Assembly: GCA_938006335.1 (NCBI GenBank)
Contig: CALLMF010000035.1
Location: 62,001 to 126,000 of the forward strand
Direction of reading: 5' to 3'
Source of the DNA: an uncultured Granulosicoccaceae bacterium
Lineage (GTDB): Bacteria; Pseudomonadota; Gammaproteobacteria; Granulosicoccales; Granulosicoccaceae
DNA length: 64,000 nt
The translations under genes were made by a program, and so were the position numbers. The notes beneath the pieces were generated by a model. It did no database searches. It saw nothing but the letters and a program-made list of their open reading frames with translations, and was not told where the DNA came from. Of the stretch, positions 1 through 64,000 are shown one piece after another (positions within the stretch are counted from its first letter, which is position 1; every line of letters starts with the position of its first letter).

Positions 1-1797
1 ACCGGCCTGCGCGAGCAATACCGCCAGGTTGAGGCTGACGAAAGACTTGCCCATGCTCGGCAAGGGGCTCGTCACCATCAGCACGTTGTTGTCCGCGCCG
101 GCCATGACGTCCTCGAGCATGGAACGCAAGCCACGCAGGTTCTCGACCGAATAGTCGTCCGGCTTGGCAATGGCCAGAACGCGACTGCTGACCACGTCTT
201 CGCTATCGCTGCTGCCAGGCAGCAGTCGTCGCGGATCGACCACCGCAGGGCCATTGGCGATGCGCTTTTGCGCAGCGCTCTTGGGGATATTCATGTAGAC
301 CGGAAGCCCGGACGCGCGTTCGAGCGACTCCTGGTCGGTGATCTTGGTGGTAAGAGCAGAGCGCAGGGTCAGCCACAGCAGATACAAGAACAGCGTACCG
401 AGCGTCGCGCCGACGATGGCGAGCGGACCGTTCGGCGATATGGGCTTTCGCGGAGCGAGCGCCGGGTCGTAGATGTCCACGCTGCCGACGTTGCCAGCCT
501 GGGCGACGCGAAGTTTCTGGAGCTTCTCACTCATCTCCGTGAACAGTGAGAGCTTGGTAGCGACTTGCTGCTCAAGCACCGAGAGTTCGCGCTGTGTATC
601 CGGACGTGTCCGGATGGAGCCGGCAATCGTGTTGATGGCACGCTGGACGACGGCAATTTCCTTGTTCTGCTTGCGCAGACTCGGGTGGACATCCGTGTAG
701 CGCTCTCGCAGCTCGTCGCGTGCAATCTGCAGGTCGATCAGCTGAGTTTCGAGCTTGTTCAGCTGACCGATCTTGGCGCGCGTCTGCGCGTCTTCGTCAT
801 AGCTCTGGCTGTTGCGACGGAATTCGGACAGGGCGACCTCGGCCTCACGGAGCTCCTGCTCGACGCGCGGCAGATCCTCCTCGTAGAGTTCGAGTTCCGT
901 ACGAGTGGCGAGGTTTTCCGATCCCAGACGAACCGCCTGGTATTCGGTAACGATCGCGTTGGTGATCCGCGCGATCTGGTCGGGATCACGGCCTGCGAGC
1001 TTGACCGTGATCATTCGCGACTTGGTGTCACTGGTTTCGGTGGACAGTCGGTCGCGAAGCTGAGTGATGGTTTCCTCGAGCGAGTGCTGCACAACGTCAA
1101 ATTCAACACCGTCACGGGCGTCCAGGCTATCCACCGCGATCGTGATGGTCTCGGCGTTGCCAAGATCGATTTGCATTCGCTGACCCACGGAGGCGCTGTC
1201 CAGCAGTACGCGATCCGCGAGCGCCAGACTGTACTGCCCGTCGCCAAGCGCGGTCAGCGTGAGCGCAGAATCCTCGAGACGCCGCGGCACAGCAAGCTCA
1301 GCCAGGGTCAGTTCGGTCTCTGCCCATGCGTAGGGACGAGCAGCATCGAGACCGGAAATGGTGTTGCCGATAAACGGGATGCGCGCGGCAAGATCAGACA
1401 GTACCGGCACGCGACGCGCGCTGACCGACGTGCGCAGGTCGTAATTGTCCACGACGGGTTGCAGCACCCGACGTGATCGAAGTCGGTTGGCTTCTTCCTT
1501 GATGGTCGGGGCGTTCCAGTCGGTGGCAGAGCCACCATCGTCGTCGAACAGATTGCCGCGTTCCACGACTTCAACCAGCGCAGACGTCTCGTAGACAGGC
1601 TTGGTGCTGATCAGGTACAACCACGCAAGGCCGAGACCCAGCAGCAGGGTGAGTACGAGCCCCAGCTTGTGGGACAACAGCAACTTCAGGTATGCCTTGG
1701 CATCGCTGGTGGCGGGCACCGTCGCGTAGCCTTGCATCGGCATGTTGCCGTACCCGGGAGCGGCGGCTCCTGTGTAGGCCTCAGTAAATGTTTTCAT
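1..1797 (-). CDS. Wzc-type polysaccharide co-polymerase / BY tyrosine kinase (3' part missing)
   Basis: The reading frame stays open from ATG at 1797 to the window edge, giving 599 codons without the C-terminus. It has a cytoplasmic N-terminus, a first membrane segment near residues 45-65, a large periplasmic Wzz/GNVR-type region, a proline-rich stretch and a second membrane segment near residues 456-478. A kinase domain then begins, with a Walker A motif (TSPLPSMGKSF) close to residue 580. This order is that of inner-membrane Wzc/ExoP proteins, which control chain length and export of capsule or exopolysaccharide. The Walker A', Walker B and tyrosine-rich tail lie outside the window. An in-frame ATG at 1866 is excluded by a TGA ten codons after it. 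It could also be a Wzz protein with a fused kinase-like domain of low activity. Confidence 0.88.
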   Translation of the reverse strand, partial: MKTFTEAYTGAAAPGYGNMPMQGYATVPATSDAKAYLKLLLSHKLGLVLTLLLGLGLAWLYLISTKPVYETSALVEVVERGNLFDDDGGSATDWNAPTIKEEANRLRSRRVLQPVVDNYDLRTSVSARRVPVLSDLAARIPFIGNTISGLDAARPYAWAETELTLAELAVPRRLEDSALTLTALGDGQYSLALADRVLLDSASVGQRMQIDLGNAETITIAVDSLDARDGVEFDVVQHSLEETITQLRDRLSTETSDTKSRMITVKLAGRDPDQIARITNAIVTEYQAVRLGSENLATRTELELYEEDLPRVEQELREAEVALSEFRRNSQSYDEDAQTRAKIGQLNKLETQLIDLQIARDELRERYTDVHPSLRKQNKEIAVVQRAINTIAGSIRTRPDTQRELSVLEQQVATKLSLFTEMSEKLQKLRVAQAGNVGSVDIYDPALAPRKPISPNGPLAIVGATLGTLFLYLLWLTLRSALTTKITDQESLERASGLPVYMNIPKSAAQKRIANGPAVVDPRRLLPGSSDSEDVVSSRVLAIAKPDDYSVENLRGLRSMLEDVMAGADNNVLMVTSPLPSMGKSFVSLNLAVLLAQAG

Positions 1798-2022
1798 CGC
1801 TGCCAGTACCTTCGCTGGTCTGAGGATCTTCGATCAAGACGTACGCGTACCGTCGTTGTAGTCCATTGAAACTCACTTGCCCTGCCACCGAAGACCTGTT
1901 AAAGGCGAGCAGCGGCGCATTCTAACAACCAGAGACGGCGGAATCGTGACGGTGTCACAAGATCCTCTGATGAAGTGGCACGGATGAGGCAGTCGATCTC
2001 GGAACCATGACGGATTTCAATC

Positions 2023-3525
2023 GTGAACACCGGTAATCGGCTGGCATCACCATCAGTTAAGCGAATGATCCGCTTGCCGGCGCTTTTTTTGTCGGTATTA
2101 ATGACCTGGTGGCTATTCGCCATTATTTTGACGATATTTGTACCCCCGCCAGCCAGCGTCAGTATCGCCGGGGCGCCAAGACCCATCGAGCAACTGACAT
2201 TTCTGCACGATGACAGCTGGGTGGATGAGGCGGGCCGTCGCGTCATCGAGCAGAGCATATTCGATAGCGTGTTCGCTGCGATCGACAATGCCGAGCAGTT
2301 CATCTATCTGGATGTCTTCTTGTTCAACGACTGGCAGGGGCCCGTGCCCGAGACCACTCGGGCGCTCTCTGGCGAACTGACTCGACGACTCACAGAGGCG
2401 GCCAAACGCGTTCCAGCGCCTCAAATCGTCGTCGTGACCGACCCGATCAATACGGTGTACGGCGGCGCCGAGTCAACACATCTGGATGCACTACGCGCTG
2501 CAGGCATCGAGGTGGTCCTGACCGATCTTGTGCCGCTTCAGGACAGCAACGTGCTGTGGTCCAGTCTGTGGCGATGGTTTGTCCGTCCATTCGGCAATCG
2601 AGCAGGTCACGGAACGGCACCCAACCCGTTCACCGAAGGCCGAGTATCGATACGTAGCTGGCTGGCCTTGCTCAACTTCAAGGCCAATCACCGCAAACTC
2701 GCCATCATCGACGACCCGGGTCCGGGAACACTGAGTGCCTGGGTGATGTCAGCCAATCCCCATGACGGTAGTAGCGCACACCGCAACGTGGCGCTCAAGG
2801 TCACAGGCCCTGTGGTCCATGATCTGCTGTCGGCGGAGCGACAAGTACCGGGACTGGACGCTCAGCCGGCGGCATTGCATGTGCTGGACGAGATGCTCGC
2901 GTACGCGAGCCACGACCAGGGCAAGGTCGACACCGCTGACCTGCCTTCCGTGGCGGTCGTCAACGAATCCGCCATTCGCGATTCCGTCGTGGAGGCCATC
3001 TCGAGTCTGCAGCCGGGCGATGCGGTGGATCTTGAAATGTTCTATCTCGCCGACAGACCGATTGTTCGCGCGCTGGGTGATGCTGCACAGCGAGGAGCGT
3101 CGGTACGAGTGCTACTGGATGTCAATGCTGATGCCTTTGGTCGGCCAAAGAACGGCGTTCCCAACCGACCCGTGGCTCACGAGCTCACGCGTAACGGCGT
3201 CGAGGTCCGATGGTGTGCGACGGTGGGCGAGCAATGCCACGCCAAGTGGTTCCATGCGCGCCACGGCGACACGCACACCATCGTCAGCGGGTCCGGAAAC
3301 TTCACACGCCGCAACCTCGGCGACTTCAATCTCGAGACCGATCTGGTGATAAGAGCGCCCAGTGGCTACCCGGTACTGGAAGCGATGCTCGCCCGGTACG
3401 AGCGATTGTGGAACAACGAGCGCGATCGTACGTACTCATTGTCATATGACACGTTTGCAGACGACAGCCCATGGCTGACATTCCAGTACCGGTTCATGGA
3501 GACCACCGGACTCAGCACATTTTGA
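2023..3525 (+). CDS. Phospholipase D-like (cardiolipin synthase family) membrane protein
   Basis: A 500-residue protein with an N-terminal membrane anchor (about residues 15-42) and two PLD domains. The first HKD motif is complete (NHRKLAIIDD, H223 and K225). The second has H406 and K408, but arginine stands at residue 413 where the family aspartate is expected, so this half is degenerate. Members make cardiolipin or hydrolyse phosphodiesters at the inner membrane; which applies here cannot be read from the sequence. The GTG at 2023 gives the longest frame. ATG at 2065, directly before the hydrophobic segment, is a credible alternative start. It is transcribed away from the exopolysaccharide gene and abuts the lipoprotein gene downstream. 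Confidence 0.82.
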   Translation: MNTGNRLASPSVKRMIRLPALFLSVLMTWWLFAIILTIFVPPPASVSIAGAPRPIEQLTFLHDDSWVDEAGRRVIEQSIFDSVFAAIDNAEQFIYLDVFLFNDWQGPVPETTRALSGELTRRLTEAAKRVPAPQIVVVTDPINTVYGGAESTHLDALRAAGIEVVLTDLVPLQDSNVLWSSLWRWFVRPFGNRAGHGTAPNPFTEGRVSIRSWLALLNFKANHRKLAIIDDPGPGTLSAWVMSANPHDGSSAHRNVALKVTGPVVHDLLSAERQVPGLDAQPAALHVLDEMLAYASHDQGKVDTADLPSVAVVNESAIRDSVVEAISSLQPGDAVDLEMFYLADRPIVRALGDAAQRGASVRVLLDVNADAFGRPKNGVPNRPVAHELTRNGVEVRWCATVGEQCHAKWFHARHGDTHTIVSGSGNFTRRNLGDFNLETDLVIRAPSGYPVLEAMLARYERLWNNERDRTYSLSYDTFADDSPWLTFQYRFMETTGLSTF

Positions 3526-3563
3526 CGACGGACCCACCGGCTACCGCCGACAGGAACTCGGGT

Positions 3564-4694
3564 TTGTCGCGATTGCTTGCGTTCGTGGCTGGCGTTGTTC
3601 TCGTCGGTTGCGAACAGACGACCCCTTCAGAATCGCGTGCGGACACCAACCTGCAGGCCACCGACAGTCTCGACGAAATCGATTGGCGAAGCGCTCTCGA
3701 GGAGTGGTCTGGTTCCGCAATTCAATGGCCTCGTGACCTGTTCGAACACAACGATGCGCCACTGGAATCGCGTGACATCTTTATCGCCTTGGTCGACGAC
3801 AACGATCGCTCGGTTCACGGCATCGTGCAACGCATTGCACGAGTTTCATTCCCCAGAACGTCGGACAGACCGGCTGACGGCGTGAGCAAGACGATGCATA
3901 CCAGCGCCTGGACGTTTGATTCAATAATGCAAGCCAGCGGACACCGCGAATCCACGATTGCGCCTGCCAGGTACTGGTCAGAGACCGAACGGCTCGCGGT
4001 AGGGCTTGCATCGGCACCGCAAGCGTCCACTCCTGCTGCCAGGCACTGGCACGTTCTCAATCAGACCCTGTCCCACACCCTGATTGATACGAAGGATCGA
4101 TCGCGCCTGAACACGGCCTGCGCAGGCGCGTGGACCCTCGGTATCGGGGTCGAATGGACAATCACTATCAACCAGCACACCTGTCCACACGGCTCCGAAC
4201 TGCCGTCTTTCAACGCTGCCCGAACCGGTCCGCTGGCGGCACAGGCAGTCGGCATCATCGACGGTGTTCGACGAGACCTCACAGGCGTCGCATGGATGGG
4301 CCATGTCTGGGGCACGCCCCCCGAGAACTCAAGAGCTGTTCAGCTCGACTCCCTGCTCGTGACACTGGCGGGTCTCGGTACGCTCGAGATCGTCACCACA
4401 CGACGTAGCAGCGGGCGTGGCAGGCCCATCACGACAGTCACATCGCCCGACGACAGCGTCACGATTCCCGATGACGTTGGCCTGAACCTCGTCTGGCAAC
4501 ACGATGGTGCGCGCCAAGACGCGTGGCGTCTGACGATTCCCGCCCTCGACGTGGACGTTGCGATCGCATCGATAGGCGATGCTTTCGACAGCACCGCGGC
4601 AACAGGGCTTGACGGACGACTGCGCCGAACCGTGACGACGTCGGGCAGCCACGCCGGCGCGGGGTTCACGGATTTACAGGTACAGGACTCATGA
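3564..4694 (+). CDS. AttH/CrtC-like lipocalin-fold lipoprotein
   Basis: About 376 residues from TTG at 3564, chosen because an AGGA sequence lies just upstream and because it places a short hydrophobic signal directly before a lipobox (VLVGC). An ATG at 3471 in frame would give a 31-residue polar extension overlapping the preceding gene. The second half shows the pattern of AttH/CrtC (hydroxyneurosporene hydratase-like) double-lipocalin proteins: GVAWMGHVWG, then paired strands, then a W-R-L-x-I-P stretch. The weaker first half has a matching VHGIVQRIARV segment. The stop overlaps the start of the cytochrome gene by 4 nt, so the two are probably translated together. The family call is my inference from motif pattern; the substrate is unknown. 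Confidence 0.55.
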   Translation: MSRLLAFVAGVVLVGCEQTTPSESRADTNLQATDSLDEIDWRSALEEWSGSAIQWPRDLFEHNDAPLESRDIFIALVDDNDRSVHGIVQRIARVSFPRTSDRPADGVSKTMHTSAWTFDSIMQASGHRESTIAPARYWSETERLAVGLASAPQASTPAARHWHVLNQTLSHTLIDTKDRSRLNTACAGAWTLGIGVEWTITINQHTCPHGSELPSFNAARTGPLAAQAVGIIDGVRRDLTGVAWMGHVWGTPPENSRAVQLDSLLVTLAGLGTLEIVTTRRSSGRGRPITTVTSPDDSVTIPDDVGLNLVWQHDGARQDAWRLTIPALDVDVAIASIGDAFDSTAATGLDGRLRRTVTTSGSHAGAGFTDLQVQDS

Positions 4695-6151
4695 GTTCGC
4701 TGACAACGTTGATCGCGAGTTCACGTCATGCACGGTATTGCGCGGTCCTGTGCTTGTCGGGACTTGCTGCCTGCGGAAACGATGCGTCAGACTCGAACGC
4801 GGTGGCGAGCCATGCCCTCGAGGTGGCTGAGCCAGGCATCATCGCCGCGAGTCCACAGCGCGACGGGGATCCGATTCGCGGCCGCGAAGCACTGTTGCAA
4901 GAGGCCTATGTCGAATGCGGACTTCCTGCCCGGTTGTTTCGTGAGGGGCAGGGCGTTTTGCCGGCAGGCCAGCAAGTGGCACGTGATGGTGCCGGCCGCG
5001 ACCTGCCGTATTTTCTCAACAGTACCGTCAATGACGACGGCGTCGAGCTTGCTGTCAACAATTGCCTGACGTGCCATGGAGCGCCCTTGTTCGGCGAACT
5101 CGTCATCGGACTTGGCAATGAATTTGCGGATTTCACCGAGGATCCGTCCATCGCTGTCGAGCGCGCCGGCTTGTTACTGCGAAGTGATGAAGAAATCGCT
5201 GCATGGGAACGCTACGCTGACCGTATTGCCGCAATTGCACCACACATACAAATGCAAACTGTTGGCAGCAACCCGGCCAATAACCTGACATTTGCGCTCA
5301 TCGCTCATCGTGATCCGATAACGCAAGCCTGGTCAGACACGCCATTGCTTTCGCTGCCTTCCACCGAACCGCCACCGGTCAGCGTGCCTCCGTGGTGGCG
5401 CATGAAGAAAAAACACGCGATGTTCAATCTCGGTGAAGGGCGCGGCGATCACGCGCGATTGATGATGTCTGCATCGATGATGTGCACCGACAACAGGAAG
5501 GATCTCGCGGCGATCGATGAGTATGCGGCAGATGTGCGCGCGTTCATCACCAGCCTTGAAGCACCGGAGTGGCCCTTTGACAGTGACGCTGACCAAGCGG
5601 CCATCGGTCAACAGTTATTCGACCAGAACTGCAGTCAATGCCACGGCACCTACGGCGAAACGGTCACCTATCCCAATCGACTGGTCGATATTGATGTTGT
5701 CGGTACCGATGCGACGCTGATGGAGCAGGCATTGACAGAGGGCGGCCCATGGATCGATTGGCTGAATCGCTCCTACTATGGTGAGCTGTCGCAAGCACTA
5801 CCGGGGCGGGGTTATGTGGCGCCGCCGCTGGATGGTATCTGGGCAACGGGGCCATACTTGCACAACGGCTCTGTCCCGACCTTGCTCGAAGTACTCGACT
5901 CCGGCAGCCGACCCGAGATCTGGGTGTCCGTGGCTCGCGACGCGAATGACAAGGCCGGCTTCGACCGCTCACGAGTAGGCTGGCTCTATAAAAGCCTTGA
6001 CGCTGGCCAAGTGTCCGAGCTCGAACCTGGCGAACAAAAATACGTGTACGACACCAGAAAACGCGGCCATGGCAACGCCGGACATACCTTTGGAGATCAC
6101 CTGGACGACTCACAACGCCTCGCTGTCATCGAGTATCTGAAAACGCTCTAG
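4691..6151 (+). CDS. Di-heme cytochrome c lipoprotein, RoxA/CCP-MauG-like
   Basis: A 486-residue exported protein with a lipoprotein signal (lipobox LAAC, Cys28) and two heme c sites, CLTCH at 125-129 and CSQCH at 314-318. The C-terminal half carries APPLDGIWATGPYLHNGSVPTL-like residues and ends in GHTFGD...IEYLKTL, a pattern typical of di-heme proteins related to the rubber oxygenase RoxA and the cytochrome c peroxidase/MauG group. It would sit in the periplasm attached to a membrane. At 486 residues it is shorter than RoxA itself. The 4-nt ATGA overlap with the AttH-like lipoprotein gene suggests a shared role, perhaps oxidation of a hydrophobic substrate. That role is inference. Confidence 0.8.
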   Translation: MSSLTTLIASSRHARYCAVLCLSGLAACGNDASDSNAVASHALEVAEPGIIAASPQRDGDPIRGREALLQEAYVECGLPARLFREGQGVLPAGQQVARDGAGRDLPYFLNSTVNDDGVELAVNNCLTCHGAPLFGELVIGLGNEFADFTEDPSIAVERAGLLLRSDEEIAAWERYADRIAAIAPHIQMQTVGSNPANNLTFALIAHRDPITQAWSDTPLLSLPSTEPPPVSVPPWWRMKKKHAMFNLGEGRGDHARLMMSASMMCTDNRKDLAAIDEYAADVRAFITSLEAPEWPFDSDADQAAIGQQLFDQNCSQCHGTYGETVTYPNRLVDIDVVGTDATLMEQALTEGGPWIDWLNRSYYGELSQALPGRGYVAPPLDGIWATGPYLHNGSVPTLLEVLDSGSRPEIWVSVARDANDKAGFDRSRVGWLYKSLDAGQVSELEPGEQKYVYDTRKRGHGNAGHTFGDHLDDSQRLAVIEYLKTL

Positions 6152-6222
6152 GCGGCGCAACTCGCTGCCGCTGGTCGTTACACTAGGCGCCATCCTTATT
6201 CGTCTGTGGCTGTCGCTCTCGT

Positions 6223-7245
6223 ATGTCCCTGTCTACCCCCTATCTGTTGTTCCTGGGTGATGCGCCCGACGCTTTGGCTGCCAAGGTAGCCCAGGGCATT
6301 CGGGATTGGCGACCGGACCTCTGCGTTGGCCAGTACCGCATGCCGGAATGCGTCCCGGATCTTGGCCTGCCAGACATGGATATCGACGCAGCCGTGTCGG
6401 CGGGCGCTCGAACGCTGGTGATCGGTGTGGCCAATCGCGGTGGCAAGCTGAGTGACTCCTGGAAGAGCATCTTCCACAAGGCGCTGGCCAGCGGTCTTGA
6501 TATCGCATCGGGTCTGCACGAGCTTCTTAGTGACGATCCGGAGCTTGTGGCAGCAGCGGCTTCTTGTGGTCGTCAACTCATCGACGTCCGAGTGCCGCGG
6601 GTCGCTTATCCCATTGCCAATGGCGAGCCTCGTACAGGACTCCGTTGCCTGACGGTCGGCACCGACTGCTCGGTTGGAAAGATGTATACCAGCCTTGCGA
6701 TGGACCGTTGCATGCGCGAACGCGAGCAATCCGCCACCTTCCGTGCGACCGGACAGACCGGCATACTGATCACCGGTGACGGCGTACCACTGGATGCCGT
6801 CGTCGCGGACTTCATGGCCGGCTCGATCGAATACCTCACTCCGCCGTCCGACGATCCCGCGCATTGGGACTTGATTGAAGGTCAGGGCAGCTTGTTCCAT
6901 GCGTCGTTCTCCGGTGTGACGCTCGCACTGATTCACGGTAGCGCGCCTGATGCACTGGTGCTTTGCCACGAACCGACGCGTGAGCACATGCGTGGCTTGC
7001 CCGGCTATTCACTACCGACGCTCAAGCAGCTGCGCGAGCAGGCCGAGACACTCGGGCGCATCGTCAATCCTGCCTGCACGGCAGTCGGTATCGCGCTGAA
7101 TACCAAGGCGCTTGACGAAAAGGCGGCTCGTGACTTGTGTGCTCAAACCGAGCAGGACATGCAACTGCCTACCATTGACCCCTTTCGCGACGGTGCTGAT
7201 CGCCTCGTCGATGCACTCTCGGCCATCCGCCCGCGGACCTCATGA
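6223..7245 (+). CDS. dgcN: DgcN, N-acetyltransferase of D-glutamate catabolism (DUF1611)
   Basis: A 340-residue DUF1611 protein. The N-terminal part has a small alpha/beta domain with VIGVANRGG. The C-terminal part has a P-loop-like VGTDCSVGKMYT near residue 146, followed by ATGQTGI and EGQGSLFH segments conserved in this family. Proteins of this type, paired with DgcA, act in a D-glutamate route: DgcN acetylates D-Glu and DgcA racemises N-acetyl-D-Glu to the L form. The identification rests on family pattern plus the adjacent dgcA, whose start overlaps this stop by 4 nt. Older annotations describe such genes only as DUF1611 or NAD-dependent epimerase-associated. Confidence 0.82.
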   Translation: MSLSTPYLLFLGDAPDALAAKVAQGIRDWRPDLCVGQYRMPECVPDLGLPDMDIDAAVSAGARTLVIGVANRGGKLSDSWKSIFHKALASGLDIASGLHELLSDDPELVAAAASCGRQLIDVRVPRVAYPIANGEPRTGLRCLTVGTDCSVGKMYTSLAMDRCMREREQSATFRATGQTGILITGDGVPLDAVVADFMAGSIEYLTPPSDDPAHWDLIEGQGSLFHASFSGVTLALIHGSAPDALVLCHEPTREHMRGLPGYSLPTLKQLREQAETLGRIVNPACTAVGIALNTKALDEKAARDLCAQTEQDMQLPTIDPFRDGADRLVDALSAIRPRTS

Positions 7246-8231
7246 CGGGCGGTGTTCAACTGCGCGTTCACCAGGAGCGCTTTGCACTCAAGGAGGTCTT
7301 CACGATTTCGCGCGGATCGCGTACACACGCCGACGTCGTCGCTGTCACCCTGACGGAAGGCGAACACGTCGGTCGGGCAGAATGCCTGCCATACGCGCGC
7401 TACGGAGAATCTCTGACGGGTGTACAGGCTGACATCGAGGCGCTCGCCCCCCTGTTGTCGGACGGGCTGGATCGAGCAGCGCTACAGGACGCGCTACCTG
7501 CGGGCGCCGCGCGCAACGCCCTGGACTGCGCGCTGTGGGACCTGGAGGCGAAGCGCACGGGAACTCCCGTCTGGCAGATCGCTGGATTGTCGCCGCCACG
7601 TCCCATGACGACGGCCTTCACGCTGTCCCTCGCTGAGCCTGCGCACATGGAAGCCAAGGCCCGGCAACACGCAGATCGTCCTTTGCTCAAAATCAAGCTC
7701 GGCGGAGCAGGGGATATCGAACGCCTCGCTGCGGTTCGCAAGGGTGCGCCGAACAGCGACCTGATCGTCGATGCGAACGAGGGCTGGGATCCTGACACCT
7801 ACCACAAGCTCGCGCCAGAACTCATCGCACTGGGTGTTACCTTGATCGAGCAACCGGTACCCGCAGGGGAAGATCGGCTGCTCGATGGGCTCGATCGACC
7901 GGTCACCTTGTGTGCTGACGAATCCTGTCATGACCGAGCGTCGCTGGAAGCGATTGTCGGTCGCTACGACATGATCAATATCAAGCTCGACAAGACGGGC
8001 GGGCTGACCGAGGCACTGGCACTCGCTACAGCCGCCCGCGAACAGGGCCTGGATGTGATGGTGGGCTGCATGCTAGCGACATCATTGGCGATGGCACCGG
8101 CGTTACTGGTCGCACAGCACGCGAGCGTGGTGGATCTTGATGGGCCCTTGCTACTCGCCGAGGACCGAGAACCGGCGCTCGCCTACCAGCAGAGTGAAAT
8201 CAGCCCCGCCGACCGGGCGTTGTGGGGCTAG
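7242..8231 (+). CDS. dgcA: DgcA, N-acetyl-D-glutamate racemase (dipeptide-epimerase-like enolase family)
   Basis: A 329-residue member of the mandelate racemase/muconate-lactonising (enolase) superfamily. The two catalytic lysines are visible in LLKIKLGG and NIKLDKTGG. The three metal ligands are in VDANEGW, LIEQPVP and CADES. This is the arrangement of L-Ala-D/L-Glu epimerases. Lying directly behind dgcN with a 4-nt overlap, it most probably racemises N-acetyl-D-glutamate rather than a murein dipeptide. A strong hairpin begins at its stop codon, so dgcN-dgcA appear to form a closed two-gene operon. Confidence 0.83.
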   Translation: MTGGVQLRVHQERFALKEVFTISRGSRTHADVVAVTLTEGEHVGRAECLPYARYGESLTGVQADIEALAPLLSDGLDRAALQDALPAGAARNALDCALWDLEAKRTGTPVWQIAGLSPPRPMTTAFTLSLAEPAHMEAKARQHADRPLLKIKLGGAGDIERLAAVRKGAPNSDLIVDANEGWDPDTYHKLAPELIALGVTLIEQPVPAGEDRLLDGLDRPVTLCADESCHDRASLEAIVGRYDMINIKLDKTGGLTEALALATAAREQGLDVMVGCMLATSLAMAPALLVAQHASVVDLDGPLLLAEDREPALAYQQSEISPADRALWG

Positions 8232-8262
8232 TGGTCTGTCAACGCGACAGACCACTGCTTTT
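8230..8262 (+). terminator. Rho-independent terminator after dgcA
   Basis: A perfect 11-bp inverted repeat (8230-8240 pairing with 8246-8256) with a 5-nt loop is followed by GCTTTT. It starts within the dgcA stop codon and separates the plus-strand dgc operon from the convergent minus-strand membrane-protein gene. The downstream T-run is short, so efficiency is uncertain. Confidence 0.75.
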
Positions 8263-8284
8263 CGGTTGCTTGCGCGCTCGGTAG

Positions 8285-8812
8285 CTACGAGCTCTTGCCG
8301 TCCGACTTGTCTACCCAGTTGGACACATTGCCCGCGAGTTTGCCGACGATGCCGTCCTTGCTCTTGCCCGCTTCCAGCTTGCTCTTGCCGGCTTCAAGTG
8401 TTCCGCTGGCGCGTTCCTTGACTTTCTGACCCAGACCCTCGGTGTCAACACCCACCTTGGCAGCAGCGGCTCCAATGAGATCCTTGCCGGTGGGTCCGGC
8501 GTACTCGACGCGCTCCGACTCCTCGACCTTGGCGGCACGAGCCACCTCGCCGAGGCGGCTACCGACAGCCGATGATGTGGTTTGCACCTTGTTGACTGCA
8601 CGCGACAGCGGAGTGTCGTCGTCTTCGAGGGAAAGCTTGGCCTTGAACTCGTTGGCCTTGGCGGATACACGGCCCATATCCGGGATGAAGCCCGGGTCGG
8701 CGGCGACCGTTTCGTCGTGGATGTGCTCGTGTACCCAACGCCGCTCGTTCAATCCGCTCACAAGCAGCCAGGCAGCAACGCACAGCAGACACAGGGTGGC
8801 GATCCAGATCAT
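8285..8812 (-). CDS. Small membrane-anchored hypothetical protein
   Basis: A 175-residue protein with one N-terminal membrane segment (about residues 2-20). The rest is soluble and rich in Lys, Glu, Ala and Gly. The C-terminal part contains an internal near-repeat (EAGKSKLEAGKSK) and amphipathic stretches that could form a helical rod. I do not recognise a family. It follows the squalene synthase gene on the same strand, 126 nt downstream, but the gap includes a tandem repeat and joint transcription is not evident. It could tether to the membrane a structure facing the cytoplasm or periplasm; the orientation is not clear. Confidence 0.6.
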   Translation of the reverse strand: MIWIATLCLLCVAAWLLVSGLNERRWVHEHIHDETVAADPGFIPDMGRVSAKANEFKAKLSLEDDDTPLSRAVNKVQTTSSAVGSRLGEVARAAKVEESERVEYAGPTGKDLIGAAAAKVGVDTEGLGQKVKERASGTLEAGKSKLEAGKSKDGIVGKLAGNVSNWVDKSDGKSS

Positions 8813-8912
8813 CGAAAAACTCTCTACAAGACAAAGGATGTAGGTCGATGATACGCGCCTGCCAACATGAGACTCAAGGCCGTATCAGACCCTGTCCGCA
8901 GAATTGTTCAAG

Positions 8913-8948
8913 GTTTACGTTCGGGTTTACGTTCGCGTTTACGTTCGA
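8913..8948. repeat. Three 12-bp tandem repeats over the squalene synthase stop codon
   Basis: Three consecutive copies of GTTTACGTTCG plus one variable base (8913-8924, 8925-8936, 8937-8948). The TAA stop of the minus-strand squalene synthase gene (8939-8941) lies in the last unit. Change in copy number would not alter the protein before the stop, but would change the 3' end of the transcript. Confidence 0.85.
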
Positions 8949-10087
8949 TCCGACGGCAATCCGATGCACGCGATGCTGTACAGCCCCTGCATGACCGGTG
9001 CAAGTCCGGCACTCGCGCCGCTCATGATCATCGTCGCCTTGACGCTGCGGCGAGACACCTTGGTGCCGAGCCTTCGCTGTTGTACCGTCTGGCGGCCGAT
9101 CTTGCGCAGCGTCAGCACAGACAATCCGATCGACCATAGACAGAAGATGCGCAGGCCTCGGTGTCGACGTGGAATGGTGCGGACGTAACGCATCGCGGTA
9201 TCCAGATCGCGACGGCACTGGCCAACCAGCACGCGAGTGCCGCGCTCGAGACACTCGATGGCTGCGGCATCTCCATCGACGGCACGTTGCATCAGATCGG
9301 CAAGTGCAGGATCGTCGCCGCGGGCGTCCCGAGTGGTTTCAAAACCGCCCGTATTCCCGAAAAAGACGTCTCTGGGCAACCAGCACACACCGCGTTGCTG
9401 GTCAATCCACATGTCCTTGAGCACATTGGTCAACTGCAGGCCTCGGCCAAATGCGAGTGACATGGGCAACAGCTCGTCGCGACGTGCGGCAATGTGCGCG
9501 TCGTGCAAGCAGAACAACTCGGTGAGCATCTCGCCAACGCACCCGGCGACGTGGTAGCAGTAGCGATGCAGGGTATCGGACGTGTCGAGGCCATGACCGC
9601 TGGCGCCCGGCGCCGCGAACTCGCGCATGCCGCTGGTCATCACGCCCACGCAATCTCTCAGCACCCGTCGCTCGTCTGCCGTGAAGCTCGCCGTGATGCC
9701 CAGAATGTCGGGAATCCTTGCAACTAGATGCACTTCACCTTCCGGCGCGGTGGCGGGTAACAAGCTCGCAAAATCACGTGCAAAATCGTCAACCCACTGA
9801 CCGTTCTCGAGCGCATCGTCACGCAGACACTGATTGAACCGCTCGTAAAGCAGATCGCGTGTGGCTTCGTCGGAGGTGAGCTCGTCTTCTATCGTGTCGA
9901 CGATGCGACACAACAGATAGCCATTGCCGACCACGCCGGCCAGTACAGGCGGCAGTCTCGGTATGGTCAACGCAAACGTGCGCGACACCTCGACCAGAAG
10001 CTGGTGCTGCAGCGCACGAGCGGACGCGGCGAGCGGCGCGCGTGTCGCGGCGTCGGCGAGCGTGGTGGCTTGAACCGCGGCGCTCAT
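8939..10087 (-). CDS. Squalene/phytoene synthase family protein
   Basis: A 382-residue trans-isoprenyl diphosphate synthase of the head-to-head type. Two aspartate-rich motifs that bind the magnesium-diphosphate are clear: DTIED, and NVLKDMWIDQQRG in the second site. SRTFALTIP near residue 35 and a hydrophobic C-terminal region also fit. The C-terminal hydrophobic part suggests membrane association, as in squalene synthase. No phytoene desaturase, hpnC/hpnE or squalene-hopene cyclase is nearby, so product identity (squalene versus phytoene) is open; the overall look favours squalene. It is transcribed divergently from pntA. Confidence 0.8.
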   Translation of the reverse strand: MSAAVQATTLADAATRAPLAASARALQHQLLVEVSRTFALTIPRLPPVLAGVVGNGYLLCRIVDTIEDELTSDEATRDLLYERFNQCLRDDALENGQWVDDFARDFASLLPATAPEGEVHLVARIPDILGITASFTADERRVLRDCVGVMTSGMREFAAPGASGHGLDTSDTLHRYCYHVAGCVGEMLTELFCLHDAHIAARRDELLPMSLAFGRGLQLTNVLKDMWIDQQRGVCWLPRDVFFGNTGGFETTRDARGDDPALADLMQRAVDGDAAAIECLERGTRVLVGQCRRDLDTAMRYVRTIPRRHRGLRIFCLWSIGLSVLTLRKIGRQTVQQRRLGTKVSRRSVKATMIMSGASAGLAPVMQGLYSIACIGLPSDRT

Positions 10088-10311
10088 CGTGTCGACGCTT
10101 GTTGAGTCACGCAGGCAGGTGTCGGGATGTCATGTGGGCCTCGCATCACTCGAGAAGGTAGCGTGATCGTGTCGGTTTGTGGGAAAACTCCTTGTCCGCG
10201 AACGATCAATTGTTTCGGTGCAATCCAACCGGCAAGTTAGGCAACAGCACTGGACCGCGCCGCGCCGACAAGTCACCATAGGGTACTTTCCAAGCGCAGG
10301 AGTGTGAATCA

Positions 10312-11856
10312 GTGATAATTGGAGTCCCGGCAGAGACCTACGCCGGCGAGCGGAGAGTGGCCTTGACGCCCGAGACCGCCGGCCGCATCGCCGCACTAGG
10401 GCATTCGCTTCTGCTTGAGTCCGGCGCCGGCGAAAGCGCTGATCTCGCCGACAGTGCCTACACCGAGGCCGGTGTCGAGATCGCCCCGGATGCCGCGGCC
10501 GTGTACTCCCGGGCTGAACTCATTCTCAAGGTGCGCGCACCGTCGGAGGCGGAAGTCGAGCACCTGCGCAACGGTCAGATCGTCGTGTCATTTCTATGGC
10601 CTGCGCAAAATCCTGAACTTCTGAAGTCCCTGAGCGCCAAGGGCGTGACCGCGCTTGCCATGGACTCTGTGCCGCGAATCTCGCGTGCCCAGAAGCTCGA
10701 TGCCTTGTCATCGATGGCCAACATCGGTGGCTACCGGGCCGTCGTTGAAGCGGCCAACCAGTTCGGTCGGTTCTTCACCGGACAGGTCACCGCTGCCGGA
10801 AAAGTGCCGCCTGCCAAGGTCCTGGTGATCGGGGCGGGCGTCGCAGGGCTTGCCGCCATCGGTGCAGCTCGTGGCATGGGCGCTGTTGTACGCGCCTTCG
10901 ACACACGACCCGAGGTTGCCGAACAGGTCACCAGCATGGGCGGAGAGTTCCTGATGCTGGAATTTGATGACGCGGATGGTTCTGGCGAGGGCGGATACGC
11001 CAAGACGATGAGCGATGAGTTCATCGCCGCTGAGATGGCGCTGTTCCGCGAACAAGCCAAGGAAGTCGATATCGTCATCACGACCGCGCTGATTCCTGGC
11101 AAACCTGCGCCGGAGCTCTGGACCACCGACATGGTCGAGTCAATGAAGCCGGGCAGTGTGATCGTGGACCTCGCCGCCGAGCAGGGCGGTAACTGCAAAC
11201 TCACCAAGGTCAACGAGATCACGGAGCACAACGGCGTAAGGATCGTCGGTTATACCGACCTGCCGAGTCGTATGGCAGCGCAGTCGAGCCAGCTCTACGG
11301 CACCAATCTGCGTCACCTTCTGACAGACCTCACCCCCGAGAAGGACGGCGTCGTCAACGTCAACATGGATGACGAAGTCATCCGTGGCGCCACGGTCGTG
11401 AAAGACGGAGAAATCACCTGGCCGCCACCCGCGCCGCGATTGTCGGCGGCTCCGCCCAAACCAGCAGTGGCCCCGACACCCACCCCGGACCTTGCCAAGG
11501 CCGCCGAAGAGGCGCGCCCCGGCAGTCCGATCGTGCCCATGGTGATCGGTGCGGTCGCGTTGCTGGCGCTTGGCCGGGTTGCACCGCCAGAATTCATGAG
11601 CCACGTCACCGTGTTCGTATTGGCCTGCTTTATCGGCTATCAGGTGGTGTGGGCGGTGACGCCTGCATTGCACACCCCCTTGATGAGTGTGACCAACGCC
11701 ATCAGCGGCATCATCGTGGTCGGCGCCTTGTTGCAGGTATCGGCGAGCTCGGGCTTTGTGGTGTTCCTCGCCGCCATTGCGGTACTGATTGCCAGCATCA
11801 ATATCGCTGGTGGATTTCTCGTGACTCAACGCATGCTGAAGATGTTCCGCAAATGA
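10312..11856 (+). CDS. pntA: NAD(P) transhydrogenase subunit alpha
   Basis: A 514-residue alpha subunit of proton-translocating transhydrogenase, which moves hydride between NADH and NADP+ at the inner membrane. The N-terminal two-thirds is the NAD(H)-binding domain I, with the Rossmann motif [11 protein letters not shown] near residues 170-180 and an R-Q-D loop region. A proline-rich linker (about 375-400) leads to four predicted membrane helices (about 405-505). The start is GTG with AGGAG nine bases upstream. The TGA stop overlaps the ATG of pntB. This is the two-gene E. coli-like layout, with the alpha soluble and membrane parts fused. Confidence 0.96.
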
Positions 11857-13310
11857 TCAACTCAGGGATGGTGACCGCGGCCTATATCGCGGCAGCAATA
11901 TTGTTCATCCTCAGCCTCGCCGGGCTGAGCAAACAGGAAACTGCCCGTCAGGGCAATGTATTCGGCATCGCCGGGATGGCCATCGCCATCATCGCCACGA
12001 TCCTCGGCCCCGGCGTCACCAGTTATGGCGTACTGATCGTGATGGTGGTCATCGGTGGCGCCATCGGTGCCACGCTTGCCAAGCGTGTCGAAATGACGCA
12101 AATGCCGGAGCTTGTCGCGATCCTGCACAGCTTTGTGGGCCTGGCCGCCGTGCTCGTCGGTTTTGCCAGCTACCTCGATCCGGACACGGTCTACCTCGGT
12201 ACCGACCGTGCTATCCACGATGTGGAGATCTACCTTGGCATCCTGATCGGTGCGCTGACGTTTACGGGCTCCGTGGTCGCGTTCGGCAAGTTGTCAGGCA
12301 AGATCGGCAGTCAACCGTTGATCCTGCCTAGCCGTCATCTGCTCAACATCGGTATCGGCGTTGCCTGTCTGATCATGCTGTTCATCTTCGTTGGCGCAGC
12401 ACCCGATGGGGACCTTGCCGCACAGGAAGCGGCCATGCAGGCCGGTGATACCGGCAAGGGCCTTGGCACTTTCCTGCTGGTGGTAATGACGCTACTCGCC
12501 TTCGCGTTCGGCGTTCACATGGTCATGGCCATCGGTGGTGCGGACATGCCGGTAGTCATCTCCATGCTTAACAGCTACTCGGGATGGGCTGCCGCCGCAA
12601 CCGGCTTCATGCTCTCCAACCACCTGTTGATCGTGGTCGGCGCGCTGGTCGGTTCCTCGGGCGCCATCCTCTCGTACATCATGTGCCGCGCGATGAATCG
12701 CAAGTTCCTGTCGGTGATCATGGGCGGATGGGGCGATGCGGCCAGTACCTCTGGTGGCGGCAGCGGCGGTGCGGACGAGCCTCAAGGTGAAGCGGTACCG
12801 ATCAGTGCTGATGAAGTCGCGGAACTGTGCCGGGATGCCGATTCGGTCGTCATCGTGCCGGGCTATGGCATGGCCGTGGCCCACGCACAGCATCCGGTAT
12901 CCGAGCTGGTTCAAAAGCTCAAGGGAGCGGGCAAGAACGTACGCTTTGCCATCCACCCGGTAGCGGGTCGAATGCCCGGCCACATGAACGTCCTGCTGGC
13001 TGAGGCCAACGTACCCTACGACCTCGTGCTGGAGATGGACGAGATCAACGACGACCTGGCGGATACGGATGTAGTGATCGTCATTGGCGCAAACGACATC
13101 GTCAACCCCTCGGCGATGGACAACCCGGATTCTCCCATCGCTGGCATGCCCGTACTGGAAGTATGGAATGCACGCACGGTGGTGGTCTCCAAGCGCAGCA
13201 TGGCGACCGGCTATGCCGGTGTCGACAACCCGCTGTTTGTGCGGGAAAACACGCGCATGCTGTTTGGAGACGCCAAGGACAGCGTCCAGGGCGTGCTGCA
13301 AGGGCTGTAA
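11853..13310 (+). CDS. pntB: NAD(P) transhydrogenase subunit beta
   Basis: A 485-residue beta subunit with about nine membrane helices in the first 290 residues, then the NADP(H)-binding domain III beginning with [15 protein letters not shown] near residue 336 and including [22 protein letters not shown] and [12 protein letters not shown]. The start ATG at 11853 overlaps the pntA stop (ATGA). A longer in-frame reading from 11649 lies wholly within pntA and lacks any transhydrogenase similarity. With PntA it forms the membrane channel and supplies NADPH using the proton gradient. Confidence 0.96.
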
Positions 13311-13312
13311 GC

Positions 13313-14950
13313 ATGAACGGCGTGATCGACAAGGACTGGTGGCGTGGGGCGGTGGTGTATCAGATATACCCCCGCTCCTACCAGGACAGCAACGGCGATG
13401 GCATCGGTGATCTCGATGGTATCCGGACGAGGCTCGACTACATCGCGAGCCTTGGCGCGGACGCGGTATGGATCTCCCCGTTTTTCAAATCGCCAATGAA
13501 GGACTTTGGCTACGATGTGTCCGACTACCGGGACATCGACCCGATGTTTGGCGATCTGGCCGCCTTCGATAGCATGATCGAACATGCACATGCACTCGGC
13601 TTGAAGATCATCATCGATCTGGTGTTGTCGCACACCTCAGACCAGCACAGCTGGTTCGCCGAGTCGAGTTCCAGCCGTGACAACGACAGGGCCGACTGGT
13701 ACGTATGGGCCGACGCCAAACCGGATGGCTCACCGCCGAACAACTGGCTGTCGATATTCGGCGGGCCAGGTTGGAGTTGGCACTCGACTCGCTGCCAGTA
13801 CTATCAGCACAACTTCCTTTCCAGTCAGCCGGACCTCAACTTTCACAACCCGCTTGTGCAAGATGCCATGCTGGACGTCGCGCGTTTCTGGCTGGAACGG
13901 GGCGTGGATGGCTTCCGGCTTGACACCATCAACTTCTATTTTTCCGATCAACAGTTGCGCGACAACCCGGCCTTGCCACCGGAGCAACGCAACGCCGATA
14001 TCGCGCCAGCGGTTAACCCCTACAACCACCAGAATCACCTGTACGACAAGAACCAGCCAGAGAACATCGCGTTTCTGAAGCGATTGCGCGCTTGCATGGA
14101 TGAGTTCCCTGCCGCTACGGCTGTCGGGGAAATCGGGGATGCCCAATATGGGATGGACCTGCTTCGGGAATACACGGCAGGCGAGGATCGCATGCACATG
14201 TGTTACACCTTCGATTTCCTGTGTCCCGAGCAGCCGACAGCCACGCGTGTCGCCAAGGTGCTCGAACAGTTCGAAGCGGACGCACCCGACAGCTGGGTGT
14301 GCTGGGCCTTCAGCAACCACGATGTGGTACGCCATGCTTCACGTTGGGGTCTGGCAGCACCATCGGCTATCCCGCATTTGAAGATGCTCGCGTCGCTGTT
14401 GATGTCCATGCGCGGATCGGTATGCCTGTACCAGGGCGAAGAACTCGGACTGCCGGAAGCGGACATTCCTTTCGAAAAGCTGCAGGATCCCTACGGCATT
14501 GCCTTCTGGCCGAAGTTCAAGGGCCGCGACGGTTGCCGCACGCCAATGGTGTGGGACAGCACGAAGCTCAACGCGGGTTTCTCTGATGCCACGCCGTGGC
14601 TACCCGTACCGGACACTCACACCACACTGGCCGTCGACAAGCTCGAGGGTGTGTCCGACAGCCTGCTGGAACACTACCGTCGCTTCATCGAGTTTCGCCG
14701 CTCGCAGCCCGCACTGATCAAGGGCACATTGGAGCGCATCCAGGTCATCGACAAGCTGTTGACATTTCAGCGGACTCACAATGGCACGACCATCTACTGT
14801 GCATTCAACATGAGTGAACAGCCAGTGCGCTGCGATGTGGATTCCGACCAGCCATTGGCATTGCTGCCGAACACCGGCTTCGACGCCGCTCTCGAAGAAC
14901 GCACACTCGTCGTCCCAGCCTCCGGCGCTGCGTACGTGACCCTCGGCTAG
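13313..14950 (+). CDS. GH13 alpha-glucosidase
   Basis: A 545-residue cytoplasmic glycoside hydrolase of family 13, oligo-1,6-glucosidase/alpha-glucosidase type. Catalytic residues are visible: nucleophile Asp204 (DGFRLDTINF), acid/base Glu273 (AVGEIGD) and Asp337 (SNHDVVRH). The N-terminus WWRGAVVYQIYPRSYQDSNG is typical, and there is no signal peptide. It starts two bases after pntB, so it may be co-transcribed. No sugar transporter or other maltose gene is adjacent. The likely role is hydrolysis of small alpha-glucosides such as maltose, isomaltose or sucrose; linkage preference is not readable. The earlier in-frame ATG at 13163 lies inside pntB and was rejected. Confidence 0.92.
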   Translation: MNGVIDKDWWRGAVVYQIYPRSYQDSNGDGIGDLDGIRTRLDYIASLGADAVWISPFFKSPMKDFGYDVSDYRDIDPMFGDLAAFDSMIEHAHALGLKIIIDLVLSHTSDQHSWFAESSSSRDNDRADWYVWADAKPDGSPPNNWLSIFGGPGWSWHSTRCQYYQHNFLSSQPDLNFHNPLVQDAMLDVARFWLERGVDGFRLDTINFYFSDQQLRDNPALPPEQRNADIAPAVNPYNHQNHLYDKNQPENIAFLKRLRACMDEFPAATAVGEIGDAQYGMDLLREYTAGEDRMHMCYTFDFLCPEQPTATRVAKVLEQFEADAPDSWVCWAFSNHDVVRHASRWGLAAPSAIPHLKMLASLLMSMRGSVCLYQGEELGLPEADIPFEKLQDPYGIAFWPKFKGRDGCRTPMVWDSTKLNAGFSDATPWLPVPDTHTTLAVDKLEGVSDSLLEHYRRFIEFRRSQPALIKGTLERIQVIDKLLTFQRTHNGTTIYCAFNMSEQPVRCDVDSDQPLALLPNTGFDAALEERTLVVPASGAAYVTLG

Positions 14951-14959
14951 ACATCCGGA

Positions 14960-16192
14960 ATGACGTCGCTGGTACTGCCGGGATCTGAGCCAAGCGTGTA
15001 TCAACCACAGCGTTTTATCCTGCCGGCAGATACGGTCTACCTCGATGGAAATTCCCTTGGTCCACCGCTGATCGGCACCACAGCACGTCTGGCTGAGCGC
15101 ATTGACGACTGGGGATCCTCGCTGATAAGCAGCTGGAACGACCACGACTGGATCCACGAACCGCAGCGACTCGGCAACCGTATCGCTGCGCTGATCGGAG
15201 CAGGCACAAACACGGTCAGCGTCGGGGATACCTTGTCGGTGAGCTTGTTTCAAGCCTTGTCGGCTGCTCTCTGTCTACAACAGTCGCGCAGTCCCGAACG
15301 GCGCAAGGTGCTCACCGATTCCGGAAATTTTCCAGGCGATCTCTACGTCGCGTCGGGATTGCTTGATTCGCTACACGATGACTACGAGCTGTGCGTTGTA
15401 GCGCCGGAGGAGGTCGCCGCCGCCATTGACGACTCCATCGCGGTTCTGATGCTGACAGAAGTCGATTTTCGTACGGCCCGTAAACATGACATGCGCGCGC
15501 TCTGCAAGCTCGCACGTGAAGCCGGCGTGGTCACGCTGTGGGATCTTGCGCACTCGGCCGGTGCCATACCTGTTGCGCTGTCCGATGCCGGCGCTGACTT
15601 CGCGGTCGGCTGCACCTACAAGTATCTCAATGGCGGACCCGGTGCGCCCGCGTTCATCTATGAGCGGCCGCAAACGGACATCGAGGATCTGTCTGCTGCC
15701 ATCCAGGGCTGGCTCGGCCACATCGCACCATTTGCCTTCGACCGGGACTTCCGAGCAGCCAAGGGCGTTGGCGGTTTACGCATCGGCACTCCGCCCGTGC
15801 TGGCAATGCGCGTGCTGGACACCGCTCTTGACGTGTTTGACGGCGTGTCGCTCGACGCTGTCGCGATGCGCTCGGGCGAACTGTCCGAACAACTGATCAA
15901 CAGTGTTGCGCGGCATTGCCCGACAGTGGCACTCGCCAGTCCTCGCGACCCCTTGTCACGTGGCTCGCACGTCTCGTTTTCCTGTGCGCACGCCTATCCA
16001 GTGATGCAAGCATTGATCAAGGAACATCGGGTCATCGGCGATGTGCGCGCACCCGACCTGCTGCGCTTTGGCGTAACTCCGCTGTACATCAACGAGACCG
16101 ATATCACCCGGTGCGTCGAAGCGTTGGCCTTCGTACTGGACACGCGTTCGTGGGACAAACCCGAATACCATCGACAGAGCGCAGTGACCTGA
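14960..16192 (+). CDS. kynU: Kynureninase
   Basis: A 410-residue PLP enzyme of fold type I. YLDGNSLG at the N-terminus, DSGNFPGDLY, WDLAHSAGA and GCTYKYLNGGPGAP with the PLP lysine at Lys221 are all hallmarks of kynureninase, which cleaves kynurenine or 3-hydroxykynurenine to anthranilate or 3-hydroxyanthranilate plus alanine. Tryptophan 2,3-dioxygenase and formamidase are not in the window, so the rest of the pathway must be elsewhere. It is followed five bases later by dgkA. Confidence 0.94.
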   Translation: MTSLVLPGSEPSVYQPQRFILPADTVYLDGNSLGPPLIGTTARLAERIDDWGSSLISSWNDHDWIHEPQRLGNRIAALIGAGTNTVSVGDTLSVSLFQALSAALCLQQSRSPERRKVLTDSGNFPGDLYVASGLLDSLHDDYELCVVAPEEVAAAIDDSIAVLMLTEVDFRTARKHDMRALCKLAREAGVVTLWDLAHSAGAIPVALSDAGADFAVGCTYKYLNGGPGAPAFIYERPQTDIEDLSAAIQGWLGHIAPFAFDRDFRAAKGVGGLRIGTPPVLAMRVLDTALDVFDGVSLDAVAMRSGELSEQLINSVARHCPTVALASPRDPLSRGSHVSFSCAHAYPVMQALIKEHRVIGDVRAPDLLRFGVTPLYINETDITRCVEALAFVLDTRSWDKPEYHRQSAVT

Positions 16193-16197
16193 TCGCC

Positions 16198-16566
16198 ATG
16201 CAGAAACCGACCGGCATCAAGCGCGTGCGACTGGCTACCGGGTATTCCATCGCAGGGCTCAAGGCGACGTTTCGTCATGAGGCCGCGTTTCGCCAGGAGG
16301 TCGTGGCGGCTGCGATCCTGTTACCGCTCGCGTTCCTGCTGGACGTGTCTGTGGTCGAGCGAGTCATCATGATCTGCACCATCGGCCTCGTGCTGATCGT
16401 TGAGTTGCTCAACAGCGCGATCGAGTCCGTGGTAGACCGTATCGGGCCTGAGCACCATGAGCTTGCCGGGCGCGCCAAGGACATCGGCTCCGCCGCCGTC
16501 TTCGTCGCGATACTGCTGACGATCTATGTGTGGGTGGATATCGGTATGAGCGCTTTGCTCAAGTAA
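16198..16566 (+). CDS. dgkA: Diacylglycerol kinase
   Basis: A 122-residue integral membrane kinase with an N-terminal amphipathic helix and three membrane helices. Active-site residues align in number with the E. coli enzyme: Glu28, Glu69, Asn72, Glu76, Lys94 and Asp95 (ELLNSAIE and RAKDIGSAAV). It phosphorylates diacylglycerol to phosphatidic acid, recycling lipid released by membrane-derived oligosaccharide or lipopolysaccharide modification. ATG at 16198 fits the usual family length; a longer in-frame reading from 15916 overlaps kynU and was rejected. Confidence 0.95.
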   Translation: MQKPTGIKRVRLATGYSIAGLKATFRHEAAFRQEVVAAAILLPLAFLLDVSVVERVIMICTIGLVLIVELLNSAIESVVDRIGPEHHELAGRAKDIGSAAVFVAILLTIYVWVDIGMSALLK

Positions 16567-16628
16567 AACAGTGAGTTGCCGCATGCACGCTGTTATAGTC
16601 GCGTGCGAATCCATGGGAGTGAAAAAAG

Positions 16629-17627
16629 ATGGCAGGCGATTTCGGCACCGTATTCATGCCCGAAATGATGCTGGCGAATTTCGACGGTGAATGGTCAAGT
16701 CCCGCACTCGTTTCCTGCGATTCCCTGAGTCTTCATCCCGGAGCGCATGTGTTGCACTACGCGAGCACCTGCTTCGAGGGCCTCAAGGCTTACCGCCAAC
16801 CCGATGGCGGTGTCGCTCTGTTTCGCCCGGACCGTAACATTGCCCGACTCGCCCAAAGCAGCCGCTTGCTCGCCCTTCCGGCGATTGATGAGGAGGCAAC
16901 GCTGGGCATGATCACCGACCTGGTAGGCCACTATGCCGATGATGTGCCGTCAGCACCGGCGTCCATGTACGTCCGCCCGACACACATTGGTACAGAAGCG
17001 GCGATCGGCAAGGCGGCCGCGCCGAGCGATACGTCCATGCTCTACGTGATGCTGTCGCCGGTGGGAGACTACTTTGCCGGTGGCGAGGCTGCGCTGAGGC
17101 TGTTACTCGACACCGAAGGCATGCGTTGCGGCCTCGATCACGGCATGGTGAAGGGCGGGGGCAACTACGCGAGCGCACTCAAGCACATCATGCGCGCCCA
17201 ACGGGACCATCGCGCGGATCAAGTTCTGTTCTGCCCGGGTGGTTTCGCTCAGGAAACCGGCGCTGCGAATTTTGTCCTTGTCGAAGGCGGTGAATTGGTC
17301 ACCAAGGCGCTTGACGAGTCATTTCTGCATGGTGTTACTCGAGACTCTCTGCTGACTCTGGCACGCGATGCCGGGCTCACCGTCACCGAACGTGAGCTGT
17401 CTGTCGAAGAGATCCTCGAGCGCAGTGCACGACCCGAGGCAGAAGCGGGGTTGACCGGCACTGCTGCGGTTCTCGCCGCTGTCGGCACCATGATTTACAA
17501 CGACAAGGAATACTCTGTCGGCAGCGGTTCGCCAGGTCCCGTGCTCCGATCCCTGCGGGAATCCCTGAATGCCATCCAGTGGGGACAAGCGACTGACACT
17601 CACGGGTGGGTACACGCACTCGACTGA
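16629..17627 (+). CDS. ilvE: Branched-chain amino acid aminotransferase
   Basis: A 332-residue class IV (D-amino acid transferase fold) PLP enzyme. The PLP lysine is Lys175 in MVKGGGNYASAL. Downstream, ETGAANFVLV and LHGVTRDSLLTLA match the substrate- and phosphate-binding loops of the larger BCAT subfamily. It transfers the amino group between glutamate and the keto acids of Leu, Ile and Val. It stands as a single gene with its own Shine-Dalgarno sequence (GGGAGTG at 16614-16620). Confidence 0.88.
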   Translation: MAGDFGTVFMPEMMLANFDGEWSSPALVSCDSLSLHPGAHVLHYASTCFEGLKAYRQPDGGVALFRPDRNIARLAQSSRLLALPAIDEEATLGMITDLVGHYADDVPSAPASMYVRPTHIGTEAAIGKAAAPSDTSMLYVMLSPVGDYFAGGEAALRLLLDTEGMRCGLDHGMVKGGGNYASALKHIMRAQRDHRADQVLFCPGGFAQETGAANFVLVEGGELVTKALDESFLHGVTRDSLLTLARDAGLTVTERELSVEEILERSARPEAEAGLTGTAAVLAAVGTMIYNDKEYSVGSGSPGPVLRSLRESLNAIQWGQATDTHGWVHALD

Positions 17628-17646
17628 TGCCCGTGGCACACACCCT

Positions 17647-18333
17647 ATGAGCTCACGCTACGCGCTGTATTACGTGCCGGCCGATGGCTCGCCGCTCGGG
17701 CAGTTCGGTGCTGCGTTGTTTGGTCGCTGGCCTGATGGTCGCTCCGAGGCAGACACGCTGGACCTGCCGCAACGCCGCGAGCGCGTTGCGCGCGTCGCGC
17801 ACTATGGATTTCACGCTACGCTCAAGGCCCCATTTCATCTGACCGATGGCGCGACCGAGCAACAGTTGCTGGATGACGTCAACAGCAAAACTCGCCACTG
17901 GGGCTCCGCAACGCTGGACGGTTTGACGGTCAGCCTTGATACGGCCACCTTGTCACTACGACATGGCGCATCGAGCGATCCCGAGCAGGTCGCTGCCGTC
18001 AACGACCTTGCTCGTCATGCCGTCCTCGACCTCGAGCGCTGGCGAGCGCCACTGAGTGCCAAGGCCTACGCACGGCGCAAGCCCGAGCAGCTTGGCCCGC
18101 GTGCGCGCGACATGTTGGATACCTATGGCTACCCTTGGGTTCTCGACGAATTCAACTTCCACATCACGCTTGCTGATCGATTCCACGACAGCAGCGACGA
18201 GACCTGGGTAGAAAGCCTCAAACGGATATTCCTCGAGCGGGTCACCGTCGCCCCTCAGCTGTCGTGCATATCGGTGTGTCGTGAGTCAGCCCCAGGAGAA
18301 CCGATGACGCGAATCGCCGAGTTCGCGCTGTAG
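17647..18333 (+). CDS. DUF1045 family 2H phosphoesterase-like protein
   Basis: A 228-residue protein of the DUF1045 family. It carries the two H-x-T/S motifs of 2H phosphoesterases: YGFHATLKAPF near residue 58 and FNFHITLADRF near residue 177. In other bacteria such genes lie in phn clusters and may handle cyclic ribose phosphates from phosphonate breakdown. No C-P lyase gene is present here, so the substrate is unknown. ATG at 17647 matches the family N-terminus (RYALYYVP); an upstream in-frame reading overlaps ilvE. Confidence 0.8.
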   Translation: MSSRYALYYVPADGSPLGQFGAALFGRWPDGRSEADTLDLPQRRERVARVAHYGFHATLKAPFHLTDGATEQQLLDDVNSKTRHWGSATLDGLTVSLDTATLSLRHGASSDPEQVAAVNDLARHAVLDLERWRAPLSAKAYARRKPEQLGPRARDMLDTYGYPWVLDEFNFHITLADRFHDSSDETWVESLKRIFLERVTVAPQLSCISVCRESAPGEPMTRIAEFAL

Positions 18334-18433
18334 TCCGGACCTCACGGAACACCGCCAAGGTCGTTCGGTCCACACCCGTGCAACGGCACCTGACGTACAA
18401 TCCTGCGCTCGCCAAGTTACCCGGCCCGATCAC

Positions 18434-19000
18434 ATGAACACTTCGTCGGCACAGCCGCAGCTCGACACGCGTGCACTCGTGGTCGGTGCTCTCGCCATGG
18501 CGATCATCGTCTACGTATCCAATCGCCTTGTTGTCGTGCCGATCAACGACTGGCTGACCTGGGCTGCGTTCACCTATCCATTTGCCTTTCTGGTCACAGA
18601 CCTGGTCAACCGCCGCGCGGGGGCGAAGGTTGCATTCAAGGTAGTTGTCGTAGGCTTCGCACTGGGAGTGGTCCTGTCTTTCATGGCGGGCGACCCTCGC
18701 ATTGCGATCGCGTCTGGCACCGCCTTCCTGATCGCTCAAAGCATGGATGTCGCGATCTTCAGCAAATTGCGCCGGCGCACGTGGTGGGTGGCGCCGGGCC
18801 TGTCGTCCACGCTCGGATCAATCGTTGATACGGCCTTGTTCTTCAGCATTGCCTTCGTCGGCACGACGGTGCCGTGGGTGCAGCTGGCACTCGGCGACCT
18901 GGTGGTCAAACTTGCAATGGTGCTGGTGGCCCTGGTTCCCTATCGACTGCTGGCGTCGGTGATTACTCCGGACCGCCTGGCAACCGGCTCGCTCCGCTAG
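18434..19000 (+). CDS. VUT family queuosine-precursor transporter (YhhQ/QueT-like)
   Basis: A 188-residue membrane protein with about six hydrophobic segments. It has the VUT family signature: TYPFAFLVTDLVNRRAG, a glycine/serine-rich ASGTAFLIAQSMDVAIF segment, and LSSTLGSIVDTALFFSIAF. The YhhQ group imports the queuosine precursors preQ0/preQ1 for tRNA modification. It is a single gene, convergent with the response-regulator operon. Confidence 0.87.
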   Translation: MNTSSAQPQLDTRALVVGALAMAIIVYVSNRLVVVPINDWLTWAAFTYPFAFLVTDLVNRRAGAKVAFKVVVVGFALGVVLSFMAGDPRIAIASGTAFLIAQSMDVAIFSKLRRRTWWVAPGLSSTLGSIVDTALFFSIAFVGTTVPWVQLALGDLVVKLAMVLVALVPYRLLASVITPDRLATGSLR

Positions 19001-19033
19001 CGAGCGACCCGTCACGACCCGTCAAGAGCAGAC

Positions 19034-19696
19034 TTACTCCACAGATGACGGTTGCTCGAAGCGTCGGATCAGACCGCGCTCCTGAGCTTCCTTGACGCAG
19101 GACGTCCGGTTGCGAACGCCAAACAGCTTGAACAGCTGAGAGGTGTGGTACTTGACCGTCGCTTCCTTGATACCGACGATTTGCGAAATCTGCTTGTTGG
19201 AATGGCCATCGGCCATGAGCTGAAGCACCTGCAGTTGTTTTTCGCTCGGCTGTACCGATGAGACACCTCCCGCACCCGGAGCCGGTTGGCCTGTTGCCGG
19301 ATTTGGCAGGAAGCGCTCAGGGAAAAACCGCTGCCCCGCAAGTATCCGTCGGATACCATTGATCATTTCTGCGCCAGGCAGCGTCTTGGGAATGAATCCG
19401 GCAGCACCTTGCTCCATCGCGGCCCTGATGTAACGCTCTTCATCGGAGCCGCTGATGACCACGACGGGCACGTCGATACGCCGATTGCGCAGCCCGGTAA
19501 GCAGGCCGATACCATCGATGCCCGGCATGAACAGATCGGTGATGACAAGATCAAAGCGTCTGCCCGTATCGACAAGGCTCAGCGCCTGTTGTGTGGAGTA
19601 GCAGGCGCTGGTCTCGACCGAACTGTCAACCTCGCGCAGCATCACACTGAAGGCGTCTGCAACCAGGCGGTGATCTTCTACAAGCAGGACGTTCAT
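19034..19696 (-). CDS. LuxR/NarL-type response regulator
   Basis: A 220-residue two-domain regulator. The receiver domain (1-120) has VEDH at 6-9, the phosphoacceptor Asp54 (VITDLFMPG) and Lys near 104 (IPKTL). A linker precedes a LuxR-type helix-turn-helix at about 150-210 (LQLMADGHSNKQISQIVGIKEATVKYH). Its start overlaps the end of the hybrid kinase gene by 4 nt, so the kinase is its likely partner. Target genes cannot be read. Confidence 0.9.
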   Translation of the reverse strand: MNVLLVEDHRLVADAFSVMLREVDSSVETSACYSTQQALSLVDTGRRFDLVITDLFMPGIDGIGLLTGLRNRRIDVPVVVISGSDEERYIRAAMEQGAAGFIPKTLPGAEMINGIRRILAGQRFFPERFLPNPATGQPAPGAGGVSSVQPSEKQLQVLQLMADGHSNKQISQIVGIKEATVKYHTSQLFKLFGVRNRTSCVKEAQERGLIRRFEQPSSVE

Positions 19697-21648
19697 ACAG
19701 ACCTCGTCGCTGCGCGACCATTTGTCAGTGATTCGGGAGTGTCATTGTCAAGATCAGGAGCACCATGAACGGTGTTACGAATCACCTCGAAAAGTGCAGC
19801 CGAACCCACCGGCTTGTGTAATAGACCGTGTCCACGTTCGCGCGCCTCGCGCAACCTGTCCGGGGAGGTATCGCCAGTCACCACGATGGCAGGAACCTCT
19901 TCGTTGACTTCGTCACGAACGCGTTCAATGGCTTCGACTCCGGTGGCGCCGTTCAGCAACTGATAGTCGGCAAGTATCAGGTCAGGCATGCTCTCCGACT
20001 CGACCAATGTATCAAGCGCTTCTTCGATCCCTGAACTCACCAACACGTTACAACCGCGTTGCTTCAACAATGTGGTGACACCGTCGCGCACCGAGGGATC
20101 GTCGTCAATTATCATTATGTATAGGCCGTCCAATCCGTCGCCCGATACGGCCTGTTTTGTGACCTGAGGCACAGCAGCATCGCCAGCGTTTACGGCGACG
20201 GGCAGGGTGATCGTGAAACGTGTGCCTCGCCCGATCCTGGAGCTGACCTCCAATGGCACCTGGATCAGACGCGTCAGCCGCTTTACGATAGAGAGCCCGA
20301 GCCCCATTCCCTGGCGCAAATTACCGTCACTGGCGGAAAGTGACCCTTCGTCAGGTACCTGGTAGTACTCGTTGAATATCGCCTCGAGCTCATGCTCCGG
20401 GATCCCCACGCCCGTGTCCTTGACGCTGATACTTACCTCGGAGTCTGATCGTGTGGAATCCACGTCGATGCTTACCGACCCAGCCTCGGTATGGTTTATC
20501 GCATTGCTCAGCAAGTTCACGAGGATACGCTCGAGAAACTGTGGGTCGGTTTGAACCACGACCCCGGTTGCTTCTATTGAAAGTTCGATTCCCCGGTCTT
20601 GCGCTTCGGCGAGATAGTCGTCATGCAGGCGTACGAGCAACGCATCGAGATCCACCGATACGGTTGCAGGCTCGAGCACGCCAGCATCGAGCTTGGATAT
20701 GTCGAGCAATGAGGTCAGCAAGCCTTGTGCAGCCTCGGTCGACCGGCCTACCTTGCCTAGAATCTCATGACCTTTCTCGTTGGCGATATGAGGTTCAAGT
20801 GCAGCGATGTAGTACTGCATGGCCTGCAACGGCTGTCTGAGGTCATGTGTCGCGGCTGCAAGAAAGCGGTTCTGGGACTTTCTTTGGATATCGCCCGTCG
20901 TCAGCTCCTCGAGCGCCGTCTCGAGCTGCCTTTGTGACGAATGCGCCTGATGAAACAGGCGTCCTGCGCGACGTGAGGCACGCGTCAGCAACATGTACAG
21001 CGTGAGACCTGCAATAAAGAACGTCCCACCGAAAAACCACGATGCTCTGGATAGCCAGTTCATTCGCGCGCTCACTTCATCGCGCAACTGCGACTTTCTC
21101 TGGTACATCAACAGCCCGAGCTCGTAGACCTCGTGAGCGATGCCTTGGCCTTCGGCTGCGATCTCCCTGAGCTCGACATCGCTGAGAACGCTACCCGGCG
21201 CGATCTTGATGTCGTTCTCGGCAATGAACGTTGTTATAGCCTCCAGCGTAGCGGGGGTTGCGGGCATTTCCATCAACGATCCGATTGATTCGTCGCCCAG
21301 TAGTCGGGTCGAGCTGTACAGCACATCGAAGCGTCGAACAAGATCCGAATCGGAGGTCAGGGGCTGCGGTGTCTGTGCGCGTTCAGCCCGCTCCACGACC
21401 AGAGACAGCGCCGCGATGGACACCCCGTCGAAGTTGTGATCCAACTGCTGAACGAAGTTGAACTCGACCACGCCGTCGTTCTGCAACTGCACTCGGGTGC
21501 GATTGGTCTGCATCAACAGCAAAGCCATGATGACAGCGCAGGTGACTGCCGCTGCAGCCGACACCGAGATGAACAAGCGCTCGCTGAGCCGCTTGCTGAG
21601 TCCCTTCAGGCTATATCCCCAGGGCAGTCCTGGAAGCTTGGCCGCCAT
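19693..21648 (-). CDS. Hybrid sensor histidine kinase with receiver domain
   Basis: A 651-residue membrane kinase. Two membrane helices (about 26-47 and 200-222) frame a periplasmic sensor of about 150 residues without a recognisable fold. HisKA has the phospho-acceptor His268 (THDLRQPL). The HATPase domain shows N, G1 and G2 boxes (NLLSNAINH, DTGVGIP, GLGLSIVKR). The C-terminal receiver has Asp561 (LILADYQL). It lies in an operon between a periplasmic molybdopterin-fold protein and a LuxR-type regulator, suggesting the periplasmic protein feeds it a signal. It resembles the second hybrid kinase at 48526-50349. Confidence 0.9.
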   Translation of the reverse strand: MAAKLPGLPWGYSLKGLSKRLSERLFISVSAAAAVTCAVIMALLLMQTNRTRVQLQNDGVVEFNFVQQLDHNFDGVSIAALSLVVERAERAQTPQPLTSDSDLVRRFDVLYSSTRLLGDESIGSLMEMPATPATLEAITTFIAENDIKIAPGSVLSDVELREIAAEGQGIAHEVYELGLLMYQRKSQLRDEVSARMNWLSRASWFFGGTFFIAGLTLYMLLTRASRRAGRLFHQAHSSQRQLETALEELTTGDIQRKSQNRFLAAATHDLRQPLQAMQYYIAALEPHIANEKGHEILGKVGRSTEAAQGLLTSLLDISKLDAGVLEPATVSVDLDALLVRLHDDYLAEAQDRGIELSIEATGVVVQTDPQFLERILVNLLSNAINHTEAGSVSIDVDSTRSDSEVSISVKDTGVGIPEHELEAIFNEYYQVPDEGSLSASDGNLRQGMGLGLSIVKRLTRLIQVPLEVSSRIGRGTRFTITLPVAVNAGDAAVPQVTKQAVSGDGLDGLYIMIIDDDPSVRDGVTTLLKQRGCNVLVSSGIEEALDTLVESESMPDLILADYQLLNGATGVEAIERVRDEVNEEVPAIVVTGDTSPDRLREARERGHGLLHKPVGSAALFEVIRNTVHGAPDLDNDTPESLTNGRAATRSV

Positions 21649-21651
21649 GCG

Positions 21652-22236
21652 TCATTTACGGACGGTCATGTGTATCAACTGCCACACAGCGATGGCCTTG
21701 TTGTTGTTTGTGAGCAGCTCCGGATGATCGTCAAACGGAAATATGATGCGCAGAGGCCCGAGGTTTCGTACGGATATCGGTGCGCCATCTTCCTCAAGCG
21801 CCACGATCACCGGGTATTTATCGACATCCACACCCGAAAACTCGGCCTGGTAGTCGTCCACGCCCCTGGCCAGGAAGGTGCTCGATTCCGCTCCGACCGC
21901 CTCGAACAAATCGGAAATACGTACCCCGGAAAACCGACGCAGCCCCTCATCCCATGGCGTCGTGGTCGCCACCTCATGCTGTGGCATCGCCTTGAGCATG
22001 GCCATGTCGAAGCCGAGCGCCTTGCATTGATCCTCGGCAGAATCTGCATAGGCCCCACCTGGGTTGATTGCGCCATCGACGACGAGCAGAACCTCACCCG
22101 TTGGGGACGAATTCGCCTGCGTAGGCGAGGCGACCAGCAACAGAGCGAAGATCGAGGCACATGCGACGATGCGCCACCGCAATCGGTTTCCAGCATCCAC
22201 ACCTTCGCACACAGCCGCGCCCCAAAGCAGGTACAT
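21652..22236 (-). CDS. Periplasmic molybdopterin-fold oxidoreductase-like protein
   Basis: A 194-residue exported protein with a signal peptide (hydrophobic core near 24-37, cleavage after PTQA). The mature part looks like a small sulfite-oxidase-like molybdopterin domain: RFSGVRISDLFEAVGA, FLARGVDDYQAEF, and a C-terminal GPLRIIFPFDD. The cysteine that ligates molybdenum in true sulfite oxidases is not seen, so it may bind a ligand rather than catalyse. GTG at 22200 is an alternative start. Its stop is four bases from the hybrid kinase start, so the three genes form one operon. I infer it senses for the kinase. Confidence 0.68.
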   Translation of the reverse strand: MYLLWGAAVCEGVDAGNRLRWRIVACASIFALLLVASPTQANSSPTGEVLLVVDGAINPGGAYADSAEDQCKALGFDMAMLKAMPQHEVATTTPWDEGLRRFSGVRISDLFEAVGAESSTFLARGVDDYQAEFSGVDVDKYPVIVALEEDGAPISVRNLGPLRIIFPFDDHPELLTNNNKAIAVWQLIHMTVRK

Positions 22237-22328
22237 ACCACCCTCAACTTTTTCGCCAGGTTGCCCGGAGTATGCTTGAGTTGCGGCCGGATGGAAACTG
22301 CTGTCCTATGTGTCCCGCGCCGTGGTTG

Positions 22329-22910
22329 TCATTTTTTGACTACTGAAACCGCATCCACGGCGCCCGCTCGGGCCTGCCGCGCGCGGTAGCGCCGGCGGTA
22401 GATCAGCTCGCCAACCACTAACGCCCCTATACCGGCATACACCAGCGCGCCGTTCCAGAGTGCCCACAGGGCGCGATCGCCGTGAATGACGGTATACGCC
22501 GAGACGACTGATACCACGGCAAAAAAGGCAGCCCACACAGCGGTAAGTCCACGCAAGTAGGCCCGATTATGTTCGCCCACCTCCATCTTGCGAAGCGTTG
22601 CGAAGCGCTCGATCATGGGCGTGCCGTGCACCAGACTCCCAGCAAATGCCAGCATAAACCCCGTGTTGAGCACGACCGGATACACCGTCAGCCACCGATC
22701 GTCCTGTTGAAAATGCCAGACGAGGCCGACAAGACCGACCATCAGTACCCCCGCCCACTTGTAGCGAACGGCCACAGGCATAAGCATCAAGCGCAGCAGC
22801 AGCACCAAGGCCAGTACTGCCGCGAGCACATGCAGTCCCACCGCGTCCGCGCCGAAAAACACCGCAAGCGGGTAGAGGCCAGCGCCGATGCCAAGAATCA
22901 GATTAGGCAT
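22329..22910 (-). CDS. COG4648-like integral membrane protein of the polyene cluster
   Basis: A 193-residue protein with five to six membrane segments (starting at LILGIGAGLYPLAVFF) and a basic C-terminus. It resembles the COG4648 membrane proteins that accompany aryl-polyene clusters, where their function is unassigned. Its start overlaps the phosphopantetheinyl transferase gene by 8 nt, tying it to the cluster. A role in assembly or export of the lipid product is a guess. Confidence 0.68.
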   Translation of the reverse strand: MPNLILGIGAGLYPLAVFFGADAVGLHVLAAVLALVLLLRLMLMPVAVRYKWAGVLMVGLVGLVWHFQQDDRWLTVYPVVLNTGFMLAFAGSLVHGTPMIERFATLRKMEVGEHNRAYLRGLTAVWAAFFAVVSVVSAYTVIHGDRALWALWNGALVYAGIGALVVGELIYRRRYRARQARAGAVDAVSVVKK

Positions 22911-23640
22911 GAGGTGCGTTGTTCATGCGCGTCACGCATATCGATAGTCGGTAGCCGTCAACTTCGGCAGGCTCGTGCAGCGTCGACTCGCGATCGGCAA
23001 CACCGTCAACAGATACACGCTCAGGAGTCTCTGCGATACCGACATGAACGCGTGACATGCCAAAACCAAGACCCAGACCTTGCGCCTTCAACCAGGCTTC
23101 CTTGCGTGTCCACGCACGGACAAATGCAGAAGCGCGCTCGTCCATCTCCATGCTGGCGAGCTCGCGCTGCTCTTGCTCGTTGAACACAAGACGTGAGAGT
23201 TCGAGATGATCGCGTTGTGGCTTGACCGCCTCGATATCGATACCGATCCGATGCCTGACATGCTTGCATTTCGACAGAGCAATCACTCCGGTGTCGCCAC
23301 TGTGCGAAACATTGAAGGCCAGGGAACCACAATACGGTTTTCCATAAGAACCGTAGCTGAATTCCAGCGAAGCAGGGTCAGTGTCGAGTACGCTCGCCAG
23401 ACGCAATCGCAGGGATGCACGTACACATTTCCACAGCCGTGCCTGCGCCTGCTCGCGCAGCCGGCGAGCTCGGTGACGTTCGGCATCCGACAGCATCGAG
23501 TCGATGAAGGCAGCGTGTTTCTCGTGCATCGCTGCCGAGACCAACCAGACCTCGATATCGGCATCGCTCGCGACCGGCAAGAACGATCCGCCAACGCACT
23601 GCAATCCGACATCACCAGAACTGGAGAGCATCTCGTCCAC
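22903..23640 (-). CDS. 4'-phosphopantetheinyl transferase (Sfp type)
   Basis: A 245-residue Sfp/Gsp-type transferase that converts apo acyl carrier proteins to the holo form. It has YGKPYC, FNVSHSGD, the metal-binding GIDIEAV and WTRKEAWLKAQGLGLG, all in order. The gene begins with GTG at 23640 (ATG at 23631 is possible). It lies at the edge of the polyene cluster, so the two free ACPs and the ACP domain of the FAAL fusion are its likely substrates. Confidence 0.92.
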   Translation of the reverse strand: MDEMLSSSGDVGLQCVGGSFLPVASDADIEVWLVSAAMHEKHAAFIDSMLSDAERHRARRLREQAQARLWKCVRASLRLRLASVLDTDPASLEFSYGSYGKPYCGSLAFNVSHSGDTGVIALSKCKHVRHRIGIDIEAVKPQRDHLELSRLVFNEQEQRELASMEMDERASAFVRAWTRKEAWLKAQGLGLGFGMSRVHVGIAETPERVSVDGVADRESTLHEPAEVDGYRLSICVTRMNNAPHA

Positions 23641-23688
23641 CTGCTCGGCCGTACCTTGAACACACGCGTTGTCGTTGCCGGACAGCGG

Positions 23689-24459
23689 TCAACATAATCC
23701 GCCGTTGACAGCGATCACCTGGCGGGTCACATAGCTCGCTTCCGGCGACAACAGAAAGCGGACGACGGACGCCACTTCTTCTGCCTCGCCAATTCTTCCG
23801 GCGGGAATAGCGGCCAACATGGCCTCGGAGGAAACATCCGCCGTCATGTCGGTATCGATGAGGCCTGGCGCGACGCAATTGACAGTGATGGACCGAGAGG
23901 CAAGCTCTACCGCCAGCGCCTTGGACGCGCCGATGATGCCGGCCTTGGCGGCACTGTAGTTCACCTGGCCCCGATTGCCGATGAGCCCCGAGACCGAAGC
24001 CAAGGTGACGATACGGCGCGGCTGACGGGTTTTTATCAACGGCATGACCAGAGGGTGCAACACGTTGTAGAAACCGCCGAGATTGGTGTCGACCACGCGA
24101 TCCCAATCATCCCCCGACAGCATCGGAAAAATGCCATCGGCGGTCACGCCCGCGTTGCACACCACGCCCCAGGGCGTGCCGTGGTCCTTGAGTTCGGCGT
24201 CCAGCGCCTCGCGGGCAGCGTCGCGATCCGACACGTCAAATCCGATCGCATGAGCGGTACCACCGGCGGCCTGGATATCCTCAACGACCTGATCAGCCGC
24301 AGCCACGTTGGCGTGATAGTGCACCGTGACCGCGTAGCCGTTTCTGGCAAGATCGAGTGCAATCGCACGACCGATGCCGCGACTGGACCCGGTGACCAGG
24401 ACGCGATGATGGCCGGTCTCGTTGGTGCTCTGGGTGGTCCTGAAAGTGGGTACACTCAT
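23689..24459 (-). CDS. 3-oxoacyl-ACP reductase (FabG-like, ApeQ counterpart)
   Basis: A short-chain dehydrogenase of about 256 residues from ATG 24459. It has the NADPH motif GSSRGIGRA, NAG, catalytic Ser (LASVSGLIG) and YSAAK, and ends ...VIAVNGGLC as FabG proteins do. It reduces the 3-keto group during polyene chain extension. GTG at 24480 would add seven residues. It is divergent from the ketosynthase at 24550, with about 90 bases between for promoters. Confidence 0.92.
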   Translation of the reverse strand: MSVPTFRTTQSTNETGHHRVLVTGSSRGIGRAIALDLARNGYAVTVHYHANVAAADQVVEDIQAAGGTAHAIGFDVSDRDAAREALDAELKDHGTPWGVVCNAGVTADGIFPMLSGDDWDRVVDTNLGGFYNVLHPLVMPLIKTRQPRRIVTLASVSGLIGNRGQVNYSAAKAGIIGASKALAVELASRSITVNCVAPGLIDTDMTADVSSEAMLAAIPAGRIGEAEEVASVVRFLLSPEASYVTRQVIAVNGGLC

Positions 24460-24549
24460 TGATAATCGGGAATCCGCCACGCGGTCGTTACGTAAGGTAT
24501 ACGGACAGCTTAGCGCTTCCTGCCACCGCTACCTCTCACTCTCTGACTG

Positions 24550-25764
24550 ATGCACCCACGTTCGATACCCACCGGTCGCAGGACTCCGCGCGCGGGCGTG
24601 CACGCGTGGACGTCCGCGAGCGCCTGTGCGCTGGGCAATGCGGGCTTGCATACTGCCCTGCGCGAGGGAGTCAGCGGGCTGACTCGAAACGACTATCCGG
24701 ATTCCGGACTGGATACCTGGATTGGTCGTGTACGGGCGTGCGACAACCATCAGGTAGAGGAAAGCCTGCAGCATCTTGACAGCCGCAACAACCGACTCGC
24801 CGACCTTGGACTGGGCCTCGACCGCTTCGATGAGCGTGTCGCCGAGGTCGTGGACCGCCTGGGCGCGCACCGAATCGGCTTGATCATGGGCACCAGCACC
24901 GCGTCTATCGGTCGCACCGAGTCTGCCTATGCGGCACTCGACAACGATTCGTTTGCAGCCGTATTTCAGCAGCCTGAAGTACACAATCCGCACAGCGTCG
25001 GACACTACGTGGCGACACGGCTGGGTATTCAAGGGCCATCGATGAGCATCAGTACCGCCTGCTCATCGAGCGGGAAGGTGTTCGCATCTGCCGCTCGCTG
25101 GTTGCAGCTCGGCCTGGTGGATGCAGTGGTCGTCGGCGGTGTGGATTCGCTGTGCCTGAGCATCCTGCACGGCTTTGCCTCGCTGGAGCTTGTGTCCACC
25201 CGACCCTGCCGGCCCTACGATGCCGCTCGCGATGGTATCAATATCGGTGAGGCCGCAGCCTTCGCTCTATTGCTGCCTGAAGACACTCCAGGCATGGAGT
25301 TGGAGCTGAAAGGTTTCGGTGAAACCTCTGATGCCTGGCACATGGCACAACCTCATCCGCAAGGCCGGGGCGCGCGTGATGCCATGCGTGATGCGCTGCG
25401 TGGCGCTGGCGTGACAGCTGACGACATCGGCTACGTCAATTTGCACGGCACTGCCACCCCCGCCAACGATGCGACCGAAGCCAAGGCGCTGGCCGAGGTG
25501 TTTGTGGACCCGGTGCCAGCATCGTCCACCAAGGGCTGGACCGGCCACACCCTGGGCGCCGCCGGCATCGTGGGCGCTGTGACCGCGCTCGACGTGCTCA
25601 CGTCCGGCCATGTACCGCGCACATTGAATCTCGACACGCCGGACCCAACGCTCTCCTACCCGGTGCTCACAGCATCCACGACCACCACACGCGACCATGT
25701 GATGTGTAATTCCTTTGGGTTTGGCGGCAACAACTGTTCGCTGGTTTTCGGGAGGTGCACATGA
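24550..25764 (+). CDS. Beta-ketoacyl-ACP synthase (ApeO-like)
   Basis: A 404-residue condensing enzyme of the FabF/KAS II fold with the complete Cys-His-His triad: Cys171 (ISTACSSSG), NLHGTAT and TGHTLGAAG, and the terminal NSFGFGGNN loop. The next gene starts within its stop codon and encodes a KS-like partner without the triad. The pair looks like the ketosynthase/chain-length-factor heterodimer of aryl-polyene synthases, which adds malonyl units to an aryl starter. Confidence 0.92.
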   Translation: MHPRSIPTGRRTPRAGVHAWTSASACALGNAGLHTALREGVSGLTRNDYPDSGLDTWIGRVRACDNHQVEESLQHLDSRNNRLADLGLGLDRFDERVAEVVDRLGAHRIGLIMGTSTASIGRTESAYAALDNDSFAAVFQQPEVHNPHSVGHYVATRLGIQGPSMSISTACSSSGKVFASAARWLQLGLVDAVVVGGVDSLCLSILHGFASLELVSTRPCRPYDAARDGINIGEAAAFALLLPEDTPGMELELKGFGETSDAWHMAQPHPQGRGARDAMRDALRGAGVTADDIGYVNLHGTATPANDATEAKALAEVFVDPVPASSTKGWTGHTLGAAGIVGAVTALDVLTSGHVPRTLNLDTPDPTLSYPVLTASTTTTRDHVMCNSFGFGGNNCSLVFGRCT

Positions 25765-26519
25765 TGCGCCTTGCGGTGACCGGCGCAGGGGCCTGGGGAC
25801 GCGGAGTGCGTTGCGCAGCTGACATCGGTCGCGAGGTCGCACACGAAGACGACGTCCCGGTGCCACGTCCCGCCGTGATCCCCAAACGGGAACTACGGCG
25901 CAGCCCAAACGCGAGCCGCCTCGCCGTGGAAGTCGCGGTACAGGCCTGCGAAGCGGCCGGGCAGGACACGGCCAACATTCGCTCGGTGTTCACCTCATCG
26001 CTGGGTGATTCCGCGATAACGGATTACATGTGCCGGACACTCGCCGGTGACGACAAGCTGTTGTCCCCGACCCGGTTTCACAATAGCGTGCACAACGCGG
26101 CAGCCGGATGCTGGTCGATTGCATGCAACAACCCTCTGCAAACCAACTTTGTCGCAAGCTTTGGCAACAGTGCGGGCCTGGCTTTTCTTGAAGCGATGAC
26201 GCTGGTCGCCTCCGATGCTCGACCGACCTTGTTCGTCGCGGTCGACGTCCCGGTACCGGGACCCTTGGCGAGCGTGCACGGCAACGGAACGACCGCGGCC
26301 CTCGCGATGGTGATTGATCGTGAGAATGAAGACGCCGCGCCATGCACCGTTACACTCGATGCGTCAGCCGTCTCCACCCCCGAGGACCACGCTATTTCCA
26401 CCCGCACGCTGTGGCCGATGGCTGGAGCGCAGGCGCGCGGGGAGGCATGGCATGGCGAGCTGAAACTCGGTACTCGATCAAGAATGATGATTGATCTCGA
26501 AACACGGAGAGCGCAATAG
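25761..26519 (+). CDS. Ketosynthase-like chain-length factor (ApeC-like)
   Basis: About 252 residues, the length of the short 'Ketoacyl-synt_2' family rather than a full ketosynthase. Where the active cysteine would lie there is FHNSVHNAAAGCWSIA, and the downstream catalytic histidines are absent, so it cannot condense by itself. ATG at 25761 overlaps the preceding TGA and follows GGGAGG by a few bases. In known aryl-polyene systems the equivalent protein pairs with the ketosynthase and sets chain length. Confidence 0.8.
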   Translation: MMRLAVTGAGAWGRGVRCAADIGREVAHEDDVPVPRPAVIPKRELRRSPNASRLAVEVAVQACEAAGQDTANIRSVFTSSLGDSAITDYMCRTLAGDDKLLSPTRFHNSVHNAAAGCWSIACNNPLQTNFVASFGNSAGLAFLEAMTLVASDARPTLFVAVDVPVPGPLASVHGNGTTAALAMVIDRENEDAAPCTVTLDASAVSTPEDHAISTRTLWPMAGAQARGEAWHGELKLGTRSRMMIDLETRRAQ

Positions 26520-26520
26520 G

Positions 26521-28113
26521 ATGAGCAGCGCCATGCCAGCCGGGGGGGCAACGGCCGACGTCGCCATTCTGGGCGGTGGGCTTGCCGGGCTGACACTCGC
26601 CAGACAATTGCGTAGGGCCACACCTGCACTATCGATCACGATCGTGGATGCCGGGCGCCACCCCGTGGCCGAGGCCGCTTTCAAGGTCGGTGAGTCGTCC
26701 GTGGAGATCGGCGCAGACTATCTGGCGCGAACGCTTGGCTTGCGCGAGCATCTTGACACTGCCCACCTCAAGAAATTCGGACTGAGGTGTTTCTTTGGCG
26801 ATGGGCACGACGTCGCTCACGCTGACGAACTTGGAGCCAGCCATCCCTTGCCCGTATCGGCCTGGCAAATGGATCGAGGCAGGCTGGAGAATCATCTGCA
26901 CCAATGCGCGATGAATGACGGTATCCGCGTGATTGATGAGGCGTCAATACGGGCGGTGGACTTCGCGACGGATGGTCAGGCGACGATTCGCTACCGTCGC
27001 GGGACAGGGAGAGAGTGCGTGCAAGCGCGGAGAGTCGTAGACGCGAGTGGCCGGCGCGGACTACTCCGCAAACGTCTGCGCCTGAGTAAACCGGTGGCGC
27101 ACAACGGAAACGCGGCATGGTTCCGTGTCGACAAGACCATCAAGGTTGACGACTGGAGTGGCGACCAGGATTGGCAGCAACGGGTACCCGGTCACAAGCG
27201 CTGGCTGAGCACCAACCACTTGATGGGTAATGGCTATTGGGTGTGGCTGATTCCGCTTGCATCCGGGGCGACCAGCATAGGTATCGTTGCCGACGCTCAA
27301 AAGCACCCCTTGAGCACCATGCATAGCCATGATCGTGCACTGGACTGGCTGGCGCAGCATCAACCGCAGTGTCGTGAGGCGGTAGGTGCCGAAGCCATCG
27401 ACTTCCATCGCTTTCGCGGTTATTCGTACGCCAGCGAGCGGTTGTTTTCCGGGCGCCGCGATGCCGGCGAATGGGCGCTGACCGGAGAAGCAGGGCAGTT
27501 TGTTGATCCGTTCTATTCACCCGGGCTCGACTTCATCGCCTACGGCAACACGTTTGTCACTGACCTGCTGATGCGCGATCTGGCAGGGGAGGACACACGC
27601 GCACGACGGCTCACGCACGAGCACGGCTTCGCCGCCATTCATCAGAGTACCGAGGCCTTGTACGAAGGCCAGTATGCCGGCTTCGGTAACTTCAGACTCA
27701 TGACCCTGAAGACGATCTGGGATTACGCCTTCTACTGGTGTGTACTCGGTTTTCTTCATACCAACGATGCGCTGACCGACACGGACTTGCTCGGCGTTCA
27801 TGCCAGTAGTCTTGCTCGGGCACGCGCCATGAACGTGGAAGTTCAGCATGCCTTCCGTACCGCAGCAGAACGCTGTCCGACCATCCCGCCCACAGGAGCG
27901 TTTGCCGACCACGGCCGCATGCCGTTACTCCGCGAACTCAACGGACGCCTGGCGTCTCCGTGCAAGGGATCACTTGGCGAGGCGCTTCAAGCTTCCCTTG
28001 CCGACCTCGATGCCATTGGCCGCACGCTGATACCGCTGTTCGGAAAAGGCTTCGATGCAAGTGATACACCTGCGTGGTTGTATGAAGACCCTGAACGGGT
28101 GCTGAGTGCCTGA
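26521..28113 (+). CDS. Flavin-dependent halogenase-like protein 1
   Basis: A 530-residue FAD protein. It has the dinucleotide motif LGGGLAGLTLAR (17-28), FKVGESS (54-60), a lysine pair at 84-85 (HLKKFG) in the position of the catalytic lysine of phenolic halogenases, WVWLIP at 240-245 (the WxWxIP motif) and GEAGQFVDPFYSPG. These features favour halogenase over plain monooxygenase. A long C-terminal extension (about 400-530) may bind a carrier-protein substrate. ATG at 26521 follows the chain-length-factor stop by one base. Halogenation of the aryl head group, as in brominated xanthomonadins, is the inferred role. Confidence 0.78.
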   Translation: MSSAMPAGGATADVAILGGGLAGLTLARQLRRATPALSITIVDAGRHPVAEAAFKVGESSVEIGADYLARTLGLREHLDTAHLKKFGLRCFFGDGHDVAHADELGASHPLPVSAWQMDRGRLENHLHQCAMNDGIRVIDEASIRAVDFATDGQATIRYRRGTGRECVQARRVVDASGRRGLLRKRLRLSKPVAHNGNAAWFRVDKTIKVDDWSGDQDWQQRVPGHKRWLSTNHLMGNGYWVWLIPLASGATSIGIVADAQKHPLSTMHSHDRALDWLAQHQPQCREAVGAEAIDFHRFRGYSYASERLFSGRRDAGEWALTGEAGQFVDPFYSPGLDFIAYGNTFVTDLLMRDLAGEDTRARRLTHEHGFAAIHQSTEALYEGQYAGFGNFRLMTLKTIWDYAFYWCVLGFLHTNDALTDTDLLGVHASSLARARAMNVEVQHAFRTAAERCPTIPPTGAFADHGRMPLLRELNGRLASPCKGSLGEALQASLADLDAIGRTLIPLFGKGFDASDTPAWLYEDPERVLSA

Positions 28114-28116
28114 CGG

Positions 28117-29526
28117 TCAATGAACGACGTTGTCGATCCCTTGAGCCAACGCTGCACCGCCTTGGTGTTGATTGAGCATGGCAAGCAAATCAGTTCGTCG
28201 CAGCTTGCTGCTGCCTTGACGCGGCAAGGCATCCACAAACACGAGAGGACGCGGCAGAAATGCCGGGTCGAGAACACGCCGCAATGCGGCGAGCAGCTGA
28301 CGACGATCAAGGGTAGGGGCGACGACGAAGGCCGCCAGCCTGCCATTGGATGGCTGAAACGCCACGCCATCGACGACGCCAGGCACAGCGAGCAAGCGTC
28401 GATTGACATCGGCGAGCGAGCCGCGTTTACCCGCGATGTTGATCAGATCTTCGCGGCGACCACACAGGCGGAAACAGCCGGATCCGAGCAGCTCGATATT
28501 GTCCTGAAGCTCCGCAGGTTCGGACAGGTGGTCTGCCACGATGCGTGCTTCGGCACTGCCTGACTCGATGTTGGTGGCTTCGGTCAGGTTCAAACCGTCA
28601 AACACCTGCCAATGCTCCTCTCTGGATGTTCGTCTGCAAGCGATGGACCCGACTTCACTGCAGCCGTAGATTTCGGTGAGTTCGCCGCCACAGATCGACT
28701 CGATCTGATGTGCCGTGTCGCCATCGAGCGGCGCGGTCGCACTGAATAGTCGCTGCACGTCGGGTAATGAAGGCGCTGACGCAAGCAGTGCTCGCAGATG
28801 CGCCGGCGTCGTGACAAGCGCACGCGGTGCGGGCATGTTTTCCAGCGCATCGGACACGTCCGCGGGAAACAGGGGTTGCCCAACGACCACCGTGACCGGT
28901 GCTCGCATCGGCATCAGCACACTGAGCTCAAGGCCGTACATATGCTGCGGAGGCACCGTGGCAAGCAAGGTCAGTGCATCTGTGGAGGCGCCGAACAAGG
29001 CGCGACGATTGATGGCTGTTCCATCGATCAGCATGCCCCAGGTTTTTTCGTTGGCACGGGGTAGACCCGTGGATCCGGACGTGAACGAGATGGCAGCGAC
29101 TGCGTTGCGGTGAGCAGACGGTCTACCGGCGCCGAAGTCCGTGGCACTTCCATGGCCTGGCAGATCGGTGATCCGTGAGGCCACACGTGCATCAACGGCG
29201 GGATAACCGGAAATCGGGGGGATGCCGTCAGTGTCGTAGACAAGTCCGATACTGCTGTAGCGCGCGGCGAGCTCCTGAAGCGTGTCCGGCTGCCGGTTGG
29301 GAGGCAACAGATTGACCTTGCCACTTGCAATGATTGCGCAGAAGGAAATCAGGAAGTGGTGTCTGTCCTCGCACAGATTCATCACGAACCGGGTATCTGG
29401 CAGTGCACGCGCCAGTGTCAGGACGCGGTGTTCGACCTCGGCGACGGTTGCTACCTGACCGGCGTCGATCAGGATCGGATCGTCAAGAGCCCGGTCAAAA
29501 AGAGCGACACCGTCCACAGGCGACAT
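28117..29526 (-). CDS. AMP-dependent ligase for starter acid loading (ApeH-like)
   Basis: About 469 residues of the ANL adenylating superfamily. The phosphate-binding loop SFTSGSTGLPRANEKTW, the A5-like YGCSEVGSIA and the late GRREDLINIAGKRG are visible. The C-terminal domain is short, with PRQGSSKLRR in the place of the usual catalytic lysine motif. It would activate an aryl acid and load it on an ACP. It is transcribed from the same direction as the ACP gene 21 bases upstream, and converges with the halogenase-like gene. Confidence 0.87.
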   Translation of the reverse strand: MSPVDGVALFDRALDDPILIDAGQVATVAEVEHRVLTLARALPDTRFVMNLCEDRHHFLISFCAIIASGKVNLLPPNRQPDTLQELAARYSSIGLVYDTDGIPPISGYPAVDARVASRITDLPGHGSATDFGAGRPSAHRNAVAAISFTSGSTGLPRANEKTWGMLIDGTAINRRALFGASTDALTLLATVPPQHMYGLELSVLMPMRAPVTVVVGQPLFPADVSDALENMPAPRALVTTPAHLRALLASAPSLPDVQRLFSATAPLDGDTAHQIESICGGELTEIYGCSEVGSIACRRTSREEHWQVFDGLNLTEATNIESGSAEARIVADHLSEPAELQDNIELLGSGCFRLCGRREDLINIAGKRGSLADVNRRLLAVPGVVDGVAFQPSNGRLAAFVVAPTLDRRQLLAALRRVLDPAFLPRPLVFVDALPRQGSSKLRRTDLLAMLNQHQGGAALAQGIDNVVH

Positions 29527-29547
29527 CACGGTAGAGACCCGGATGAT

Positions 29548-29856
29548 CTAGCTGTTGCCTGCGGCCATCACCGTAGGCGATGCAGCCTCGGCCTGCCGAT
29601 TGTCCGCGACGAAGGCGCTCAAGCTGCGCAAGGTGGTAAACGCCTCGCGGGTCGATGGGTCCTCCGCTTTCAGTTGCACGCCATAGCGTTGCGACACGGC
29701 GAGCGCGAGCTCGAGAGCATCGACAGAATCCAGTGCGAGCTCGCCATCAAACAGACCTTCCTCGGAATCGATGTCAGCCGGGGCCACATCCTCCAGATTC
29801 AGGGTCTCGACAAGTAGCTCGGCAACTTCCGACTCTAGCGGGCTTTGTGTACTCAC
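29548..29856 (-). CDS. Acyl carrier protein 1
   Basis: A 102-residue ACP from GTG 29856, chosen because AAGGA lies upstream and because the extra residues of longer in-frame readings are basic and unlike an ACP. The phosphopantetheine serine is Ser44 (LALDSVDALEL). An Ala/Pro-rich tail follows the four-helix core. It probably carries the starter or growing chain and forms an operon with the AMP ligase. Confidence 0.87.
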   Translation of the reverse strand: MSTQSPLESEVAELLVETLNLEDVAPADIDSEEGLFDGELALDSVDALELALAVSQRYGVQLKAEDPSTREAFTTLRSLSAFVADNRQAEAASPTVMAAGNS

Positions 29857-29940
29857 TGTTCTGGCAATCCTTGACTGTGAACCGGTCCGCGTTTGTGCTC
29901 CCGTCCCCCGGGAGTGCGTAACCCATGCTGCGATGCTAGC

Positions 29941-30873
29941 ATGCAAGCCCCTGATTTCCATGGCCACACTGCCGGTTGCATGTGCGTTTCGCCGTGGCCC
30001 ATCGAAGGCCGCAGATTCCTGTCAATCGCATGGCGCACAATCGCCACGGGGCTCTCGTACGTCATTTTCGCGTGCGTTTGCGTTGTGGTCGCGCTGCTGT
30101 TTTTTGTCGTTTTTGCGATAGCGCCCGGCATTTCAGCTGAACGTCGCCAGCGAGCGGCTCGCTGGTGCATCGGCAGCCTGTCACGGTTTTTCATCAACTT
30201 CATGCGGGTCGTGCAGTTGATGAGATTGCGCGTGGAAAACCGGCACTTGCTCGACACATCGGGCGAGCTGATCGTCGCCAACCACCCCTCGCTTATCGAT
30301 GCACTTTTCGTCACCGCCTATGCGCCGCGATTGTGCTGTGTGGTGAAGCCCCCCTTGTTCAGTAACCCATGCACGGCCTATCTGGTACGCGCGGCAGGCT
30401 ATCTGCGAAGCGATAGCCCCACGCTGCTTGACGAAGCGGCCGCGACTGTCCGGGGCGGAGACAATCTGCTGTTGTTCCCCGAAGGCACGCGCAATACTGA
30501 CGATACAACCCTGGCCTTCAAGCGCGGTGCCGCCTACGTGGCACTCGCCGCTCGGTGTCCCGTCAGACCGATGACGTTTGACTACTACCCGCGAACCCTG
30601 CAAAAGGGCAGTCACTGGTACGACATTCCTGATCGCCGCGCGCTGGTCACGGTCAAGGTGTTGCCGAGTGTCAGTGCGGTCCGTCACGCCGATGCGGATA
30701 TCCCGGTTACGCTGGCAGCGCGCAGATTCACTCAGGAACTGCGGGACATATTCGCGCGCGAAGCTCGCGGGTTTGCGCTGCACGCAACCGCCACGCTGGA
30801 CAGGGATGCAAGCACACGGGATGCACCGGGAGACGTTCCGGCCACCTCACCACACATGGACGACCGCACCTGA
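29941..30873 (+). CDS. Lysophospholipid acyltransferase family protein (ApeD-like)
   Basis: About 310 residues from ATG 29941. An N-terminal hydrophobic segment (about residues 35-65) is followed by the PlsC motifs NHPSLIDA (H-x4-D) and FPEGTRN. It likely transfers an acyl or polyene chain to a glycerol or phospholipid acceptor at the inner membrane. It starts 84 bases from the divergent ACP gene and ends in the start codon of ACP 2 (1-nt overlap). ATG at 29980 would also be possible. Confidence 0.85.
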   Translation: MQAPDFHGHTAGCMCVSPWPIEGRRFLSIAWRTIATGLSYVIFACVCVVVALLFFVVFAIAPGISAERRQRAARWCIGSLSRFFINFMRVVQLMRLRVENRHLLDTSGELIVANHPSLIDALFVTAYAPRLCCVVKPPLFSNPCTAYLVRAAGYLRSDSPTLLDEAAATVRGGDNLLLFPEGTRNTDDTTLAFKRGAAYVALAARCPVRPMTFDYYPRTLQKGSHWYDIPDRRALVTVKVLPSVSAVRHADADIPVTLAARRFTQELRDIFAREARGFALHATATLDRDASTRDAPGDVPATSPHMDDRT

Positions 30874-31139
30874 TGAACGAAGCAGACCCCAAGCTGCAAC
30901 TGCAGGCATCCGTTGCCGAGGCCATGGAGCGCCTGTTCGAAATCGAAGCCTCCGCCCTGGTGCCGGAAGCGCGGCTGTACGAGGACCTGGACATCGACAG
31001 CATTGATTCGGTCAACCTGATTATCGAACTGCGCCGTATCACCGGGCGCGACATTCCCGCGGAGCACTTCAGAGAAGCACGCACAGTTGGCGACGTCATG
31101 GGCATTCTCGACACCTTGTTGTTGAGCCAGCAGACGTGA
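30873..31139 (+). CDS. Acyl carrier protein 2
   Basis: An 88-residue ACP with phosphopantetheine serine Ser43 in LDIDSIDSVNL and an acidic helix II. It overlaps genes on both sides (1 nt with the acyltransferase, 4 nt with the LolA-like gene), so it is part of the five-gene plus-strand operon 29941-35514. Having two ACPs is usual in aryl-polyene clusters, where one serves starter loading and the other elongation. Confidence 0.92.
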   Translation: MNEADPKLQLQASVAEAMERLFEIEASALVPEARLYEDLDIDSIDSVNLIIELRRITGRDIPAEHFREARTVGDVMGILDTLLLSQQT

Positions 31140-31822
31140 AACACCGGCTTGTCGCGCGGTTGATGGCCGGCTGCAGTCTGTTCACGCTGGTTGCCGCTCA
31201 CGCAACGACGCTCGATACCGAGCTCAAGAACCGTAGTTGGATGGCGACACAGGAGCGCTGGCCCTGCAACTACCACGGAGAATTGACGCAACAACGCACG
31301 CTTTCCGGTGGAAGCCTGACCATCACATCTACCGGACGCTTCTGGCACGATTGCAAGCGTGGCCTGATCTGGTCCACAAGCACGCCCGTTGTCGATGCTC
31401 GCGTGTATACCAATGCCGGCAACGATGTCCTGTTGAGCCGACGCGGCGACGCCCGAGCGCTGGACAGCCTTGCAGACCGATACATGGGGTCCTTGTTGAG
31501 ATCGGTCTTTGCAGGTCGGCACGACGCGCTCGCCGCCGACTTCAGTGTCGGCGAAGTCACCAGCGACGGCGTCGAGCTGCTACCACGTGATCCGCGCGTC
31601 GCCGCACAGATCAGGTCATTGACGCTGGGCGGAGACGCCGAACAAGCCTGGGTGACGATGGAGCCGGTCGACACAGCGGGGGACCATGTGCACATAGTCC
31701 TTGACAGTTTCTCAGCCGATGATGGATCGCGCGCGGCGTGTGAAGCATGGATCACGACACCGGAGAACGCCTGCGACGCACTGCGCTCACCCTTGCGATA
31801 TCTGGAGCGTGACAGCAACTGA
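31136..31822 (+). CDS. LolA-like outer-membrane lipoprotein carrier homologue (ApeL-like)
   Basis: A 228-residue exported protein with a signal peptide ending near HATT. The mature part alternates beta strands (ELTQQRTLSGGSLTITSTGRF pattern) as in LolA and its relatives in polyene clusters. It starts with GTG overlapping the ACP stop. Next to an exporter, it would carry the lipid-like product across the periplasm. Sequence similarity to classical LolA is weak, so the family call depends partly on context. Confidence 0.75.
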   Translation: MKHRLVARLMAGCSLFTLVAAHATTLDTELKNRSWMATQERWPCNYHGELTQQRTLSGGSLTITSTGRFWHDCKRGLIWSTSTPVVDARVYTNAGNDVLLSRRGDARALDSLADRYMGSLLRSVFAGRHDALAADFSVGEVTSDGVELLPRDPRVAAQIRSLTLGGDAEQAWVTMEPVDTAGDHVHIVLDSFSADDGSRAACEAWITTPENACDALRSPLRYLERDSN

Positions 31823-34145
31823 TCCAACAACGTTGCAGCGCCTGACAAGCATGGCGTTCACCACATTGCTGGCAACCTTGCTGGCGGGTGTGGTGTGGCT
31901 GGTCGGTCCTGGGGAAATCAGCATCGATACCCGCCTGGCAGATCTGGTGCCGGCCGAGGTCTCGGGCATTGACTCTGCGCTCGCCAATGGGCTGGTTGGC
32001 GATGCGCGTGATGCAGCATCACGAGTGATCACCCTCTACCTCGAAGCCGACGACCCGACAGCGCTCGACGCAGCCGTCGACGCGGTGACCCACGAGATTG
32101 ACCGCATCGACGGCCTGTCCGTGCAGGATCCACTCACCATTGCCTCACAGTTGTTCCAGCGGCTAGCACCTCACCGCTTCTCCTTGTTGCCTGAAGAAGA
32201 TCGCCTCGCGCTGCAGGCTGACGACCAGGCACAGCTGGTGGACGCTGCCGTGTCAGAGCTGGTCGCACCGGGAATGACCCCACGCCCACTCGAGATCAGT
32301 GAAGACCCGACCAATCTGATGGGCCGTTGGATGTTGTCGCGCCTGGGCGGTGCAGACAAAGGCACCCGCACACGGCCTTCGATACAGATTGACGCAGCGC
32401 TGGATGCGGGAATCAGCAACAGGGATGCCGTGGTGCAAGAGTGGCTTGATGCGGTGGCAGCCGTGACTCAGGCGCATGCCGATGTTGAATTCCTGCAGAC
32501 CGGCGCGCCCTTGTTTGCACACGAAGCCGCGCAGCGCTCGCGCGCAGATATCAATCTGATATCGATCGGATCACTGGTCGGGCTGGCCGTACTCTTGTTA
32601 CCGGTGTTTCGCTCGCCGTTGCCATTGCTGATTCCGGCGATATCCATCGCTGTCGGGGCGGCTACCGGTTTCATGCTCGTGGCGCTGTTGCAACCGTCGG
32701 TGCATGTGTTGACGTTGGTCTTCGGCGCGAGCCTCATCGGGATCGCGATCGATTACTCGATTCATGGCTACGTGCATCTGCATGCAGCGCAAACACGCGA
32801 CAAGGCCGCATCGACCTTGTATCGCCCGTTGCTGCTCGGTTTGATGACAAGCGCGGTCGGCTATGGCTCGCTTGCGTTTTCAGGCATTCCCGCGATGTCG
32901 AGTGTGGCCTTGTTTTCCGTAGGCGGACTCGTTGGCGCATGGCTCACTGTGGTCAGCCTGTTGCCACTGTCGGCGCGATTCTCGAGCGGCGTTCACGGTG
33001 GATGGGTCGAGCGGGTCGCGACGTGGCTATCTCGCGGCGGTGTGGCCCTGGCGCAGCGGAAGGTGTGGCTGAGTGCGGCACTACTGGCTTGCATTGCCAT
33101 CGCCGCATTTGGCACGCGTACCGACGACAGTCCGCGTCGTTTGATCACGCTGTCACCCGCGCTGGTGGCAGACGCGCAAGCGATTGCCGAGCGCTCGACG
33201 CGTCAGGGCCGCACCGAATTGATCGTGGTCACGGCAGATAGTCCGCAATCGGTGTTCGAGAGTCTCGACGCACTCGACGCAGCACTGGAAGTCCACGCAC
33301 CCGACATCGACATGAGCAGCGTTGCGGACTGGCTGCCATCGCCGGAACAACAAGGAACGAACCGGACGTACTCCAATGCATTGCTCGCCGACAATGGCGC
33401 GGTTGCCGACGTGCTCACGACCATTGGCGCCGTTCCTGTCTTGCCGCTACTCAGTGGCCTGCGCGACGTGCGTGACGCGGACGATCAGCATCCGCTCGAC
33501 ATGGCTGCGCTGTTTTCCGATTCCGAACTGTCGCTACCGCCACTCATGGCAGCCGACGCCACCCACCACGCCGCAATCGCATTGCCCACCGGGCAGGGCG
33601 ACAGCGCATCGTTGCGCGCCGCAGCCGCAAGAGTAGCGGGTGTCCACGTGCTGGATGCGGTAGTCGACGCCGACAGGGCGCTGGCAAAACAGCGCCATGC
33701 AACGCTGCGGGTACTCGTGCTGGGGCTGGTCGGCATCGGCATCCTGTTGTTGTTGGCTTACCGTAACGTGCGAGCGCTCGGGCTCTTGTGCGTGCCCGTG
33801 GGCGCGATGCTCGGCACCGTGACCGTGCTCGCCTGCCTCGGTGTTCCGTTGACGCTGTTTCACGCTGTCGGGCTGTTTCTGGTGCTGGGCCTGGGTATGG
33901 ACTACGTGATATTCCTGCGTGAGCTGGACCACGAAGCGCCTGCCACCACGCGGCTTGCCGTGGTGTTGTCAGCCGCAACAAGCCTTGTATCCTTTGGTCT
34001 GCTTGCTGCGAGCAGCATTCCTGTGGCACGGTTCTTCGGGCAGACGGTATTCATCGGGAATACGCTGAACCTCATATTGAGTTTTGTCATGGTCGCCCTG
34101 CTGCACAACGGCCGCAGCTTATCTGTCGAACCTGCACATGGCTGA
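31809..34145 (+). CDS. MMPL/RND family exporter
   Basis: About 778 residues. It has an N-terminal helix, a periplasmic loop, a bundle of five to six helices (about 250-410) with GIAIDYSIHGYVH, then the same arrangement again (second bundle about 620-760) with LGLGMDYVIFLRE. The repeated (G)xxxDY motif is the proton-relay signature of MMPL transporters. Such proteins export aryl polyenes (ApeM) or mycobacterial lipids. GTG at 31809 overlaps the LolA-like gene by 14 nt; ATG at 31851 is an alternative. Confidence 0.9.
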   Translation: MTATDPTTLQRLTSMAFTTLLATLLAGVVWLVGPGEISIDTRLADLVPAEVSGIDSALANGLVGDARDAASRVITLYLEADDPTALDAAVDAVTHEIDRIDGLSVQDPLTIASQLFQRLAPHRFSLLPEEDRLALQADDQAQLVDAAVSELVAPGMTPRPLEISEDPTNLMGRWMLSRLGGADKGTRTRPSIQIDAALDAGISNRDAVVQEWLDAVAAVTQAHADVEFLQTGAPLFAHEAAQRSRADINLISIGSLVGLAVLLLPVFRSPLPLLIPAISIAVGAATGFMLVALLQPSVHVLTLVFGASLIGIAIDYSIHGYVHLHAAQTRDKAASTLYRPLLLGLMTSAVGYGSLAFSGIPAMSSVALFSVGGLVGAWLTVVSLLPLSARFSSGVHGGWVERVATWLSRGGVALAQRKVWLSAALLACIAIAAFGTRTDDSPRRLITLSPALVADAQAIAERSTRQGRTELIVVTADSPQSVFESLDALDAALEVHAPDIDMSSVADWLPSPEQQGTNRTYSNALLADNGAVADVLTTIGAVPVLPLLSGLRDVRDADDQHPLDMAALFSDSELSLPPLMAADATHHAAIALPTGQGDSASLRAAAARVAGVHVLDAVVDADRALAKQRHATLRVLVLGLVGIGILLLLAYRNVRALGLLCVPVGAMLGTVTVLACLGVPLTLFHAVGLFLVLGLGMDYVIFLRELDHEAPATTRLAVVLSAATSLVSFGLLAASSIPVARFFGQTVFIGNTLNLILSFVMVALLHNGRSLSVEPAHG

Positions 34146-35514
34146 ACGCCATTCAACAGACCGTGTATCCACCTCTCGGACCGTCGCGATCGTCGGCGCA
34201 GGCCCCTGCGGAAGTGCGCTCGCCATTCGGCTGCGTCAACGTGATGTGCCGGTCGTGTTGATTGACAGCGACAAGCGTCCGCCACTGCTCGTTGGCGAGT
34301 CGTTGATTCCCGCCGCCATACCCCACCTCGATGCCCTCGGTGTACTTGATGACATCAAGCGCATCGGCGTGCACAAACCGGGCGCCAGCTTGCTGCACAC
34401 GCGTGGCGAGCGGGTGGACTTTCAGTTCCGTGATTTTGGCAAGCATGCTCCAGACTACGCCTTGAACGTTCCGCGGCCTGCGTTCGATGAGGTTCTCACG
34501 CGACGTGCGTGCGCACTCGGCGTGAGGCGCGTGCGCACGCGCGCCCGATTGCAGCGAGGCGTCGAGCGTGAGCTCGAACTCGATGAAGCCACGCTGGAGG
34601 TCGCGGGGCTGAGCTCACAGCCGGGCTTGATTGTCGACGCGACCGGCAGAGCGCGGGCAGCCTCCCGCACGCTCGGTCTGTCGACCCAGCGCGGCGGCAG
34701 GGATGACGTTGCGTGTTTTGCGCACTTCAGTGGCGCACGTTGCCCGGAACTGAGCGATGGGCGCATCCTGATCTCGGTGCTCGAACGCGGTTGGTCGTGG
34801 TGCATCCCACTGCCCGGACGGGTGTCGGTCGGCGTGGTCATACCCCGGGCGGAGCTTGCCAGTGCGGGCGGCAAGGCCGAGACCTTGCTCGTCAACCGCA
34901 TTGCCGCGGAACCGATACTCCGGGAACGGCTCAAGGGCGCCAGTCGAGTCACCGATGTCATGCGCTATGAGCATTACCAGCTGGTCGGCGAACGCGCCAC
35001 AGGGCGCGGTTGGGCGGCAGTGGGTGATGCCTTCGGGTTCGTGGATCCGATGCTCTCACCGGGCGTGTTCATGGCACTGGAAAGTGCCAGCCTGCTGGCA
35101 CCGCGCATCCGTGCCTCCGCCGGTACGCGCGGCGTGCAAGTCATCGATACCGCAGGCTATGAAGCGCGTCTGCGCTCGTGGTTTTCAAGCTGGAGCGACG
35201 TGATCGATACGTTCTACGACGGACGCATGCTGGCACTTCAGAAGGCAGCCCGCACGCGTGCGGTCGATGCCGGCCCTGTCTCCGTTCACCGCGTCGCTGA
35301 GGCCTTTACCCGGCGCGCCATTGCCCAATTGGTGTCCGGAGCAAATACCCGATCGCGAGTCTCTCGCGGTGTGTTGGCCCACAGTTGTCAGCATCTTCTG
35401 GAAGGCGCCGGCGTCGGTGAACGTGCCATCGACTTTGCCGTCAAGGGTCAGAGCGCGCCCTTCAAGGAAATCAAGTGGGTTGGGAACGGCGCCACGCCCG
35501 TTCCGTTCGGCTGA
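34138..35514 (+). CDS. Flavin-dependent halogenase-like protein 2
   Basis: A 458-residue FAD protein. VGAGPCGSALA is at 19-29, GESLIP near 53-58, Lys80 in HKPGAS at the place of the catalytic lysine of phenol/pyrrole halogenases, and WSWCIP at 219-224 (WxWxIP). GDAFGFVDPMLSPG is the second FAD segment. ATG at 34138 overlaps the exporter by 8 nt. It is clearly related to, but distinct from, the flavoprotein at 26521-28113. Its last 44 bases overlap the oppositely oriented cupin gene. Confidence 0.8.
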   Translation: MAERHSTDRVSTSRTVAIVGAGPCGSALAIRLRQRDVPVVLIDSDKRPPLLVGESLIPAAIPHLDALGVLDDIKRIGVHKPGASLLHTRGERVDFQFRDFGKHAPDYALNVPRPAFDEVLTRRACALGVRRVRTRARLQRGVERELELDEATLEVAGLSSQPGLIVDATGRARAASRTLGLSTQRGGRDDVACFAHFSGARCPELSDGRILISVLERGWSWCIPLPGRVSVGVVIPRAELASAGGKAETLLVNRIAAEPILRERLKGASRVTDVMRYEHYQLVGERATGRGWAAVGDAFGFVDPMLSPGVFMALESASLLAPRIRASAGTRGVQVIDTAGYEARLRSWFSSWSDVIDTFYDGRMLALQKAARTRAVDAGPVSVHRVAEAFTRRAIAQLVSGANTRSRVSRGVLAHSCQHLLEGAGVGERAIDFAVKGQSAPFKEIKWVGNGATPVPFG

Positions 35515-36433
35515 TTGCCAGCGCCTCGTTGCGCGCGTTCCATCGCTCACCGAGGAATCGCCGGCCCAGGCTGTCGATGATCCGGGTTCCGAATATGTTG
35601 CGTGCGATTCTCGCCACGTTCGCCGGATGCTTCCCCCAGGCACGCAGCGAAATGGAAAAACCGATGTCGTCATACACGACGAAATGCCACCAACCCGAAG
35701 GGATGTAGAGCACATCGCCATGCTCGAGCGTGGCGAGCTGGCCGTCCAGACCCGCCAGGGCCGGGAAGCGCTGCAAGTCCGGCTCGGCAAAATCGACATC
35801 GAACAGGCTGGAGAACGAGTAGGGCACGCGGTACATGAATCGCGTTTGCTCGGGAGGAATCAAGAGCACGCGCTTGCGCCCGCCAAAGTGACACAACAAG
35901 TTCTGCGCAAGGTCGATGTCGAAGTGCATCTGCACGCGCGCACCGCGCCCGCCGACAAACAGCACAGGCAGTCGCTTGAACAGTTTGAGGCCAACGTCCG
36001 GCCAGCGAATATCGTCGGCGAGCTCCGGTGCGTTGGCCAACAGGTGGTAGAAGAACATGCGCAGATCCTTCTCACCGTTTTCAAGCCGATCGAGATACTC
36101 ACCGAAGGTCAGGATGGTCGCGGCGGCATGTTGGTGTTGGCGGTCGCGAGCGGGCTGGCTGTCGTAGACCGGCACCTCGCGATCACCGGCCACCTTCTTG
36201 AGATACTCGGTCGACCACTGATACGCCGGCCAGTCTCGAGTGAGTTCGGTGAATACCACGGGACGCGAGCTCGCTACGTGGTCGCGACGAAAAACGTCTG
36301 CTGGGAGCGTACCGACGCGCGGCACCGGAGTCCCTGCCAGGCTGCGTAGACCGGGTAGATCGTCGTATTCGCTACCTCGGTCGCTGGCGCTAGCCTCACG
36401 ACACGTGGCCTCGGGCGTTGACGCCTCAGGCAC
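35471..36433 (-). CDS. JmjC/cupin_8-type Fe(II)/2-oxoglutarate oxygenase-like protein
   Basis: A 320-residue protein with a cupin-like JmjC fold. The iron site is seen as His170-x-Asp172 (QMHFDID) and His250 (PSGWWHFV). FFYHLL and RKRVLLIPPEQ match the strands around it. Relatives hydroxylate proteins or small molecules. It is the last gene of the seven-gene minus-strand operon and overlaps the ketosynthase gene by 8 nt. It is not part of the aryl-polyene core I know, so it may hydroxylate the polyene head or a lipid. Confidence 0.8.
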   Translation of the reverse strand: MPEASTPEATCREASASDRGSEYDDLPGLRSLAGTPVPRVGTLPADVFRRDHVASSRPVVFTELTRDWPAYQWSTEYLKKVAGDREVPVYDSQPARDRQHQHAAATILTFGEYLDRLENGEKDLRMFFYHLLANAPELADDIRWPDVGLKLFKRLPVLFVGGRGARVQMHFDIDLAQNLLCHFGGRKRVLLIPPEQTRFMYRVPYSFSSLFDVDFAEPDLQRFPALAGLDGQLATLEHGDVLYIPSGWWHFVVYDDIGFSISLRAWGKHPANVARIARNIFGTRIIDSLGRRFLGERWNARNEALAISRTERAWRRSQPT

Positions 36434-37652
36434 CGGTCAGTACCAGAGATGTATTGACGCCGCCGAATGCAAAGTTGTTACTGACCATGATGTCCGCCTG
36501 TTGATGACGACCGCTACCAGTCACAAAATCGAGACTGCCACAGGCCGGGTCTACAGTGGTGAGATTGAGGGTAGGTGCAAGCCATCCATCCCGGATCATG
36601 TTAAGACTGCACCATGCCTCGAAGGCACCGCAAGCCCCCAGCGTGTGCCCGGTATGGCCCTTGAGCGACATGACCGGGGTGTTCTGGCCAAACACGGCCT
36701 CGGTAGCGACCCCTTCGGCCACATCCCCAAACTCGGTCGACGTGGCGTGAGCATTCACCGCGCCGGCATCGCTCGCGTTAATTCCAGCCACGGCCAGTGC
36801 TTTTTCCATGACCACCTGAACGGTTTCCGGACGCGGGCGGACGACATGCGCGCCGTCGCTGTTGGTGGCAAAACCGATGATCTCGCCGAGAATGTCCGCC
36901 CCGCGGGCCTCCGCGTGCTCAAGAGACTCGAGGATCAGCGTGCAGGCGCCTTCGCCGAGCACCAGGCCGTCACGACCTTGGTCGAATGGCCGCGACGCCG
37001 CGGACGGGTCGTCGTTGCGCCGCGACGCGGCGAGCATCGTGTCGAATGTTGCCGCCTGCGTGGGGCATAGTTCTTCTGCACCGCCGGCGATCATCACGGT
37101 CTGGCGACCGTCCCGTATGGCTTCGAACGCATAGCCGATGCCCTGACTGCCCGCCGTGCACGCCGTACTGGTCGTGATCATGCGTCCGGTAATGCCAAAG
37201 CGGATACCAATATTCACCGCGGCCGTGTGACTCATCATTCGCAGGTACGTCGTGGTGTTCATGCGTTCTGCTGAACCGCGTTCGAGCAACGCGAAGAATT
37301 CCATGGCGGCGGCACTGCTGCCAGTGGCAGATCCAAACGCAATACCGGTGTCCCCGGAGCTCAACTGCGGGTCGTTGATCAGACCCGCGTCCTCCAGGGC
37401 CTGTTCGGTCGCAAATACCGCGAACTCGGCCACGCGACCCATGCTGCGCCGGCGCCGGCGCGAGTAGCTGGCCGGCAAGGCAAAGCCGTCTATCGGTGCT
37501 GCCACGCGGGTCTTCATGGTCTCGTAGCGCTCCCACTCCGGCATGTAACGCGCACCCGACACGCCATGTTCCAGCGCATGTCGTACGCCCGTCCATTCAC
37601 CACCCAGCGCGCTGACGACACCGGCGCCGGTTACTACTACTCGGGTACTCAC
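36426..37652 (-). CDS. Beta-ketoacyl-ACP synthase 2 (ApeR-like, FabF fold)
   Basis: A 408-residue condensing enzyme from GTG 37652, whose GTGA overlaps the dehydratase stop. Cys165 (TTSTACTAG), NAHATST and GHTGHTLGACG give the full Cys-His-His triad, and NNFAFGGVN closes the family pattern. It is separate from the KS/chain-length-factor pair and would carry out the first or later condensations as a homodimer. Confidence 0.92.
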   Translation of the reverse strand: MSTRVVVTGAGVVSALGGEWTGVRHALEHGVSGARYMPEWERYETMKTRVAAPIDGFALPASYSRRRRRSMGRVAEFAVFATEQALEDAGLINDPQLSSGDTGIAFGSATGSSAAAMEFFALLERGSAERMNTTTYLRMMSHTAAVNIGIRFGITGRMITTSTACTAGSQGIGYAFEAIRDGRQTVMIAGGAEELCPTQAATFDTMLAASRRNDDPSAASRPFDQGRDGLVLGEGACTLILESLEHAEARGADILGEIIGFATNSDGAHVVRPRPETVQVVMEKALAVAGINASDAGAVNAHATSTEFGDVAEGVATEAVFGQNTPVMSLKGHTGHTLGACGAFEAWCSLNMIRDGWLAPTLNLTTVDPACGSLDFVTGSGRHQQADIMVSNNFAFGGVNTSLVLTGA

Positions 37653-38152
37653 GATACAGCTGGCCTTGCCGTCGACGTGGCGGTGGAACCTTGATCCGGA
37701 TCGCCGCGCCATACGCTCAGAGAAGCGACAACGAGGGTGTCACCCAGGGCGTTGCTGACCGTGCCGTTGAAGGTGGCCAGACTGGCACCGGCCGTGCCCG
37801 CTTGACTGGCTGAAACAATCAGTCGATCGCCGTCGATGAACCACGGACAGGTGATATCCATGTTTCGACTGGCCAGCAGGAAACCCTCGCTACTGGATGC
37901 ATCGCTTGCAGATCCCCTCAGCTCGGATGCGGCGTACACGCCGATCAGCGCGGCAGTCTGGCCGATGTACTCCAACGCGACCCAGGCCGGCACGCCATGG
38001 CCATGGACATGAAAGGTCGACATTGCATCGATGGCGACTTCCGTCACTGCCGAGTGCGCGTTCAACTCACGCACTCCGCTCAGTAGTGACATGCTTGCCT
38101 TGTGCGGCAACACATCAATCCAATGCGACAGATCTGTTTCGGCGTCAGTCAA
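37649..38152 (-). CDS. Hotdog-fold 3-hydroxyacyl-ACP dehydratase (ApeP-like)
   Basis: About 167 residues from TTG 38152, which follows GGGGAA and sits in the last codons of the preceding acyltransferase gene. Longer in-frame readings extend into that gene and look like non-coding frame. The sequence begins WIDVLPHKASMSLL and contains GVPAWVALEYIGQTAA and EGFLLASRNMD, the pattern of ApeP/FabA-like dehydratases in polyene clusters. It would act with the second dehydratase at 39909-40295 to introduce the conjugated double bonds. Confidence 0.8.
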   Translation of the reverse strand: MTDAETDLSHWIDVLPHKASMSLLSGVRELNAHSAVTEVAIDAMSTFHVHGHGVPAWVALEYIGQTAALIGVYAASELRGSASDASSSEGFLLASRNMDITCPWFIDGDRLIVSASQAGTAGASLATFNGTVSNALGDTLVVASLSVWRGDPDQGSTATSTARPAVS

Positions 38153-39122
38153 GAGTTGCTGTTCCCCAGAACGGGTAGAAATTGAACCACTGAAACGGTG
38201 CGCGCGCGGCCGCAGCTTCCAGCGCAAGGGCAAATTGAGCCGCATACCGGGTGAGCGCTTCGTCGCGGCCCTTTCGTGGTAGCTCGACCTTCTCGGAAAA
38301 TTCCTGAAGGTCGACGAACACCTGCTGTCCCTCACGCCAGGCGAACATCAGCTTGACGGGGCAGGCGAGGGCGCGCGCAAGCAGATACGGGCCTATTGGC
38401 GCGCGCGCATCGCGTCCCATGAATCGTACGACGGCGGTGCGCCGCTCGCCGCTCAGGGGTATGCGATCGCCAGCGATGAACAACCACTCGCCAGCGTCGA
38501 TGCGAGACTTGAGTTCAAGGATTCGCCCGACGTCGAGTTCATCCACCTGAAACACATTGAGCCGCGAATCTGGACTGTAGTGCGACATGGCGGCGACAAA
38601 ATTGGCGGAATGCCGATCGTGAACCAGTACATTCACGGTCCGGGCATGGGTGGCCTGCAGAAAACCGCGGCAGTACTCCAGATTGCCGAAATGCGAGCCA
38701 ATGACCAGTTGTCCGCGCGGGTCCGCAAGTGTCTGCCTGACCAGCGCCTCGTCGATCAGCGTGAAATCCGACTCGCCCGGCGTCGCAGTCCACGCCAGGC
38801 CCTTGTCCAGTACCGCCTCGCCAAACGACTGGAAGTGCCTGATGGTATGCGACCAGCCAGGCTCTGTGCCGGGTTCAAGCGATGGCCAGCGCTCCGGATA
38901 ACATCGCGCATGCGTTCGCAGAAAGTCCATCGAGGCACGCCGCTGCAGCGGACGGGTGCACGCGTACCACACGCCGACAAGCCACAGGATTCCATGGAAC
39001 ACGCGCCGTCCGAACAACCGATACAGGCGGTACAACAGGCGGATACCCAGCACCGTGCCCGATTCACGAATCGAGGACCAGTGTGGCGCAGGGGCGTCAG
39101 CAGTTATCGGCGATTCGGACAT
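38145..39122 (-). CDS. LpxL/HtrB-like acyltransferase (ApeJ acyltransferase part)
   Basis: About 325 residues of the lysophospholipid/lipid A acyltransferase family. A hydrophobic N-terminus (VFHGILWLVGVWYA) precedes SHFGNLEYCRG (the H-x-x-x-x-E/D site), GDRIPLSG and a C-terminal FQWFNFYPFW. The ATG at 39122 lies 17 bases from the glycosyltransferase stop; GTG at 39152 would overlap that gene. In known aryl-polyene loci a glycosyltransferase and this acyltransferase can be fused in one protein; here they are two genes. It may acylate the glycolipid carrying the polyene. Confidence 0.82.
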   Translation of the reverse strand: MSESPITADAPAPHWSSIRESGTVLGIRLLYRLYRLFGRRVFHGILWLVGVWYACTRPLQRRASMDFLRTHARCYPERWPSLEPGTEPGWSHTIRHFQSFGEAVLDKGLAWTATPGESDFTLIDEALVRQTLADPRGQLVIGSHFGNLEYCRGFLQATHARTVNVLVHDRHSANFVAAMSHYSPDSRLNVFQVDELDVGRILELKSRIDAGEWLFIAGDRIPLSGERRTAVVRFMGRDARAPIGPYLLARALACPVKLMFAWREGQQVFVDLQEFSEKVELPRKGRDEALTRYAAQFALALEAAAARAPFQWFNFYPFWGTATLD

Positions 39123-39138
39123 CCCCCACAGTTTACCG

Positions 39139-39912
39139 TCAGACCGCACCACGACGTCCAGACAGTCGCCTCATGAGCAAACCGGGGAGCCGGGGTACAA
39201 GGCCCGCGAGCAGCCGCACATGCAGGAGGACCAGCTGACGATTGTCGCTGATGTAGTGGAAATGACTGGAGCCGTCCTCCGGGTAGCGGATGGCTGTGGC
39301 TACAAATCGCACCGGAACGTCCAGCCAGCGCGCCTTGACGAGTACGTCGGTATCAAATCCCATGCGCGGCGCGATATGAAACTGATCACGCAGTTGATCC
39401 AGCACCTGCACCGGGTACACCCGATAACCACACAAACCATCCCGAATACCCCCACCGAGTGTCTCGATGGCGATCATGGCAGTGGTCAGCTTGCGCCCGT
39501 GAACACGAGCGGCCGGCGCATCGGCACCGAACACCGGCAGGCCCGAGACGATCGCGCCAGGCTCGCGACGCGATGCGTCCAGCAATGTCGGGAGGTCAGC
39601 CACATCGTGCTGGCCATCGGCGTCGATTTGCACGACGTGGGTAAAGCCGGCCGCAGCGGCCGACGCGGCCCCGGTAAACACCGCGGCACCCTTGCCGCGA
39701 TTGTGCGAATGCGTGAGATAAGTGACGTCGGCCCCCTCTTGTCGAGCCCGTTCGCACAAGCTGCGGCATTGTTCGCTTACCTCGTCACGACTGCCGTCGT
39801 CGACGACGACCATGGGCGTGCCGGTCGCTGACAAGGCCGGCAGGAAGCGCTCGAAAGCCTCGATGTGTTCATAGTGAGGTACAACAAGACAGTAGCCGGG
39901 CAGGGAGGTCAT
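39139..39912 (-). CDS. Family 2 glycosyltransferase
   Basis: A 257-residue GT-A glycosyltransferase. CLVVPHYEH opens the nucleotide-binding fold, VVDDGS and QIDADGQHD provide the donor and DxD-like metal sites, and GRKLT and GLCGYRVYP follow. ATG at 39912 overlaps the dehydratase stop as ATGA. It lacks a long membrane domain, so the sugar is probably added at the cytoplasmic face before acylation by the next gene product. Confidence 0.88.
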   Translation of the reverse strand: MTSLPGYCLVVPHYEHIEAFERFLPALSATGTPMVVVDDGSRDEVSEQCRSLCERARQEGADVTYLTHSHNRGKGAAVFTGAASAAAAGFTHVVQIDADGQHDVADLPTLLDASRREPGAIVSGLPVFGADAPAARVHGRKLTTAMIAIETLGGGIRDGLCGYRVYPVQVLDQLRDQFHIAPRMGFDTDVLVKARWLDVPVRFVATAIRYPEDGSSHFHYISDNRQLVLLHVRLLAGLVPRLPGLLMRRLSGRRGAV

Positions 39913-40295
39913 TGCGTAAACAGCAGGCTGCCGCTCGCGCACACCACATCGTCACGTCGGTACTCGAAGCGCACGCTCGAGGTCTTCAGTTGCAGTGTCA
40001 GCTGCACAGGCACTTCAGGCGTTATCGGTCGAACGAACTTCAGCCGCCCGGTGCCGCGATACGCCGAGTCGAACGTGAAAACAGCCTGGCTTGCAATACC
40101 TGCCAGATGAACCTGTGCGACACCCGGCAACAGCGGCCTGCCCGGAAAATGCCCGTCAAACCACGGCAGCGTCGCGGGAAATTGCAAGAACAGCACGACC
40201 GATCTCGGTGCCGGCTCGGCATCACGCTCCATCTTGAACAACTCGGGACGCTCGGCCGGACTGAGGCGCGCGAAGGGCTGGATCTGCGGGCTCAT
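39909..40295 (-). CDS. FabA/FabZ-like hotdog dehydratase (ApeI-like)
   Basis: A 128-residue single hotdog domain. WFDGHFPGRPLLPGVAQVH contains the histidine and the LPGV/AQ helix typical of FabZ/ApeI dehydratases, and RLKFVRPITP forms the next strand pair. Thioesterases share this fold, but the GHFPG-x-P-x-LPG motif favours a dehydratase. It is linked by 4-nt overlaps to the genes on both sides. Confidence 0.85.
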   Translation of the reverse strand: MSPQIQPFARLSPAERPELFKMERDAEPAPRSVVLFLQFPATLPWFDGHFPGRPLLPGVAQVHLAGIASQAVFTFDSAYRGTGRLKFVRPITPEVPVQLTLQLKTSSVRFEYRRDDVVCASGSLLFTQ

Positions 40296-41020
40296 CCTCT
40301 GAGGCCATCACGTGCGAGCTGTTCAAGCTGCAGCATGCGCCCGCGTGCGTCCGTGCACACGTCCTCGAGCGCGTCACCCGCTAGGCCGCGGGCCACGGTA
40401 ATGGGTTCGCCGACGACCACCTTTACGCGCGCAAACGGCAGCGGCAACAGGGTCCGGTCCCAGCTGGAGAGTCGCACCGCAGGGCGTGCTGCGTAGGCGA
40501 CCGGCACGAGCGGAGCACCAGACAAGCTCGCGAGCATGGCAACACCGGACTTGAACTGTTCTGCCGGACCGCGCGGACCGTCTGGCGTGACGATCGGCGA
40601 CACGCCTTCGTTGCGAATCGCCTCATAGATCTCACGCAGGGCTTGTGCCCCACCGCGTGTTGCGGATCCACGGATCACGCGCAAGTTCAGATCCGAAAAC
40701 ATGCGCGCGGCGGCATCCCCATCGCGCGACGGGCTGATCAGATAACCGAGCTTGAGTCGGTTGGATTGTCGCTCGCGCAGCTCGAGCAGGGCGTGCACAC
40801 AGAAGATCTGCTGGCCGTGCCAGTAACAGGGAATGACGGGTTTTCCATCGGCAGCAAGCGCATCGAGGGCGGGCGAGCCGTCGATGTCGACGCGGCAGGT
40901 CTTCCACAGCAGATTGATCACGCCCCGCGCCAGTCGGGGCAACACACGGTCGCCGAGACGGCGTACGCGGCCGCGAGGACGAGATGTTGGTACTCCTGGT
41001 TTCGCTGGCATCGTTTCCAT
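40292..41020 (-). CDS. DUF374-type lysophospholipid acyltransferase
   Basis: About 242 residues from ATG 41020 (ATG at 41011 also fits). The longer readings to 41206 would run through the N-terminus of the divergent P450 and are low-complexity. CYWHGQQIF, LISPSRDGD, RGSATRGG and TPDGPRGP are the motifs of the DUF374 branch of acyltransferases. It is the first gene of the coupled minus-strand operon 41020-35471, and the cluster's third acyltransferase. It may acylate a lipid acceptor such as a glycolipid or Kdo-like head. Confidence 0.82.
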   Translation of the reverse strand: METMPAKPGVPTSRPRGRVRRLGDRVLPRLARGVINLLWKTCRVDIDGSPALDALAADGKPVIPCYWHGQQIFCVHALLELRERQSNRLKLGYLISPSRDGDAAARMFSDLNLRVIRGSATRGGAQALREIYEAIRNEGVSPIVTPDGPRGPAEQFKSGVAMLASLSGAPLVPVAYAARPAVRLSSWDRTLLPLPFARVKVVVGEPITVARGLAGDALEDVCTDARGRMLQLEQLARDGLRG

Positions 41021-41060
41021 CGAATGATATTCTGCGCCGTCCCCGGAACGCCCAGCGTTC

Positions 41061-42449
41061 ATGTCGAATTCTCGCACACCCCTGATACCTGAGTCGCAGA
41101 CTTCACTGGTGGCCGCGTCAGCGGCCGAGTCATCCGCCCCGTCGGTGCCAGAGGAAGATTCCGCGGGTGAGGCTACCGCGGGGCCTGAGGAGCGCTTTGA
41201 CGTCACGGTTGACCAGGCGACCTTCGAGAAGCTCGGGCCATGGCAGCAGTGCTACGGCAATCTGTTCAGGGTTCGCGCCAGGACCCGTGAGGCCGACGCC
41301 TGGATTGTCAACGACCCGGCCGACGTCAGGCGGGTGCTGATCAGCAACCACAAGAACTATAGCAAGGGCATCGGCTTTGAACGGGTCGCGCTGATGCTCG
41401 GCAACGGCATCATCGTGAGCGATGGCGATCGCTGGAAGTCTCAGCGCCGCATGATTCAACCCGCCTTTCACAAGCAGGTCATCGAGCAGTTGAGTGTCAC
41501 GATGACGCGCTGCAACGATTCGGTCATTGAACGCTGGTGTCGCGCAGCGGACGAAGGCCGCACCATCGATCTCACACGTGACACCAGTGAACTTGCCCTG
41601 GAGGTGATCCTGCGCTCACTGTTCAGTGAAGATGTCGACCGCCTGATCGAAACGCACGGCGGCAATCCGTTTTCCCTGTTGGTCGAGGACCTCACCCGCG
41701 ATCTTGCGCTCGCTGCGCGGTTCCGCGGCCTGACGCGACATGTGCGCGCGATACTTGCCTCCCGCCAGGAAGAAAACCGCATGCCCGCTGACTGGCTGTC
41801 GATGTTGCTCGCAGCACGCAACAAGGACACCGGCGATGCCATGACCGAGCAAGCGCTCCTCGACGAGGTCATGACCATCATCGTGGCCGGGCATGAGACG
41901 ACCGCCGGCACGATGAACTGGACATGGCACCTGCTCGCGGCCAACCCCCATGCGGAGGCGCAATTACACGCCGAAGTCGACACGCTGGACCATGCGCCCG
42001 AATTCAACGATCTCGATTCGCTGAGCTACGCACGGCAAGTCGCCGAAGAGACCCTGCGGCTGTACCCACCGGTCTGGCTGTTTTCCCGCAAGGCGCTGGG
42101 CGACGATGTGCTGAGCGGCCAGACCATACCGGCCGGCGCCGATATTTTCCTGAGTCCGTGGCTGATGCAACGCGATGCTGCGCACTGGCGTGATGCAACG
42201 CGGTTTCGTCCCGAACGCTACGCCGACCTTGAGGCCAGCGAGCTCAAACGTACGGCCTGGTATCCGTTTTCCCTCGGATCGCGGCGCTGCATCGGCGAGT
42301 TCTTTTCAATGGTCGAGATGCAGCTGCACCTCGGACGAACCGCTCGCAAGCTACGCTTGTGCAAGGCTTCTGAGCGGACGATCGACGTCGAGCCGCTGGT
42401 CAACCTGCGCAGCGCCGTTCCGATCCTCATGAATCCCGTTCGCCGTTGA
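41061..42449 (+). CDS. Cytochrome P450
   Basis: A 462-residue soluble P450. The I-helix motif AGHETTAG, the K-helix EETLR, the PERF-like FRPERY and the heme loop FSLGSRRCIGEF (heme-ligating Cys410) are complete. It has no membrane anchor but has a polar 40-residue N-terminus. It starts about 40 bases from the divergent acyltransferase gene and is followed by the fatty acyl-AMP ligase, so its substrate may be an acyl chain held on the fused ACP. The redox partner is not in the window. Confidence 0.92.
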   Translation: MSNSRTPLIPESQTSLVAASAAESSAPSVPEEDSAGEATAGPEERFDVTVDQATFEKLGPWQQCYGNLFRVRARTREADAWIVNDPADVRRVLISNHKNYSKGIGFERVALMLGNGIIVSDGDRWKSQRRMIQPAFHKQVIEQLSVTMTRCNDSVIERWCRAADEGRTIDLTRDTSELALEVILRSLFSEDVDRLIETHGGNPFSLLVEDLTRDLALAARFRGLTRHVRAILASRQEENRMPADWLSMLLAARNKDTGDAMTEQALLDEVMTIIVAGHETTAGTMNWTWHLLAANPHAEAQLHAEVDTLDHAPEFNDLDSLSYARQVAEETLRLYPPVWLFSRKALGDDVLSGQTIPAGADIFLSPWLMQRDAAHWRDATRFRPERYADLEASELKRTAWYPFSLGSRRCIGEFFSMVEMQLHLGRTARKLRLCKASERTIDVEPLVNLRSAVPILMNPVRR

Positions 42450-42493
42450 TCGCAGAGCATCAATGATTCACCGGGCACTCACCCTCTAGTTCA

Positions 42494-44542
42494 ATGACCG
42501 CCAACCACCAGACCGAAGCGCCAGTGCTCGACCACCCGCAGCTGATGCATCAAGGCCACGGACCGCAGACACTGGTCACCTTGTTTCAACAGCGAAGCGA
42601 CAGCGCGCGCACACTTGCCCTGTACGAAGCGCGCGGTAACGAGCGCGAGGTCACACTGCAGACGCTGAGCCTATCGGCACGAGCACGGCTTGCGCAGTGG
42701 CAAAGCAGGGGAGCCATCGCCGGACAGGCGATCATCCTGCTTTGCGAGGACCGTCTCGCGTTTCTCGAGGCCTTCTGGGCCGCAACGCTGGGCGGGCTGA
42801 TTCCGGTACCGGTCTCGAGCGGCATCAGCGACGAACATCGCAGCAAGGTGCTGCGTATTGCGTCTCGTCTCGACAGCCCGTGGATATTTACCGACACCAC
42901 GACGCTCGACAGACTCGCCCAGAGCGATACGGACTCCGGTGATTCCGAGCGTGCCGCATCCGTCGCTGCCTTGTCCGAACGTCAGCTACCGACCGCCCCT
43001 GCAGAGCAGAAGCCTGAGGATGCGCGACTGCACAGCCCACAGCCGAACGATATCGCACTGATACAGTTTTCATCGGGCTCGACCAGCGCCCCCAAGGGGG
43101 TCGTGCTCACGCATCGCAATCTACTGACAAACCTCGACGCGATCATGCATGGCATGCAGATCCGCGCAGACGACCGCATGATGTCCTGGATGCCGCTCAC
43201 GCACGATATGGGGCTGATCGGCTTCCACCTCGTGCCGATAGCGGCGGACATCGATCATGTGATTGTGGCAACCGACGTGTTCGTCAGGCGCCCAACGCTC
43301 TGGCTGAGCGTGGCGAGTGAGCGCCATGTGACCGTACTGTGTTCACCCAACTTCGGTTACGCACATCTGCTCAAATCCTTTCGCCCGGAAAAGTGCGATG
43401 GCCTCGACCTGTCGGCGGTTCGGTTGGTGTTCAACGGCGCAGAACCGATCTCCACTGCATTGATCAATCAATTCAATACAAGCCTGGCGCCCTTTGGACT
43501 TCCAGCCAACAGCATGTTCCCGGTCTATGGACTTGCAGAGGCGAGTCTCGCGGTCTGTTTTCCACCCATCGGACGCGCAGTACACCATCAGACGCTCGCT
43601 CGCGACGCGCTGGGTGTCGGGCAGAAGGTACGTCCCGAGGACGCCACGGGCGGCGGCGCATGCTTTGTCTCGGTCGGCAGTTGTGTTCGACACGTTGACG
43701 TGCGCATCGCCGGGGCTGATGGGGCGACACTTCCCGACGAACACGTAGGGCATCTTCTGATTCGCGGCGCCAGCGTGACCTCGGGTTACCTCGTCACGCT
43801 CGGCGAATCGCAACTCGACCGGACGAGCATTGACGATGAACACTGGCTGGACACCGGAGACCTGGGCTTTACCAGCGACGGCGAGCTGTACATCACGGGC
43901 CGCGCCAAGGACATCATTTTTGCCAACGGTCAGAATCTCTATCCGCACGACCTGGAGAACACACTGGTCTCCGCGGGAGTGGTCGACGCAGGCAAGGTCG
44001 CCGTGGCCGCGCGACCAGACGACGGTGGCGATCAACTCTGCGTGTTCGTGCTGCACCGAGGTAGCGTCGAGGCGTTCACCCGGATCCGCGATGACGTGGT
44101 CCGGGAGCTTGCGTTACGCGCTGGGGCAGCGGTTGATCTCGTGATTCCGGTGCAGCGTATTCCGAAGACAACCAGCGGCAAGATCCAGCGTTTTCGACTG
44201 GTGGAGGAGCTGATCGACGGTGAGCATGATGCAGGCCTTGCGAACCTGCCTGCGCCAGTCACCACAACCGGACTGAGTGAGCCCGATCACGGTGGCACGC
44301 TGTCCATGAGCGAGCAGCTACTGCGCATCTGCAATACGAGGATTGCCGATCAGTCCGTGTCACCTGTCGACAATCTGTTCGAGCTGGGTATCAGCTCTCT
44401 GACGCTGGCAGAGATTCATGCGGACATCGAATCGGCCTGGCCGGGTCGACTCGATATCACGGACTTGTTCGACTACCCGACCGTTGCCGAGATCGCGACG
44501 GTTCTGGAGGAACGTGCCGCTGTGCCAGCGTCGGTTACCTGA
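42494..44542 (+). CDS. Fatty acyl-AMP ligase fused to an acyl carrier protein domain
   Basis: A 682-residue protein. The adenylation domain (about 25-590) has QFSSGSTSAPKGVVLTHRN, SWMPLTHDMGLIG, FNGAEPI, VYGLAEASLA and TGDLGF, with the FAAL-type sequence order, and the catalytic lysine motif PKTTSGKIQR. A C-terminal ACP domain (about 605-680) has its phosphopantetheine serine at Ser635 (LFELGISSL). It would activate a fatty or aryl acid as acyl-AMP and pass it to its own carrier. Together with the P450 it looks like a carrier-bound oxidation module joined to the polyene cluster. Confidence 0.9.
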   Translation: MTANHQTEAPVLDHPQLMHQGHGPQTLVTLFQQRSDSARTLALYEARGNEREVTLQTLSLSARARLAQWQSRGAIAGQAIILLCEDRLAFLEAFWAATLGGLIPVPVSSGISDEHRSKVLRIASRLDSPWIFTDTTTLDRLAQSDTDSGDSERAASVAALSERQLPTAPAEQKPEDARLHSPQPNDIALIQFSSGSTSAPKGVVLTHRNLLTNLDAIMHGMQIRADDRMMSWMPLTHDMGLIGFHLVPIAADIDHVIVATDVFVRRPTLWLSVASERHVTVLCSPNFGYAHLLKSFRPEKCDGLDLSAVRLVFNGAEPISTALINQFNTSLAPFGLPANSMFPVYGLAEASLAVCFPPIGRAVHHQTLARDALGVGQKVRPEDATGGGACFVSVGSCVRHVDVRIAGADGATLPDEHVGHLLIRGASVTSGYLVTLGESQLDRTSIDDEHWLDTGDLGFTSDGELYITGRAKDIIFANGQNLYPHDLENTLVSAGVVDAGKVAVAARPDDGGDQLCVFVLHRGSVEAFTRIRDDVVRELALRAGAAVDLVIPVQRIPKTTSGKIQRFRLVEELIDGEHDAGLANLPAPVTTTGLSEPDHGGTLSMSEQLLRICNTRIADQSVSPVDNLFELGISSLTLAEIHADIESAWPGRLDITDLFDYPTVAEIATVLEERAAVPASVT

Positions 44543-44621
44543 GCAGCGTGCTGCTCACCGTGGCAGGAGCACGACGGTCGCGAGCAATTCAGCCACGGCC
44601 AACTTGGCCGATACCGATTGC

Positions 44622-47054
44622 ATGCGTCCAGCGGGAACAGGGCAGAGGCTGCCGGTACGATCACGATTGGGGTCCGTCACACGAACTCGGCGTGGACTGC
44701 TGTGGATCAGCGGAACGGCCACGGCCCTGATCCTGTGGCTGTCTTTCAGCTTCTGGATCGACGCCTGGCACCAGCGCCGGGACGCGAGTCTGCTGCTCGA
44801 GGAAGTCGGCCTGCATGATCAGCTGTTCGATGCGGCGCGACTGGTGGCCAGTGAACGCGTCGCCACTCTGTGCCTTTTTGCCGCGGGGGCCGGTGACGCC
44901 GCGACCGCCGACCGGTTGCGCCGCACGATCGCCACGACGCGAGCGGCACTGATCGCCCGGCTGGATACCCTGCTCGCGAACGCCACAACCATCAACGGCG
45001 CAGCGGCCCTCGCGCTTACGCCACGGCAGATCGAGACGATCGCCAACGCCCGCGCCGAGCTCAAGACCGCTCGACAGGGTGTCGACCGCGAACTCGCCGA
45101 GGACACAAGCCGTCCCGATCCCGCAGCCGGACGCACGCTCTACCACGCCTTGAACGCTCTGGCGGAGGCCCTTCTGCTGGTGCGCGACGACGCGCGCACC
45201 TATGCCCATCGCGGCAACGCGACGATGAGTCGGTTACTCGAGCTGCGCCGGCTGAGCTGGACGCTCGGCGAGTCAGTCTCGCGGAACACGGCGCTCCTGT
45301 CGGCATTGATCGACGGCCACCAAGGTATGGATCAAGACATCCGCACACACAGCCTCGCGGCAACGCTTGATGCGCGGCGCGCCTGGGAGCGGATCGCATC
45401 ATTGTCCGCCAAGGCGAACCTCGACGCCCACGTACAAGCACGGGTGGATACCGTGGCGACGGGCTATCGCGACCGATTCATGCCGGCCAGCGAGCGCTTG
45501 CTCGGCCCGTGGGGGAGCGACGCGCCGAGTGTCACGCTGTCGAGCTGGACCGAATCCAGTCGCGAGACGCGGGATGCGATTGCGCGTCTGGACGACGCGA
45601 TCAGCGAGCGCGCGTCGAACCAGCTTACGGACATCGCGGCACACGCCAAACGACGTATCGTCATCGACTCGATCCTGGTGTTCTTCTGCGTCGTGCTCGT
45701 CGTTGCCACGCATCGCCTGCTGTCGGCCATTCGCTACCAGGCCGCGCACGACAGGCTGACCGGATTGCCCAATCGTGCCCAGTTCGAATCGCATCTGCGG
45801 CAGGCCGTGAACGTTGCACTACAGGGCGGATCACCCATCGCCCTGCTGTTCGTCGATCTCGACGGATTCAAGAAGGTCAACGACACGCTGGGCCACCACG
45901 CCGGTGATGAGCTGTTGTGCCGGGTTGCCGAACGCTTGCGCCAGTCGGCTGGCTCACCAATCGCCGTGGCCCGCATGGGCGGGGACGAATTCGCGGTACT
46001 CGTGCCTGACGCCGAGCGTCGGGCTGTCGCGGAGCACGTGCAACAGGATCTGTTGGCGGGCATGAACATGGACGGTATCCAGATACATGTCGGTGCCAGT
46101 ATCGGCGTCGCGCGATGCCCTCTTGATGCCAACTCGGCCGATACCTTGCTTGGAAGCGCCGACATCGCCATGTATGAAGCCAAGCGAGCCGACGGTGACG
46201 CGGTACGTTATTTCACCGCCGACATGGCCGAGCGATTCAGCACGCGCGCCGCGCTCGAACGGGAACTCGCCGGGGCGGCTGCGCGCGGCGAGCTGCAGCT
46301 GTACTACCAACCACAGGTCAGCGTGGCGAGTGGCAGCATCAGCGGACTCGAAGCCCTGCTGCGCTGGCAACATCCACAACGCGGCATGGTCTCGCCTGCG
46401 GACTTCATACCGATCGCCGAGGACAGCGGACTCATACGGACGATCGGCGCCTGGGTGCTTGACGAGGCGTGTCGCCAGTGCGCCGAGTGGCAGCACGCGC
46501 ACGGGCTGTCGGTACGCGTTGCGGTCAATGTGTCGGCCGCCCAGTTTGCCGAAGGCGACTTCGTGACCTCGGTGAGCGACAGCCTGACACGGCATGCTCT
46601 GCCGGCCGGACAACTGGAGCTCGAGGTGACCGAGAGCATCGGGGTCGGCGATCTGGACGCGGTCGTCGAGCAGCTCCGACAGCTCAGGGCGCTCGGCGTG
46701 CACATCGCGCTCGACGACTTCGGCACCGGGTACTCGTCGCTGCACTATCTTGATCGCCTGCCGCTCGACTGCCTGAAGATCGATCGGGCCTTTGTGCAAC
46801 GGCTCGACGTGAGCGCACCCGGAGACTCGCTGTTGCACAAGATTCAGCTCGTTGCGGCGTCCTTCGGCCTGGAAACGGTCGTCGAAGGCGTCGAGACCAT
46901 CGAGCAGTTACGGGCCATCGACTCGCTCAGGTGCACCATCGTCCAGGGCTTCGTGCATGCTCCACCGGTGCCGGCAGGCGAGGTCCCCGAGACACTCACG
47001 CGCATCGTCGCCGAGTCCGGCCGCGGCGACGACGAACTAAACCGCGCTGCCTGA
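44622..47054 (+). CDS. Membrane GGDEF-EAL protein
   Basis: An 810-residue protein from ATG 44622. A membrane helix (about 25-45) and a second near 345-365 enclose a large periplasmic helical region that faintly resembles NIT/chemoreceptor-like sensors. The diguanylate cyclase domain has an intact GGDEF (453-457). The phosphodiesterase domain has EAL (577-579), DDFGTGYSSL, KIDRAFV and EGVET. Both domains look catalytically competent, so it can make or break cyclic di-GMP. Its neighbours do not show which process it controls. Confidence 0.92.
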   Translation: MRPAGTGQRLPVRSRLGSVTRTRRGLLWISGTATALILWLSFSFWIDAWHQRRDASLLLEEVGLHDQLFDAARLVASERVATLCLFAAGAGDAATADRLRRTIATTRAALIARLDTLLANATTINGAAALALTPRQIETIANARAELKTARQGVDRELAEDTSRPDPAAGRTLYHALNALAEALLLVRDDARTYAHRGNATMSRLLELRRLSWTLGESVSRNTALLSALIDGHQGMDQDIRTHSLAATLDARRAWERIASLSAKANLDAHVQARVDTVATGYRDRFMPASERLLGPWGSDAPSVTLSSWTESSRETRDAIARLDDAISERASNQLTDIAAHAKRRIVIDSILVFFCVVLVVATHRLLSAIRYQAAHDRLTGLPNRAQFESHLRQAVNVALQGGSPIALLFVDLDGFKKVNDTLGHHAGDELLCRVAERLRQSAGSPIAVARMGGDEFAVLVPDAERRAVAEHVQQDLLAGMNMDGIQIHVGASIGVARCPLDANSADTLLGSADIAMYEAKRADGDAVRYFTADMAERFSTRAALERELAGAAARGELQLYYQPQVSVASGSISGLEALLRWQHPQRGMVSPADFIPIAEDSGLIRTIGAWVLDEACRQCAEWQHAHGLSVRVAVNVSAAQFAEGDFVTSVSDSLTRHALPAGQLELEVTESIGVGDLDAVVEQLRQLRALGVHIALDDFGTGYSSLHYLDRLPLDCLKIDRAFVQRLDVSAPGDSLLHKIQLVAASFGLETVVEGVETIEQLRAIDSLRCTIVQGFVHAPPVPAGEVPETLTRIVAESGRGDDELNRAA

Positions 47055-47161
47055 AACCAGGAAGTGTCGTAACGTCTGTCTATCACGGTAAAGACACACG
47101 CTCGTTCATGTCTCAGAGCGGCGGAGTTCCAAGGCACGCGGCAGGGCAGGCCGCACAGCGC

Positions 47162-48346
47162 TCAGGCAGCGCGGCGAAGCGTCGTTTGGTCAGTATCCGG
47201 TGACTCGCCACCTGCAGGCTCGGCGCCATCGTGCCCTGTATCGATCAGCGCCGACTCGCGCAGTTCACGCTCGAGAAGATCCGCTTCCTCGCGCTCGGTT
47301 TGCGCCCGGCTCTTGACTGCAGAGCCGACATCCGCGAGCGTATTGGGCATGTCCACGACATGCCAGCTGGATACGGAGCCGGCGGCAGCGGCCCGCTTGT
47401 CGAGGTAGCGACGCCAATGGGCGAGCACCTGATTCTGCAGGTTGTCAAACCAGGGTAGGTCGAGCCCCGGTGACGGGTTGAACGGATTGCCTCGACTGAT
47501 CGTCCACAGCTCGGTGCGCGTGCTCTTGCTGGTGGCCTCGCCACGGCAGTGAAAGCCGTGGGTGTTTGCGATCACCAAGGTGTTTGCAGGTACGGCAAAC
47601 GCCCGCGGTTCCGGGAACCCCATCCGGACCGCGTCATCAGCGGTCAGTCGAAGAGACCCGTTGCCGGAGTACGTGTCTGCGCCCTCACTGATCTGGATGC
47701 TCTTCTGGTACTCCCACCTGAGTCTTGCGAGTGTCAACCGCTGCGAACCCGGGACGTAGGTAAAAGGCCCGTTGCGCTCATCGACGTCGTCCAGGAAGTA
47801 CCAGCTCTTCATGGTCGGATGAAACGTGTCCGAATGGAGGTTCTTCTGAGGGTCCTTGGGCCCATCTACAAACCCGTTCTTGATCGTCTGGATGTAGGCA
47901 ATGGGCCTGACGCGCTTGCCCGCGGCAAACTTAAGCAAGGTTTGCAGGCGACCACCATGCAACACCGAGTCAAACGCGGGCAGTGAGCGCAATACCATCC
48001 GATCGAGCTGGATCCGGTGGGTGAGGGTGTCGCCCTGCACACATTCACGTACCTCGGCATCAGCCGTTGCGGCTTCCTTGCGCAGCGCAGCCACCGTGTC
48101 CGCGTCCAGAAAATTCTCGACCAGCATGTAGCCATTGCGATGCCAGCAATCACGCAGTCCCGCATCGACCCCACGTGACAGCAAGCGCATTCGCAGGCCC
48201 ATGATTGCATGCGCCACCACCATGCGTGCCACGTGCAGACCGAGGCGGTTGGCCAGACGGCTACCGATCAGCGGATTGCGCGAAAATGACTTGGACTGGG
48301 TAAACAGCTGAATCACCCAAACGGGTGTCAGGAGTAGTTTTTTCAT
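47162..48346 (-). CDS. PhyH-family Fe(II)/2-oxoglutarate dioxygenase
   Basis: About 394 residues from ATG 48346 (ATG at 48373 would add nine). The iron site is His171-x-Asp173 (NLHSDTFHP) with distal His266 (HGFHCRG), and an arginine 10 residues further on (TRTEL) could bind 2-oxoglutarate. A GPFTYVPGSQ stretch is typical of phytanoyl-CoA dioxygenase relatives. The N-terminus is hydrophobic (LLLTPVWVIQLF) and basic, suggesting membrane contact. It converges with the GGDEF-EAL gene and diverges from the hybrid kinase. Whether it serves the polyene cluster is unknown. Confidence 0.78.
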   Translation of the reverse strand: MKKLLLTPVWVIQLFTQSKSFSRNPLIGSRLANRLGLHVARMVVAHAIMGLRMRLLSRGVDAGLRDCWHRNGYMLVENFLDADTVAALRKEAATADAEVRECVQGDTLTHRIQLDRMVLRSLPAFDSVLHGGRLQTLLKFAAGKRVRPIAYIQTIKNGFVDGPKDPQKNLHSDTFHPTMKSWYFLDDVDERNGPFTYVPGSQRLTLARLRWEYQKSIQISEGADTYSGNGSLRLTADDAVRMGFPEPRAFAVPANTLVIANTHGFHCRGEATSKSTRTELWTISRGNPFNPSPGLDLPWFDNLQNQVLAHWRRYLDKRAAAAGSVSSWHVVDMPNTLADVGSAVKSRAQTEREEADLLERELRESALIDTGHDGAEPAGGESPDTDQTTLRRAA

Positions 48347-48525
48347 GATGCGGTCCCGCGTGGCATGACCCACTCAAGCAAGCCATGTGCCTTCCCTGCA
48401 TCCTCCATTCCCTGATCAATGAGCGAGTCAGCGCCTGAGCCGATATCGGTTGGCGTAGAATCATGCTGGCCACGGCGCCGTTGCCAGCCCTTGGCGATCG
48501 CCCGCCAAAAACGATACAGGTGCCC

Positions 48526-50349
48526 ATGTCTGCTGCCGATCAGGTCGGTTCGGAGTCGAAAACGCGGCGCCAGGCAATCGAAATTGCCCAGATCGAGCTG
48601 TTCTGCAAGAACCTTCCCGGCATCATCGTGGGCTCGGGGATTGCTGCACTTGTCATGGTCTTTGCGACGAGCGCTACGCTTTCGCTGAACGTTCGTATCG
48701 GCTGGTTCCTGCTGGTCATGGTGCTCTCTATCGTGCGATTGCGTCACCTCGCGGGCTTGCGCGCGCGGCCGGTCACGGCGGCCACGCTCAAACGCCGGCA
48801 GTTCGAACTCACCTTGTTTTCGGCACTGGCAGCGCTGAGCTGGGGCGTCCTCGGATTCATTGCGCTGACGCCTGATTCCCTGATGCAGTCGGTCGTAGTG
48901 ATCACGATGATCACCGCCATGGTCGCCAGCGGCTCGGCCCTGATCTCGCACCTGTCAGTCACCTACGTCACATTCGTGCTGCTGATCCTTGGGCCCGTCG
49001 TTGCTCGCTGCCTGATGCTCGGAGGTCGGGAGTTCACGCTGATGGGGCTGTTACTCCTGATATTCATGGCGGTCTCCTGGTTTACCTCGCGCGCCAGCGC
49101 CGAGAACGTGGTGGGATTCATCAAGGCCCGATTCGACAATCTCGATCAGTACACCGAGCTTCTGGATGAAAAATACAAGGTGGACGAAGGGCGCGAGCGA
49201 GCTGAAGCGGCCAATGCCGCCAAATCGCAGTTCTTGAGCTCCGCCAGTCACGACTTGCGACAGCCGTTGCATTCGCTGCGCCTGTTCTCGGCCACCTTGC
49301 AATCCAGGTTGAGCGCACGGATGTCGCCTGCGGTTGATGGCGAAGACGATGAACTCGTCGAAGATCACCGCTTGGTCACACGCATCGATGAGTCCGTTAC
49401 CGCACTGGAGGAACTGTTTGAAGGAATACTCGATTTATCCAGACTTGATGCCGGCACCGTAGACGCAAAGATCGAGGATGTATCGCTCGCACCGATCTTC
49501 GAGCATCTGAAACTGGCGCACGCGCCAGCGGCCATCGTCAAGGGCGTGAGCTGGCATGACAATGCCAACGACGCCGTTGTGCGCACGGATCCGGTAATGC
49601 TCGAAAGATTGCTGACCAACCTTGTATCCAACGCGTTGCGCTACACACGATCAGGAGCCATTCACCTGCGCGCGGAAACCCACAATGAACGCGTATCGAT
49701 ACGTGTGATTGACACAGGCATCGGTATTCCGAAGGCCGAACACGCGCGCATATTCCAGGAGTTCGTACAGCTCGACAATCCTGAGCGTGATCGGCAGAAG
49801 GGCATCGGACTCGGTTTGTCCATCGTCAAGCGGCTGGCGAGTCTGCTGAGAGCCAATGTGCGCATCGAATCCAACGCGACCGGAGCGGGCACCTGCTTCG
49901 TCGTGGATGTCGCCGCTGGGGATGCCAACAAAGTCGCGCCCGTGTCCGACGCCAAATCATCGAACAAGGAATCGCTCGCAGGACTTTTCATACTCGTCAT
50001 TGACGATGACGAATCTGCCCGTCTTGCGATGGAAGCGTTGATGCACAACTGGGATTGCACCGTCATGGTCGCGAGCTCGGCCGATGAAGCGGTGCAAGCC
50101 CTCGAGGAAATCAACGAGACGCCGGATATCATCATCAGTGACTATCGTCTGCGTGCTGGTGAGACCGGAACGCAGGCGATTGCCAAGGTTTGCGCGCAGA
50201 CGCAGACGAAGCTGCCCGCACTGCTGATCACCGGCGATGTCGACGCTCACCGTTTGCGTGATATCAACGAGTCCGGTTTACCGGTATTGCACAAGCCCTG
50301 CAGGCCAGCAGAACTGAAGAGCCGAATCTGCGACCTGACAAACCGGTAG
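48526..50349 (+). CDS. Hybrid sensor histidine kinase with receiver domain, second copy
   Basis: About 607 residues from ATG 48526, preferred because AGGTG is just upstream; ATG at 48463 is an alternative. Five to six membrane segments fill the first 190 residues and no periplasmic sensor is apparent. HisKA has His242 (ASHDLRQPL). The HATPase domain has NLVSNALRY, DTGIGIP and GLGLSIVKR. The C-terminal receiver has IIISDYRLR. It resembles the kinase at 19693-21648 in its catalytic part. It lies 187 bases ahead of the sulfonate operon, but there is no gene evidence that it controls it. Confidence 0.9.
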   Translation: MSAADQVGSESKTRRQAIEIAQIELFCKNLPGIIVGSGIAALVMVFATSATLSLNVRIGWFLLVMVLSIVRLRHLAGLRARPVTAATLKRRQFELTLFSALAALSWGVLGFIALTPDSLMQSVVVITMITAMVASGSALISHLSVTYVTFVLLILGPVVARCLMLGGREFTLMGLLLLIFMAVSWFTSRASAENVVGFIKARFDNLDQYTELLDEKYKVDEGRERAEAANAAKSQFLSSASHDLRQPLHSLRLFSATLQSRLSARMSPAVDGEDDELVEDHRLVTRIDESVTALEELFEGILDLSRLDAGTVDAKIEDVSLAPIFEHLKLAHAPAAIVKGVSWHDNANDAVVRTDPVMLERLLTNLVSNALRYTRSGAIHLRAETHNERVSIRVIDTGIGIPKAEHARIFQEFVQLDNPERDRQKGIGLGLSIVKRLASLLRANVRIESNATGAGTCFVVDVAAGDANKVAPVSDAKSSNKESLAGLFILVIDDDESARLAMEALMHNWDCTVMVASSADEAVQALEEINETPDIIISDYRLRAGETGTQAIAKVCAQTQTKLPALLITGDVDAHRLRDINESGLPVLHKPCRPAELKSRICDLTNR

Positions 50350-50424
50350 GCGAGGGGGGCTCCGGAGCGCCTCGGAACACGCAGATTCACCCTCTGCCCG
50401 TGCAACTGACACAAATTGTAGCGG

Positions 50425-50437
50425 GTGTTGTAAACAC
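50425..50437. promoter_or_regulatory. Palindrome upstream of comD (possible operator)
   Basis: GTGTT-gta-AACAC is a perfect 5-bp inverted repeat with a three-base centre, about 100 bases before the comD start. Its shape is compatible with a GntR-type operator. No such regulator gene is in the window, so the assignment is a guess. Confidence 0.3.
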
Positions 50438-50462
50438 AGACACTTAGCGCAGACAATCGCAC

Positions 50463-50494
50463 CCTTTCAGTCGCAATTGTCGATTGCGGAAAGG
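50463..50494. promoter_or_regulatory. Long inverted repeat 40 bases before comD
   Basis: CCTTTC-(AGT)-CGCAAT (50463-50477) pairs with ATTGCGGAAAGG (50483-50494) around a five-base loop, giving 12 base pairs with a three-base bulge. No T-run follows, so a terminator for the upstream kinase gene is unlikely. A regulator site or leader-RNA structure for the sulfonate operon fits better. Confidence 0.4.
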
Positions 50495-50536
50495 CCATGA
50501 GACAGCAATAATGCAGCACACCTTGAGGAGCTTGCC

Positions 50537-51034
50537 TTGACTATTCACGATCGACTCGTCGACGATTTTGTTGCCAACAAGGTCGAGTTCATAACGACCG
50601 TACCTTGCAAACAGCTGGGCGGTGTCATCGAAGCTGTAGACAAGCACGACAGCATCATGCATGTGCCGTGCAACAAGGAAGATGAGGGTATCGGCCTGTG
50701 CGCAGGCGCGCACATGGGCGGCAAACGATCCGCCATCATCATGCAGAACACGGCCATCGGCGTGGTGGTGAACACGCTTGTCACGCTCACTCAGTACTAC
50801 CGCCTCCCGCTACCCATGCTGATCAGCTATCGCGGCGAACTCGGTGAGCCGGTCGCCTGCCAGGTCGAGATGGCCGTTCATACCAAGGCGCTGCTTTCGC
50901 AGCTCAACATCCCGACCTACCACTTCCATCAGGAAGAGGACGCCGCCGAGTTTGGCGCGATCCTGAGCCACACCTACATGTGCAACAAGCCGGTCGCGAT
51001 ATTGACCGATGCGACCTTCTGGAAGGGGTACTGA
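50537..51034 (+). CDS. comD: Sulfopyruvate decarboxylase subunit alpha
   Basis: A 165-residue protein matching the pyrimidine-binding half of ThDP enzymes as split in ComD. TVPCKQLGG, PCNKEDEGIGLCAGAHMGGK (with the activating glutamate) and QNTAIGVVVNTL are visible. With ComE it decarboxylates 3-sulfopyruvate to sulfoacetaldehyde. The start is TTG at 50537 with GAGGAG six bases before it. In methanogens ComDE belongs to coenzyme M synthesis; in this bacterium the neighbours point to sulfonate catabolism. Confidence 0.9.
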   Translation: MTIHDRLVDDFVANKVEFITTVPCKQLGGVIEAVDKHDSIMHVPCNKEDEGIGLCAGAHMGGKRSAIIMQNTAIGVVVNTLVTLTQYYRLPLPMLISYRGELGEPVACQVEMAVHTKALLSQLNIPTYHFHQEEDAAEFGAILSHTYMCNKPVAILTDATFWKGY

Positions 51035-51037
51035 GTC

Positions 51038-51601
51038 ATGGTCCGATCTGAAATTCTCGAGCTGCTGGTACCGGTCTTGCGCGACCAGTTGATCGTATGC
51101 AACATCGGCTTGCCGAGTCAGGAGTTGCACAAGACCCTCGACCAGCCAAGCAACTTCTACATGCTCGGCACCATGGGACTGGCGTCGTCCATCGGATTGG
51201 GTGTTGCCCTGGCACAGAACCGCAAGGTCATGGCCATCGACGGTGACGGTTCGGTCCTGACCAACCTGGGCACGCTCGCCACCATCGGCAACAACCCCAC
51301 ACCCAATCTGGTACTGCTGATCATCGACAATGGCAGCTATGGATCCACCGGAGATCAACCGACCTATGCGGGCGGCAAGACGTCTCTGACCGAAGTGGCG
51401 CGCGCCTGTGGCAGTGAGCACGTGGTCGAATGCGGGTCTGATGATGTCGTCGCGGTAGTGACTGCTGCTCTGGCCGCGGATCACGGCACGATCATCGTCT
51501 GCAAGTGCGAGTCCGGCAACGTCAAGGTCCCTGTCATCACCATGGATCCGGTGGTCATCAAGGATCGGTTCATGAAGGCCATCGAAGCAACGCAGGCCTG
51601 A
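51038..51601 (+). CDS. comE: Sulfopyruvate decarboxylase subunit beta
   Basis: A 187-residue protein with the diphosphate-binding half of a ThDP enzyme: GDGSVLTNLGTLATIGNN is the GDG-x(~25)-N metal/ThDP motif, followed by LLIIDNGSYGSTGDQP. It lies three bases after comD and is preceded by AAGGGG. It forms an alpha/beta complex with ComD. Confidence 0.9.
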   Translation: MVRSEILELLVPVLRDQLIVCNIGLPSQELHKTLDQPSNFYMLGTMGLASSIGLGVALAQNRKVMAIDGDGSVLTNLGTLATIGNNPTPNLVLLIIDNGSYGSTGDQPTYAGGKTSLTEVARACGSEHVVECGSDDVVAVVTAALAADHGTIIVCKCESGNVKVPVITMDPVVIKDRFMKAIEATQA

Positions 51602-51613
51602 CTTGCGAGCAGA

Positions 51614-52780
51614 GTGGCGGCAAGCGATATCCATTCAGCCGAGGATGCACGGCGGCTTGCAAAGCGCAAGTTGCCGTGGCTGATCTTCGACTACATCGAC
51701 GGAGCCGCCGGCACCGGGCATGCCGAACAGCGTAACCGGTCGACGCTCGCCGACATACAGCTACAACCGCGCGTTCTCCGAGACGTCGAATTCCGCTCGG
51801 TGAGTCGCGATGTCTTTGGCACCATCTCGGCCTTGCCCTTTGGTATCAGCCCGATGGGCTTGTGCAACCTTGCATGGACAAGCGCGGACCGACTGCTTGC
51901 CGATGCTGCCGCACAGCACTCCATACCGCTCGGCGTATCGACAGCCGCATCCAGTTCGCTGGAGGTGCAGATCCAGCGTGCGCAGGGACATGCGTGGTTT
52001 CAGCTGTACTTCAGCGGTGATATCGATGGCTCGCTACGGCTGGTGGAGCGGGCACGGGTGGCGGGCTACGAGACACTGGTATTGACCGTCGATGTGCCGG
52101 AGGTCGGGCGTCGACCCCGCGAGTTGCGGCGCGGCTTCACGATGCCATTCCGCATCGGGCCGCAGCAATTTCTGGACTTTGCTCTGCACCCGCAGTGGTC
52201 ACTCTCCACACTACGGGGCGGGCGACCGGACCTTGCCAACTTCGGCGGTGAGCACGGAGAGTTCGACCGTACGCGCAGCCGCGCCGGCGCGGACTGGTCC
52301 GTACTCCAGCGACTGCGCGATGCGTGGCCTGGCAAACTGGTGGTAAAGGGTGTGCTCAACACCGACGATGCCCTGCAATTACAGAAAGCCGGGGTCGATG
52401 CCATTCAGGTGTCCAGCCACGGCGGCAGACAACTGGATTCCGCACCACCCCCGATCCTTGCCCTCGGACACATACGGCGCGCCCTCGGGCCCGACTTTCC
52501 CTTGTTCTATGACAGTGGCCTGCGCTGTGGCGAGGACATCGTCAAGGCGTATGCGTTGGGCGCGGATTTCGTCTTCCTCGGGCGACCTCTGTTGTACGCC
52601 ATCGCCGCCGGTCGAGAGCAGGGTTTGAAGAAGCTGCTCGAAACACTCAGCACCGAAACCAGTATTGCGCTCGCACAGCTGGGGCTGACCAGCCTCGATG
52701 ACTGCGGGCCGACTTCCTTGATCGCCGACAGCGTGACCGCAACCGGCGCACCAGCAACACCACCGAGAATCACCCCATGA
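51614..52780 (+). CDS. FMN-dependent alpha-hydroxyacid dehydrogenase, candidate sulfolactate-oxidising enzyme
   Basis: A 388-residue TIM-barrel enzyme of the lactate/glycolate oxidase family from GTG 51614. FDYIDGAAG begins the domain, SPMGLCNLAW and FQLYFSGD line the FMN site, and SSHGGRQLDSAP carries the catalytic histidine and arginine. The end shows DSGLRCGEDIVKAYALGADFVFLGRPLLYA. Family members oxidise 2-hydroxyacids to 2-oxoacids. Placed between comDE and hpsN, it is the obvious candidate to turn sulfolactate into sulfopyruvate, which is done in other bacteria by NAD-dependent ComC/SlcC or by SlcD. Confidence 0.82.
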   Translation: MAASDIHSAEDARRLAKRKLPWLIFDYIDGAAGTGHAEQRNRSTLADIQLQPRVLRDVEFRSVSRDVFGTISALPFGISPMGLCNLAWTSADRLLADAAAQHSIPLGVSTAASSSLEVQIQRAQGHAWFQLYFSGDIDGSLRLVERARVAGYETLVLTVDVPEVGRRPRELRRGFTMPFRIGPQQFLDFALHPQWSLSTLRGGRPDLANFGGEHGEFDRTRSRAGADWSVLQRLRDAWPGKLVVKGVLNTDDALQLQKAGVDAIQVSSHGGRQLDSAPPPILALGHIRRALGPDFPLFYDSGLRCGEDIVKAYALGADFVFLGRPLLYAIAAGREQGLKKLLETLSTETSIALAQLGLTSLDDCGPTSLIADSVTATGAPATPPRITP

Positions 52781-54099
52781 ATTCAACTGCTTCGCCCATC
52801 GCTCGCGAATACCTCAAGCAAGCCGCGCTGACTGCAGCAAGCGACGCTGCTGACGTTCGCAACACCGTGCAGTCGATCCTCGATGAGATCGAGACTGGCG
52901 GTGAGGAAGCCGCCAGGAGATACGCAGAAAAGTTCGACAAGTACAGTGGAAACATCGTACTCACCCGCGATGAAATCGACGCTGCCAGTGCGCGGGTCTC
53001 CCCCAAACTCAAGAGTGATATCGCGTTCGCCCACGACAATGTGCGTCGCTTTGCCGAGGCCCAGAAGTCGTCGATGGCAGATCTCGACATGGCCGTACTC
53101 CCGGGCTACACGCTGGGCCAGAAATGCGTTCCCTGCAATGCCGCAGGCTGCTATGTACCCGGCGGGCGCTACAGCCACGTTGCCAGTGCGATCATGACGG
53201 TCACCACTGCCAAGGTCGCAGGCGTCAGCCACATCGTTGCCTGCTCGCCACCACGACCGGATGCTGGAATCAACGATGCGATTGCCTACGCGGCCGATCT
53301 GTGTGGAGCGGACTCCATCCTTGCCATGGGCGGCGTACAGGGAATTGCGGCAATGACCTTCGGGCTGTTCGGTCTGCCAAAGTCGGACATTCTTGTCGGG
53401 CCGGGCAACCAGTTTGTGGCCGAGGCCAAGCGCATCCTGTACGGGCGCGTGGGCATCGACATGTTTGCAGGCCCCACCGACAGCCTGATCCTCGCCGATA
53501 CCAACGCCGATGCAGAGATCGTCGCCGTCGACCTCGTCAGCCAGGCAGAGCACGGCTACAACTCACCGGTATGGTTGGTCACCGATAGCCGCGAGCTCGC
53601 GCAGAAGGTGATGGACCGCGTACCGGAGTTGATCGCCGACTTGCCGGAAACCAATCGCGTCAACGCCGAAGCCGCCTGGCGCGACTACGCCGAGGTCATC
53701 CTGTGTGCCGATCGCGAAGCGATGGCGGCCACCAGCGACGAATACGCCCCGGAACACTTGAGCGTGCAGGCCGACGATCTCGACTGGTGGCTGGACCGCC
53801 TGACGTGCTACGGGTCGCTGTTCCTCGGTGAGGAGACCACCGTGTCGTATGGCGACAAGGCGGCAGGTACCAACCACGTATTGCCGACCTCACGTGCAGC
53901 GAACTACTCGGGCGGGCTTTCCGTGCACAAGTTCATGAAGGTGATCACGTGGCAGCGCGCCAGTCGGGATGCCTCTCGGCCCGTGGCGGAAGCCACCGCC
54001 AGGATCTCGCGACTCGAGGGTATGGAGGGCCATGCCCGAGCGGCCGACATCCGTCTGGGCAAGTACTTCCCGGATACCACCTTCGATCTGGAAGCCTGA
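52777..54099 (+). CDS. hpsN: HpsN-type sulfopropanediol 3-dehydrogenase (HisD family)
   Basis: A 440-residue zinc- and NAD-dependent dehydrogenase of the histidinol dehydrogenase fold. CYVPGGRYSH, VGPGNQFVAEAKR, DMFAGPTDS, Q256-A-E-H259 (the zinc site), EYAPEHL and HVLPTSRAA are conserved. Family members of this branch oxidise 2,3-dihydroxypropane-1-sulfonate in two steps to sulfolactate. A true hisD would normally lie with his genes; here it follows sulfonate genes with a 4-nt overlap, which supports HpsN. Confidence 0.85.
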   Translation: MNSTASPIAREYLKQAALTAASDAADVRNTVQSILDEIETGGEEAARRYAEKFDKYSGNIVLTRDEIDAASARVSPKLKSDIAFAHDNVRRFAEAQKSSMADLDMAVLPGYTLGQKCVPCNAAGCYVPGGRYSHVASAIMTVTTAKVAGVSHIVACSPPRPDAGINDAIAYAADLCGADSILAMGGVQGIAAMTFGLFGLPKSDILVGPGNQFVAEAKRILYGRVGIDMFAGPTDSLILADTNADAEIVAVDLVSQAEHGYNSPVWLVTDSRELAQKVMDRVPELIADLPETNRVNAEAAWRDYAEVILCADREAMAATSDEYAPEHLSVQADDLDWWLDRLTCYGSLFLGEETTVSYGDKAAGTNHVLPTSRAANYSGGLSVHKFMKVITWQRASRDASRPVAEATARISRLEGMEGHARAADIRLGKYFPDTTFDLEA

Positions 54100-54258
54100 C
54101 AGCGTCTCTCGAGACCGCTCCCGGGGGACAGGAGTCGTTGAAGGCGGCCTCAAGCTGACGTTTTGTCAGTCGCTATATGCGCCATAGGGACGATTGGGTG
54201 CGCGTGCGAACCGCCGCGAACACCGTCCAACGTCCGGATGCAGCCACAGGACAAGACG

Positions 54259-55212
54259 ATGACCGACAAGTACCGCCTCGTGACAAGAAGTGATTTCGAT
54301 GGCCTGGTATGCGCGGTGCTCCTCAAGCACCTCGATTTGATCGACGAAATCACCTTCGTGCATCCGAAGGATATGCAGGACGGCAAGATCGAGATCACTA
54401 ATCGCGATATCACCACGAACCTGCCATTCGTGGAAGGCGCGTACAAGGTGTTTGATCACCATGAATCCGAAGCGCAACGCAACGACACCAGCGTCGTCAA
54501 CTACGTGATCGATCCGGAGGCGGATTCGGCCGCACGCATCGTCTGGAAGTACTACGGCGGGCACGCCTCCTTCCCCCCCGAGTGGGATGAAATGATGACG
54601 GCGGTGGACAAGGCAGACTCTGCTCGGTTCACCATCGACGAAGTGCTCGAGCCGCGTCGCTGGGAGCTGTTGAACATGCTCATGGACTCGCGTACCGGCC
54701 TCGGGCGGTTTCGCGAATTCCGGATCTCGAACTATCAGTTGATGATGAATCTCATCGACGCCTGCCGCGAGCAGTCCATCGACGAGATTCTGGCCGTGCC
54801 GGACCTGCGCGAACGTATCGAATTGTTTGATAGCCAGCGCGCCCTGTTTCAGGACCAGCTCAACCGCTGTGCCACCGTGTACGGCAACCTCGTCGTGCTC
54901 GACCTGCGCGACGAGGAAGTGATCTATACCGGCAGCCGCTTCGCGATCTATGCGGCGTTCCCGCAATGCAACATCTCGATCCACCAGATGTGGGGCTTCC
55001 AGAAGCAGAACGTGGTGTACGCGACGGGCAAGTCGATATTCGACCGAAGCTGCACGACCAACATCGGCGAGCTGATGCTCGAATACGGTGGTGGCGGCCA
55101 TGCCGCGGCCGGCACCTGCCAGGTCGACGTGGAAGATGCCGACAAGGTGCTCGATGCACTGATCGATCGCATCAACGTCGATGACGCGGCCGCGATGCGC
55201 CAGGCGAGCTAG
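54259..55212 (+). CDS. DHH-family phosphoesterase
   Basis: A 317-residue protein from ATG 54259, preceded by AGGA. The DHH domain has TRSDFDGLVCA (metal ligands Asp12 and Asp14) and KVFDHHES near 64-70. The C-terminal DHHA1 domain contains EYGGGGHAAAGTCQV. Relatives hydrolyse small nucleic acids (nanoRNase) or cyclic dinucleotide products. It has its own 159-bp upstream gap and is convergent with bamE, 10 bases away. Confidence 0.85.
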   Translation: MTDKYRLVTRSDFDGLVCAVLLKHLDLIDEITFVHPKDMQDGKIEITNRDITTNLPFVEGAYKVFDHHESEAQRNDTSVVNYVIDPEADSAARIVWKYYGGHASFPPEWDEMMTAVDKADSARFTIDEVLEPRRWELLNMLMDSRTGLGRFREFRISNYQLMMNLIDACREQSIDEILAVPDLRERIELFDSQRALFQDQLNRCATVYGNLVVLDLRDEEVIYTGSRFAIYAAFPQCNISIHQMWGFQKQNVVYATGKSIFDRSCTTNIGELMLEYGGGGHAAAGTCQVDVEDADKVLDALIDRINVDDAAAMRQAS

Positions 55213-55222
55213 TGGCCGCGCC

Positions 55223-55657
55223 TCAGCCCTGATCCCGCTCGGGTGAGAAGAACTCCCACCACCGCCGCTGCGGCGGCAACTCACCACTGACCGAGTCGGA
55301 ATTGTCCTCGATGCGGGACACGACTTCGCCATCGAAGTAGACGGTCACGCGGCGCGCCGGTATCGGAGACCCTGCCGGGCCCCGTGTAAATACGTAATCC
55401 CAGCGGTCCGCGCTAAACGGCGAATCGGTGATGGGCGATCCCAACACCGTGCGCACCTGTTCACGCGGCATCCCGGTCTTCACGTCACCGACACGTGCCG
55501 GGTCAACCAGATTGCCCTGCTGAATGGTGATGCGGTGTGGCGCAGGTAACCACCAAGGGTCTCCGGCGCAGCCGGATACCGCCAGGGTCAACAGCACAAC
55601 CCCCAGAGCGCGGCGAGAGCAGGCACCCAACGGTGCAACGGTGTAGTTCAAAGCCAT
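55223..55657 (-). CDS. bamE: Outer-membrane protein assembly factor BamE
   Basis: A 144-residue lipoprotein with lipobox VSGC near residue 26. The mature part has QGNLVDPARVGDVKTGMPREQVRTVLGSP and a final RWDYVFTR, then VTVYFDGEVVSRIED, the SmpA/OmlA pattern. It is part of the Bam complex that inserts beta barrels in the outer membrane. ATG at 55657 places the signal peptide correctly; readings from 55816 run into recN. Confidence 0.93.
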   Translation of the reverse strand: MALNYTVAPLGACSRRALGVVLLTLAVSGCAGDPWWLPAPHRITIQQGNLVDPARVGDVKTGMPREQVRTVLGSPITDSPFSADRWDYVFTRGPAGSPIPARRVTVYFDGEVVSRIEDNSDSVSGELPPQRRWWEFFSPERDQG

Positions 55658-55676
55658 GATAGGGAGTATGGCTGAT

Positions 55677-57344
55677 TCATGAGCTGACGTTCTCGAGCAT
55701 CTCCGCCGCGTGCTGGCGGGTCTTGGCGGTGATCTTCTTGCCGCCCAGCATCCGCGCGATTTCGTCTCGTTTCTGCGTCTTGTCGAGGCGGTCGAGCTGC
55801 GTATGGGTGCGACCATCGCTGACGGTCTTGCTGACTTTCAGGTGGTCATGCGCCTGTGCCGCGACCTGCGGCAGATGAGTCACGCACATGACCTGGTAGC
55901 TGTCGCCAAGGCGCCTGAGCAAGCGGCCGACCGTCTCGCCGACCGCACCACCAATACCCGTGTCCACTTCATCAAAGATCAGTGTTGGAACCTCGTGCTG
56001 ATCCAATGACGCAAGTTGCAAGGCGAGACCGATGCGCGAGAGCTCGCCACCCGAGGCCACCTGCGACAACGGAGCAGGGGCGACGCCCGGATTGGGGCTG
56101 ACTTCAAAGATCACCCGATTGACGCCGTGGCGTTCGATACGGCTTTCGTCGCGATCCACCACTACGCGAAAAACGCCGCCTTCCATGGCAAGCCCTTGCA
56201 TGGATTCGGTAATGACCTCACCCAGTTGCCGGGCGGCCTTCTGTCGATGTCGCGACAGAATCAACGCCTGCTTGAGCCAGGCCTGGTAGGCCGTGTCACG
56301 CGCCTCGGTCAGTGCCTCCAGAGAGCCTGCAGGGTCGGTGAGCGTGTCCAGCTCCTGACGCAAGCGATCCTCGGTATCGGCAAGCTGTTTCACGGGGATC
56401 CCGTGCTTCTTGGCGAGACCATGCAACACACCAAGGCGCTCGTCCAACCATGACAAGCGAGCATCATCACTCTCGAGCGCGGATACTTTCGCGCCGACCA
56501 TGCGTGTCGCCTCGCTCACCTGTATAGCGGCTGACTCAACGAGGTCCAATGCCTCCTGCAGCGAGCCGTCCACAGCGACCAGCTCAGCCAATGGGGGCAG
56601 GGCATCGGCAAGTGCAGGGGCTGCCGCATGCTCCAGCGCCTGCTCGATACGCGTGCCTGCCTGACGACTGCGATCGACATCGGCGAGCCAGCGATGCTCC
56701 TGCTCGAGCGCTTCAACGGTCAGATCGCCAAGGTCTGCCTGATCAAACTCCTGAAGCTGGAAACTCAGCAGATCGTGTTGCTGCTGACGCCCGCCCTGCG
56801 CTGCTTCAAACGACTCGACCTGTTGCTGAGCAGCCTGCCATTGATCCCAGGCGACGTTGGTGCGCGCAAGCGAGGCATGCGGGCTGATGGCATCGAGCAA
56901 GCGTCTTTGCTCGGCGCCGCTGGCAAGCGCATGGTGTGCGCTCTGACCGTGAATCGATACCAGCAGATTGCCCAGCGTCTTGAGCGACGCCACAGGTACG
57001 GAGCTGCCATTGATGCTGGCGCGAGACTTACCCGCCGCAGTCACGACCCGACGCAACACGCAGTCGCCATCGGGGATGTCCAGATCGTGCTGGCTGAGCC
57101 AGTGATGAGCTGCCGTTCCATCATCGATATCGAAAGAAGCCGTCACTTCAGCGCGATCAGCTCCCTCTCGCACCTTGTCCGACCGTGCTCGCTCACCCAG
57201 TACCAGGCCGAGCGCATCCAACAGTATGGATTTGCCTGCGCCTGTCTCACCGGTCAGCGCCGACAAGCCCTGGCCGGGCTCGATCTCGGTGTCGTCGATG
57301 ATCGCGAAATCGCGTATTCGCAGATGGTTCAGCACGACCTGCAA
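55677..57344 (-). CDS. recN: DNA repair protein RecN
   Basis: A 555-residue SMC-like ATPase. Walker A is at 32-39 (GETGAGKS) and a coiled-coil middle spans about 150-400. The C-terminal part has QVASGGELSRIGLALQL (signature) and the Walker B IFDEVDTGIGG. It acts in double-strand break repair. The start is TTG 57344, directly after nadK; GTG at 57335 is possible. No LexA box was found close to it. Confidence 0.94.
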   Translation of the reverse strand: MQVVLNHLRIRDFAIIDDTEIEPGQGLSALTGETGAGKSILLDALGLVLGERARSDKVREGADRAEVTASFDIDDGTAAHHWLSQHDLDIPDGDCVLRRVVTAAGKSRASINGSSVPVASLKTLGNLLVSIHGQSAHHALASGAEQRRLLDAISPHASLARTNVAWDQWQAAQQQVESFEAAQGGRQQQHDLLSFQLQEFDQADLGDLTVEALEQEHRWLADVDRSRQAGTRIEQALEHAAAPALADALPPLAELVAVDGSLQEALDLVESAAIQVSEATRMVGAKVSALESDDARLSWLDERLGVLHGLAKKHGIPVKQLADTEDRLRQELDTLTDPAGSLEALTEARDTAYQAWLKQALILSRHRQKAARQLGEVITESMQGLAMEGGVFRVVVDRDESRIERHGVNRVIFEVSPNPGVAPAPLSQVASGGELSRIGLALQLASLDQHEVPTLIFDEVDTGIGGAVGETVGRLLRRLGDSYQVMCVTHLPQVAAQAHDHLKVSKTVSDGRTHTQLDRLDKTQKRDEIARMLGGKKITAKTRQHAAEMLENVSS

Positions 57345-58205
57345 TCAGACCCAGTTGAGTTTCTCGCGCAACAGGCGGTGGTAGTCGTAGTCGACAGGAT
57401 GCAGCATGGTCAGCGCGCGCGCATGACGCTCCACGACGACCACATCACCGGTGAGCGTATCAAAGTACTCCTGACCATCACACACCAGCTGCACACTGCC
57501 AACGGTGCTGTCGGTCAGATCTGCTTCGATCTTGTGGTCCGCATCCACGACCAGTGGCCTGCTGGCAAGTACGTGCGGACAGATCGGCTGAAGAATCATG
57601 CCGTCGACCGTCGGCGCAACAATGGGCCCACCGTTGGAGAGCGAGTACGCGGTAGAGCCCGACGGTGTCGCCACGATCAGGCCGTCGGCCCTCTGGCGCG
57701 TTACCAGGTGCCCGTCGATACGAATATCGAAATCCATCAACCGCAACACGTCGGTGACGCGCACAACCGCATCGTTGAGCGCGCTGGAGCGTGCCACGCA
57801 CTGACCGTCGCGCATAAGACTGACGTCGAGCATGCTGCGCTGTTCTTCGAAGTACTCACCGCGCAGGATGGCACTGAGCGCATCGAGCCCATCGTCCGGA
57901 GATACATCGACCAGAAAGCCAAGGCGCCCGCGGTTGACACCGATGATCGGCACCTCGGCATCAACGAGCTGTCGGGCGGTATTGAGCATGGTGCCATCGC
58001 CACCAATGACGATAGCCACATCGACGCTGCTACCGAGCGTCTTCATGTCTACGGTAGGCAGCGAGCGGTCAAGACTCGCTGTACTTTGCTCGGCCACCAC
58101 TTCTATCCCGAGCGTGTTCAAACAATGAACCACGTCGGCGAGTGTGTCGGCAACACTCCCATCGTCCGGCTTGACCACCAGGCCGGCACGCGAAAACTTA
58201 GTCAT
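57345..58205 (-). CDS. nadK: NAD kinase
   Basis: A 286-residue NAD kinase. The GGDG motif is at 68-71 (VIGGDGTML), NRGRLGFL follows, and SGSTAYSLSNGGPIV lies in the second domain. It phosphorylates NAD to NADP in the cytoplasm. Its stop is immediately followed by the recN start, the common nadK-recN pairing in gammaproteobacteria. Confidence 0.95.
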   Translation of the reverse strand: MTKFSRAGLVVKPDDGSVADTLADVVHCLNTLGIEVVAEQSTASLDRSLPTVDMKTLGSSVDVAIVIGGDGTMLNTARQLVDAEVPIIGVNRGRLGFLVDVSPDDGLDALSAILRGEYFEEQRSMLDVSLMRDGQCVARSSALNDAVVRVTDVLRLMDFDIRIDGHLVTRQRADGLIVATPSGSTAYSLSNGGPIVAPTVDGMILQPICPHVLASRPLVVDADHKIEADLTDSTVGSVQLVCDGQEYFDTLTGDVVVVERHARALTMLHPVDYDYHRLLREKLNWV

Positions 58206-58222
58206 CCCGCGACCGTAGCACG

Positions 58223-60862
58223 TTAGCCCTCGGTCGCGAGGCGTTGCAGTTCGTACAAATGCTCGAGCGCCTGGCGCGGATTGATCTCGTCGACGTCCAG
58301 AGCGCCCAGATATCGCTCCAAAGCTGCGTTCGAGCCAAAAAGATCAAGCTGCGGCCCGGAATCTGCCGCGGCGCGATGATTACTTGACGCAACCGAAGAA
58401 ATCACACCGTCACCGGTGGCAAGGGGCGCGAGAGCCACGATACTCCCATCCGAATCGTCGCCTCCCGCGTCAGCGCTGCCTTGCTCGAGCAAGTGCAACC
58501 GGTGCTGGGCTGTCTCGAGCGCTTTGGCGGGCAGCCCGGCGAGGGCCGCGACCTGCAATCCGTAACTTCGGTCAGTCGCGCCCGCCTTGATACGGTGCAT
58601 GAACACGATATGACCGTCGTGCTCTACCGCATCCAGATGGACATTGTCCACGGCATGCGTGGTGTCCGCCATCCGTGTCAGCTCGAAGTAGTGCGTGGCA
58701 AACAGGCACCAGCTTCGGTTGACGCGGGCGAGGTGATCGGCGCATGCCCAGGCCAACGCCAGCCCGTCCCATGTGCTGGTGCCGCGTCCGACTTCATCCA
58801 TCAACACCAGGCTCAACGGCGTGGCATTCCTGAGAATCAGCGCCGCTTCAGTCATTTCCACCATGAAGGTGGACTGGCCTCGAGCCAGGTCGTCAGACGC
58901 ACCAATACGCGTGAAAATGCGGTCAACCGGTCCGATCTGCGCCGCGTGTGCCGGCACCCAGCTGCCAACATGCGCCAACAACACGATGAGTGCGCACTGG
59001 CGCATGAAGGTCGATTTTCCGCCCATGTTCGGTCCGGTCACCAGCAGCATCCGATGATCATCGTCGAGCATCAGGGGGTTGGCCACAAAGGGCTCGTCGA
59101 TCAGCATTTCGACAACCGGGTGACGCCCCTCCTCAATCGATAGGCCTGGGGTATCGGTCAGCGTCGGGCGATGCCACTGCATGTCCAGCGCGGCGCAGCC
59201 GAGGCTTGCGAGCACGTCCACTTCAGTGATCACATCACAGAGCGTCGACAGCGCATCGAGATCGGGGGCGAGCGAGCGCACAAGCTGCGCATACAGCGCC
59301 CGCTCGCGCGCCAGTGATTTCTCGCGCGAACCGAGCACTCGGTCCTCATGCTCCTTGAGTTCCGGAGTGATGTAGCGCTCGCTGCTTTTCAGTGTTTGCC
59401 GCCGTGTCCAGTGATCCGCCGGCGCCTGACTGCGTGGCGTCTCGATATAGAAGCCGTGTACGCGGTTGTAGCCGACCTTGAGCCCGCTGATACCGCTGAC
59501 TTCACGTTCGCGACGCTCGAAGGCCTCGAGAAACTCGGTGGCATCGGTGCCAAGCGAGCGCAATTCGTCGAGCTCGGCGTCAAAGCCCTCGGCAATCACG
59601 CCCCCCTCCCGCAGGACCGTCGGCGGATTCTCGCGTATGGCCTCCGCAAGCCGCGCCGCCACCGGAGACTCGACAGCCAGCGTCTCGATAACCGGTGCGA
59701 GCGCCGCATCGGTCCCCTCGAGCTGTTCGGCCACCAGAGGCAGCAGTATCAAGCTCTGGCGCAGTCTGTCGAGCTCGCGCGGCGAGACGGTCTCCAGGCG
59801 CAAGCGGGTGATGATCCGTTCGATGTCGCTGATACCGGACAGCCGCTCGGCCAGATCGCGGCAACGTTCGTCTTCCATCATGCTTGCCACGCGACGCTGA
59901 CGCCGCTCGATCACCCCGCGATCTCGCAAGGGACGCTGCAGCCATTGGCGCAGCCGCCGCCCACCCATGGGCGTGCGCGTCCGGTCCATCACATCAAACA
60001 GGCTCCGGCCGCGCTCGCCGGACTGGCTTTGCACCAGTTCCAGGTGACGTCGCGTGCCGGGGTCCAGTTGCACGGTGTCGGCCGCGTGCTCCACGCGCAG
60101 ACCGGTGACCTGGTCCAAACGGCCCGCCTGCGTTTCGCGGGCGTAACCGAGTGCAACTGCCGCCGCCGTGGTGGCTGCCGCCATGTCTTCACAACCGAAA
60201 GCGGAGAGGTTCTGGGTGCCGAAGTGCTCCAGCAGGGACCGCCTGGCCGAATCGGGATCGAACAACCACGGCGCACGCGGGCGGATCGCGCGCTCGCCAC
60301 CGTCTTCGGCGAGCCGCGCTTGCATGGCGCTGCCCTCGGCAACAAGCAACTCGGCGGGATCCAGCCGGGCGAGCTCTGCCGCAAGGTCTTCATCGGTCGA
60401 GACTTCGGCGACCGCAAGGTCTCCGCTCGCGGCATCGAGTGACGCGATACCGTAACGCCCCGCCTGCGCGCACACCGCCACCAGCAGAGCGGTCTCACCG
60501 GGTGCCAACAAGCTCTCTTCGGTCAGCGTACCCGGTGTCACAACGCGCACCACTTCGCGCTTCACCGGCCCCTTGCCGGTCGGGTCACCGGTCTGCTCGC
60601 ACACGGCAACCGACACGCCACGCTTGACCAGTCGGGCGAGGTATCCGTCGGCCGCATGGTAGGGAACGCCCGCCATCGGAATGGGGGAGCCGCCGGATTT
60701 TCCGCGGGCGGTCAACGTAATATCCAGCAGTTCTGCGGCGCGCCGTGCATCGTCGTAGAACAACTCATAGAAGTCGCCCATGCGGTAGAACAGCATGGAA
60801 TCGGGATGTTCTGCCTTGATGCCCAGGTATTGCTGCATCATCGGGGTGTGCGACGTCGTCAT
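58223..60862 (-). CDS. mutS: DNA mismatch repair protein MutS
   Basis: An 879-residue MutS. The mismatch-contacting motif GDFYELF is near residue 33. The ATPase domain has Walker [10 protein letters not shown] near 608-615, and DEVGRGTST near 688-696, followed by THYFELT. Length is usual for gammaproteobacteria. ATG at 60862 begins the family N-terminus ([13 protein letters not shown]). Readings extending to 61483 pass through cinA on the other strand and were rejected. It is divergent from cinA. Confidence 0.97.
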
Positions 60863-60940
60863 GACGCGCAGTTTACTGGCCGCGGACTTGCGCGGCGCAC
60901 ATTGCGGGTGATCCAAGCCGATCCCCGAAAAGGTAACGCC

Positions 60941-61450
60941 ATGAACTACAGCAGCGAGGTACTCGCGCAGGTCCGACGTATCGGTGAATACCTGATCTCG
61001 CGAGGGTGGACGATCACCGCGGCGGAGTCCTGCACCGGAGGGCTGTTTTGCGGAGCGCTCACCGCGGTGGCCGGCAGCTCGGCCTGGTTCAATCAGGGAC
61101 TGGTGACCTACTCGAACAACGCCAAGACACGCTGGGTGTCCGTACCAGAGGCGACACTGCAGTCGCATGGCGCGGTCAGCCGCGCAACCGTCGAGTCCAT
61201 GGCGACCGGTGCGATGGCAGCCACGGGTGCCGATGTTGCAGTGACCATCAGCGGCATCGCCGGGCCGGACGGTGCGGTTGCGGACAAACCGGTCGGCACG
61301 GTATGGATTGCCGTAGCGTCTGCCGATGGCGGTGTCGGGGCCACGCTCCACCAGTTCGACGGCGATCGCCAGTCCGTGCGAATTCAGGCAGTGGAAGCCG
61401 CACTGCGTGCTACGCTTTTGCGCGTCGAAAACACTGTTGGCCCCGGATGA
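60941..61450 (+). CDS. pncC: Nicotinamide-nucleotide amidase, CinA C-terminal family
   Basis: A 169-residue single-domain CinA protein. [13 protein letters not shown] contains the catalytic Ser, and [29 protein letters not shown] and SGIAGPDGA are conserved. It deamidates nicotinamide mononucleotide in NAD recycling. In gammaproteobacteria this gene is often just upstream of recA, as here. ATG at 60941 was chosen because earlier in-frame sequence lies antisense within mutS. Confidence 0.93.
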
Positions 61451-61800
61451 TGATCCCACTTTCCCTTGACCGCCGTAACCCACTCAAACCGCTCGCCGGC
61501 GTCCTCCTGTGCGTGGCGCTAGGTGCGGGTTCTGCTGCCTTTGCCCAGGGCAGCACCAATTCCCAGGAAATGTCGCTCGAAGAGCTCGAGGCCTACATCG
61601 CCGAGCAGAAAGCCGCGCTGGAAACCGTCATCGAGAACCGCGACCTCACACGCGAGAAGGTCGAGGCTATCGAGGATGCCGTCGCCGAGGCTGACGTGCG
61701 TCAATCCGAAGTGCGGGCGGAGATCGCAGCACTTTGCGAAGAGCGCGAAAGCGCGGAGCCGGGCAGTCTCGAGACCTGCCTTGCGGAAAACGGCGGTTAG
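61447..61800 (+). CDS. Small exported coiled-coil hypothetical protein
   Basis: A 117-residue protein with a signal peptide (cleavage near SAAFAQ) and a mature part of charged heptad-like helix (about 41-95), suggesting a coiled coil. Two cysteines near the C-terminus (LCEERE...TCLAEN) could form a disulfide in the periplasm. It overlaps the cinA stop by 4 nt (ATGA), so it is translated after cinA. I do not recognise its family. Confidence 0.7.
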
Positions 61801-61847
61801 GCAAACGTTGCACCGCAGCCGATTCGATGGCTGTGCAGCGCAGACTG

Positions 61848-61863
61848 CTGTATCTGTTTACAG
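61848..61863 (+). promoter_or_regulatory. LexA box (SOS operator) upstream of recA
   Basis: CTGT-N8-ACAG, CTGTATCTGTTTACAG, matches the gammaproteobacterial LexA consensus exactly at its outer bases. It lies 131 bases before the recA start codon, so the recA promoter should be around it and the transcript would have a leader of roughly 100 bases. Confidence 0.85.
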
Positions 61864-61994
61864 TCTTTTTCTGCTGAAGTACCCCATTCGCGCCTTGAGC
61901 GTGAGAGACTTCGTATTGCGGTGATGCTGGCGGTTATCTGTCGGCAACTGGCCAGGAAGCCCCACCGCATCGCACACGCAACGGAGCACTCACA

Positions 61995-63041
61995 GTGGAC
62001 GACAATCGCAAAAAAGCCCTCTCGGCCGCCCTCGGCCAAATCGAAAAACAGTTTGGCAAAGGCGCCATCATGCGCATGGGCGACGATACTGCCAATCGGG
62101 ATATCGACGTCATCTCTACCGGCTGTCTCGGGCTGGATGTCGCGCTAGGCATTGGCGGATTGCCACGCGGCCGCATCTGCGAAATCTACGGGCCGGAATC
62201 TTCGGGCAAGACCACCATGACCTTGCAGGTCGTGGCGGCGTGCCAGAAAGCCGGAGGCACCGCAGCCTTCGTTGACGCCGAGCACGCCCTGGACCCCGAA
62301 TACGCCCGCAAGCTCGGTGTCAATGTGGACGATCTGCTGATCTCACAGCCGGATACCGGCGATCAGGCACTGGAAATCACCGACATGCTGGTGCGCTCCA
62401 GCGCTGTCGACATCATCGTGGTCGATTCCGTCGCGGCGCTCACGCCCAAGGCAGAAATCGAGGGCGACATGGGCGACAGTCACGTGGGCCTGCACGCTCG
62501 CCTGATGAGCCAGGCCCTGCGCAAGCTCACCGGTAACATCAAGCGCACCAACACGCTCGTGATCTTCATCAACCAGATCCGCATGAAGATCGGTGTGATG
62601 TTTGGCAGCCCGGAGACCACCACGGGCGGTAACGCACTCAAGTTCTACTCATCGGTCCGGCTCGATATCCGACGCATCGGCGCTATCAAGCGTGCGGACG
62701 AGATCATCGGCAACGAAACACGCGTCAAGGTGGTCAAGAACAAGATGGCACCCCCGTTTCGTCAGACCGAGTTCGAGATTCTCTATGGCGAGGGCACCTC
62801 GCGAGAGGGCGAGCTCATCGATCTCGGCGTACAAAACGGCCTCATCGACAAGGCGGGTGCCTGGTACAGCTACCAGGGTGATCGCATCGGCCAGGGCAAG
62901 GAGAACGTGCGGACGTGGCTCAAGGAGAATCCCGACACCGCCGACCAGATCGACAACAACCTTCGCGCCATGCTGCTCGCCAAGCCGACAACGCGAACCT
63001 CTGACGAAGCGGACGAGGTGCTCGAAACCGAGGAGGCGTGA
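61995..63041 (+). CDS. recA: Recombinase RecA
   Basis: A 348-residue RecA. Walker A is at 66-73 (GPESSGKT); [15 protein letters not shown], the L1/L2 loop regions (including [10 protein letters not shown]), and an acidic C-terminus ([12 protein letters not shown]) complete it. It pairs homologous DNA and triggers LexA cleavage. The start is GTG at 61995. No recX coding region follows; the next 284 bases hold only small repeats. Confidence 0.97.
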
Positions 63042-63055
63042 GGCCTCAGTGGTAC

Positions 63056-63073
63056 GCGCCACGGTAGTGGCGC
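63056..63073. repeat. Small hairpin after recA
   Basis: GCGCCAC and GTGGCGC form a perfect seven-base stem with a GGTA loop, 15 bases after the recA stop. No T-run follows. It may be a weak transcription end or an RNA-stabilising structure. Confidence 0.4.
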
Positions 63074-63075
63074 CG

Positions 63076-63104
63076 CAAGTCGTCGCGCCTCAAGTCGTCG
63101 CGCC
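63076..63104. repeat. Two direct copies of a 14-bp sequence after recA
   Basis: CAAGTCGTCGCGCC occurs at 63076-63089 and again at 63091-63104, separated by one base. It sits in the 284-bp stretch between recA and the next gene, where I see no coding sequence. Confidence 0.75.
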
Positions 63105-63325
63105 ATGAGAACGGCGCCATGACCGGGAGCCTTGCCGCTCGGGAGTGCGGCGGGGCTACCACACCTCTGGAATTACCGTAGGCGTCGGCCGGCCTCGTGT
63201 CGGCTCCTGTGTCTATGTGTGAAGTTGCTCTCACAGGCTGAAGAATCGCCTACTCATGCCGTTATCAGCCCTAGAGAAGGCGTCTTCGACGATGCCTACC
63301 AAGGTTTGTGAGGAGCATACTCCCA

Positions 63326-63901
63326 ATGATTCGCAACACGTCAACACGTGCACCGGTCTGCCTGCGGTTTGATCGCTGGCCGGGGCTCGTTGTTCTGATC
63401 TCACTGCTCGTTGCGGTCAGCGCGTGCAGCACACTCACCAGTTCCGGCGCGGTTGATGTCGATGGGCAAGCGCGCTGGTCGGTGTTGTCCTTTGACAATC
63501 TATCGGTGACTCCTCTGGCAGGGCGCAGTGCGCAAGCGCTGGTGGAGACCCGTCTGCGACAGCGAGGCGTGGTCGAAATCACGCGGATGCAGGACCGCTT
63601 GCCACTGTCACTCGCCGCCCTGATCAACGACGAAGACACCGACCCGGGACTCGACAAGGCACGCCTGGCCGGTCACCGATACGCACTCGGTGGCACCGTT
63701 CACGAGTGGCGCTACAAGGACGCCCCCGATCGCGAGGCAGTCGTTGGCCTGAGTTTGCAACTCACTGACCTGAGCACCAATCGTGTCGTCTGGCAGGGCA
63801 CCCGGTCTCGTACGGGTTGGGGCAGGGCCAGCCTGTCCACGGTGGCAGACAAGACCATCGCCGAATTGCTTGGCCACCTTGATATAGCGCTCGCGCGGTA
63901 A
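63326..63901 (+). CDS. CsgG/LpoB-like lipoprotein
   Basis: About 191 residues from ATG 63326, with AGGAG eleven bases before. A hydrophobic signal and lipobox (AVSAC) lead to a mature domain with WSVLSFDNLSVTPLAGRSAQALVETRL, then YALGGTVHEWRYKD, and a last part with VGLSLQLTDLSTNRVVWQG. That order is typical of CsgG-related lipoproteins such as LpoB. No curli gene is near. Its stop shares one base with the start of the next gene. Confidence 0.68.
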   Translation: MIRNTSTRAPVCLRFDRWPGLVVLISLLVAVSACSTLTSSGAVDVDGQARWSVLSFDNLSVTPLAGRSAQALVETRLRQRGVVEITRMQDRLPLSLAALINDEDTDPGLDKARLAGHRYALGGTVHEWRYKDAPDREAVVGLSLQLTDLSTNRVVWQGTRSRTGWGRASLSTVADKTIAELLGHLDIALAR

Positions 63902-64000
63902 TGGCTCCACCGCTCAAACACCGATTCCTGGGTAAGCCACCGGGCGAGCGATCCGACGCGGCGGGGACCCTAGCGTCAGACATCGGTTTGTCGAACACAT
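63901..64000 (+). CDS. Start of a further gene (truncated at the window edge)
   Basis: ATG at 63901 overlaps the TAA of the lipoprotein gene (TAATG) and the frame is open for 33 codons to the end. The visible part is polar (APPLKHRFLGKPPGERSD) with no recognisable domain. The coupling suggests it belongs with the lipoprotein gene. Confidence 0.4.
   Translation, partial: MAPPLKHRFLGKPPGERSDAAGTLASDIGLSNT

What the first reader, a model, noticed from the sequence alone, without database searches (positions are those of the whole stretch)
22329..41020. Aryl-polyene/xanthomonadin-type cluster with an unusual set of tailoring enzymes
The gene set (PPTase, KR, KS+CLF, second KS, two hotdog dehydratases, two ACPs, AMP ligase, LolA-like, MMPL exporter, acyltransferases, GT2) matches aryl-polyene clusters. 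It differs by two halogenase-like flavoproteins and a JmjC/cupin oxygenase, while the ammonia-lyase/chorismatase that would make the aryl starter is not seen. The arrangement suggests a halogenated, perhaps glycosylated polyene lipid of undescribed structure.
Basis: partly seen in the sequence, partly recalled or inferred. Interest (0 to 1): 0.8.

Follow-up and report, generated by a model that had tools for sequence, protein, structure and literature searches.

The report
Hybrid aryl-polyene pigment gene cluster
This bacterium carries a gene cluster that very probably makes a yellow, membrane-bound pigment of a known class, with two unusual flavin enzymes and an iron oxygenase that may decorate it in a way not yet described.

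Summary
Window 22329-41206 encodes a complete type II aryl-polyene pathway: ApeO-like KS plus short CLF, ApeR-like second KS, KR, ApeI/ApeP-like dehydratases, two ACPs, AMP ligase, PPTase, GT2, acyltransferases, LolA-like protein, MMPL exporter, COG4648. Two halogenase-like flavoproteins and a JmjC/Cupin_8 oxygenase are added.

(1) The 'missing' starter enzyme exists: a chorismatase-family gene lies on another contig (in the genus only here and in the nearest relative, 2 of 27), and three related clusters carry a chorismatase inside. (2) A halogenase-like flavoprotein is ordinary in xanthomonadin-type clusters, and the Azoarcus pigment from such a cluster is proposed to be non-brominated, so halogenation cannot be read off. 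(3) Unusual: the gene content mixes xanthomonadin-like (KS-CLF, ligase, chorismatase, flavoprotein) and ape-like parts (ApeR, second ACP, ApeP, AT), and both flavoproteins form clades of their own. Hal1 follows KS-CLF directly in 7 of 9 genomes. Hal2 and the cupin share a cluster in 4 of 5.

Known kind of system, new variant. Product structure, halogen included, is unproven.

The parts
22329..22910 (-). COG4648/ApeG-like membrane protein
   Evidence: 36% over 107 aa to the protein at L001:34575-35156 of the E. coli ape locus; matched in G017, G026, G397, G398, G302; Pfam IspA just under cut-off
22903..23640 (-). 4'-phosphopantetheinyl transferase
   Evidence: PF01648 69.6 bits; none annotated in the E. 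coli ape locus
23689..24480 (-). 3-ketoacyl-ACP reductase, ApeQ/FabG2-like
   Evidence: TIGR01831 over cut-off; 57% to E. coli ape FabG2
24550..25764 (+). KS1, ApeO-like elongating ketosynthase
   Evidence: PRK09185 over cut-off; best PDB matches 7f28 and 6qsp; tree
25755..26519 (+). short chain-length factor, ApeC-like
   Evidence: PF13723 91.4 bits; directly after KS1; 25% to E. coli ApeC
26491..28113 (+). Hal1: flavin-dependent halogenase-like protein, own clade; ATG at 26521 is a likely start
   Evidence: PF04820; group of 8 rows at 100; directly after KS1-CLF in 7 of 9 genomes
28117..29529 (-). AMP ligase for an aryl acid (ApeH/ArcT-like)
   Evidence: PF00501 over cut-off; TIGR02372 coumarate ligase below cut-off; 37-42% to xanthomonadin-like, 30% to E. 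coli ape
29548..29967 (-). ACP1
   Evidence: PRK09184 over cut-off; DS motif
29893..30873 (+). lysophospholipid-type acyltransferase, ApeD-like (start uncertain)
   Evidence: PF01553; 33% to E. coli ape
30873..31139 (+). ACP2
   Evidence: PRK05350 over cut-off; DS motif
31136..31822 (+). LolA-like periplasmic carrier
   Evidence: weak LolA2_flexi and lolA matches; position before MMPL kept in relatives
31701..34145 (+). MMPL/RND exporter, ApeM-like (start uncertain)
   Evidence: PF03176 over cut-off; 25% to E. coli ape MMPL; starts
34084..35514 (+). Hal2: second halogenase-like flavoprotein, own clade; ATG at 34138 is a likely start
   Evidence: PF04820 62.9 bits; group of 5 rows at 100
35471..36433 (-). 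Cupin_8/JmjC oxygenase
   Evidence: PF13621 130.9 bits; JMJD5 and FIH best PDB matches; HFD and GWWH motifs
36426..37712 (-). KS2, ApeR-like ketosynthase
   Evidence: PRK09116 over cut-off; best PDB matches 4ewg and 7f27; tree
37649..38335 (-). ApeP-like hotdog dehydratase (start uncertain)
   Evidence: PF22817 over cut-off
38145..39152 (-). LpxL-like acyltransferase (counterpart of the second half of ApeJ)
   Evidence: PF03279 over cut-off; matches the C-terminal part of the E. coli GT2/acyltransferase
39139..39942 (-). GT2 glycosyltransferase (counterpart of the first half of ApeJ)
   Evidence: PF00535; 42% to the E. coli GT2 part
39909..40295 (-). ApeI-like hotdog dehydratase
   Evidence: PF22818 over cut-off
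40292..41206 (-). DUF374 acyltransferase, overlaps ApeI by 4 bp
   Evidence: PF04028; matched in G017 only
41061..42449 (+). cytochrome P450, possible accessory gene
   Evidence: PF00067; 76% in G017, not matched in the other stretches
42494..44542 (+). fatty acyl-AMP ligase with C-terminal ACP, possible accessory gene
   Evidence: PF00501 and PF00550; 63% in G017 only
19034..21648 (-). histidine kinase-receiver and LuxR-type response regulator beside the cluster
   Evidence: kept next to the cluster in G017; Azoarcus arcW/arcX are HK/RR

Best explanation
The locus makes an aryl-polyene lipid. Inferred route: a chorismatase encoded elsewhere in the genome supplies 3- or 4-hydroxybenzoate; the AMP ligase loads it on ACP1; KS1-CLF (ApeO/ApeC-like), helped by ApeR-like KS2, extends it with malonyl units; KR and the two hotdog dehydratases turn each unit into a double bond; GT2 and the acyltransferases attach the polyene acid to a sugar-lipid anchor; MMPL and LolA carry it to the outer membrane as a photoprotective or antioxidant pigment. 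Hal1, whose gene overlaps the KS1-CLF genes and is probably on their transcript, most likely acts as a flavin-dependent halogenase or oxygenase on the ACP-bound aryl or polyene chain; Hal2 with the JmjC oxygenase forms a second, optional tailoring step. The pathway class is well supported by sequence; the reactions of Hal1, Hal2 and the cupin are inferred.
For: KS1 groups with ApeO-type KSs and KS2 with ApeR-type, apart from the genome's own FabF at 100/100; best PDB matches are the ApeO and ApeR structures and relatives. ApeR Tyr135, reported important for stacking of the aryl group (PMC8358021, passages), aligns with Tyr156 here and is not Tyr in own FabF. Gene content agrees with E. coli ape (13 window genes matched), and with five related clusters. 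Chorismatase-family gene in own genome with PDB match 5ag3; in-cluster chorismatases in G397, G398, G302. Active-site Lys and WxWxIP in 9 of 9 Hal1 and 5 of 5 Hal2 clade proteins. Hal1 directly behind KS1-CLF in 7 of 9 genomes.
Against: No product is known. WxWxIP and Lys are equally present in all 29 other flavoproteins compared, and arcuflavin is proposed non-brominated despite arcA, so halogenation does not follow. Own chorismatase is only 28-30% identical to the in-cluster ones; G026, which has the cluster with Hal1, and G003 (74% complete) have no chorismatase match. No thioesterase gene between ACP2 and LolA in the window or G017, unlike the five relatives scanned. The fold model of Hal1 was poor (pLDDT 48.6) and its matches do not separate halogenases from hydroxylases.
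Confidence: 0.72

Rival explanations
1. An aryl-polyene cluster whose product is not halogenated: Hal1 and Hal2 are flavin hydroxylases or oxidases (or serve another step), as the halogenase-like ArcA would be if arcuflavin truly lacks bromine.
For: Arcuflavin is proposed non-brominated although its cluster holds arcA. Hal2 scores higher with QhpG, a monooxygenase model (121 bits, cut-off 240), than with the CmlS halogenase model (83 bits, cut-off 900), both under cut-off. Fold matches of the poor Hal1 model do not separate halogenases from hydroxylases. Hal1 has E in place of the D of the GDA motif, and Hal1 and Hal2 have Y and L where 29 of 29 others have F before the conserved Ser.
Against: The active-site Lys and WxWxIP are fully kept in both clades; the best PDB matches by sequence are the halogenases PltA and ChlB4 for Hal1 (with 3nix, a 'flavoprotein/dehydrogenase', close behind) and 8zop and CndH for Hal2.
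Confidence: 0.4
2. The polyene is started from a fatty or other acid, not from hydroxybenzoate: the adjacent FAAL-ACP and P450 supply the starter, giving a non-aryl polyene lipid.
For: P450 and FAAL-ACP sit next to the cluster and are 76% and 63% identical in G017 at the same place; no ammonia-lyase or UbiC match in the genome.
Against: P450 and FAAL not matched in the other clusters of the same type, as far as the fetched stretches reach; chorismatase in the genome and in three sister clusters; the AMP ligase is closer to xanthomonadin-like than to ape-like ligases; the ApeR Tyr is kept.
Confidence: 0.1
3. KS1, KS2 and ACPs belong to ordinary fatty-acid synthesis, or the cluster is degenerate and makes no polyene.
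For: No product data; the organism is known here only as a draft genome.
Against: The KS tree separates both from own FabF; KS Cys and His motifs and ACP serines are intact; the 20 genes shared with G017 keep 41-81% identity.
Confidence: 0.04

Closest known systems
Escherichia coli CFT073 ape (aryl polyene) cluster, L001:23728-38749
   Same: ApeO/ApeC, ApeR, ApeQ, ApeI, ACP pair, AMP ligase, AT, GT2 and LpxL-like parts, MMPL, COG4648: 13 window genes match by tblastn; ApeP and LolA counterparts by profile only
   Different: Window has in-cluster PPTase, Hal1, Hal2, cupin, DUF374, P450, FAAL-ACP; counterparts of the methyltransferase ApeB, lipoprotein ApeA, thioesterase ApeK and DUF3261 ApeN were not seen among the genes scanned; order and strands differ
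Xanthomonadin-type clusters (Xanthomonas pig, Lysobacter, Azoarcus arcuflavin), known to me here from papers only
   Same: KS plus short CLF, KR, dehydratases, acyltransferase, exporter; in Azoarcus also chorismatase, AMP ligase, LolA, halogenase-like gene and HK/RR
   Different: Window also has ApeR-like KS2 and a second ACP; its chorismatase is unlinked; it has two flavoproteins and a cupin; product unknown. Xanthomonas, Lysobacter and Azoarcus sequences were not compared directly
Hal1-type clusters in genomes G017, G026, G397, G398, G302
   Same: KS1-CLF-Hal1 module and ApeR-like KS2; with the window their KS1 form one group at 97/97 and their KS2 at 100/99
   Different: Hal2 and cupin only in G397 and G302 of these (and on a G003 contig end); P450/FAAL/DUF374 matched only in G017; chorismatase in-cluster in G397, G398, G302; thioesterase in G026, G397, G398, G302
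Flavin-dependent halogenases PltA, ChlB4, Mpy16, Bmp2, CndH, CmlS, FasV
   Same: Fold family, active-site Lys, WxWxIP
   Different: 17-21% identity to Hal1 in structure-based alignment of a low-confidence model; Hal1 and Hal2 have clade-fixed residues around FVDPxxSxG

Membership tests
Aryl-polyene type II PKS clusters | ApeO-type KS with short CLF | tested here: met
Aryl-polyene type II PKS clusters | AMP ligase, ACPs, KR and hotdog dehydratase(s) for iterative polyene extension | tested here: met
   ApeI- and ApeP-like Pfam models over cut-off, two ACPs, FabG2, AMP-binding
Aryl-polyene type II PKS clusters | LolA-like carrier and MMPL exporter with acyltransferase/GT2 | tested here: met
   the LolA part has weak support
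Aryl-polyene type II PKS clusters | Polyene pigment product | not testable with these tools
   needs culture or heterologous expression
E. coli-type ape | Second, ApeR-type KS | tested here: met
E. coli-type ape | ApeK thioesterase and ApeB methyltransferase in the cluster (accessory: their deletion still gives APE carboxylic acids, PMC8253772 passages) | tested here: not met
   ACP2 and LolA genes overlap by 4 bp; no methyltransferase among the scanned genes
Xanthomonadin-type | XanB2-type chorismatase supplying 3-/4-HBA | tested here: inconclusive
   none in the cluster; one PF21168 gene unlinked in own genome, 28-30% to in-cluster relatives, PDB match 5ag3 with the Cys kept; activity untested
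Xanthomonadin-type | Single KS without ApeR (as in the Lysobacter gene list) | tested here: not met
   KS2 present
Xanthomonadin-type | Brominated aryl polyene | not testable with these tools
   needs LC-MS
Flavin-dependent halogenase | GxGxxG, active-site Lys, WxWxIP (meaning of the motifs recalled) | tested here: met
   equally met by all 29 other flavoproteins compared, so not discriminating
Flavin-dependent halogenase | Halogenation activity | not testable with these tools
   needs an enzyme assay
JmjC/Cupin_8 2-oxoglutarate oxygenase | Cupin_8 domain with HxD...H metal site (motif recalled) | tested here: met
Dialkylresorcinol hybrid (flexirubin, arcuflavin) | DarB in the genome | tested here: not met
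   no match over the NF053539 cut-off; best 33.4 bits against 550

The most novel reading that the evidence does not exclude
Hal1 is a new clade of flavin-dependent halogenase that works together with the KS-CLF of a hybrid ape/xanthomonadin synthase, halogenating the growing ACP-bound aryl polyene, and Hal2 with the JmjC oxygenase adds a second halogen or hydroxyl, so that the product is a multiply decorated polyene lipid unlike xanthomonadin, flexirubin or APE.
Probability: 0.25. Interest if true: 0.65.

Novelty: new variant of a known kind. Interest (0 to 1): 0.45.

Why it matters
It is an aryl-polyene cluster whose gene content joins the two described layouts, ape and xanthomonadin, and it recurs as a type in several gammaproteobacterial genomes of different families. 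It offers two halogenase-like clades with no characterised member in the set compared, one tied to KS-CLF. That makes an open question testable: whether the halogenase-like flavoproteins in these common pigment clusters halogenate at all, given that xanthomonadins are brominated and arcuflavin is proposed not to be.

Tried and rejected
Ammonia-lyase and UbiC as starter enzymes: no match in the genome. UbiC is matched in 0 of the 27 genus genomes (15 of 57 genomes in all), so its absence is nothing special here. Dialkylresorcinol hybrid: no DarB over cut-off. Motif test for halogenase activity: WxWxIP and Lys occur in all 43 flavoproteins of the final alignment (9 Hal1, 5 Hal2 clade, 29 other) and in the 5 PDB references, so it cannot decide. 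The second fold job was not used.

KS1 tree: whether the Hal1-type KS1 is sister to the xanthomonadin-like or the ape-like KS1 is not resolved (AU p 0.196 and 0.212), and G406, which has Hal1, falls with G411 and not with the other Hal1 clusters. The 'hybrid' statement rests on gene content and pairwise identity. Some stretches may not reach the whole cluster.

Inspection of other flavoproteins: of the 29 'other' rows I looked at 12 loci; 9 have KS, CLF, ligase or ACP genes nearby (G023, G059, G048, G087, G171, G308, G411, L003, L022), G183 only GT2 and AT matches, and G075 and the second G220 contig (both under 5 kb) show none. The other 17 rows were not inspected. Searches scored only a few candidates per genome, so counts may be low.

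Cupin link: cupin relatives of 50% identity or more (11 of 369 genomes) overlap with Hal2-family genomes (36 of 369) in 8 of 11, p 5e-7, and in 5 of 8, p 2e-4, without the three linked clusters. But in 7 of 7 unlinked cupin loci fetched (of 8; G170 not fetched), no biosynthetic gene of the cluster lies nearby, and the neighbours scanned are diverse and unrelated (10 proteins, 2 without a family). Relatedness was not controlled, so I give this no weight for mechanism. G220 has a Hal2-clade protein but no cupin match in the genome and no KS match on its 12.7 kb contig.

Rows dropped from the flavoprotein tree: three duplicates of the same genes and one short contig-end row; G397 Hal1 was missed by my extraction there, a first repair failed, and it was added.

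Literature, open-access library only: 'aryl polyene' + 'halogenase' + 'cluster' 11 papers; 'aryl polyene' + 'Granulosicoccus' 0; + 'cupin' 6, 5 listed, titles and abstract starts only; + 'tryptophan halogenase' 1, listing only; 'arylpolyene' + 'flavin-dependent halogenase' 0; 'Granulosicoccus' + 'pigment' 21, 10 listed, none read.

Full report
Where it is. The window is part of contig 35 of a draft genome of 3.8 Mb (93.75% complete). So the host is a Granulosicoccus-like gammaproteobacterium (that the genus is marine is recalled).

What is there. KS1 passes the PRK09185 model, KS2 PRK09116, ACP1 PRK09184, ACP2 PRK05350, KR TIGR01831; the hotdog proteins pass the Pfam models ApeP-like and ApeI-like. 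Thirteen window genes find a counterpart in the E. coli CFT073 ape locus (L001:23728-38749) by tblastn at E up to 1e-4: COG4648, KR, KS1, CLF, AMP ligase, ACP1, AT, ACP2, MMPL, KS2, LpxL-like AT, GT2 and ApeI. The E. coli GT2 and acyltransferase are one protein, two genes here.

Not fatty acid synthesis. In a maximum-likelihood tree of 31 KS proteins the KS1 group (18 rows) is split from KS2 and the genome's own FabF at 100/100, and KS2 forms one group with E. coli ApeR at 100/99. The best PDB matches are 7f28 and 6qsp for KS1, and 4ewg and 7f27 for KS2; PMC8358021 (passages) names 6QSP as Xenorhabdus ApeO-ApeC and 4EWG as an ApeR homologue, and mentions 7F27. That paper reports that the aryl group stacks between Tyr135 and Phe202 of ApeR; both align with Tyr156 and Phe223 here (position read off the alignment). 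The Tyr is not present in own FabF, the Phe is, so only the Tyr is informative.

Starter unit. The genome has no PF00221 match and no UbiC match, but one chorismatase-family gene, L026:6494-7399, on contig 10. Its best PDB match is 5ag3 (that this is Hyg5, a 3-HBA former, is recalled), and it keeps the Cys that differs between 5ag3 and 5a3k. Among 27 genomes of the genus (own included) only the window genome and G017 have such a gene, and both are among the four with a KS2 match at E up to 1e-90 (G000, G017, G023, G026): chance 0.017, with the caveat that the two are close relatives. Three clusters of the same type (G397, G398, G302) carry a chorismatase between ACP1 and AT. Against: G026 has the cluster but no chorismatase match, and own chorismatase is 28-30% identical to the in-cluster ones.

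The flavoproteins. A Hal2-family flavoprotein is found in 36 of 369 sampled gammaproteobacterial genomes (own included) at E up to 1e-35. Of 12 such loci outside the Hal2 clade that I inspected, 9 lie by KS, CLF, ligase or ACP genes. ArcA of Azoarcus was annotated as a halogenase, and Acetobacteraceae aryl-polyene clusters are reported with 'a probable halogenase' (PMC8776678, passages). So one such protein is ordinary. Hal1 is rarer: 8 of 369 genomes at E up to 1e-30 (own included), plus G026, 9 in all. In a tree of 47 rows Hal1 (8 rows) and Hal2 with its four closest relatives are two separate groups, each at SH-aLRT 100, apart from a group of 27 of the other 29 flavoproteins (98); the remaining two group with 3nix (quick method, long branches that meet). 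Hal1 lies directly downstream of KS1-CLF in 7 of 9 genomes (window, G017, G026, G397, G398, G302, G406), near it in G411, and on a 4.5 kb contig without them in G085. Hal2 and the cupin lie in the same cluster in the window, G003, G397 and G302: as neighbours between MMPL and KS2 in the window and G003, about 1 kb apart in G397 and about 6 kb apart in G302. G017 and G026 have neither there. Active-site Lys and WxWxIP are present in 9 of 9, 5 of 5 and 29 of 29. Clade-fixed changes sit in the FVDPxxSxG region: Phe in 29 of 29 others, Tyr in 9 of 9 Hal1, Leu in 5 of 5 Hal2; Hal1 also has GEA where 27 of 29 others have GDA. These point to altered active sites but not to a reaction.

Halogenation. 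Xanthomonadins are brominated (PMC3949708 and PMC6391268, passages), but the arcuflavin polyene is proposed to be a non-brominated aryl-heptaene although its cluster has arcA (PMC3949708, sections 18 and 22). Hence 'halogenated' remains a hypothesis, about even in my view for at least one of the two proteins.

A hybrid layout. By pairwise identity the window's KS1, CLF and AMP ligase are closer to five xanthomonadin-like clusters (47-57, 31-46, 37-42%) than to six ape-like ones (36-42, up to 33, 23-30%), while KS2, ACP2, AT and ApeP are matched in ape-like stretches (6, 3, 4 and 6 of 6) and in none of the five xanthomonadin-like ones; KR is 51-64% to ape-like and 47-48% to the three xanthomonadin-like ones with a match. 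Six genomes (window included) share this layout with Hal1, and their KS1 and KS2 are each one group (97/97; 100/99). The tree does not settle which side the KS1 came from, and my labels rest on gene content.

Differences from kin. Five related clusters (G026, G003, G397, G398, G302) have a 4HBT thioesterase between ACP2 and LolA; the window and G017 have no gene there. Of the stretches compared, only the window and G017 carry DUF374, P450, FAAL-ACP and PhyH beside the cluster, so these may or may not belong to the pathway. The HK and LuxR genes at 19034-21648 are kept in G017; HK/RR genes are also listed with the Azoarcus arc genes.

Verdict. A real, conserved, intact-looking aryl-polyene cluster with a hybrid gene content, two unusual flavoprotein clades and an optional JmjC oxygenase. 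New variant of a known kind; product unproven.

Noticed in passing
window 50537-54099: Sulfopyruvate decarboxylase alpha and beta subunits (both just over NCBIfam cut-offs), an FMN-dependent dehydrogenase and a hisD-like dehydrogenase in a row: looks like an organosulfonate pathway.
   Followed up: no
window 8939-10087 (-): Squalene/phytoene synthase family gene, about 12 kb from the pigment cluster.
   Followed up: no
window 4691-6151 (+): Protein with a RoxA-like cytochrome c domain, one gene away from a PLD-like protein at 2023-3525.
   Followed up: no
window 35471-36433 and 369 class genomes: Relatives of the JmjC/Cupin_8 protein co-occur with Hal2-family flavoproteins at genome level (8 of 11 genomes) although unlinked in the 7 other loci looked at; kinship not controlled.
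   Followed up: partly
window 44418-47054 (+): A GGDEF-EAL protein lies between FAAL and PhyH in the window; in G017 the gap between those two is too short for it.
   Followed up: no
L004-L021, L023-L025: 21 of the 24 loci found with KS2 are from spirochaetes, mostly Treponema; many of them also match KR, KS1, MMPL or GT2, so ape-like clusters seem common there.
   Followed up: no
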